A stretch of DNA of 24,288 bases from a virus. Below the pieces are notes generated by a model. That model was not told the DNA's origin. It worked only from the letters and a program-made list of their open reading frames with translations, and did no database searches. Shown here one piece after another: positions 1-24,288 of this stretch. The translations under genes were made by a program, and so were the position numbers. Position 1 is the first letter of the stretch. Each line of letters begins with the position of its first letter. The stretch covers positions 1 through 24,288 of the IMG/VR virus record IMGVR_UViG_3300036985_003929; one strand, written 5' to 3'.

Positions 1-177
1 CTTGGCCAAATTGCCCTGGCTCAGAGCATCCCCGTGCAGAAATTTGGGGGTTGCCCAATCCGAACGTTTGCGTCCGGTGGTGCTTGCGTTCCCGAAGGAA
101 ACACCCAAGTGTTCTACAACGGTGGAGAAACTTGCCCCATCGGCTGGACCCGGTCGCGCAACTACTGCGTGCGCTGA
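1..177 (+). CDS. C-terminal end of an unrecognised protein (5' truncated)
   Basis: Frame 1 is open from the first base and gives 58 residues before TGA at 175-177. The fragment is rich in Gly and Cys, with a C-terminal CPIGWTRSRNYC stretch and two further Cys upstream, which could suggest disulphides or a metal site. I do not recognise the family. The stop overlaps the first copy of the 74-bp repeat, as several other operon ends do here, which supports it as the true 3' end of a gene. The start lies outside the window. Confidence 0.6.
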   Translation, partial: LGQIALAQSIPVQKFGGCPIRTFASGGACVPEGNTQVFYNGGETCPIGWTRSRNYCVR

Positions 178-250
178 GGGCGGTTTCCCGTACCTCGCCG
201 GGGCGGTTTACCCGCTTTACTTCCGCCCCAAAACCCGCTATAATACTTAC
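176..250 (+). promoter_or_regulatory. Hairpin-promoter repeat, copy 1
   Basis: First member of the dispersed repeat family. It has the GGGCGGTTTCCCGTACC block, then a GCGG/CCGC hairpin with a TTTAC loop at about 204-215. The -35 is TTTACT (216-221), the spacer is 17 bp, and the -10 is a perfect TATAAT (239-244). It is one base longer than the 74-bp norm. It is the only copy not followed directly by a start codon: predicted transcription start A251 leaves a leader of about 25 nt before ATG 276, with no Shine-Dalgarno sequence. Confidence 0.8.
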
Positions 251-275
251 AGTTCAAACAACTTCCGAAAACAAC

Positions 276-1109
276 ATGCCTGCTTTTTCTGTCACCAACA
301 ACCTCGACTGGACCGTCTCTCACCGTCCTCTGTTCTTCACTGGCAACGACGGCCAGCCCATCAAGTGGGACGAGAAAGTTGCCGTTGTCCGCGATGACAA
401 CGGTAAGTGCCTTGGCTCTGTCTCCCCTAACTACGAGACCGTTCAAAACAGCGATCTGCTGAAACTGATCAACCCCCTGGTTGAGGAAGGTCTCCTCTCC
501 GTTGAAAACATGGGTTACCTGAATAACGGTGCTCGGGTGTTCGCCCAAGCCAAAGTTAACCAGGAATTCCAAGTGATCGGTGAGAACTACCAGGCTTACG
601 TCACCCTTCTGAACGGCCACGTTGGTAACGCCAGCGTCGCAATCGGCCCTTCGGCCACTCGCGTGATCTGCGGAAACACCTTCGCAATGGCCTACTCCGA
701 CCTGAGCGAGAAGTACCGCCACCAGGCCGGTGTGAACGAGCGTGTGCTTGAATCCACCGCTGTGGTTGATTACGTCAACGGTGCGATGAAGAAATACGCC
801 GAGTACGTTGACAAGCTGGCCACCGCGCCTTGCTCCTCGGTTCAGTTCCGTAACGCTCTGGAGCAAATCTACCAGAAGGATGTGTCCACCATGCGTGACT
901 CCTTCGTGACCCAGCTGAACGGCCTGTTCTACACGGGTCGCGGTAACGAAGGTCGCACCTTCTACGATGCGTTCAACGCTGTTACCGAGTACGCTTCCAA
1001 CTACTCTCGGCAGACCGAGGCTGGTCGTTTCAACTACGCCAACTTCGGCCAAGGTTCCCGCGTCAACCAACGTGCGATGCGCGTTCTGACCGAGCTGGCT
1101 GCGGTCTGA
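276..1109 (+). CDS. DUF932 family protein (phage/plasmid-like protein)
   Basis: The 277-residue product matches my memory of the DUF932 family, which is common in phages and plasmids. Features include an early WTVSHRPLFF segment, VVRDDNGKCLGSVSPNYETVQN, a central THR/NTFAMAYSD-like core and a NALEQIY helix. No biochemical function is established for the family. The start at 276 is chosen because it lies 25 nt after the predicted transcription start of repeat copy 1. The same frame stays open upstream to about 51, but that would run through the promoter. The last 53 bases of the coding region are repeated almost exactly at 1951-2003. Codon use is GC-rich, unlike the next two genes. Confidence 0.8.
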   Translation: MPAFSVTNNLDWTVSHRPLFFTGNDGQPIKWDEKVAVVRDDNGKCLGSVSPNYETVQNSDLLKLINPLVEEGLLSVENMGYLNNGARVFAQAKVNQEFQVIGENYQAYVTLLNGHVGNASVAIGPSATRVICGNTFAMAYSDLSEKYRHQAGVNERVLESTAVVDYVNGAMKKYAEYVDKLATAPCSSVQFRNALEQIYQKDVSTMRDSFVTQLNGLFYTGRGNEGRTFYDAFNAVTEYASNYSRQTEAGRFNYANFGQGSRVNQRAMRVLTELAAV

Positions 1110-1117
1110 GTTTCCGG

Positions 1118-1131
1118 GGGGCTTCGGCCCC
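1118..1131 (+). terminator. UUCG-tetraloop hairpin after the DUF932 gene
   Basis: GGGGC/GCCCC form a perfect 5-bp stem closed by a TTCG tetraloop, a very stable RNA hairpin. It starts 8 nt after the DUF932 stop. No T-run follows, so it may protect the 3' end or weaken read-through rather than act as a complete intrinsic terminator. Confidence 0.5.
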
Positions 1132-1152
1132 TCTCACCTGAAGTAACAAACA

Positions 1153-1455
1153 ATGTCTCCTAAAAACTCCATCGGAACCGAAAAAGCAATCGCACTCTAT
1201 GAGTCTGAGTGGTGGAAAGAAAAGTCCTATCGTGAAATTGCCGAATTTCAACTCTTCACAGCAGAACTTAGTTGCCCTTTTCATGTGTTTCACGAGGCAG
1301 TTGAGAAATCACTTGGTCGTCCAGTTTTCACTCACGAATTTGGGCTGAATTATGCTGGACTTTGTAAAGAGTTTCTGGGTGAGAAAGAACCACCCACTAT
1401 GAATGAAATTCTTCGTATGATTCCTCAAGAAAAACTTATCGTTGTTACTAACTGA
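1153..1455 (+). CDS. Small conserved-type phage protein, unknown function
   Basis: This 100-residue protein resembles, from memory, small proteins shared among cyanophages: a SEWWKEKSYREIAEFQLF segment, then PFHVFHEAVEKSLGRPVFTHEFGLN. No catalytic motif, signal peptide or membrane segment is visible. Length and composition suggest a compact soluble helical domain. The coding sequence is visibly more AT-rich than the DUF932 gene before it, which may mean a different origin. It starts 21 nt after the UUCG hairpin without a clear Shine-Dalgarno sequence. The next gene begins 2 nt after its stop, so they are probably co-transcribed. Confidence 0.7.
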   Translation: MSPKNSIGTEKAIALYESEWWKEKSYREIAEFQLFTAELSCPFHVFHEAVEKSLGRPVFTHEFGLNYAGLCKEFLGEKEPPTMNEILRMIPQEKLIVVTN

Positions 1456-1457
1456 AT

Positions 1458-1874
1458 ATGACTAAAGTAGTTTACAATGCCTGCTACGGTGGGTTCGGTC
1501 TTTCCAAAAAAGCGTGTCAGCGTTACTGGGACATCAAAGGTCAACAAGTTTGGATTGAGAATGCTCAATGGGGATTCACTGTTTGGTTGACTCCCCCAGA
1601 GGAACGTCCCACTAAGAATAAAAATTGGAATTCTATGAGTATGGATGAGCGGATTGCTTACAATCGAGCACAGTCAGAACAAACTTGGTATGATATGAAT
1701 GTTGAACGTCACGACCCTATTCTGGTTCAAGTTGTAGAAGAACTTGGAGACGAAGCAAATGGTGAGTATGCTAAACTTCGTATTGAAGAAGTTTATGGTC
1801 CTTATCGTATTGATGAGTATGATGGAAGTGAGCGTGTAATGACTGCTCCCGATTATGATTGGATTACTCCCTGA
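1458..1874 (+). CDS. Conserved-type cyanophage protein, unknown function
   Basis: The product has 138 residues. It begins MTKVVYNACYGGFGLSKKA, a type of opening I associate with an uncharacterised protein found in several cyanophages; this is from memory only. The middle is rich in Trp and acidic residues (SMSMDERIAYNRAQSEQTW), and the C-terminus has LRIEEVYGPYRIDEYDGSE. No enzymatic motif is seen. It shares the AT-rich composition of the gene upstream, and the two look like one transferred unit. The start ATG is 2 nt after the previous stop. Confidence 0.7.
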   Translation: MTKVVYNACYGGFGLSKKACQRYWDIKGQQVWIENAQWGFTVWLTPPEERPTKNKNWNSMSMDERIAYNRAQSEQTWYDMNVERHDPILVQVVEELGDEANGEYAKLRIEEVYGPYRIDEYDGSERVMTAPDYDWITP

Positions 1875-1898
1875 ACTTTATTTCTGGCAATACGCAAA

Positions 1899-1955
1899 AT
1901 GGCTCTCACAATCACCTCTCTCCGCACCGACTACCGAGTTACTTCGGGCTGGTTC
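1899..1955 (+). pseudogene. Diverged 5' fragment of the gene at 2746
   Basis: These bases encode MALTITSLRTDYRVTSGWF, which aligns with the N-terminus of the protein at 2746 (MTLTITSLRTDYRETAGWF). The nucleotide differences are numerous and mostly at third codon positions, so this is a diverged allele, not a fresh tandem copy. After this point the frame enters a copy of the DUF932 gene 3' end in another frame and continues as apparently meaningless sequence to a stop at 2100-2102. I read it as a broken remnant left by recombination around the homing endonuclease. Confidence 0.7.
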
Positions 1956-2003
1956 CCGCGTCAACCAACGTGCGATGCGCGTCCTGACCGAGCTGGCTGC
2001 GGT
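1951..2003 (+). repeat. 53-bp copy of the DUF932 gene 3' end
   Basis: This segment matches 1053-1105 with a single mismatch. It covers the last codons of the DUF932 gene up to, but not including, its stop. The left junction falls at GGTT, which is also present in the gene-2746 sequence (GGTGGTTT), suggesting microhomology at the breakpoint. Near identity means it is recent, in contrast to the diverged fragment just before it. Confidence 0.85.
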
Positions 2004-2025
2004 GTAGGGTATAACCTGCTGGGTT

Positions 2026-2071
2026 GGGTAGTTTTCTCTGGCGAGTTTTCTACCCTCCCAATAAACTCGCC
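2026..2071 (+). promoter_or_regulatory. Two overlapping, mutually exclusive stems upstream of the homing endonuclease
   Basis: GGGTAG (2026-2031) can pair with CTACCC (2050-2055). GGCGAGTTT (2040-2048) can pair with AAACTCGCC (2063-2071), followed by AAAGTTTTAT. Each stem places one arm of the other in its loop, so both cannot form as simple hairpins; they would make a pseudoknot or a switch. The 9-bp second stem ends 9 nt before the endonuclease ATG. Hairpins that limit expression are known for phage homing endonucleases, so a brake on expression is a reasonable inference. It may instead act as a terminator. Confidence 0.45.
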
Positions 2072-2079
2072 AAAGTTTT

Positions 2080-2742
2080 ATGTTTACGTACATAGCCACT
2101 AACACTTCCAACGGGAAGTTCTATATCGGCAGCTCGATTGACTTTGAGGCCCGTAAACGATCGCATTTATGTTCCAAAGATAAATATCCTTTTCAAAATG
2201 CCCTAAGGCAAAACCCCGGGATATTCGAATGGCAAATCTGGGAAGATGATTCCACCGAGCCAGTTCTAGAGCAGGCCCTCCTTGACATGTGGTTCGGAAA
2301 AGAACAATGTTACAACCTAAATCCCGTTGCCTCCGTGCCACCTTCCTGGAAAGGCCGGAAACAATCCAAAGATCACATTCAAAAGAGAACTAAAAATCAA
2401 AAGGGAAGAGTAAAATCGGCAGAGGAGTGCCAGAAAATATCAAAAACCAAGAAAGGCAAACCCCCTGCTTGGGCACTACCTGACGGAAAGCTCCCAAAAG
2501 AAGTTGTTGAGAGACGGGCAGCAGCAAGAGTCGCAAACGGCAAGAAATGGTCTAAGGAGCAGAGGGAAAGGTTCGGGGCAAAGAGGCGACTCCCTGAAGA
2601 GGAAATTACCCGAAGAGTCAATTTGATTAAAGAATCCGAGATAGACCTTCAAAAATATGGCTCACTCAGAAAAGTAGCCGACTTGCTCGGACTCACTCAC
2701 ACAGGGACAAGGCAATTCCTAAACCGTTACTGGAAAGACTAA
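2080..2742 (+). CDS. GIY-YIG homing endonuclease with NUMOD-type DNA-binding modules
   Basis: This 220-residue protein is a likely free-standing homing endonuclease. The N-terminal GIY-YIG nuclease domain covers about residues 1-90: the GIY element is TYI (3-5), YIG is at 15-17, the conserved Arg is R25 or R27, and the likely metal-binding Glu is E64 (EQALLDMWFG). Lys-rich modules follow (about 107-175, GRKQSKDHIQKRT and similar), resembling NUMOD3 repeats. The C-terminal YGSLRKVADLLGLTHTGTRQFL looks like a helix-turn-helix. Such enzymes cut an allele lacking the gene and spread by repair. Broken pieces of two neighbouring genes lie directly upstream, which fits recent mobility. Confidence 0.85.
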   Translation: MFTYIATNTSNGKFYIGSSIDFEARKRSHLCSKDKYPFQNALRQNPGIFEWQIWEDDSTEPVLEQALLDMWFGKEQCYNLNPVASVPPSWKGRKQSKDHIQKRTKNQKGRVKSAEECQKISKTKKGKPPAWALPDGKLPKEVVERRAAARVANGKKWSKEQRERFGAKRRLPEEEITRRVNLIKESEIDLQKYGSLRKVADLLGLTHTGTRQFLNRYWKD

Positions 2743-2745
2743 ACA

Positions 2746-3231
2746 ATGACTCTGACTATTACTTCTCTCCGAACGGACTACAGGGAGACAGCGGGGTGGT
2801 TTAATCAAGAGCCCACTTCGTGTCCATTTATAATTGTTAATCTAACATTTCAGATTGAGGACGACGAGGAAGGAGGTAACTGGTCGTCGGGCCGTGCTAA
2901 AGCAGAAGCCGAGGAGTATCGCGAAGTTCTTACGATTGACGATCCGAAACGTTACGTAGATTGGATAATGAGCCCAGATGGCTGGGATTTTTCGAGCAAA
3001 TATGACGGATACGGTCGTGCCTGGACTCACCAAGAGTGCCCCTGGCGATACATCGAGAAGTTCGACACATTCTGGTTCCGGGAGTGGATTGCCGATTGCG
3101 GGCCAACTCGGGCAATCATTCAGGAACTTGAGTTTTATCAGGACAACGGAAGGTTACCGTCGGTTTACCGGACTATGGAAAGTGAGATAATACTGTCGCA
3201 CCTTCGCGCTCTTCAATCGTACTGGGACTAA
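2746..3231 (+). CDS. Unknown phage protein, 161 residues
   Basis: The protein starts MTLTITSLRTDYRETAGWF, whose diverged partial copy lies at 1899. It has an acidic middle (EDDEEGG) and many aromatic residues, with Trp spread through WIMSPDGWDF and ECPWRYIEKFDTFWFREW. No known motif, signal peptide or membrane segment is seen. ATG is 3 nt after the endonuclease stop. The next gene overlaps its stop as TAATG, so it heads a coupled set running to 3932. The homing endonuclease may have inserted just before this gene. Confidence 0.7.
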   Translation: MTLTITSLRTDYRETAGWFNQEPTSCPFIIVNLTFQIEDDEEGGNWSSGRAKAEAEEYREVLTIDDPKRYVDWIMSPDGWDFSSKYDGYGRAWTHQECPWRYIEKFDTFWFREWIADCGPTRAIIQELEFYQDNGRLPSVYRTMESEIILSHLRALQSYWD

Positions 3232-3416
3232 TGACTGAACCACTTTACCGAGTGCATATGCGAGACGGTCGCGAGTTTGCGAACCTTACGCACGATGAAA
3301 CTCTCCCCCTAATTTCCGGTGAGAACTCAAAGGAGTGGCTCATGGTTACCCCGATGGAATACGCCAAAGATAACAACCCTGAGAACGCCGAGAGGAGGAA
3401 AGCATGGGGGATGTAA
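3231..3416 (+). CDS. Small unknown protein
   Basis: A 61-residue charged soluble protein (YRVHMRDGREFANLTHDETLPL, then PMEYAKDNNPENAERRKAW) with no recognisable domain. The ATG overlaps the previous stop (TAATG), and the following gene begins inside its last codons, so translation is probably coupled on both sides. An AGGAGG Shine-Dalgarno sequence for the next gene is embedded at 3393-3398. Confidence 0.6.
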   Translation: MTEPLYRVHMRDGREFANLTHDETLPLISGENSKEWLMVTPMEYAKDNNPENAERRKAWGM

Positions 3417-3667
3417 ACAATCCGGATTGCTGCCGGCGAGGTTTCGCCGCCTCGATCAAAGACACAGCCAAGAGGTTACTCGAAGACCCGACAATCGCTC
3501 CTCGCTCGGTTGCAAAGGATCGGATCGCAATCTGTGAAGGGTGCGACCGTTATCGCAGCGATAGCCAAACCTGCGAGGTGTGTGGTTGTTTCATGCCCCT
3601 AAAGACCGCAGCAGCAAATATGCGCTGCCCCATCGACAAGTGGGAGGAGTGGAAGCGTGGAGATTGA
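3404..3667 (+). CDS. Small zinc-ribbon protein (DUF6171-like)
   Basis: The 87-residue protein has a C-terminal treble of Cys motifs: C44-x2-C47, C57-x2-C60, then C62 and C75, ending CPIDKW. This layout is shared by small phage proteins often labelled DUF6171; I assign it by resemblance. It probably binds one zinc ion and may be a small nucleic-acid- or protein-binding factor. The N-terminal half is basic and helical. The ATG at 3404 is supported by a strong AGGAGG 5 nt upstream, although it overlaps the preceding gene by 13 bases. Confidence 0.7.
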   Translation: MGDVNNPDCCRRGFAASIKDTAKRLLEDPTIAPRSVAKDRIAICEGCDRYRSDSQTCEVCGCFMPLKTAAANMRCPIDKWEEWKRGD

Positions 3668-3932
3668 GCGTTTGCTGTTTCAAGTTACTCCCAATCTTGT
3701 CGAAGACTTCATTATCGCCGACAACCAAGTGTGGCTCCCCTGGCTGCAACGGCAACCCGGTTTCTTGCGAAAGACCCATGAAATTAAAGCGGCCGGAATG
3801 GTTGAAACAATCATCTTCTGGAAAGACGCCCAGTCGCGCCGCAAAGCCGAAAGTTCCCCCGAACTTGCAACGATCGAGCTCATGTTCCGAAACCGAATAG
3901 GCCCAATTTACCGACTGGTGAGTTCACGCTAA
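3657..3932 (+). CDS. TIGR03792-like cyanobacterial protein (ABM-like ferredoxin fold)
   Basis: This 91-residue protein resembles the TIGR03792 family of small cyanobacterial proteins related to antibiotic-biosynthesis-monooxygenase folds. It has the pattern ERLLFQVTPNLVEDFIIADNQVW, then LQRQPGFLRKTHEI and ETIIFWKDAQSRRKA. The family's role is not known; members form small ferredoxin-like dimers. Its presence in a phage points to a gene taken from a cyanobacterial host. The GTG start at 3657 has GGAGGAG 7 nt upstream and overlaps the zinc-ribbon gene by 11 bases. The tRNA genes begin 15 nt after its stop, so they are probably on one transcript. Confidence 0.7.
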   Translation: MEIERLLFQVTPNLVEDFIIADNQVWLPWLQRQPGFLRKTHEIKAAGMVETIIFWKDAQSRRKAESSPELATIELMFRNRIGPIYRLVSSR

Positions 3933-3947
3933 ACTGGTTTTGTTCGT

Positions 3948-4021
3948 GCCCCGTTAGCTCAGCGGACTAGAGCAACCGCCTTCTAAGCGGTCGGTCGCTG
4001 GTTCGAATCCAGCACGGGGTG
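3948..4021 (+). tRNA. tRNA-Arg(TCT)
   Basis: The cloverleaf folds from sequence: acceptor GCCCCGT/ACGGGGT (G-U closing), D-arm GCTC/GAGC, anticodon stem ACCGC/GCGGT with loop CTTCTAA giving anticodon TCT, and T-arm CGCTGGTTCGAATCCAGC. It reads AGA. CCA is not encoded. It is first in a four-tRNA array with only 3 nt to the next. Confidence 0.93.
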
Positions 4022-4024
4022 TAT

Positions 4025-4099
4025 GCCTCTGTCGCCTATGGGTTAAGGCCCACTGCTTATAACGGTGTGAACTGTGTTCAAGTCCCAGCAGAGGTACCA
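4025..4099 (+). tRNA. tRNA-Ile(TAT), 3' CCA encoded
   Basis: Acceptor GCCTCTG/CAGAGGT, D-stem GCC/GGC, anticodon stem CACTG/CGGTG with loop CTTATAA giving anticodon TAT, and T-stem CTGTG/CCCAG with one mismatch. It reads ATA. The genome encodes ACCA at 4096-4099, unlike the other three tRNAs. The weaker T-stem makes it slightly less certain than its neighbours. Confidence 0.85.
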
Positions 4100-4184
4100 G
4101 GGAGCGTGGTGGAATCGGTAGACACACCGGACTTAAAATCCGTCGGGATAATATCCTGTGGGGGTTCAAGTCCCCCTGCTCCTA
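4100..4184 (+). tRNA. tRNA-Leu(TAA)
   Basis: A class II tRNA with a long variable arm. The acceptor is GGGAGCG/TGCTCCT with G-U ends. The anticodon loop is CTTAAAA (anticodon TAA, reads TTA), the variable arm contains GGGATAATATCC, and the T-arm is GGGGGTTCAAGTCCCCC. It begins immediately after the CCA of tRNA-Ile. Confidence 0.93.
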
Positions 4185-4187
4185 CTT

Positions 4188-4272
4188 GGAAAGGTGGCCG
4201 AGTGGTTTAAGGCTGCAGTCTTGAAAACTGCCGAGGTGAAAGCCTCCGTGGGTTCGAATCCCACCCTTTCCG
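4188..4272 (+). tRNA. tRNA-Ser(TGA)
   Basis: A class II tRNA: acceptor GGAAAGG/CCTTTCC, discriminator G4272, anticodon loop CTTGAAA (anticodon TGA, reads TCA), a long variable arm with GAGGTGAAAGCCTC, and T-arm GTGGGTTCGAATCCCAC. It is last in the array and is followed after 3 nt by a strong hairpin. Confidence 0.93.
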
Positions 4273-4275
4273 TTA

Positions 4276-4301
4276 GTTACAGGGTTTACCAAACCTGTAA
4301 C
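4276..4301 (+). terminator. Hairpin after the tRNA array
   Basis: GTTACAGG (4276-4283) pairs with CCTGTAAC (4294-4301). Inside, TTT pairs with AAA around an ACC loop, with one unpaired G. This gives an 11-bp stem directly after tRNA-Ser. There is no following T-run, so it may be a processing or 3'-end stabilising structure as much as a terminator. A TATCAT at 4306-4311 could be the -10 of a promoter for the next gene, but no well-spaced -35 is visible. Confidence 0.55.
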
Positions 4302-4360
4302 TCGCTATCATCAAATCAGCAAACACTTGATAAAGTTTGCAAAGTACTACATGCACTACT

Positions 4361-4603
4361 ATGGCTATTGACAATCGTGACGACGTGGTAAACGTTCTGG
4401 TTTCCCGCGTAACAGAAAACGCTCCCCTCCGTGAGCTGATTCGTGTTTACAGCGAAGCCGTGCAGGCTGCTGTAAGCCAAATGGACGACGACGGACTTCT
4501 CCGTGCTATCGTTCAAGCCGGTTACCCTGACATCTTGGAGGCCTTCGGCCTGAGCCTCCCTGAGGCCACCGAGGCGCCCGCTGCGGAGCCTGCCGCTGTG
4601 TGA
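4361..4603 (+). CDS. Small acidic helical protein, unknown function
   Basis: The 80-residue product starts MAIDNRDDVVNVLVSRVTE. It is mostly helical and acidic, ending in an Ala/Pro/Glu-rich tail (EATEAPAAEPAAV) that is probably disordered. No family is recognised. ATG 4361 is preferred over an in-frame TTG at 4337, whose extra residues (QSTTCTT) look non-coding. No Shine-Dalgarno sequence is present. It stands alone between the tRNA hairpin and repeat copy 2. Confidence 0.65.
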   Translation: MAIDNRDDVVNVLVSRVTENAPLRELIRVYSEAVQAAVSQMDDDGLLRAIVQAGYPDILEAFGLSLPEATEAPAAEPAAV

Positions 4604-4654
4604 GGGCCAGTGGGCCCAGCCACCGGTTGAGGCCCCCTGCAGGCTGTTTTCGAC
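4604..4654 (+). other. GC-rich intergenic segment before repeat copy 2
   Basis: This short segment contains GGGCC, GGGCCC and GGCCCC blocks and a CCTGCAGG palindrome followed by CTGTTTT. Several weak foldings are possible (for example GGGCC with GGCCC), so it may end transcription of the gene at 4361. No single convincing hairpin stands out. Confidence 0.3.
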
Positions 4655-4729
4655 GGGTAGGGTTTCCCCTACCTTCTTAGGGCGGTTTCCCGGCTTTACG
4701 GGGACCGCCTTTTGAGCTATGCTTATAGC
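4655..4729 (+). promoter_or_regulatory. Terminator-promoter repeat, copy 2
   Basis: The first hairpin is GGTAGGG/CCCTACC around TTTC. The second is a convincing intrinsic terminator: GGCGGT (4681-4686) pairs with ACCGCC (4704-4709), with inner CCC/GGG pairs, and TTTT follows at 4710-4713. Its 3' arm overlaps the promoter: -35 TTTACG (4695-4700), 17-bp spacer, -10 TATGCT (4718-4723), then 6 nt to ATG 4730. This copy shows most clearly that terminator and promoter are merged. Confidence 0.85.
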
Positions 4730-4927
4730 ATGGATAAACCGACCTACACCGCCATTTTCTATCATCATTCCCTCAATGGGCCAGTTTCGCAAAGCCTTTA
4801 CAAAGAGGATAAGTTCATCGAACTTTGCGAAACGTTTCCTACCGATTGGGCTCACTTGATGGACTCGCGCACCGGCGAGATTGTCTCCTCCTGGAGCAAC
4901 GCGGACGTATCATGGAAAAACAACTAA
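4730..4927 (+). CDS. Small unknown protein, predicted leaderless mRNA
   Basis: The product has 65 residues (MDKPTYTAIFYHHSLNGPVSQ, then ELCETFPTDWAHLMDSRTGEI). No domain is recognised. ATG 4730 lies exactly 6 nt after the TATGCT -10 of repeat copy 2, so the transcript should start at the start codon. An in-frame TTG at 4712 would add residues encoded by the promoter itself and is rejected. It is followed by a 42-residue basic protein starting 1 nt after its stop. Confidence 0.7.
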   Translation: MDKPTYTAIFYHHSLNGPVSQSLYKEDKFIELCETFPTDWAHLMDSRTGEIVSSWSNADVSWKNN

Positions 4928-4928
4928 A

Positions 4929-5057
4929 ATGAAGATACCGAACTGGCTGCACAACTCAGGAAAACCTAAGCAGACCAAAGGTCTGTGCAAGGGCCAAGTG
5001 CGTGCCCGCAAAGAGGCGCTTCGCGCTCTGAAAAAACAACTTGCTGCCATCAAATAA
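4929..5057 (+). CDS. Very small basic protein
   Basis: A 42-residue ORF, strongly basic: MKIPNWLHNSGKPKQTKG, then RARKEALRALKKQLAAIK. The C-terminal half should form an amphipathic Lys/Arg/Leu/Ala helix, which could bind nucleic acid or a host protein; this is inference from composition. It starts 1 nt after the upstream stop, so translation may be coupled. Short but supported by position and composition. Confidence 0.55.
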   Translation: MKIPNWLHNSGKPKQTKGLCKGQVRARKEALRALKKQLAAIK

Positions 5058-5079
5058 ACACTCATAAGCAACCAAACCG

Positions 5080-5337
5080 ATGACCCGAAAACAATTCTAC
5101 GAAAAATATGGTGATGTGAAGGTCAAGTTTTCTTCATATTACAAATACACCTTCACCTATACTGGAAATCTTCCAGATGGTGGTAAAATTTCAGTTGATT
5201 ATGGTGCAAATGCTGATGACATTTATCGGTTTGAGGTAGGTGCAGATTGTGAAGAAATCATCAATTCTCTTGAACCTTATGCTGGAACTGCTTATGATAA
5301 GGATGGCAAAAAAGTTGATGAGTTTTACGATTATTGA
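5080..5337 (+). CDS. Small unknown protein from an AT-rich block
   Basis: The 85-residue protein (MTRKQFYEKYGDVKVKFSS) is rich in Tyr, Asp and Lys, with alternating hydrophobic strands (YKYTFTYTGNL, KISVDYGA) suggesting a small beta-rich fold. No family is named with confidence. Together with the next two genes it forms a block visibly more AT-rich than its surroundings, similar to 1153-1874, which suggests a shared foreign origin. The start is not overlapped and has no clear Shine-Dalgarno sequence. Confidence 0.65.
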   Translation: MTRKQFYEKYGDVKVKFSSYYKYTFTYTGNLPDGGKISVDYGANADDIYRFEVGADCEEIINSLEPYAGTAYDKDGKKVDEFYDY

Positions 5338-5346
5338 GGAACTGAA

Positions 5347-5586
5347 ATGAAAAAACCTTATTTGCTGATTGCTGGAGACAATTATTACCCTTCTGCTGAT
5401 ACTGGTGATTGGGTTGGGTGTTTCTCTACCTATGAAGAAGCAAAGGCACAAGTGGAACCCAGAAAAACCAACGGATATACCGTAAATGTTCGGGATTGGG
5501 GAAAAACCAACGGATATACCGTAAATGTTCGGGACTGGGGTTGTGATTGGTATGAAATTGTAGACCTTCGTGAATGGACTGAATAA
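5347..5586 (+). CDS. Small protein with an internal 13-residue tandem duplication
   Basis: The 79-residue protein begins MKKPYLLIAGDNYYPSADTGDWVGCF and continues STYEEAKAQVE, typical of small phage proteins with one alpha-beta unit. The segment KTNGYTVNVRDWG occurs twice in a row, encoded by the 39-bp tandem repeat at 5462-5539. Without the extra unit the protein would have 66 residues. GAGGA lies 6 nt upstream of ATG. The duplication keeps the frame, so the gene is probably still made. AT-rich like its neighbours. Confidence 0.65.
   Translation: MKKPYLLIAGDNYYPSADTGDWVGCFSTYEEAKAQVEPRKTNGYTVNVRDWGKTNGYTVNVRDWGCDWYEIVDLREWTE
5462..5539 (+). repeat. 39-bp in-frame tandem duplication
   Basis: Units 5462-5500 and 5501-5539 differ at one base (GGGATTGGG versus GGGACTGGG), a synonymous T/C change. 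Thirty-nine bases equal 13 codons, so the frame is kept. The near identity indicates a recent slippage or unequal recombination event within this lineage. Confidence 0.95.
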
Positions 5587-5615
5587 TGATTGAAATGACT
5601 AACGATTGAAAAACT

Positions 5616-5804
5616 ATGACTGACATTGAACAACTGCACCAAGATTTTCTGCGGGACTTTAACGAACTGCTGCAACGTTATGATGCAGAGTATGAAGTTT
5701 ATGATGATGTTCCAGAGATTGTCTTTCATGGCATTTATCAAGATGGAGAAACCATAAGACCTTATAGTGACATGACTCTGCCCCGTTACATCAACCCGAA
5801 CTGA
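5616..5804 (+). CDS. Small acidic unknown protein
   Basis: The 62-residue product (MTDIEQLHQDFLRDFNELLQ) has an N-terminal helix followed by an acidic, Tyr-rich stretch (DAEYEVYDDVPEIVFHG). No known motif. Last of the three AT-rich genes. The metallophosphoesterase gene starts 1 nt after its stop, so the two are probably co-transcribed. Confidence 0.6.
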   Translation: MTDIEQLHQDFLRDFNELLQRYDAEYEVYDDVPEIVFHGIYQDGETIRPYSDMTLPRYINPN

Positions 5805-5805
5805 A

Positions 5806-6615
5806 ATGACTGCGATGAAAGTAAGAGTGGTCAGTGACCTCCACCTTGAGTTCTGTGATCGGGGCGATGGAGTTCCCGATCTGGGAAGTGGTGACGTTCT
5901 AGTTCTTGGTGGTGACATCTTGTGCGCTAAGCACTTTAAAAAGGATGGGCCTTTGCGTGCCGTGTACACCAACTTCCTGAAAAAGTGCGCTGATAACTTC
6001 GCCCGAGTACTGTATATCGCTGGCAACCACGAGCACTATGGTTACAACTACGAGGGGACTTGGAACGTTATCAGGGAGGCTTTGCCTGATGGCGTGGAGT
6101 TGCTCGAGGATAGTGCGGTGGAGTTGGGCGAATGGGTGTTCATCGGCTCAACGTTCTGGACGGACTTTCGTGGCGAAAACGCTCTGGAAATGATGGAGGC
6201 GGCGCAGTGCATGAATGACTACAAAAGCGTTCGCATCACCCACAACTACAGGAAGATGTGCCCGGACGACACGTTGGGGTTTCACAAAGCCTCTAGGAAG
6301 TTCCTTGCGGGCAAACTTGAAGAGTACGAAAATCGGAAGGTGTGGGTTCTAACCCACCATGGCCCGTCTTACCAGTCAGTGCATCAAATGTACCGGGCAA
6401 GTGGCATAGCCAATGGCGCCTATGTCACCGATCTCGATGAGTTTATCCTTGCTCATCCACAGATCAAGGTATGGTCGCACGGTCACACTCATAACTCCTT
6501 TGACTATGAGATTGGTGAGTGCAGGGTTATCTGCAATCCACGTGGCTACTACACCGGGGTAAACTCCAACAACCTCAATCACGACTTCAATCCTCTATTC
6601 GAGGTGATTCTATGA
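5806..6615 (+). CDS. Calcineurin-like metallophosphoesterase
   Basis: The 269-residue protein carries the full metallophosphoesterase motif set: SDLH (D11, H13), GGD (D37), GNHE (N74, H75), THHGP, and GHTH near the C-terminus. These residues bind two metal ions and act on phosphomono- or diesters. Substrates in the family range from nucleic acids to cyclic nucleotides and phosphoproteins, so the target here is unknown. There is no signal peptide, so it is probably cytoplasmic. ATG 5806 is 1 nt after the previous stop; ATG 5815 is a possible alternative. The next gene overlaps as ATGA. Confidence 0.88.
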   Translation: MTAMKVRVVSDLHLEFCDRGDGVPDLGSGDVLVLGGDILCAKHFKKDGPLRAVYTNFLKKCADNFARVLYIAGNHEHYGYNYEGTWNVIREALPDGVELLEDSAVELGEWVFIGSTFWTDFRGENALEMMEAAQCMNDYKSVRITHNYRKMCPDDTLGFHKASRKFLAGKLEEYENRKVWVLTHHGPSYQSVHQMYRASGIANGAYVTDLDEFILAHPQIKVWSHGHTHNSFDYEIGECRVICNPRGYYTGVNSNNLNHDFNPLFEVIL

Positions 6616-6824
6616 CTGACGAACAAATCATCCAACTTGCCACAAAACACTTTAGTTACTTTGCTGAATACGCTGCTACAGGTTGGATTGCTGATACTGA
6701 AGACCTCTTGAAGTTTGCCCTGGCCATTCACGAGAACGGTTACAATAAAGGGTACGACGAAGGGTACGAGATGGGGTTCGAGTACCGAGACAACTTTGAC
6801 AAAGGGTACGCAAACAAAAGCTAG
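6612..6824 (+). CDS. Small unknown protein with Gly-Tyr repeats
   Basis: The 70-residue product starts MTDEQIIQLATKHFSYFAEY. Its C-terminus carries repeated GY motifs (NGYNKGYDEGYEMGFEYRDN and DKGYA), possibly a flexible or helical aromatic tail. ATG 6612 overlaps the metallophosphoesterase stop (ATGA) and has GAGGTG just upstream; a longer reading frame from 6519 is only an extension over the previous gene. The TAG stop is the first triplet of repeat copy 3. Confidence 0.65.
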   Translation: MTDEQIIQLATKHFSYFAEYAATGWIADTEDLLKFALAIHENGYNKGYDEGYEMGFEYRDNFDKGYANKS

Positions 6825-6895
6825 GGCGGTTAACCGTACCTGAGAGGGCGGTTTGCCCCCTTTACTTTTCAGGCGTTTTAAGCCATAATTAAAAC
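6822..6895 (+). promoter_or_regulatory. Hairpin-promoter repeat, copy 3
   Basis: A 74-bp copy containing the GGTTAACC palindrome and a GGGC/GCCC hairpin with loop GGTTT. The -35 is TTTACT (6861-6866), the spacer 17 bp, and the -10 CATAAT (6884-6889). TAAAAC then leads to ATG 6896. An in-frame TAA directly before the ATG rules out any earlier start in that frame. It also supplies the upstream stop codon. Confidence 0.85.
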
Positions 6896-7465
6896 ATGAA
6901 CAAAATCGTTTGCCACCTCGGCGACCCCCGCGTCGCCAAGCCTGCTTCTCTCGCCGAATACGGCAAGCTGCGCGAGAAAATGATTCAGCGTCCCTGGGAA
7001 GCTGTCTCCGAAGTTGATTTCGTCCATCTTGTGACTGAACTCGGCTGCCCGTTCTACGGTGCGCTTCTGAACGGTCGCGACCTGATGGATTTGCAGTTCG
7101 AGAAACTCTGCTGGCGAACTCAATCCCTTGTTGGCCTTGACTTCGACGTATGTCATATCTCTGCCGACAACATGGCCAAGCACTTCCAGTACCTTGGTCT
7201 CAAGCCTTGGCTCGGTTACTATACCTTTAGCAACGACCCTGCCAATGGCGGGGAGTCTTACAGGCTCCTGTGGCGCGTTGACACCGACCTTAACTTGAGC
7301 TATGACGAGTGTGCTCGCGCCCTCAAGAAAATGCGTGCAATGACCAACAATCTTGCCGACAAACACGCTGCGAACCCTACTCGCATGTGGCAAGGAACCA
7401 CCAGCGGTTTCTTCCACTACGCTGCCGACGGCAAACGTCTCAACCTGAAGGAGCTGGCGAAGTGA
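6896..7465 (+). CDS. Primase-polymerase (AEP)-like protein, tentative
   Basis: The 189-residue protein has features of archaeo-eukaryotic primase-type domains. These are a GLDFD strand that could give the D-x-D metal site (D82, D84), a YYTFSND segment, YRLLWRVD (as in kyRvvf of RepB/PrimPol proteins), and a late NPTRMWQGT motif with a C-terminal HYAADGKRL turn. AEP enzymes make primers or copy DNA. A classic third catalytic Asp is not obvious and the protein is short, so it may be a reduced or inactive relative. It is predicted leaderless from repeat copy 3 and is the largest gene placed directly behind a repeat except the DUF932 gene. Confidence 0.45.
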   Translation: MNKIVCHLGDPRVAKPASLAEYGKLREKMIQRPWEAVSEVDFVHLVTELGCPFYGALLNGRDLMDLQFEKLCWRTQSLVGLDFDVCHISADNMAKHFQYLGLKPWLGYYTFSNDPANGGESYRLLWRVDTDLNLSYDECARALKKMRAMTNNLADKHAANPTRMWQGTTSGFFHYAADGKRLNLKELAK

Positions 7466-7683
7466 CTCAACGAACAGTGGCTGTGAGGCCAGTCTCAACA
7501 AAGGCGAAGAACCGTTTTGCCAACATCATGGATAACAACCCTATCTGCACCGTAGAGCAAGACACAGGAGAGGAACTCTTTCTTGTGTCCGAAAACCGGC
7601 GCTACTCCTTCTGGGTTAGCACTCGAACTGGGTCAAACCGTTTCGGCAGCAAGGTTGATGGGCACTGGGAGATTGTCTCGTGA
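7462..7683 (+). CDS. Small unknown protein
   Basis: The 73-residue product reads MTQRTVAVRPVSTKAKNRF, then a compact domain with VEQDTGEELFLVSENRRYSF and a C-terminal GHWEIV strand. No family identified. GTG at 7462 overlaps the previous stop (GTGA). ATG 7528 in the same frame would start at MDNNPIC and is a possible alternative. The GTG is preferred because the same overlap pattern recurs throughout the window. Confidence 0.6.
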   Translation: MTQRTVAVRPVSTKAKNRFANIMDNNPICTVEQDTGEELFLVSENRRYSFWVSTRTGSNRFGSKVDGHWEIVS

Positions 7684-7883
7684 AAGAACTACCCGATGAC
7701 TTGCGGCTGCGAATCATGTGGCAAGTTGCCGTAACCTCCGCAATCGAAGGCCAAGGCGAAGCTTACAAAATCTACGCCAAACTATTATACTGGCACCTGA
7801 CCGATACCGGCCCCAAAATCTATCTGGACGAACCCATCACTAAGGAGCAGTATAATGAGAGCAAAAACCAGGGTAATTCTTGA
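7680..7883 (+). CDS. Small unknown protein
   Basis: The 67-residue protein (MKELPDDLRLRIMWQVAVTS) is helical, with YKIYAKLLYWHLTDTG in the middle. No domain is recognised. GTG 7680 overlaps the previous TGA. The 3' end carries AAGGAG (7842-7847), the Shine-Dalgarno sequence of the following gene, which starts 29 bases before this stop. Confidence 0.6.
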   Translation: MKELPDDLRLRIMWQVAVTSAIEGQGEAYKIYAKLLYWHLTDTGPKIYLDEPITKEQYNESKNQGNS

Positions 7884-8034
7884 AATGGCGATTGAAGCAG
7901 GTGTGCGTCGTGGATGGCACCGTGCTCACAAGCATGTTGAAAATCCCACTCCCAGTGCTATCATGGAACAGATTGATGAGCATGTAATGTCTGAGATCTA
8001 CGAATATTTCACGTTTGACGAGGAGGATTTCTGA
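7855..8034 (+). CDS. Small conserved-type cyanophage protein
   Basis: A 59-residue ORF: MRAKTRVILEMAIEAGVRRG, then HRAHKHVENPTPSAIMEQI and an acidic end (YFTFDEEDF). I recall closely similar small proteins in many cyanophages, all of unknown function. The start is well supported by AAGGAG 7 nt upstream, although it overlaps the previous gene. Its own end carries AGGAGG (8021-8026) for the next gene, with a TGATG overlap. Confidence 0.75.
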   Translation: MRAKTRVILEMAIEAGVRRGWHRAHKHVENPTPSAIMEQIDEHVMSEIYEYFTFDEEDF

Positions 8035-8258
8035 TGACTGATCGTGAAGCATTTGTCGAGTTTCTCAGGGCGGGGGCTGTCCTTGTTCTCGCTGTGGTGG
8101 TCGGGCCTGCCCTATTAGCCGCGTTGTTTTTCTCCGGTGAACCCCAGTCTGTGAAGAAATTCGAGGTTGTAGATACCTACCGAACATGCGACGTTGTGCG
8201 TTACACTGACCGCAGTAATACCTGGCACTACTTTTTAGATTGCTGCAAGGGCGGTTAA
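8034..8258 (+). CDS. Small membrane protein
   Basis: The 74-residue product has one hydrophobic segment at about residues 13-33 (AGAVLVLAVVVGPALLAALFF), probably a single-pass inner or thylakoid membrane anchor. A mixed domain of about 40 residues with three Cys (RTCDVVRY and LDCCKGG) follows. ATG has AGGAGG 7 nt upstream. The last codons, GGC GGT TAA, are part of repeat copy 4, so the C-terminal GG and the stop are supplied by the repeat. Function unknown. Confidence 0.65.
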   Translation: MTDREAFVEFLRAGAVLVLAVVVGPALLAALFFSGEPQSVKKFEVVDTYRTCDVVRYTDRSNTWHYFLDCCKGG

Positions 8259-8320
8259 CCGTACCTGGGAGGGCGGTTGGCCCCCTTTGCTTCTGGGGCA
8301 AAAGGCGCTATAGTTAAAGT
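8247..8320 (+). promoter_or_regulatory. Hairpin-promoter repeat, copy 4
   Basis: 74 bp. GGTTAACC palindrome, GGGC/GCCC-type hairpin, then a further dyad CCTTTGC/GCAAAAGG around the -35. The -35 is TTTGCT (8286-8291), the spacer 17 bp, the -10 TATAGT (8309-8314), then TAAAGT and ATG 8321. In-frame TAA at 8315-8317 blocks an earlier start. It contributes the stop codon of the upstream gene. Confidence 0.85.
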
Positions 8321-8488
8321 ATGAAACTCAAGTTCCCTCTTCGCGGGCTCGACGCTCGCCTAACAGCCGCCTTCTTCGGCATGTTTCTTGGTGCGGTGAT
8401 TGGCGGCCAAACTACCCTCCTCTTGATTAGTTTTCTAGGGATGCTCGTATTCTACACTCGCTTTTACAACAGTATCAATGAAAACTGA
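8321..8488 (+). CDS. Very small membrane protein, predicted leaderless
   Basis: A 55-residue ORF: basic start (MKLKFPLRGLDARL), then hydrophobic residues from about 15 to 48 (AAFFGMFLGAVIGG and TTLLLISFLGMLVFY), likely two short membrane helices. ATG is 6 nt after the -10 of repeat copy 4. The nucleotidylyltransferase gene starts inside its last codons (11-base overlap), so translation is likely coupled. No family recognised. Confidence 0.65.
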   Translation: MKLKFPLRGLDARLTAAFFGMFLGAVIGGQTTLLLISFLGMLVFYTRFYNSINEN

Positions 8489-9011
8489 ACCCATCCGCTA
8501 CGAACGCTCCGTGACCTTCGGTCGCTTCAACATTGCTCACTCCGGCCATGTGCAGCTGGTTCAGATGATGCTTGAGCACGGTGACGAGGCGCACGTTTAC
8601 GTGTCCGACGGCAAGGACAACAACGACTGGGATCTTCGTGTGCTTTTGCTGTCACATCTTTGCAGGGAAGCGAACCTTGATCTGAATCGGGTATACTTTA
8701 GGAAAGCTAAGAGTCCGTTCGAAGCAGTTGCTGGCGCCGTGGAATCTTCCCCGTGGCAGGAAGCTGTGATTGTTCTCGGCTCCGATCAACAAGAGATGGC
8801 GAGGAAACTCGGCGAGGTTTATGATTGCGCAACGATCATCAACCGCCGCACGAACTCCTCGACGCAAATGCGATTCTTCCTCGATGCGGAAGACTTCCGC
8901 GAAGATCTTGTTGCTCTGTACTCCGGGGACGAATACGCAACGACCTTGGCTATGATCCTTCGTAAAGAGGAGCTCCACCGTGACCGAAATTCTAAAGTCC
9001 AAGCTGCGTAA
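8478..9011 (+). CDS. Nucleotidylyltransferase superfamily protein (HxGH type)
   Basis: The 177-residue protein has the N-terminal signature of the cytidylyltransferase-like / NMN adenylyltransferase superfamily: FGRFNIAHSGH with H21-x-G-H24. A late SSTQMR (128-132) corresponds to the ISSTxxR motif that binds the triphosphate. GSDQQEMARKL lies in the position expected for substrate contacts. Such enzymes join a nucleotide to a phosphorylated partner (NAD, CoA or CDP-lipid precursors). In phages, NadM-like versions take part in NAD synthesis, but the substrate here cannot be read from sequence. It follows a small membrane protein and overlaps the next gene, which has its own AGAGGAG. Confidence 0.8.
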   Translation: MKTEPIRYERSVTFGRFNIAHSGHVQLVQMMLEHGDEAHVYVSDGKDNNDWDLRVLLLSHLCREANLDLNRVYFRKAKSPFEAVAGAVESSPWQEAVIVLGSDQQEMARKLGEVYDCATIINRRTNSSTQMRFFLDAEDFREDLVALYSGDEYATTLAMILRKEELHRDRNSKVQAA

Positions 9012-9201
9012 CCTGCTGCTCGCTACACCTAATCAGAACATCTTTCCGCCTGAGCCTTGGGATGACGACGATCTTCGTGACGCTGCCAGAATTGTTCAGG
9101 ATTTCGTCAATCTCGACCAAGGTGTAATCGACGATTCCAATCCCTGGAAGGAGTGGCTTGATCGGTGGCGTTTCTACGAAACTGCCCGCAAGGGCGGTTA
9201 A
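8980..9201 (+). CDS. Small acidic unknown protein
   Basis: The 73-residue product starts MTEILKSKLRNLLLATPNQN, with an acidic PWDDDDLRDAARIVQDF helix and a WKEWLDRWRFYET segment. GTG at 8980 is supported by AGAGGAG 7 nt upstream and overlaps the nucleotidylyltransferase gene by 32 bases. Its final KGG and TAA lie in repeat copy 5. No domain recognised. Confidence 0.65.
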   Translation: MTEILKSKLRNLLLATPNQNIFPPEPWDDDDLRDAARIVQDFVNLDQGVIDDSNPWKEWLDRWRFYETARKGG

Positions 9202-9263
9202 CCGTACCTGGGAGGGCGGTTTGCCCCCTTTCGCTTTGGGCGAAAATGAGCTATGCTTATAGC
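9190..9263 (+). promoter_or_regulatory. Hairpin-promoter repeat, copy 5
   Basis: 74 bp and almost identical to copy 10. GGTTAACC palindrome, GGGC/GCCC hairpin, and a spacer dyad TTTCGC/GCGAAA. The -35 is TTTCGC (9229-9234), the spacer 17 bp, the -10 TATGCT (9252-9257), then TATAGC and ATG 9264. ATGCT-TAT-AGCAT forms an inverted repeat across the -10 and start codon. Confidence 0.87.
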
Positions 9264-9440
9264 ATGGAAAAGATGAAAGTTTGGATGGCTTATTTCGCGG
9301 TTATGTACGAGGGGGAGTTCGGTCTGGAGCTCTTCTTCAACAAGGAGGATGCTCAGAAGTACCTGGATGAGAACGCTGGGCAGTACGAATGGGCTGGGGA
9401 TGGCCTGGAGTGCGTTTTGGTAGAGATGGAGGTGAACTAG
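9264..9440 (+). CDS. Small unknown protein, predicted leaderless
   Basis: A 58-residue single-gene unit between repeat copies 5 and 6: MEKMKVWMAYFAVMYEGEFG, then FFNKEDAQKYLDENAG and a final LVEMEV strand. It resembles small one-domain phage proteins of the alpha-beta kind but no family is named. An in-frame ATG at 9246 (adding SYAY) would start inside the promoter and is rejected. Its TAG stop is the first triplet of repeat copy 6. Confidence 0.65.
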   Translation: MEKMKVWMAYFAVMYEGEFGLELFFNKEDAQKYLDENAGQYEWAGDGLECVLVEMEVN

Positions 9441-9511
9441 GGCGGTTAACCGTACCTTTTAGGGCGGTTCGCCCCCTTTCGAAAACGGCCAAAACACGCT
9501 ATAGTTATATT
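9438..9511 (+). promoter_or_regulatory. Hairpin-promoter repeat, copy 6
   Basis: 74 bp, only 174 bp after copy 5, so the two flank a single small gene as a cassette. The -35 is TTTCGA (9477-9482), the spacer 17 bp, the -10 TATAGT (9500-9505), then TATATT and ATG 9512. It keeps the GGTTAACC palindrome, but the spacer dyad is different (CGAAAACG). Confidence 0.85.
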
Positions 9512-9670
9512 ATGGAAAACGACCTCAAGCAACAAATCCTCGACATCGTCGAGTCCGCACGCCTGGCCCGCCAGGAGGCCCTGAAGCCCGGTGGCGACGG
9601 ATACGCCTTTGTCTCCGGCTACGCTACCGCCGCTCTAGAGCGGATCGCCAAGCTCGTGGAGGAAGCCTGA
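9512..9670 (+). CDS. Very small helical protein, predicted leaderless
   Basis: A 52-residue ORF (MENDLKQQILDIVESARLAR, then YATAALERIAKLVEEA), almost entirely amphipathic helix. It could be a small dimerising regulator, but this is a guess from composition. ATG is 6 nt after the -10 of repeat copy 6. It ends in TGATG with the kinase gene and carries that gene's GGAGGA (9658-9663), so the two are tightly coupled. Confidence 0.65.
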   Translation: MENDLKQQILDIVESARLARQEALKPGGDGYAFVSGYATAALERIAKLVEEA

Positions 9671-10119
9671 TGCGTGCTTACGTGATGATCGGTGCTCCTG
9701 GCTCCGGCAAATCTACCTTTGCTTCCGAACTGGCAGAGTCTGAGAATGCTTTTGTTATCTCCGGTGACGACATCCGCGCTGAACTCTACGGGTCCGCGGA
9801 TATTCAAGGCAACTGGGTCGAAATCCACGACCGAATCGAGGAACTGGTTTCTGAGGCTTGCGGTATGCCTGTTATTCTGGACGGTACTCATTACCGAGCG
9901 TCTTATCGGAAAGAGGCTATCGCTCTTCTGAAGTCGTACGGCTACTCCAAGATCGAAGCCGTAGTGGTTAACCCTACCGTGGAAACCTGCCTGAAGCGCA
10001 ACGCTTCACGCGCTCGCAAAGTTCCTGAGCATGTGATTCGCACCATGCACCAGAAGCTGAACGCTTCCCTGAAAAACATCTATAACGAACCCTTTGATCG
10101 AATCAACTTTATCCTGTGA
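9670..10119 (+). CDS. P-loop polynucleotide kinase-like protein
   Basis: The 149-residue protein has a Walker A at 8-16 (GAPGSGKST), a Walker B-like ILDGTHY segment and a C-terminal lid region rich in Arg (KRNASRARKVPEHVI). This matches the 5'-kinase domain of T4 Pnk and related AAA_33 kinases, which phosphorylate 5'-OH ends of DNA or RNA. The 3'-phosphatase half of T4 Pnk is missing; a HAD phosphatase is encoded separately at 14066. Next to it are a PPP-type phosphatase and a 5'-3' exonuclease, suggesting nucleic-acid end processing. Another P-loop kinase substrate, such as a modified base, cannot be excluded. Confidence 0.8.
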   Translation: MRAYVMIGAPGSGKSTFASELAESENAFVISGDDIRAELYGSADIQGNWVEIHDRIEELVSEACGMPVILDGTHYRASYRKEAIALLKSYGYSKIEAVVVNPTVETCLKRNASRARKVPEHVIRTMHQKLNASLKNIYNEPFDRINFIL

Positions 10120-10814
10120 ACCACACTTTTAATTTCTGCGACGTGATCAACCCCGGCGACGTAATCGCCGTTGGCGACATTCATGCGAGCGCAGAGCCTT
10201 ACCTAATGTTTCTTGACTGGGTTCGCGACAGCGGAGCCCACGTCATTCTCCTTGGCGATTTAATTGATCGCGGTGGCGACGATTTGATCGTCCTCGAACT
10301 TACTCGCAGCCTGCTTGAAGACCCGACCCGAAACGGTCTTGAAGCTTTCACCGTGGTTCGTGGCAATCACGAACAAATGTTCCTAAACGCTCTCGACGAG
10401 CCGAACGCTTGGGCGGATTGGGTTCACAACGGTGGGAACTACGAGGAGCTGAAGCATCTTAAGAAGCATGCGGAGTGGCTTCGGGAGCTCCCTTACTACG
10501 TTGTGGTTGGAGACACACTGTTTACGCACGCAGGCTGCCCTCCTGGCAAAGATCCTCAAACCATGATGGGAACGCATTACTTGCGCGAACAGTTCGTCTG
10601 GATGAGGAAACCCTTCCTGGAGGAGGGTCCTCGCTTCGACATGTGGAATCCAAACCTCAAGAAAGTTGTGTTCGGTCACACACCGAAGAGCGCACTCCCT
10701 TACCGGATTCCCGACGGCATCTGCATTGACACCGCAGCGTATCATACGGGGGTTCTAACTGCGTACAACGCCACTCAAGACACTTTCTTTCAGATCGAGA
10801 CCGACCCTCAATGA
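10116..10814 (+). CDS. PPP-family metallophosphatase (lambda phosphatase / ApaH-like)
   Basis: The 232-residue protein has the PPP motif series: GDIH (D21, H23), GDLIDRG (D48, D51, R52), RGNHE (N84, H85), a THAG motif and FGHTP near the C-terminus. Length and motif spacing are close to lambda protein phosphatase and to symmetrical diadenosine tetraphosphatases. The substrate could be phosphoproteins, dinucleoside polyphosphates or 2',3'-cyclic phosphates. GTG 10116 overlaps the kinase stop (GTGA) and the exonuclease gene overlaps as ATGA, making a tight kinase-phosphatase-exonuclease unit. Confidence 0.85.
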   Translation: MNHTFNFCDVINPGDVIAVGDIHASAEPYLMFLDWVRDSGAHVILLGDLIDRGGDDLIVLELTRSLLEDPTRNGLEAFTVVRGNHEQMFLNALDEPNAWADWVHNGGNYEELKHLKKHAEWLRELPYYVVVGDTLFTHAGCPPGKDPQTMMGTHYLREQFVWMRKPFLEEGPRFDMWNPNLKKVVFGHTPKSALPYRIPDGICIDTAAYHTGVLTAYNATQDTFFQIETDPQ

Positions 10815-11689
10815 AAAACCGTCTGCTGCTAATTGATTGCTCTGCCCTGTTTCACCGCTCGCGTTCCGCACTGACACGAACCTGCGGTGAGCTGACAACT
10901 TCGGCTGGGATTCCTGTTACAGGGACCATGGGGTTCCTTAACGCCTTGTTCGCTATCATGGCCCAAGAGGAGTACAGCTGCGTGATTCCCTGCGCCGAGG
11001 GTGGAAACAACTGGCGCAAGAAGGAGTCCACTGCCTACAAGGCCAATCGTGAGGGTGCAGACATTGCCCACTACGCCGATCAAAGCTTGCTTCTGGAGGA
11101 AGTGCTCCCTACGCTTGGCATGACGGTGGCGAAGGCACCAGGGTATGAGGCCGACGACGTAATCGCGCATATTTCACGTCATTCAAAGGCTTACGAAGAA
11201 GTTCACATCCTGACTTGTGACAAAGACCTTCTTCAGCTGGTAAGCAACAGGGTGAAAGTCCTGCTGTTTAGCTCGACGAAGAAGACTGAGCTCGTCGACA
11301 TTGACGGAGTGCTAAAGCACTTCGGAGTGTACCCTGCAGAGGTCAAATACTTCAAGGCGCTGAGCGGAGATTCCAGCGACAACGTTGCAGGGATTCCGAA
11401 GATCGGTCCGAAGACTGCCGTGCGAATTATCGAGGAGTCGCGGCCGACAGAAGCCTTTCCGGAGTTCACCGGAGCCGACCGCATTTGCCTTCACCCCAAG
11501 GTGAAAGATCATGCCGGAACGTTCCTCGCTAACCTGAGGCTGGTAACGCTTGAGCACGATGTTCCTGAGCTGATTTGGTTCGCTTCGAGTCCGCCTGTGC
11601 CGCTTCACGTAGAGGCCCTCTTCGAGGGACTCGAGTTCAAACAAATGCTGAAGCGCAAAGGTAAAATCCTGCAGACACTTGGGTGCTGA
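10811..11689 (+). CDS. 5'-3' exonuclease / flap endonuclease (Pol I N-terminal type)
   Basis: The 292-residue protein matches the PIN-like 5'-3' exonuclease family that includes phage T5 exonuclease and T4 RNase H. Metal-binding acidic motifs appear in order: LIDCSALFH (D9), GYEADDVI, LTCDKDLLQL and LSGDSSDNVAGIP. The last begins the helix-3-turn-helix DNA-binding part (IGPKTAVRII). It probably removes RNA primers and flaps during phage replication and may degrade host DNA. ATG overlaps the previous stop (ATGA). No polymerase domain is fused. Confidence 0.92.
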   Translation: MKNRLLLIDCSALFHRSRSALTRTCGELTTSAGIPVTGTMGFLNALFAIMAQEEYSCVIPCAEGGNNWRKKESTAYKANREGADIAHYADQSLLLEEVLPTLGMTVAKAPGYEADDVIAHISRHSKAYEEVHILTCDKDLLQLVSNRVKVLLFSSTKKTELVDIDGVLKHFGVYPAEVKYFKALSGDSSDNVAGIPKIGPKTAVRIIEESRPTEAFPEFTGADRICLHPKVKDHAGTFLANLRLVTLEHDVPELIWFASSPPVPLHVEALFEGLEFKQMLKRKGKILQTLGC

Positions 11690-11690
11690 T

Positions 11691-11819
11691 ATGCGGTACA
11701 TGTGTGTGCATCTGTTGCTTTCTGGCGGAAAGACCGAGTGGCGCTGGGTTCCTTGGGGTAAACACGCTCTCGACGATTTGCGTAAACAAGGCTACGTAAT
11801 TATTGGATATCATGAATAG
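11691..11819 (+). CDS. Very small unknown protein
   Basis: A 42-residue ORF: MRYMCVHLLLSGGKTEWRWV, then WGKHALDDLRKQGYVIIGYHE. The pattern of two strands around a helix resembles a tiny alpha-beta unit. ATG is 1 nt after the exonuclease stop and the TAG stop belongs to repeat copy 7, so both ends fit the local gene grammar. No family known. Confidence 0.6.
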   Translation: MRYMCVHLLLSGGKTEWRWVPWGKHALDDLRKQGYVIIGYHE

Positions 11820-11890
11820 GGCGGTTAACCGTACCTGGGAGGGCGGTTTGCCCCCTTTTGCCGGAGGCGAAAATGAGCTATGATTAAGTC
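11817..11890 (+). promoter_or_regulatory. Hairpin-promoter repeat, copy 7
   Basis: 74 bp. GGTTAACC palindrome, GGGC/GCCC hairpin, and a spacer dyad near TTTTGCC/GGCGAAAA. The -35 is TTTTGC (11856-11861), the spacer 17 bp, the -10 TATGAT (11879-11884), then TAAGTC and ATG 11891. The upstream ATGAGC found in copies 5, 9 and 10 is present but leads into an in-frame TAA, showing it is not the true start. Confidence 0.87.
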
Positions 11891-12145
11891 ATGAAAAAAG
11901 AAACCGCTATGACCCTCCCCCCCGCCGCGCAGGCGGTACGTGACGCTGCGTTTGAGCCTTGGCAATCCACTGACACTCCAGAATCCATTGCCGCCGCCGC
12001 CCTGCGGGCTGCTGCGGAGCAGGTGGTGCCACACCGCGACACGCCTCTCCTTGGCGATGACGCTAGCTACGCTGATTGGAACGCCCGCGATGATGTGCGC
12101 GACCAACTCCTCGCCATCGCCGCCGAGCTGGAGGGTGCAAACTGA
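11891..12145 (+). CDS. ALRAAA-type paralogue 1, unknown function, predicted leaderless
   Basis: The 84-residue protein is one of three related products here. Shared landmarks are a PPAAQAVRDAA opening, an Ala-rich helix AAAALRAAAEQV and the C-terminal LLAIAAELEG. From memory, similar proteins are frequent in Synechococcus and its phages. Function unknown; the helices suggest a small helical bundle. ATG 11891 is 6 nt after the -10; ATG 11909 (MTLPPAAQ) matches the paralogue starts better and is an alternative. The next paralogue overlaps as TGATG. Confidence 0.7.
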   Translation: MKKETAMTLPPAAQAVRDAAFEPWQSTDTPESIAAAALRAAAEQVVPHRDTPLLGDDASYADWNARDDVRDQLLAIAAELEGAN

Positions 12146-12366
12146 TGGCTAACCTCTCCCCCGCCGCCGAGGCTGTTTTTACGGCAATACTCAATCTGAA
12201 AGACAACGTGAATCCGCGTCACAGGATTGCCGCCGCCGCCCTACGGGCTGCTGCGGATCAGGTGGCGCCAATCGAGTATGAGACCATTCAGGGTTGCTGG
12301 TACGAAAAGGAAAACAGCGTTCGGGAACAACTCATCGCTATCGCCGCCGAGCTGGAGGCTCAGTGA
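12145..12366 (+). CDS. ALRAAA-type paralogue 2, unknown function
   Basis: The 73-residue protein has MANLSPAAEAVFTAI, AAAALRAAADQVAP and LIAIAAELEAQ. It aligns with the gene before it and with that at 16330, so the pair is a tandem duplication. The middle segments differ strongly (YETIQGCWYEKENS here), while the ends are kept. TGATG overlap upstream; a GGAGG inside its 3' end serves the next gene, which overlaps as GTGA. Confidence 0.7.
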   Translation: MANLSPAAEAVFTAILNLKDNVNPRHRIAAAALRAAADQVAPIEYETIQGCWYEKENSVREQLIAIAAELEAQ

Positions 12367-12530
12367 AGTACGCCTTACTTGCTGCTCTCGCGGTTGCTGT
12401 CCCCACGATCCTCTTACCTGAGTGCGTAGTTTTCCACGACGGAATTTGCTTTCAAAGTCAGGCTCAATATGACCGATATATGGATTGGGGACCCGAACAG
12501 CAAGCTCTCGAAATCAACGCCAACAAATGA
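12363..12530 (+). CDS. Small membrane or exported protein
   Basis: The 55-residue product begins MKYALLAALAVAVPTILLPE, a hydrophobic N-terminal helix that could be a signal peptide or anchor. A short domain with two Cys (ECVVFHDGICF) and an acidic tail follows. The Cys could form a disulphide outside the cytoplasm. GTG 12363 overlaps the previous TGA; a longer frame from 12294 runs over the previous gene. The next gene overlaps as ATGA. Confidence 0.6.
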   Translation: MKYALLAALAVAVPTILLPECVVFHDGICFQSQAQYDRYMDWGPEQQALEINANK

Positions 12531-12763
12531 AGAAAGTCCGTACTCTGGCTCAAGCTCTGGCCGACCCTCGCGTTGCGTCATATAGTGATGAGCGTGATCG
12601 GGGGTTCTACAATGACGGCATCTGGCTTTATCTGAAAAGCCCCTGGTTCTGCCCCGATACTGACCTTCCTGTAGTCCATGAGTGGAATGTTCGCGACCTG
12701 TGTCGAAGCCTGAACAGCTGCTACGAGGATGAAAACCGAGCTGAAATCTACGAGATCTTCTAA
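12527..12763 (+). CDS. Small unknown protein
   Basis: A 78-residue protein: MKKVRTLAQALADPRVASYS, an aromatic middle (FYNDGIWLYLKSPWFCPD), and an EWNVRDLCRSLNSCYEDEN helix. No motif recognised. ATG 12527 forms ATGA with the previous stop. The following membrane-protein gene overlaps its TAA as TAATG. Confidence 0.62.
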   Translation: MKKVRTLAQALADPRVASYSDERDRGFYNDGIWLYLKSPWFCPDTDLPVVHEWNVRDLCRSLNSCYEDENRAEIYEIF

Positions 12764-13002
12764 TGGGAAACAGTTTTGTTTTTCTTCGTGTAGTGGGTAA
12801 TTACGGTCTGATCGTAAATACCATTTTTGGGCAGTTCTTTGACATGCGGCTGGCCCTGGTGATTAGCCTGTTACTGAGTCTCATAAGCATCCCCTACTAT
12901 GCTAAACACAGACTCTGGGACACTGTGCTTTTCATCGCATTCATCATGTCTATTAACCTGGCCAGCGTACTCAATGGAGTGCCTGGTTGCCGCGATCTTT
13001 GA
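12763..13002 (+). CDS. Small membrane protein, two or three helices
   Basis: The 79-residue product is mostly hydrophobic: LALVISLLLSLISIPYY (about 29-45) and TVLFIAFIMSINLASVL (about 53-70) are clear membrane helices, and the N-terminal GNSFVFLRVVGNYGLIVN may be a third. A short tail has one Cys. Possible roles include superinfection exclusion or lysis support; nothing in the sequence decides between them. Start overlaps the previous stop (TAATG). Confidence 0.65.
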   Translation: MGNSFVFLRVVGNYGLIVNTIFGQFFDMRLALVISLLLSLISIPYYAKHRLWDTVLFIAFIMSINLASVLNGVPGCRDL

Positions 13003-13005
13003 CTA

Positions 13006-13317
13006 ATGGCAAACAACCACGGACTACGTACAACTGGCAGACCGACGGGCAACTTTGGTCGTAACAAAATCCAGGCCAAGCCTGGCGAACTTGATCTGAC
13101 GAAAGAGATCCTCGACAAGGAAAACCTTCGCATTCCTAATCGCGACGAGTCATTTACCAAGCTGGTGACTGCCTATAATACCACCACAGACCCTAAACTA
13201 AAAAAGGCACTGTGGGAAATCTTGAAACGCCGCAAGGCCACACTCAACCCAATCAAAGTTAAACCCAATGGACGCCCAAGAGCTGAGTTCTGGGAGATGG
13301 TTAGCCAGGTACGATAA
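13006..13317 (+). CDS. Basic unknown protein
   Basis: The 103-residue protein starts MANNHGLRTTGRPTGNFGRN. It is Lys/Arg-rich with a helix LTKEILDKENLRIPNRDES and another at PKLKKALWEILKRRKATL. The basic helices suggest contact with nucleic acid, but no known fold is seen. ATG is 3 nt after the previous stop. Its 3' end overlaps the next gene by 50 bases if the first ATG there is used. Confidence 0.6.
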   Translation: MANNHGLRTTGRPTGNFGRNKIQAKPGELDLTKEILDKENLRIPNRDESFTKLVTAYNTTTDPKLKKALWEILKRRKATLNPIKVKPNGRPRAEFWEMVSQVR

Positions 13318-13537
13318 GGTGGAGTATCAATCGCCACTCTGGATCGTCTTCCAATCGGAAACTGAAATTGTCTATGCTGCCAGCTACCAAGGTCAACCGA
13401 TTGCCCGTGTTTACAAGAAAGGCGGGGAGTGGTTTCTAGCCACTGCCTACCTCAGCCACTGGCAACCAGTTCCCACCTTCTCGAAATACGAAGGTTTCCT
13501 CCTCCTCCTCAACATCAAAAAACAGAATGAACTCTGA
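13268..13537 (+). CDS. Small unknown protein, start uncertain
   Basis: With ATG 13268 the product has 89 residues (MDAQELSSGRWLARYDKVEY) and overlaps the previous gene by 50 bases. GTG 13319, 1 nt after that gene's stop, would give 72 residues and avoid the overlap. The shared part has alternating strands (LWIVFQSETEIVYAASY, PIARVYKKGGEWFL), like a small beta barrel. No family named. Its C-terminus overlaps a 16-codon ORF that bridges to the next gene. Confidence 0.55.
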   Translation: MDAQELSSGRWLARYDKVEYQSPLWIVFQSETEIVYAASYQGQPIARVYKKGGEWFLATAYLSHWQPVPTFSKYEGFLLLLNIKKQNEL

Positions 13538-13577
13538 AAAGAATAACGCAGTGGTCAACTCGGAATACATGCGATGA
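13527..13577 (+). CDS. Possible 16-residue bridging leader ORF
   Basis: ATG 13527 lies inside the 3' end of the preceding gene (stop 13535-13537), and this mini-ORF ends in TGA 13575-13577, overlapping ATG 13574 of the next gene as ATGA. It would carry ribosomes across an otherwise uncoupled 36-nt gap. The peptide (MNSEKNNAVVNSEYMR) has no known motif. It could be chance, as short ORFs are common. Confidence 0.3.
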   Translation: MNSEKNNAVVNSEYMR

Positions 13578-13816
13578 GTGTCGCAACACTAACTTGGTTC
13601 ACGATTGGCGCTTGCCTCGTTTACATCGTTGTTCAAGACGGCAATGTGTACGACTGGTTAGTGTTGCAGTCTAAGCGAATTAACCTTGATCTTCAACGCC
13701 TGTGGTTCAAGGTTCGCTACCACCCGGACAGCCCTTGGGTTCGCTACGAGATCAAGCGAAACGCGGACAAACTCGCCGCCGAATTCATCAAAGATCGGGA
13801 CAATGCTGGAAACTGA
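13574..13816 (+). CDS. Small single-pass membrane protein
   Basis: The 80-residue product has an N-terminal hydrophobic helix (about 3-21, VATLTWFTIGACLVYIVV) and then a basic cytoplasmic-type domain with amphipathic helices (KRINLDLQRLWFKVRYH and KRNADKLAAEFIKD). I recall similar short membrane-anchored proteins in cyanophages, without known function. The start is coupled to the possible bridging ORF. Confidence 0.65.
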   Translation: MSVATLTWFTIGACLVYIVVQDGNVYDWLVLQSKRINLDLQRLWFKVRYHPDSPWVRYEIKRNADKLAAEFIKDRDNAGN

Positions 13817-13817
13817 C

Positions 13818-14069
13818 ATGACTATAGATATCGTTGTCCTCGCCGATCAACCTGAGAACGAAATCAGTCGCTCGGTAACTCTTACGAACGAGCAGTGGGC
13901 TATTCTGGCGCTGTGTGCCGATTCCTACGCAGAAACTTACCGCGTGAAACACTCGCAGACGATTGCCACCTATGTTACGCGGGGGCAACTCGACCAGGCA
14001 CAACAAGAAGCCTCTCGAATGAACAATCTTCTTCAAACACTTGACAAACTGCAAGCAAAATTGGTATGA
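13818..14069 (+). CDS. Small unknown protein
   Basis: The 83-residue product MTIDIVVLADQPENEISRSV continues with TLTNEQWAILALCADSYAETY and a C-terminal coiled-coil-like helix (AQQEASRMNNLLQTLDKLQAKL). The start 1 nt after the previous stop is preferred; ATG 13803 (MLETD) is an in-frame alternative. The HAD phosphatase gene overlaps as ATGA. Confidence 0.6.
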   Translation: MTIDIVVLADQPENEISRSVTLTNEQWAILALCADSYAETYRVKHSQTIATYVTRGQLDQAQQEASRMNNLLQTLDKLQAKLV

Positions 14070-14461
14070 GTAAACAACCTGTTATCTTTGATGTCGACGG
14101 CACCTTAACTTCGGAGCATTACGACGAGGACAACCTCCTAACTCTGAAGGAAAACGCCGCGATGCTTCTTGTGGCGATCGCCCTGCAAGCTGAGCGCCCG
14201 CTGCTCATTTCAACCGCTCGTCCTGAACGATTGCGCCCGGAAACGACCGCGTGGCTGAAGCTTCACGGACTCCAACCTCTTCAAATCTTCATGCGCCCAG
14301 ACGAACTTGAGGGTGTTCCCGACTACATAATCAAGCAAGATCACCTAGACCAGATTCGCAGGAATTTCGGAGATCCCCTTGTGTGGGTTGATGACAACTC
14401 CGGGGTGATAAATATGTTAAAGAACAATAAAATCGCAGTTATTGCGGTGGCTTCCACTTGA
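14066..14461 (+). CDS. HAD-superfamily phosphatase (PnkP phosphatase-like)
   Basis: The 131-residue protein has HAD motif I FDVDGT (nucleophile D9, acid D11), motif II ISTARP, a downstream Lys (IIKQD) and motif IV VDDN. It is close in size and layout to the 3'-phosphatase domain of T4 Pnk and to small phage HAD enzymes that act on nucleic-acid 3'-phosphates or nucleotides. The matching 5'-kinase is encoded separately at 9670, so this phage may have a split kinase-phosphatase pair. ATG overlaps the previous stop. One perfect GGCGATCGCC (14173-14182), the cyanobacterial HIP1 sequence, lies in the gene. Confidence 0.82.
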   Translation: MSKQPVIFDVDGTLTSEHYDEDNLLTLKENAAMLLVAIALQAERPLLISTARPERLRPETTAWLKLHGLQPLQIFMRPDELEGVPDYIIKQDHLDQIRRNFGDPLVWVDDNSGVINMLKNNKIAVIAVAST

Positions 14462-14480
14462 GACCTCTATACCCTCTGCG

Positions 14481-14759
14481 ATGAAAAGAACCTTGTTCAC
14501 TTGCGCTTGCGGAAGCATTCAACACATCTTCGTTGTTTCTGCCAACGAGGATGACGCCTTCCTCGAAATTCACTTGTCGCCATTACCTTTCTGGCGGCGC
14601 TTTCGCAACGCCGCAAGTTATTTGCTCGGCCGACGTTCTCAGTGGGGTGACTTTGAGGAAATTGTTCTCACTCCCGAGATGGCTCTGGATCTGGGGGACA
14701 GGTTGATCGGGTGGGCACAAGACGAGAGTCAAATATTCCAACCTAATGATGTTTTTTAG
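14481..14759 (+). CDS. Small conserved-type phage protein with N-terminal CxCG
   Basis: The 92-residue product opens MKRTLFTCACGSIQHIFVV and continues with FLEIHLSPLPFWRRFRNAASY, then SQWGDFEEIVLTPEMALDL. Closely similar layouts occur in many tailed-phage proteins (CxCGS...H, GDFdEi.L), all uncharacterised as far as I know. Two Cys and a His at the start could form part of a metal site. ATG 14481 is chosen over an in-frame TTG at 14442. It is 19 nt from the previous stop, without a clear Shine-Dalgarno sequence. Confidence 0.72.
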   Translation: MKRTLFTCACGSIQHIFVVSANEDDAFLEIHLSPLPFWRRFRNAASYLLGRRSQWGDFEEIVLTPEMALDLGDRLIGWAQDESQIFQPNDVF

Positions 14760-14771
14760 TCCGGAGGCAAC

Positions 14772-14936
14772 GTGAAACAAGAAGAGTGGGAGGAACTCCT
14801 ATCAATTCGTAAAGAAATGAATGCCAATTTAATGGCACAGAGTACGGAAACCCAAGAAAAGTATGTGCAACTTCTAGTAAAGTCCCTGGAAGGCAAAGGC
14901 GACGGTCCCATCCGAGGTACGGTTTCCCCTACCTGA
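14772..14936 (+). CDS. Very small helical protein
   Basis: A 54-residue ORF: MKQEEWEELLSIRKEMNANL, then ETQEKYVQLLVKSLEGKG, probably one long helix or coiled coil. GTG 14772 has a clear GGAGG 4 nt upstream, one of the best canonical ribosome sites here. The final residues (GTVSPT) and TGA are encoded by repeat copy 8, which suggests the repeat arrived or changed after the gene and extended its tail. Confidence 0.6.
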   Translation: MKQEEWEELLSIRKEMNANLMAQSTETQEKYVQLLVKSLEGKGDGPIRGTVSPT

Positions 14937-14988
14937 TGGGGCGGTTTGCCCCCTTTGCTTCTGGGGCAAAAGGCGCTATAGTTAATGT
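14915..14988 (+). promoter_or_regulatory. Hairpin-promoter repeat, copy 8
   Basis: 74 bp. The first dyad is GGTACGG/CCCTACC-like instead of the GGTTAACC palindrome; the second is the GGGGC/GCCCC hairpin. The -35 is TTTGCT (14954-14959), the spacer 17 bp, the -10 TATAGT (14977-14982), then TAATGT and ATG 14989, with in-frame TAA at 14983. From CCCCC to the -10 it is the same as copy 4. Confidence 0.86.
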
Positions 14989-15195
14989 ATGGAAAACGAC
15001 CTTTACACTTTCACCCTCTGCCGCGCCGACTGGAAGCGGGTGGTTCAAGCCTTGCGCAACGAGGCTTTTAACCTCTCTCAAGAGTCCAACCGCGCCTGCG
15101 AGAAAGGTTCTCGCGACTACGGCACTCTGCTGTGGGAAGAGACCGCGATTCTCAACGCCATCGCCTCCGACATTGACTTCATCTTGCCCGAATGA
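14989..15195 (+). CDS. Small unknown protein, predicted leaderless
   Basis: The 68-residue protein starts MENDLYTFTLCRADWKRVVQ. It is helical (ALRNEAFNLSQESNRACEKG, then LLWEETAILNAIASDIDFIL). ATG is 6 nt after the -10 of repeat copy 8. The start MENDL resembles the product behind copy 6 (MENDLKQQ), perhaps a hint of shared 5' sequence. The membrane-protein gene overlaps as ATGA. Confidence 0.67.
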   Translation: MENDLYTFTLCRADWKRVVQALRNEAFNLSQESNRACEKGSRDYGTLLWEETAILNAIASDIDFILPE

Positions 15196-15416
15196 CCTAC
15201 CGTTCCCGTCGTAATCGTTCTATGTCTTCTTCATCTTCCTCTTCAGGTGGGATCGGTTTCACCGGTCTTCTCACTATCGTCTTTATCGTTCTCAAACTCA
15301 CTGGGAACATTGCATGGCCCTGGGTCTGGGTGCTTTCACCGCTGTGGATTAGTTTCCTCATCGGTGTTGCTTTTCTGGCTATTGCCTTCTTGATCGCTTA
15401 CCTTGCGTCAAAATGA
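15192..15416 (+). CDS. Small two-helix membrane protein
   Basis: The 74-residue product has a basic, Ser-rich start (RSRRNRSMSSSSSSSGG), then GFTGLLTIVFIVLKLTG and SPLWISFLIGVAFLAIAFLIAYLA, two strong membrane helices. Phage proteins of this layout are often labelled transmembrane Fragile-X-F-like; that name carries no known function. ATG overlaps the previous stop (ATGA). Confidence 0.72.
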   Translation: MTYRSRRNRSMSSSSSSSGGIGFTGLLTIVFIVLKLTGNIAWPWVWVLSPLWISFLIGVAFLAIAFLIAYLASK

Positions 15417-15568
15417 CTGACACCGAATACCGACAACTTTACAACTTGCTTCGCCGCTTCCAACTAGAGCAAGTTACCATCGGGGGCAAGACCTATAATG
15501 CCTGCGACACGCTGTTGCGCGAACTTTTCCCTTACTACTACAGCCAACATCAAGAACAAGAACGATGA
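15413..15568 (+). CDS. Very small unknown protein
   Basis: A 51-residue ORF: MTDTEYRQLYNLLRRFQLEQ, then TIGGKTYNACDTLLRELFPYY. Both ends overlap neighbouring genes as ATGA, which strongly supports it despite its size. No family recognised. Confidence 0.65.
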   Translation: MTDTEYRQLYNLLRRFQLEQVTIGGKTYNACDTLLRELFPYYYSQHQEQER

Positions 15569-16161
15569 AACTGAGCGATAACCTTGTTGAACGGCTAACG
15601 CAAGCCGACGTTGTTTGCAGCGACTGCGGTGATAAATACGGCAAGTATTCTGTCGGGTGCTCAAGCACCTGGGAGGGCCAATGTCATGTCTGCGGGGAAA
15701 CAAAACCCATCACCGAAGTGCGCGACTGGGGATACCTTGCCAAAGGAATTGCCCTGGCAAGGGCACAAGCGAACATCAAAGTTCAGAGTAAAGAAGTTGC
15801 CAACTACATGAAGTGCCAAGAAGAGATTGCATCTCAAGAGGAAGACGAGCCGGCAAGTTACGAAGAAGGAGACATCGTCTGTAAGTTTACTGAAGAGGAG
15901 GTTGGGTTCCTGAATGAGTGCCTGGATGTTATTCAGGAGCATCACCGTGGCCTTGACGAAAATGACCCTGTCGATGTCGCCCTATTTGAGAGCGTCGAGA
16001 AGAAAATCACCGAGCTTTATGCTGACTACTGCATCAAGTACGAACTGTCTCCCGCTCTAAAAGCCTACAACGCGAAGTATGGAACGTGGGGAACTGGCGA
16101 TGACGAGGCACGCTGGGAGGGTTTCCGCGATGCGTTTCTGATGCTGGAGGGTGGCAAGTGA
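15565..16161 (+). CDS. Zinc-ribbon protein, unknown function
   Basis: The 198-residue protein has an N-terminal zinc ribbon: C18-x2-C21 and C40-x2-C43 (CHVCGE). An acidic, mostly helical region follows (EEDEPASYEEGD, FLNECLDVIQEHHRGLDEND), with a C-terminal WEGFRDAFLMLEGGK. The ribbon resembles the HNH-like or DksA-like treble without further catalytic residues. It may bind RNA, DNA or RNA polymerase. ATGA overlap upstream, GTGA overlap downstream. Confidence 0.65.
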   Translation: MKLSDNLVERLTQADVVCSDCGDKYGKYSVGCSSTWEGQCHVCGETKPITEVRDWGYLAKGIALARAQANIKVQSKEVANYMKCQEEIASQEEDEPASYEEGDIVCKFTEEEVGFLNECLDVIQEHHRGLDENDPVDVALFESVEKKITELYADYCIKYELSPALKAYNAKYGTWGTGDDEARWEGFRDAFLMLEGGK

Positions 16162-16337
16162 CTGATTGCCTTGAGTCCCAATACAGGTTTAGCATTCCGC
16201 CCGCCCCGAAAGGGTACTGGGCCGTAGGAAAAAGTAGCTTTGGCCAAACTAGATTTGCCATCTACAAAAAACCAAACAAACTTCATCGACTCATGACGAA
16301 ACTTCTACTCGGGTGGGACTGGCTTGGTAATGACTAA
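16158..16337 (+). CDS. Small conserved-type protein
   Basis: A 59-residue ORF: MTDCLESQYRFSIPPAPKGY, then RFAIYKKPNKLHRLMTKLLLGWDW. The pattern RFAIY-KPN-HRLM-GW is one I recall in short phage and cyanobacterial proteins of unknown role, perhaps peripheral membrane binders. GTG overlaps the previous TGA and has GGAGGGTGG upstream. The next gene starts 8 bases before its stop. Confidence 0.68.
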   Translation: MTDCLESQYRFSIPPAPKGYWAVGKSSFGQTRFAIYKKPNKLHRLMTKLLLGWDWLGND

Positions 16338-16557
16338 ACTTTCCCCCGCTGCCCAGGCAGTTTATGAAGCTGCTATTGAGCAATCTACGTTCCCAAATGA
16401 TGCAGAGTGGGTTACTATTTATGCCCTGCGTGCTGCTGCGAACACCCTGTTAAACCACAAGTATTGGCACGACGGGTTCTGGGATAAGGAACCAGCGAAG
16501 TTCTACCGAAAGAAACTCCTCGCCATCGCCGCCGAACTTGAAAAAGGTGCCCCATGA
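16330..16557 (+). CDS. ALRAAA-type paralogue 3, unknown function
   Basis: The 75-residue protein shows LSPAAQAVYEAAIEQ, YALRAAANTLLN and KKLLAIAAELEKG, matching the paralogues at 11891 and 12145. The internal segment is unrelated in sequence, so only the ends seem constrained. ATG 16330 is used; TTG 16324 would add two residues. It is separated from its paralogues by about 4 kb, so the family spread after duplication. Confidence 0.7.
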   Translation: MTKLSPAAQAVYEAAIEQSTFPNDAEWVTIYALRAAANTLLNHKYWHDGFWDKEPAKFYRKKLLAIAAELEKGAP

Positions 16558-16736
16558 CTAAACTCACAGCACTCGAACTTTACGTGGTCATCGACACCCT
16601 GCTTCACTCTTTGAGTCACGGTAAGCATTGGACTGGTTCTGCTACAGAGGAAGCAAGAGACAATGTATTCAGAAAACTTCAAAGTGTCATGAATGAAATA
16701 ACTGTTGATCTGACTGTAGAGGATAGCAATGACTGA
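16554..16736 (+). CDS. Small unknown protein
   Basis: The 60-residue product MTKLTALELYVVIDTLLHSL continues with HWTGSATEEARDNVFRKLQSV, a helical protein of a kind common in cyanophages. Its N-terminal MTKL matches the start of the gene before it, possibly from shared 5' sequence. ATGA overlap upstream. The next gene starts 8 bases before its stop. Confidence 0.65.
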   Translation: MTKLTALELYVVIDTLLHSLSHGKHWTGSATEEARDNVFRKLQSVMNEITVDLTVEDSND

Positions 16737-17061
16737 CCAAAACCCAATCACCCCACCACCGGAGCTGGTGCAGCAGTGGGCCAGCGAGAGCCTAGCAACT
16801 CAGCACCTCTGCACCCAAGCCGCTCGCTGGGGGGCTGACCAGGAGCTGGAGGCGTGTGTGAAATGGATGAACGACAACGTGCCCTACGGTTACGGACATC
16901 GTGGCGAGGTGCTTCGTATTTCCCGCCGCCCCAAGCCGCCGAGCTTGAAGGAGCAGGCGCTTGCCAGCGTAAAACGATTTGAGGAGAACGGTGAGTTTTT
17001 CTCGGACCAGATGCGTGAGCTTGAGTTTATTCGTAAAGCACTGGAGCAACTCGATGACTGA
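16729..17061 (+). CDS. ITPPPEL/RRPKPPSL paralogue 1, unknown function
   Basis: The 110-residue protein has the fixed blocks NPITPPPELVQQW, AARWGADQELEACVKW, RRPKPPSLKEQAL and a final IRKALEQL. Three such proteins occur in this window. From memory, the family is found in marine Synechococcus and their phages, with no known role. Between blocks the sequence is variable. The GC-rich codon use matches the block motifs. A 30-residue membrane peptide gene overlaps its 3' end. Confidence 0.75.
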   Translation: MTDQNPITPPPELVQQWASESLATQHLCTQAARWGADQELEACVKWMNDNVPYGYGHRGEVLRISRRPKPPSLKEQALASVKRFEENGEFFSDQMRELEFIRKALEQLDD

Positions 17062-17146
17062 GTCGCTAGATAAGATTGACTCCTTGCTGTGTCTGATCTT
17101 CTTTTTTGGTTTTCTTGTTGGATTATTTGTAGGTGGAATTCGATGA
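17054..17146 (+). CDS. 30-residue membrane peptide
   Basis: MTESLDKIDSLLCLIFFFGF continues with LVGLFVGGIR, a single strong membrane helix after a short polar start. It overlaps the previous gene by 8 bases and the next as ATGA, the same grammar used by the larger genes. It lies exactly between two members of the same paralogous family. Small hydrophobic phage peptides can alter membrane proteins, but no function can be assigned. Confidence 0.55.
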   Translation: MTESLDKIDSLLCLIFFFGFLVGLFVGGIR

Positions 17147-17478
17147 CTAACCAACACCCGATCACCCCACCGCCGGAGCTGTTCCAGATGTGGGAGGACG
17201 ACATCCTTAACGAACGAGACAACGTTGATCATGTGCTGGACTGCGCCTGGAAGGATGGCTTCCTTGCTGGCGCCGACCAAGAGCTGGAGGCGTGTGTGGA
17301 GTGGCTGTTCAAGTACCAGTACGACGGCGAGGTTCCATTACTCCGCGCCGCCCGCCGCCCCAAGCCGCCGAGCTTGAAGGCGCAGGCGCTTGCCATTCTT
17401 GATGACGCTAACCGTGGCGACTTAGGTGATGACGAAATGGCAACCATCCGCCGCGCACTGGAGGCGCTTCCGGAATAA
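17143..17478 (+). CDS. ITPPPEL/RRPKPPSL paralogue 2, unknown function
   Basis: The 111-residue product has QHPITPPPELFQMW, GADQELEACVEW, RRPKPPSLKAQAL and IRRALEALPE. It differs from its neighbour in all linker regions but keeps the blocks in order. ATG 17143 overlaps the stop of the membrane peptide (ATGA), with AGGTGG upstream. The conserved Trp, Cys and RRPKPP blocks imply a structural constraint rather than decay. Confidence 0.75.
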   Translation: MTNQHPITPPPELFQMWEDDILNERDNVDHVLDCAWKDGFLAGADQELEACVEWLFKYQYDGEVPLLRAARRPKPPSLKAQALAILDDANRGDLGDDEMATIRRALEALPE

Positions 17479-17510
17479 GTAAGGTAAAACTATCCAACCG
17501 AAAAAGCAAA

Positions 17511-17828
17511 ATGCTCTCGACTCAAACACGGATCCGCCTTGAAGATATCGCTGCGAGGATTGCGGGAGGATTGAACGTTTCCCTCGAAGAAATGCAGTGG
17601 GCAACGAAGTGGAGCGAGCACAATCGCTCCGCCGCTGAAATTTTACGGAGAGCACGGCGGCGCGCAATCAACGGGGAACCAGAGAAAGGTTCTCTCGATG
17701 AACTTCTCGATGGCATGGATCTAGGAGACCCAGACCCCTCTAACCACCTGATTGGTCCGCAAAACCCTGTGGATCTGGCTGAGTGGTTTAAACAAGACAA
17801 ACCCGAAGATTGGAGAACACGGGACTAA
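17511..17828 (+). CDS. Unknown helical protein
   Basis: The 105-residue protein MLSTQTRIRLEDIAARIAGG continues with NVSLEEMQWATKWSEHNRSA, a basic EILRRARRRAIN helix and an acidic tail (LDELLDGMDLGDPDPSN). The arrangement recalls small phage proteins with a three-helix N-terminus. No motif assigns a role. There is a 32-nt gap upstream without promoter or Shine-Dalgarno sequence. Its TAA overlaps the next ATG. Confidence 0.65.
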   Translation: MLSTQTRIRLEDIAARIAGGLNVSLEEMQWATKWSEHNRSAAEILRRARRRAINGEPEKGSLDELLDGMDLGDPDPSNHLIGPQNPVDLAEWFKQDKPEDWRTRD

Positions 17829-18052
17829 TGTTAGACTTATCTTACCTGGCGGAGCAACCCAGCGAAGCCCAAGAAGAGGCTGTAAAGAAGGCTGTGGAAG
17901 CAGAGTGTGTACGTGCAATCGTAACATATCTGACTGAAGTTGCCGACACAATGGAGGCCAATGACATTGAATCTCTCAATGTTCCTTCGCTTCGTGCAAT
18001 GGCTGAACAGTTCACCAACCGACTTGAAAATGACCAAACAGAAAAAAACTGA
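17828..18052 (+). CDS. Small acidic helical protein
   Basis: The 74-residue product starts MLDLSYLAEQPSEAQEEAVK. It is acidic and mostly helical (AECVRAIVTYLTEVADTMEA, then LRAMAEQFTNRLEND). ATG 17828 overlaps the previous stop (TAATG). The next gene starts 23 bases before its stop. No family recognised. Confidence 0.62.
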   Translation: MLDLSYLAEQPSEAQEEAVKKAVEAECVRAIVTYLTEVADTMEANDIESLNVPSLRAMAEQFTNRLENDQTEKN

Positions 18053-18254
18053 AGTTCTGATCGACGATTGTTTCTATATCAAGAAACAACGCTGGGGCAC
18101 TTTCGTGTCGGTCCACAAAGACGGCAACGCACTCATTACTTCCCTCACCGAGGACCAGTGTTTGAACGCAACACGGTGGTATCTGAAAGCACAGCAAGAC
18201 GGTTTCCCCGACGACAGCAAAAGCTATGATGGCGTGGTAGGTGGGAAACTTTGA
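18030..18254 (+). CDS. Small basic protein
   Basis: The 74-residue product MTKQKKTEVLIDDCFYIKKQ continues with RWGTFVSVHKDGNALITSLTE and an ATRWYLKAQQDGFPDD helix: two or three strands and a helix. A longer frame from 17940 is only an extension over the previous gene. Its stop overlaps a TTG start (TTGA). Function unknown. Confidence 0.62.
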   Translation: MTKQKKTEVLIDDCFYIKKQRWGTFVSVHKDGNALITSLTEDQCLNATRWYLKAQQDGFPDDSKSYDGVVGGKL

Positions 18255-18394
18255 AACCAGCTCTTGACCCGACAACTCCCTGGTTCGAGTTTCTTTCCTA
18301 TTGCGAATGTTGTTGGTCGCTGGGTATTGAGCCCTCCGTTCACAGATTCGCCCGCTACCAAGCCTACTACCGTTCAGTTTTGCCTCAGTCATGA
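18251..18394 (+). CDS. Very small Cys/Tyr/Trp-rich protein, TTG start
   Basis: A 47-residue ORF: MKPALDPTTPWFEFLSYCEC, then CWSLGIEPSVHRFARYQAYY. TTG 18251 overlaps the previous TGA, and its own TGA overlaps the next ATG. I recall short phage proteins with WFEFLSYC and RYQAYY elements. The three clustered Cys may bind a metal. The 4-base overlaps at both ends make it credible despite the TTG start. Confidence 0.6.
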   Translation: MKPALDPTTPWFEFLSYCECCWSLGIEPSVHRFARYQAYYRSVLPQS

Positions 18395-18684
18395 CAACCC
18401 AGTCCCAACAAGACATCGCACAAATTTGCGGTGAGATACGCGAAATGCTTATTGAAAAGAACCGCAAGTACGGCGATTCCGCCTTAAACCCAATGCGGAT
18501 TTTCAGTAAAGCGAGTACAATGGAGCAACTCAAAGTTCGCCTGGACGATAAGCTGAGTCGTTTGCGAAATGTGCAAGAGGATGAAGACGAGGACGTTGTT
18601 TCCGACTTGATTGGCTACCTTGTTCTGTTCAAGGTTGCTCAAATGCAAAACCGTCGTGCCCAGATGCGAGAGCAAGGTATATGA
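18391..18684 (+). CDS. MazG-like / Nmad1 (DUF1599)-like protein
   Basis: The 97-residue protein has the pattern IREMLIEKNRKYGDSALNPM, then KVRLDDKLSRLRN and an acidic SDLIGYLVLFK helix. The E-K-x-YGdS and R-x-DK-sRL elements are typical of the all-alpha MazG/Nmad1 group. MazG proteins hydrolyse (d)NTPs or modified nucleotides; Nmad1 members are predicted to be linked to phage DNA modification. That link is attractive beside the TET/JBP gene, but the two are about 3.6 kb apart, and a plain MazG-like role is equally possible. ATGA overlaps at both ends. Confidence 0.7.
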   Translation: MTTQSQQDIAQICGEIREMLIEKNRKYGDSALNPMRIFSKASTMEQLKVRLDDKLSRLRNVQEDEDEDVVSDLIGYLVLFKVAQMQNRRAQMREQGI

Positions 18685-18908
18685 ATCGGCCGAGTGAGTG
18701 GATTGAAGAAGATCGCGAAGACGTCGTTACCGCGATTGTGGATGGAATCGTCTCTCAGTTGACGCTTGAGCAAATGCGTCAGATTGTGTGGGATCTGCAC
18801 TACGAGCAAACGATTTGGCAAGACTGGCCTGACTTGTGGGATCTTGCGGAAGATTACTCACCGGATTTGCTTGATCAGTTCAACGAACCGGAATCTGGGC
18901 TGGCCTAG
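18681..18908 (+). CDS. Small conserved-type cyanophage protein
   Basis: The 75-residue acidic protein has MNRPSEWIEEDREDVVTAIV, LEQMRQIVWDLHYEQTIWQD and LAEDYSPDLLDQF. I recall near relatives in cyanophages, with no known function. ATG overlaps the previous stop; the TAG stop lies at the left end of repeat copy 9. Confidence 0.68.
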   Translation: MNRPSEWIEEDREDVVTAIVDGIVSQLTLEQMRQIVWDLHYEQTIWQDWPDLWDLAEDYSPDLLDQFNEPESGLA

Positions 18909-18979
18909 GGCGGTTTCCCCTACCTGGAAGGGCGGTCTGCCCCCTTTCGCCGGAGGCGAAAATGAGCTATGCTTATAGC
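18906..18979 (+). promoter_or_regulatory. Hairpin-promoter repeat, copy 9
   Basis: 74 bp. First dyad TAGGG/CCCTA, second the GGGC...GCCCC hairpin, and a third perfect spacer dyad TTTCGCC/GGCGAAA around GGA. The -35 is TTTCGC (18945-18950), the spacer 17 bp, the -10 TATGCT (18968-18973), then TATAGC and ATG 18980. The upstream stop codon TAG is its first triplet. Confidence 0.87.
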
Positions 18980-19231
18980 ATGGAAATCACCGCTCTGCAA
19001 CAACTGGCCCTGAAGGCCGCTTTCGACCTTAACCAAGATCTTCTCACCTCCGACGCCGCATGGGGTTACTCCGGCTCCAAAGAAGACTTTGACCGAATCT
19101 ACCAAGAGTGCTTTGTGATCGCTCGCGATGAGATCGGCCCCGATAAGTTTATTGATGAGATCCTTGATACGTTCTGGGATATTCAGCTCGAGATTATGAA
19201 CGGTAATCGCGCCGTTGATTGGTATCTTTGA
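18980..19231 (+). CDS. Small acidic protein, predicted leaderless
   Basis: The 83-residue protein starts MEITALQQLALKAAFDLNQD. It is helical and acidic, with YSGSKEDFDRIYQECFVIAR and LDTFWDIQLEIMNGN. ATG lies 6 nt after the -10 of repeat copy 9; the in-frame ATG at 18962 would encode part of the promoter (SYAY). No family recognised. Confidence 0.67.
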   Translation: MEITALQQLALKAAFDLNQDLLTSDAAWGYSGSKEDFDRIYQECFVIARDEIGPDKFIDEILDTFWDIQLEIMNGNRAVDWYL

Positions 19232-19245
19232 AACTGGAAACCGTA

Positions 19246-19590
19246 ATGACTGACCAACACCCGATCACCCCACCGCCTGAGCTGGTGCAGCAGTGGATGA
19301 CTGAAGCGCACGATCAACCGCCAGGCCCTGATGCTCGTGTGATTGCCACCCAAGCCGCCCGCTGGGGTGCCGACCAGGAGTTGGAGGCGTGCGTGAAATG
19401 GGTATCCGAATACTGCCCGTACTTCGGAGATTATCCTATGCCTGAAGACAAACTCCGCGCCGCCCGCCGTCCCAAGCCGCCGAGCTTGAAGGAGCAGGCG
19501 CTTGAACAACTACGGTTCCTGCAGCAGTGTGGTGCGGGTCACCGAGACACCGACAAAATCCTCCGCGCCCTCGAACAACTCACCGACTGA
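19246..19590 (+). CDS. ITPPPEL/RRPKPPSL paralogue 3, unknown function
   Basis: The 114-residue product has QHPITPPPELVQQW, AARWGADQELEACVKW, RRPKPPSLKEQAL and ILRALEQL. It is closer to paralogue 1 (16729) than to paralogue 2 in the blocks. ATG 19246 is chosen because the paralogues start MTDQ or MTNQ. A TTG at 19228, overlapping the previous stop as TTGA, is a real alternative and would add six residues. Confidence 0.75.
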   Translation: MTDQHPITPPPELVQQWMTEAHDQPPGPDARVIATQAARWGADQELEACVKWVSEYCPYFGDYPMPEDKLRAARRPKPPSLKEQALEQLRFLQQCGAGHRDTDKILRALEQLTD

Positions 19591-19595
19591 CTACC

Positions 19596-19757
19596 ATGAA
19601 AAGCCTTGACGACTACACAGCACTTGGCGCCATTGTCTTAGTGCTTTTGCTAATGATTGCAACAGCTTGGTGGTGGCTCCCCCAAAAGTGGCAGGCATGT
19701 GAACGGCTTTATGACAATAAGCCAGCGCAGATTTTCTGCCTGCTGGCATCTAAGTGA
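19596..19757 (+). CDS. Small single-pass membrane protein
   Basis: A 53-residue ORF: MKSLDDYTALGAIVLVLLLM continues with IATAWWWLPQKWQACERLYD. Residues about 9-28 form one membrane helix ending in three Trp at the interface, followed by a short polar domain with two Cys. Its stop overlaps the GAGGAG used by the next gene. Function unknown. Confidence 0.62.
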   Translation: MKSLDDYTALGAIVLVLLLMIATAWWWLPQKWQACERLYDNKPAQIFCLLASK

Positions 19758-19766
19758 GGAGAACCA

Positions 19767-20756
19767 ATGACTAACCCCTACCGGGCCATTTGCGCCGAGC
19801 TTGTTGATGCGCTGGATGCTGGTATTCCAGCCGGAAGGATTCGCATGTCCCCGCTAGCCGACCGCGCCCGCGCACTGCTGGCCGAGCCAGTAGCGGAAGG
19901 GCCGACGGATGAGGAGCTGCGGGAAATGCTTAATGAAAATGATTGGAACTATATCAGTCCAGAAACATTTGAAGACATTGCCCGTACCGTACTTGCCCAA
20001 TGGGGCCGCCCCGCCGCCGCGCCTGTGCCGGAGCCGGGGGAGAGGCCGAGGGAATTGCAGTGGCCAGCGTCAGTGGCGCAAGGCTGCCACGAAGCAGCAG
20101 CAGAAGCCGAAAGCGGCAGTCCACTCCAGCAGTTGTTGGTAGCCGCTGGCGATCTACTAGAGAGGGTCCGCGCCCGCGCCGCGTTGGCTGAGGGGGAGGT
20201 GGGCTGCATCAGCATTGATGAAATGTGTGAGATCCTTCGCTCTCTGGAGATCAAGGCCGCCGAGTACACAGACTGCACGATCCTGTACGAACTCACGTTT
20301 GAGCAGCTACGGGCAATCTGCGACACCCGCGCTTTCGCCCTCTTGGCCCAGCGCCACCCCGCGCCACCGGCTGAGGGAGAGGTGGAGGAGTTGGTGAACA
20401 TGCTCACGGGCATTGCCTATTGGAAGCGCCATGGCAAGCCGGGGAAAGACGATCCATCCCCGTTCGACATTCGCCAGGCCGATCGGCTCACCCGCGCCGC
20501 CACCCTGCTCCAGCAGCAAGCCGCGCCTGTGCCGGTGGTGGCACCTGTGCCGGTAAGCGAGCGGCTGCCGGGGCCGGAGGATTGCGATGCGGAGGGGAGG
20601 TGTTGGTGGGGTGAACCACAAATCGAAGATTCTTACGATGCAACGTGGAATCTTTGCACACAAGACGATGCCGAAGAATGGTGTACCTGGGGCACTAAGT
20701 GTGGCTGGCTCCCCGCCAATGCCCTGCCGCTGCCAGCGCCCGAGGAGACGAAGTGA
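19767..20756 (+). CDS. Large GC-rich mosaic protein of picocyanobacterial type, unknown function
   Basis: The 329-residue protein opens MTNPYRAICAELVDALDAGI, then DRARALLAEPVAEGPTDEEL. Pro/Ala-rich linkers separate helical modules, and the C-terminus resembles DUF551 proteins (PVSERLPGPEDCD, then GWLPANALPLP). From memory, such mosaics of short modules are frequent in Synechococcus and cyanophages. Composition is much more GC-rich than most neighbours. GAGGAG sits 5 nt upstream of ATG. The modular layout suggests growth by recombination. No enzymatic motif is visible. Confidence 0.72.
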   Translation: MTNPYRAICAELVDALDAGIPAGRIRMSPLADRARALLAEPVAEGPTDEELREMLNENDWNYISPETFEDIARTVLAQWGRPAAAPVPEPGERPRELQWPASVAQGCHEAAAEAESGSPLQQLLVAAGDLLERVRARAALAEGEVGCISIDEMCEILRSLEIKAAEYTDCTILYELTFEQLRAICDTRAFALLAQRHPAPPAEGEVEELVNMLTGIAYWKRHGKPGKDDPSPFDIRQADRLTRAATLLQQQAAPVPVVAPVPVSERLPGPEDCDAEGRCWWGEPQIEDSYDATWNLCTQDDAEEWCTWGTKCGWLPANALPLPAPEETK

Positions 20757-21070
20757 TGGCTATTGATCTTCACCTTCTTCCATCTTGGCCACAGAGCCAA
20801 GACTCTTTGGCAGCTCAAATGTCTGACTTAATCCAAGTTGCTAACCGGCTTGGACTTTATGACGCCGCTGATGCTGTGAAGCAGATGTCAACCCGGCTGG
20901 AACCAGTTAAATACGGCTGTCATTTTAAGTTAGAAGAGGATCAGCAGCCAGACGGTTGCGTTATTGATACTGAAGAATTTCACAACTGTGTCTATGCCAA
21001 AGAGGGTATGAGAAAAGAGCAATGCAAGTATTGGCGCATTGTTGCGCTGCCAACGGGGGAGGGCGGTTAA
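20756..21070 (+). CDS. Unknown protein
   Basis: The 104-residue product MAIDLHLLPSWPQSQDSLAA has a helical middle (MSDLIQVANRLGLYDAADAV) and a Cys-containing C-terminal part (YGCHFKLEEDQQPDGCVID, HNCVYAKEGM). ATG overlaps the previous stop (TGATG) with GAGGAG upstream. Its last codons (GAG GGC GGT TAA) lie in repeat copy 10, which supplies EGG and the stop. Confidence 0.65.
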   Translation: MAIDLHLLPSWPQSQDSLAAQMSDLIQVANRLGLYDAADAVKQMSTRLEPVKYGCHFKLEEDQQPDGCVIDTEEFHNCVYAKEGMRKEQCKYWRIVALPTGEGG

Positions 21071-21132
21071 CCGTACCTGGAAGGGCGGTTTGCCCCCTTT
21101 CGCTTTGGGCGAAAATGAGCTATGCTTATAGC
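21059..21132 (+). promoter_or_regulatory. Hairpin-promoter repeat, copy 10
   Basis: 74 bp, nearly identical to copy 5 although 11.8 kb away, which implies recent copying or ongoing homogenisation. The -35 is TTTCGC (21098-21103), the spacer 17 bp, the -10 TATGCT (21121-21126), then TATAGC and ATG 21133. The GGTTAACC palindrome and the TTTCGC/GCGAAA spacer dyad are present. Confidence 0.87.
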
Positions 21133-21378
21133 ATGAACGTTACTTACTACACCTCCCCCTTCTCCGGCAAGACCTACCAGGTGGTGCCCAACACCCTCTG
21201 GCGCCAAGCCTGGGACAGCCAGGGCAATGCTTACAAGAGCTGGTACACCGAATACAACTTCTACTTCGAAGATCGCAAAGTTACAACTACCTTCTCCCTG
21301 GATGAAAACTGCCTCACCGGCACTTTCGGTGAGCTCGAAGGCGCTTACGCCGCCTGGTCCACTTCCCCGAGGGACTGA
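21133..21378 (+). CDS. Small unknown protein, predicted leaderless
   Basis: The 81-residue protein starts MNVTYYTSPFSGKTYQVVPN. It is rich in aromatic residues and beta-type segments (YTEYNFYFEDRKVTTTFSL), with a C-terminal GELEGAYAAWSTS. No family recognised. ATG is 6 nt after the -10 of repeat copy 10. TGATG overlap with the SprT-like gene. Confidence 0.67.
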   Translation: MNVTYYTSPFSGKTYQVVPNTLWRQAWDSQGNAYKSWYTEYNFYFEDRKVTTTFSLDENCLTGTFGELEGAYAAWSTSPRD

Positions 21379-21980
21379 TGACTGAGTTTCCAACAACTGT
21401 CTCCAACAAGTTCTTCGAGCGGTTCTGCCCGGACCCAACCGTGATGTTTGACCTCGGTGAGCTGTATGCCGAGTTCAATGCGAAGTTCTTCGACGGAAAT
21501 CTTCGAGTTCCTCGTGTAATTGAGCGCACCGACGAGAACGGTGAAACGTGGAGGAAATATCCGACGCTGAAGTGGGAGGGTCGCTACCGTACGAAGTGGG
21601 GCACCTACAAGGCGAACAATCGCGGAACTGGCGAAATCAAACTCGCACGAATGGCTGCGAAAGATCCCGTGCAAGTTCGGAGCACGCTGCTTCACGAAAT
21701 GATCCACGCTTACCTTGACCAAACAAACCGCGATGACGGAATCAAAGGCCATGGCCCCAACTTCATCGCCGAAGCAACCCGAATCAACGCCAAATGCGAA
21801 GACCTGGGTGTGACCTATCGAGTCAACTTCTACGACGTCGCCGTTACCAAGGAAGAACCTGAAGTCTACAGCGACTTGCTCAAAACCACCATCTACTGTG
21901 GCAAGGACCTGGACCTGGCCCGAAGCATGAAAGCTGTGCTGAACGCTGCCTTCGACACCCATTACGTTTACGAACAATGA
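21378..21980 (+). CDS. SprT-like zinc metalloprotease
   Basis: The 200-residue protein has HEMIH (H106, E107, H110) followed by a third ligand candidate H125 in GHGPNF, the layout of the SprT/SPRTN (zincin) group. The N-terminal YAEFNAKFFDGNL motif is also typical. SPRTN-type enzymes cut proteins cross-linked to DNA in eukaryotes; the phage role is unknown but might include clearing DNA-bound host proteins or maturation. The usual C-terminal zinc ribbon is not evident. ATG overlaps the previous stop (TGATG); the next gene overlaps as ATGA. Confidence 0.83.
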   Translation: MTEFPTTVSNKFFERFCPDPTVMFDLGELYAEFNAKFFDGNLRVPRVIERTDENGETWRKYPTLKWEGRYRTKWGTYKANNRGTGEIKLARMAAKDPVQVRSTLLHEMIHAYLDQTNRDDGIKGHGPNFIAEATRINAKCEDLGVTYRVNFYDVAVTKEEPEVYSDLLKTTIYCGKDLDLARSMKAVLNAAFDTHYVYEQ

Positions 21981-22153
21981 CTGACGCGAAAAAAGTTGAG
22001 GCTCTACGCGACCTTATTAGCGATGTTTTGCATGCCTATGACATGACAATTTACGACATGGAAGACCCTCATGCGCGGTCTCTCGTCAATAAATGGAGCG
22101 ACATCTTCTTTGACCGCATGCTCAAGATTGTTCATAGCGAAGACGATGCGTGA
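21977..22153 (+). CDS. Small acidic unknown protein
   Basis: A 58-residue ORF: MTDAKKVEALRDLISDVLHA, then DMEDPHARSLVNKWSDIFFD and RMLKIVHSEDDA, probably all helical. ATG overlaps the SprT-like stop (ATGA). It is the last gene before a terminator hairpin at 22157. Confidence 0.63.
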   Translation: MTDAKKVEALRDLISDVLHAYDMTIYDMEDPHARSLVNKWSDIFFDRMLKIVHSEDDA

Positions 22154-22156
22154 TAT

Positions 22157-22179
22157 GGGTGGGAAACCGCCCTCTTTCT
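22157..22179 (+). terminator. Intrinsic terminator with GAAA tetraloop
   Basis: GGGTGG (22157-22162) pairs with CCGCCC (22167-22172) around a GAAA tetraloop (GNRA class, very stable), followed by TCTTTCT. It starts 4 nt after the preceding stop. Its sequence is the inverted form of the GGGCGGTTTCCC block of the repeat family. Confidence 0.7.
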
Positions 22180-22180
22180 G

Positions 22181-22209
22181 CATTTACACAAGTCCACGAC
22201 AGCTATGCT
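22181..22209 (+). promoter_or_regulatory. Promoter candidate for the DNA-modification operon
   Basis: TATGCT at 22204-22209, preceded by AGC as in the repeat family, is the likely -10. CATTTA lies at 17-bp spacing, or TTTACA at 15 bp. It gives a leader of about 30 nt before ATG 22245, with no clear Shine-Dalgarno sequence, so this operon is not leaderless. Confidence 0.5.
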
Positions 22210-22244
22210 TAGGTGGGTAAAACACGAGAGTTACCGCAATTCAC

Positions 22245-23639
22245 ATGGTAAGAATCATTAAACTAGAGTCGCTCGAAAAATACGGCGACGATATCCTTGG
22301 CGAACGACCGTCCGACGATTGCTACGATGAAATTATTCGTGAGGACTGCGACGTTTATCTCCCTGACGGAACGCTAGCCCTGGCTTTTCGCAAGCAGGCG
22401 CTGAAATCCGTGATGGCAGTTCAGCCTGGCACAAAACAGTTTGCCGATTGGCGTTGGTTCTGCAAGGCGTTGATCTCCGATCAGCGTGGAGCTGCTGCGG
22501 GCAAAGACATCTATACCAACCCTGAAATCCGGTTCACCGTTGGGCAAGTCAACTGTATTCGTGCCCTCAAGAAGGGAAGCATTGAAACGCTGGAAGAGGC
22601 CGTAGCCCTTTGTGAAGCAAATCCGGAGCCTTCCCGAAACACCTTCTACGTTGGAAAAGCTGCAGACGACGGGCTCTACGACGTCGCAGAGTACGAGAAA
22701 TGGGACTCAGTCATTCGTAAGAAAAGCACCCCATTCGCAGAGAAGCAAGAAGCTACTCAGAAGCGTCTAGCCACCCGTATGGTATGGTTTAACAACTGGC
22801 TGAAGGATGTCTGGGATAAAGCAGAGGACCGAGTTGAATGTGCGAAAGAATTCTACAAGCGGTTCTGGACGGCCCAGCCTCGTGGTAACCGTGTCTACTC
22901 CTCTGTGATCGGTGTGATTGACCGAAGCGGGAGAACTCCCTTCGGTCGCTTGACTGCACCAACAATGGAAAAGTACGACATCTTTTCCTCCTACGATTAC
23001 CTTTACCAGGAGGTTGACTACAAAGTTAAAGAGTGTCTTCCCGCCCAATGGGAAGTTCTGAGCGAACGGTTCAAAGCTGTTAAAGATCCGCGTTACAACT
23101 TGTTCGGTACGGTGTTTACGAGCATCACATGCAACTATAATTTTGATGTGTGGGCTCACCGAGATGGCAACAACGCGAAGAACGCTGTGGCTGCTCTCAC
23201 CGTGTTTGAAAACGGCTCCTACAAGGGTGGTGAGTTCATTCTGCCTGAACTTCGCCTGGGCTTTGATATTCGGCATGGGGATCTCCTGTGCGGGGACAAC
23301 CAAAACCTGATTCACTATATGAGGCCGCTGGAGCCGCAAGACGACGACGCAGAGTGTTTGATGCTGGTGTTTTATCAGCGTGACCGAATTATTGGCCTTG
23401 ACACACTGGATTGTGAGACTTGCCGCAGAGAATTCCTGCCCTACATCAAGAACAACCATCCTGAGTACTCCAACGGCGAAAAGACCTGGGAAGGTTCTTT
23501 CCCCGGGATGTGGGCCAGCCCCGAGTGGGAAACGTTCAAGAAGCTAAAAGGTCTGGAATGCTCGAATACGACCTACACTGGGACCCAGGACACCTACCAG
23601 GGTGTGCCGTCTGAAACCAACAAGATTCGCCAGAACTGA
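22245..23639 (+). CDS. TET/JBP-type 2-oxoglutarate/Fe(II) dioxygenase (predicted DNA base oxidase)
   Basis: The 464-residue protein has a C-terminal double-stranded beta-helix at about 290-385. It contains H305-R-D307 (AHRDGNNAKN), a GGEFILPELRLGF strand pair and H357 (LIHYMRP), giving the Fe(II) triad H-x-D...H. HrDxxN, GGEf-lPel and GDll-dn before the last His are typical of the TET/JBP family, which hydroxylates the 5-methyl group of cytosine or thymine in DNA. R360 or R379 may bind 2-oxoglutarate; the usual Arg position is not certain. The first 280 residues are helical and unrecognised and may bind DNA or a partner. A TAGT-type glycosyltransferase follows 5 nt after the stop, supporting a hypermodification role. 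Confidence 0.78.
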   Translation: MVRIIKLESLEKYGDDILGERPSDDCYDEIIREDCDVYLPDGTLALAFRKQALKSVMAVQPGTKQFADWRWFCKALISDQRGAAAGKDIYTNPEIRFTVGQVNCIRALKKGSIETLEEAVALCEANPEPSRNTFYVGKAADDGLYDVAEYEKWDSVIRKKSTPFAEKQEATQKRLATRMVWFNNWLKDVWDKAEDRVECAKEFYKRFWTAQPRGNRVYSSVIGVIDRSGRTPFGRLTAPTMEKYDIFSSYDYLYQEVDYKVKECLPAQWEVLSERFKAVKDPRYNLFGTVFTSITCNYNFDVWAHRDGNNAKNAVAALTVFENGSYKGGEFILPELRLGFDIRHGDLLCGDNQNLIHYMRPLEPQDDDAECLMLVFYQRDRIIGLDTLDCETCRREFLPYIKNNHPEYSNGEKTWEGSFPGMWASPEWETFKKLKGLECSNTTYTGTQDTYQGVPSETNKIRQN

Positions 23640-23644
23640 CTTTC

Positions 23645-24288
23645 ATGGATTACCAAATCGCTATCCCCACCTACGGAAGAGCTGACGCAATTCGCAAGTA
23701 CACTCTGAAGTATCTCGAGCAAACCGATGTTCCGCGCGAGCGAGTGACTTTGTTCGTTGCCAGCGAACAGGAGAAGGAAAAATATCAAAGTTCAAACCCT
23801 GGCTACAATATCGTCGTTGGTGTCAAAGGATTGTGCCCTCAAAGGCTGTTTATTTCTCAACACTACCCGAAAGGGACGCCAGTGGTGTCCTTCGACGACG
23901 ACGTTTCGGGTATTTGTGAACTTCGACTGGGTGCCCGCCTGTTTAGCCAGCAAAAGCCGCTCGACCACCCCTGCTCGCTAGAAACGGTGAATGAACTGGA
24001 TTCGTTTATTCAGGACGGGTTTAAACTCGCCCAAGAGTACGAGGTTGAAATGTGGGGTTGCTACCAGGTGGCGAACAAAGGTTTCATGCACCCGAAGATC
24101 TCGGTTGGCTTGAAGTTTATCATGGGGCATTTCTTTGGGTTCTACGCAGGAGACCCTGTGTTTGAAGAGATCAGGGACTACCCTTGCAAGGATGACTTTT
24201 ACTGGAGCCTGTGGCATCAAGTCAACCGGAAAGGTACTCTCCGACTCGATTACTGCTGCGTAAAGAGTAAAGCCCACTCGGGTTCCGG
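23645..24288 (+). CDS. TAGT-type GT-A glycosyltransferase (3' truncated by window)
   Basis: The frame from ATG 23645 stays open to the last base (214 codons). The N-terminus QIAIPTYGRADAIRKYTLKY is a GT-A opening, LFVASEQEKEKY follows, then GLCPQRLFI and FDDDVSGI, where D84-D86 form the D-x-D-type metal/nucleotide-sugar site. MGHFFGFYAGDP and KDDFYWSLWHQ with acidic residues fit the acceptor half. This pattern matches TET/JBP-associated glycosyltransferases, proposed to attach sugars to hydroxymethylated bases in phage DNA. It lies 5 nt downstream of the dioxygenase gene, surely on the same transcript. The C-terminus is outside the window. Confidence 0.75.
   Translation, partial: MDYQIAIPTYGRADAIRKYTLKYLEQTDVPRERVTLFVASEQEKEKYQSSNPGYNIVVGVKGLCPQRLFISQHYPKGTPVVSFDDDVSGICELRLGARLFSQQKPLDHPCSLETVNELDSFIQDGFKLAQEYEVEMWGCYQVANKGFMHPKISVGLKFIMGHFFGFYAGDPVFEEIRDYPCKDDFYWSLWHQVNRKGTLRLDYCCVKSKAHSGS

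Follow-up and report, generated by a model that had tools for sequence, protein, structure and literature searches.

The ten intergenic repeats carried by this phage DNA are, in all probability, self-contained start cassettes that together would produce a regulon of leaderless mRNAs; judged from sequence, this is the best explanation of our observations. In the model we propose, each cassette occupies the space that separates two operons, and it combines box or hairpin arms, a sigma70-type promoter and a transcription start (+1), which would be the A of the AUG itself. The host RNA polymerase, possibly followed later by one carrying a phage sigma factor, would begin the transcript at the start codon, perhaps with early or middle timing. 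The ribosomes would initiate on the 5'-terminal AUG, and the first gene of each operon would be read from a leaderless mRNA, whose A-rich and weakly structured start would help this mode of translation. The boxes are candidates either for a stem-loop serving the upstream transcript or for a protein-binding site.

The window, i.e. the whole stretch of DNA analysed, is a 24,288-base IMG/VR phage record (IMGVR_UViG_3300036985_003929, positions 1 to 24,288). It contains four tRNA genes, the remaining genes being mostly small and of unassigned function, and a search of the window for known RNAs with Rfam returned only tRNAs above threshold. The repeat, of about 76 nt, is present in ten intergenic copies with pairwise identities of 60-99%. 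Nine of them display a -10-like hexamer, exactly 6 nt and then an ATG; the exception is copy 1, which has the same promoter type and a 25-nt leader before its ATG. The features are as follows.

Cassette 1 (leadered), 177..278, + strand: boxes 177-222, -35 TTTACT 216-221, -10 TATAAT 239-244
Start of cassette 1, + strand: predicted +1 at position 251 (A), ATG 276 after a 25-nt leader that lacks a Shine-Dalgarno (SD) sequence
Gene after cassette 1, 276-1109, + strand: DUF932-like, phrog_1221
Cassette 2, 4655..4732, + strand: -35 TTTACG 4695-4700, 17 bp, -10 TATGCT 4718-4723, 6 nt, ATG 4730 (ORF 4730-4927)
Cassette 3, 6823..6898, + strand: -35 TTTACT 6861-6866, -10 CATAAT 6884-6889, ATG 6896 (ORF 6896-7465, a gene that is cassette-led in 11 records)
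Cassette 4, 8248..8323, + strand: -35 TTTGCT 8286-8291, -10 TATAGT 8309-8314, ATG 8321 (ORF 8321-8488)
Cassette 5, 9191..9266, + strand: -10 TATGCT 9252-9257, ATG 9264 (ORF 9264-9440); extra in-frame ATG 9246
Cassette 6, 9439..9514, + strand: -10 TATAGT 9500-9505, ATG 9512 (ORF 9512-9670)
Cassette 7, 11818..11893, + strand: -10 TATGAT 11879-11884, ATG 11891 (ORF 11891-12145, product MKKETAMTLPPAAQ...)
Cassette 8, 14916..14991, + strand: -35 TTTGCT 14954-14959, -10 TATAGT 14977-14982, ATG 14989 (ORF 14989-15195)
Cassette 9, 18907..18982, + strand: -10 TATGCT 18968-18973, ATG 18980 (ORF 18980-19231); extra in-frame ATG 18962
Cassette 10, 21060..21135, + strand: -10 TATGCT 21121-21126, ATG 21133 (ORF 21133-21378); extra in-frame ATG 21115

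In cassettes 2 to 10, the -10 hexamers, their 6-nt spacers and the ATGs lie exactly where the original prediction had placed them, and the in-frame TAA that it described in copies 3, 4, 7 and 8 is equally present (CAT AAT TAA AAC ATG, TAT AGT TAA AGT ATG, TAT GAT TAA GTC ATG and TAT AGT TAA TGT ATG, respectively). Taken alone, the nine copies constitute weak evidence, because they are related repeats and not independent events. The case is made by related phages, in which the rule was found again. The repeat occurs in 22 other IMG/VR phage records, two of them larger than 110 kb, and a profile search of these records and the window (23 in all) yielded 219 usable cassettes, of which 146 are unique over the promoter and start. 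Among these 146, 123 have an ATG at 6 nt, seven a GTG at 6 nt in a context that looks non-coding, one an ATG at 7 nt, and 15 a true leader. The 123 ATG-at-6 copies precede 72 unlike gene families and contain about 40 different spacer hexamers. Raw copy counts overstate independence since the copies share ancestry; on the sequences compared, the independent support is that of the 72 downstream gene families and the approximately 40 spacer hexamers found in the relatives. When the distances from G[CG]YATRnT to ATG were collected in nine representative records, 87 fell at 6 nt and 0-10 at each other distance from 0 to 40, and no distance scored above 7 in the reversed-sequence control of the same histogram.

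The phages concerned form a lineage. In a 112-kb relative there are genes for a long tail sheath, a DNA polymerase, a gyrase, a primase and a ribonucleotide reductase. The lineage adjoins Synechococcus phage S-CBWM1 (57% identity for the polymerase, 48% for the sheath) and is more distant from S-TIM5 (38% and 39%, respectively); by these protein comparisons, the lineage, S-CBWM1 and S-TIM5 are cyanomyoviruses outside the T4-like group. The 6-nt peak was not found in S-CBWM1, the closest isolate; a single perfect match is present in that phage, within its own tRNA cluster (12882-12919). In S-PM2, S-SM2, S-SRM01 and Mic1, total matches to the rule were near or below the reversed control. A search through the genomes of 84,980 bacterial and archaeal species did not find the cassette, and a distant BLAST search of the cassette against GenBank phages gave nothing useful.

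The upstream half of the cassette varies. In the main form, the box or hairpin arms are GC-rich (GGGCGGTTnnCCGTACCT and GGGCGGTTTGCCCCC) and able to pair, with a mean folding z of -1.5 and 36% of the copies below -2, although the reversed string folds equally well. In the main lineage, GGGCGG faces CCGTACC (37 + 19 copies) and the pairing is imperfect; other copies pair perfectly (GGTACGG/CCGTACC, GGGCGG/CCGCCC). An intrinsic terminator was considered for box 2 and rejected, there being no U-tract and the terminator scan barely exceeding background. A class II cassette differs in both its upstream hairpin and its promoter body (GGTTCTCAAACCGCCTA ... TATAATACTTACATG) and keeps the 6 nt; in two records (G005 and G022), the boxes of some copies are swapped for GTCAGTT...AACTGAC hairpins, and in two more distant ones (G012 and G030), which have cassette versions of their own, the peak at 6 nt is clear. 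In the isolate S-TIM5, whose cassette looks different, six sites obey the 6-nt rule, most of them with GTGGCCCAATAGCCCTGT-type boxes; its histogram peak is small because these are few sites among many genes. The predicted starts of the six are at 165110, 165396, 166146, 168108 and 170954 on the + strand and at 168001 on the - strand of JQ245707.2, and the predicted products include ones that begin MENNLINF..., MNKTTPMTT... and MNKTNLNS.... One of the six recurs in S-TIM54, S-TIM61 and S-TIM66. The promoter halves of the variant cassettes likely share some ancestry, but cassettes whose boxes are unlike have the rule in common, an argument that it is held by selection and not by copying alone.

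Sigma70-type RNA polymerases usually start about 7 nt downstream of the -10 element. The base at this position is an A in 94% of the copies, and the one before it (position 6) a C or T in 93%. From sequence alone, the position of +1 is best supported by the leadered copies, which stem from about nine gene families and are thus not fully independent: the predicted +1 is an A in 14 of the 15 and a G in the last one, although no ATG stands there, and 13 of the 14 A copies have a C directly before the A. These copies keep the purine without any pressure for an ATG, which suggests that +1 is fixed independently of translation. Upstream, a -35-like TTT is conserved in 99% of the copies, with a 17-bp spacer to the -10, and the combination of a TTT(A/C/G)C-like -35 with a YATRnT -10 has the 16-18 bp spacing expected of sigma70-type promoters. 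The individual sites are weak and their hexamers mediocre: a generic sigma70 consensus scan found 13 promoters in the region against 10.4 expected, which is no enrichment, and copy 3 was the only one to pass it. Our promoter assignment is consequently based on the family-wide conservation. A T4-like MotA box was also considered for the -30 region and, judged by eye, is not conserved.

This geometry bears on two other explanations. In the first, the cassette would be a promoter but the mRNAs would have short leaders, transcription starting a few to tens of bases upstream, from a second promoter or by read-through, and the 6-nt spacing would merely be inherited with the copied repeat. The copies are indeed homologous, read-through transcripts could exist since the cassette adjoins or contains the end of the upstream gene, and the in-frame ATG found upstream in 26 of the 123 copies, mostly 18 nt away, makes such a reading possible copy by copy. 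We nevertheless consider it improbable: each of the 15 leadered copies has a purine precisely at the predicted +1, the 6 nt are constant despite varying distances between the upstream boxes and despite unlike boxes, and SD-like matches are scarce before the cassette ATGs (4.7% for a 4-nt match, under the 13% background). In the second, the repeats would be a non-regulatory family, such as palindromes related to recombination or packaging, that ends in ATG by chance. This scarcely credible alternative would account for cassettes that are GC-rich, partly palindromic and variable in position between relatives, but not for their orientation with the genes, their location before ORFs and their fixed -35/-10/+1 geometry, nor for the 15 copies that serve leadered genes, one of which, in record G002 (79600, minus strand), is the gene of a phage sigma factor.

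The leaderless model also implies that the ATG at 6 nt is the true translation start. In 60 of the 123 copies, the 12 nt before this ATG contain an in-frame stop, and in 86 no in-frame start codon separates the ATG from the upstream stop. The upstream in-frame ATG of the 26 copies mentioned above, among which are window copies 5, 9 and 10, mostly lies within the promoter, and it is not conserved, since in 31 of 41 ortholog pairs the ATG at -18 is absent from one partner. Between orthologs, mismatches at codon positions 1, 2 and 3 number 623, 384 and 1405 from codon 2 onward, a bias already seen in codons 2-10; as far as such comparisons tell, the coding constraint begins at the predicted ATG. 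Translation could conceivably start elsewhere, at an upstream ATG or GTG or at an internal ATG (codon 7 of MKKETAM..., for example), which would make the ATG at 6 nt incidental to the promoter sequence, and several products do have a second Met in their first ten codons. This possibility is very improbable in view of the codon bias in codons 2-10, of the 86 copies with no upstream start and of the absence of an early second Met from most families. In S-TIM5, GenBank gives later starts for two ORFs, as this possibility would have it, but at two other sites (168108 and 170954) the annotated starts equal the predicted ATG exactly; the two later starts look mis-annotated.

The codons that follow the predicted ATG are also distinctive. 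In each of the 72 families, the first base of codon 2 is A or G, and the cassette starts are A-rich, of the AUG-RAA-AAn type, with an A at +5 in 90% of the cassette-led genes versus 36% of the other genes of the same phages, as delimited by simple gene calls made for this analysis. The first 40 nt fold less in the cassette-led genes than in this comparison set (mean -2.5 versus -4.2 kcal/mol, p = 9e-9). Genes that are cassette-led in a relative and operon-internal in the window differ in their N-termini: MNEFRAYVMVG versus MRAYVMIG (window 9670), MENKTNHGL versus MANNHGL (window 13006), and MNETETAPAPDTQLSPAAEAV versus MANLSPAAEAV (window 12145). A counter-example is MKTEPIRYERS (window 8478), whose start is identical whether cassette-led or internal. 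These pairs suggest that, as a rule, a gene owes its first few codons to the cassette, which would either bring or select them. The original prediction had further proposed that leaderless translation could favour intact 70S ribosomes or free the phage from Shine-Dalgarno selection. The former may hold; the latter does not make a strong argument, because the non-cassette genes of the same phages also use SD sequences weakly, a 4-nt match preceding 24% of them against the 13% background.

The reading of the cassettes as a leaderless regulon, advanced from the window alone, is thus supported by a predicted +1 base (A, after C or T) that is fixed even in the leadered copies, by the fixed -35/-10 spacing, by the coding constraint from the ATG and by the presence of the rule in several phage lineages whose upstream boxes differ. 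It also agrees with a published signature: Zheng 2011 (PMC3160421) describes bacterial leaderless genes as marked by a TANNNT some 12 nt ahead of the start codon, and this arrangement, which would put +1 on the start codon, is found in 123 of the 146 unique cassettes, the first T of the -10 being 12 nt before the ATG. Unlike the cassette-led genes, those of Zheng 2011 (PMC3160421) are chromosomal and have no repeated cassette, and the Cyanobacteria are absent from the groups listed there with the TANNNT signal. Leaderless translation of so many operons was initially presented as unusual in cyanobacteria or their phages. Leaderless mRNAs are seldom met on such a scale, and they are unusual in cyanobacteria, but they are already known there, transcription start maps having revealed 48 leaderless transcripts in Synechocystis 6714 and 19 in S. 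elongatus UTEX 2973. A literature search on cyanophage leaderless transcripts found nothing relevant.

Among phages, most middle and late mRNAs of the Thermus phage phiYS40 are leaderless (PMC3594737). As in phiYS40 (PMC3594737), many phage operons would be read here as leaderless mRNAs with the host translation apparatus, on the strength of a sequence-based prediction. The host phylum of phiYS40 is, however, already rich in leaderless genes (PMC3160421), whereas the hosts here are cyanobacteria and the starts are predicted, and the review of phiYS40 (PMC3594737) describes no repeated hairpin-promoter cassette. The cassette also recalls the promoter early stem-loops (PeSLs) of T4-type phages, which are mobile regulatory cassettes (Arbiol 2010, Comeau 2014, cited in PMC4503421); S-PM2 has no dense set of them (PMC4503421). 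As cited and generally portrayed, PeSLs combine a repeated intergenic stem-loop with an early host-like promoter, and their presence before a given gene differs among relatives. In our records too, the same genes stand behind a cassette in one relative and inside an operon in another, as mobility might produce. Compared with PeSLs as so portrayed, the present cassette differs in having the start codon at its end and in apparently determining the first codons. Its way of working resembles that of a PeSL, but it is not classed as one, because the lineage groups with S-CBWM1 and S-TIM5 (DNA polymerase, tail sheath) and not with T4-like phages. Leaderless phage regulons are thus already known (phiYS40); what would be new is one built from a repeated cassette, in cyanobacterial phages and with a cultured relative.

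More tentatively, and at somewhat less than even probability, the cassette may be a portable transcription-translation start module, made of hairpin, promoter, start codon and first codons, that would make a leaderless first gene of whatever gene lies downstream and replace its N-terminal codons. More than one form of such a module would have emerged within a clade of cyanomyoviruses (this lineage, G012/G030 and S-TIM5), and leaderless initiation would have become standard for a whole gene set in a host that barely uses it.

In conclusion, our observations provide a simple criterion (-10, 6 nt, ATG) by which the gene starts of these phages can be corrected. They also touch on a mode of translation regarded, for most bacteria, as a side route, and on the open question of how cyanobacterial translation starts without strong SD signals. 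S-TIM5 is cultured and has the same rule, so that mapping of its 5' ends is feasible. If the model is true, this phage lineage and the cultured S-TIM5, with its host Synechococcus WH 8102, would offer a natural system for the study of leaderless initiation in cyanobacteria.

In G002, a phage record related to the window, copies of the cassette (the intergenic repeat carrying a σ70-type promoter) are arranged in tandem upstream of a tRNA:

G002 (L054), 52.7-53.1 kb, minus strand: cassettes, then GTGGTTGGGTGCTCC..., upstream of the tRNA.

The cassettes lead into GTGGTTGGGTGCTCC... without a clear ORF, ahead of a tRNA, in G002 and also in the related records G006, G013 and G021. They resemble promoters for a small or precursor RNA; this candidate RNA would begin with a 5' G at the same +1 position. 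In the Rfam search at this locus, the tRNA alone matched above threshold.

Within the window, a promoter-like TTTACA...TATGCT and a GGGTGGGAAACCGCCC arm at 22160-22245 are possibly an eleventh cassette copy, divergent and leadered, the TTTACA...TATGCT being followed by a leader of about 30 nt before the large ORF 22245-23639. In the cultured cyanophage S-TIM5 (JQ245707.2), GenBank places two start codons further along the same frame than the leaderless ATGs predicted here, 28 codons downstream of 165396 and 11 codons downstream of 166146, and the ORF at 165110 has no plus-strand annotation there.

In the window, the DUF932-like gene has its 3' end duplicated (1053-1105 and 1951-2003, 98% identity) with a homing endonuclease gene close behind, which suggests an insertion event:

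Window 2080-2742: homing endonuclease gene, just downstream of the duplicated 3' end.

A small ORF contains a 39-bp tandem duplication (5462-5539, 97% identity). Finally, window 5054-5357 (304 bp) matches S-PM2, a marine phage of the T4-like group, at 97% identity. The window's phage belongs to an otherwise distant lineage, and the match points to a recent exchange of small genes.
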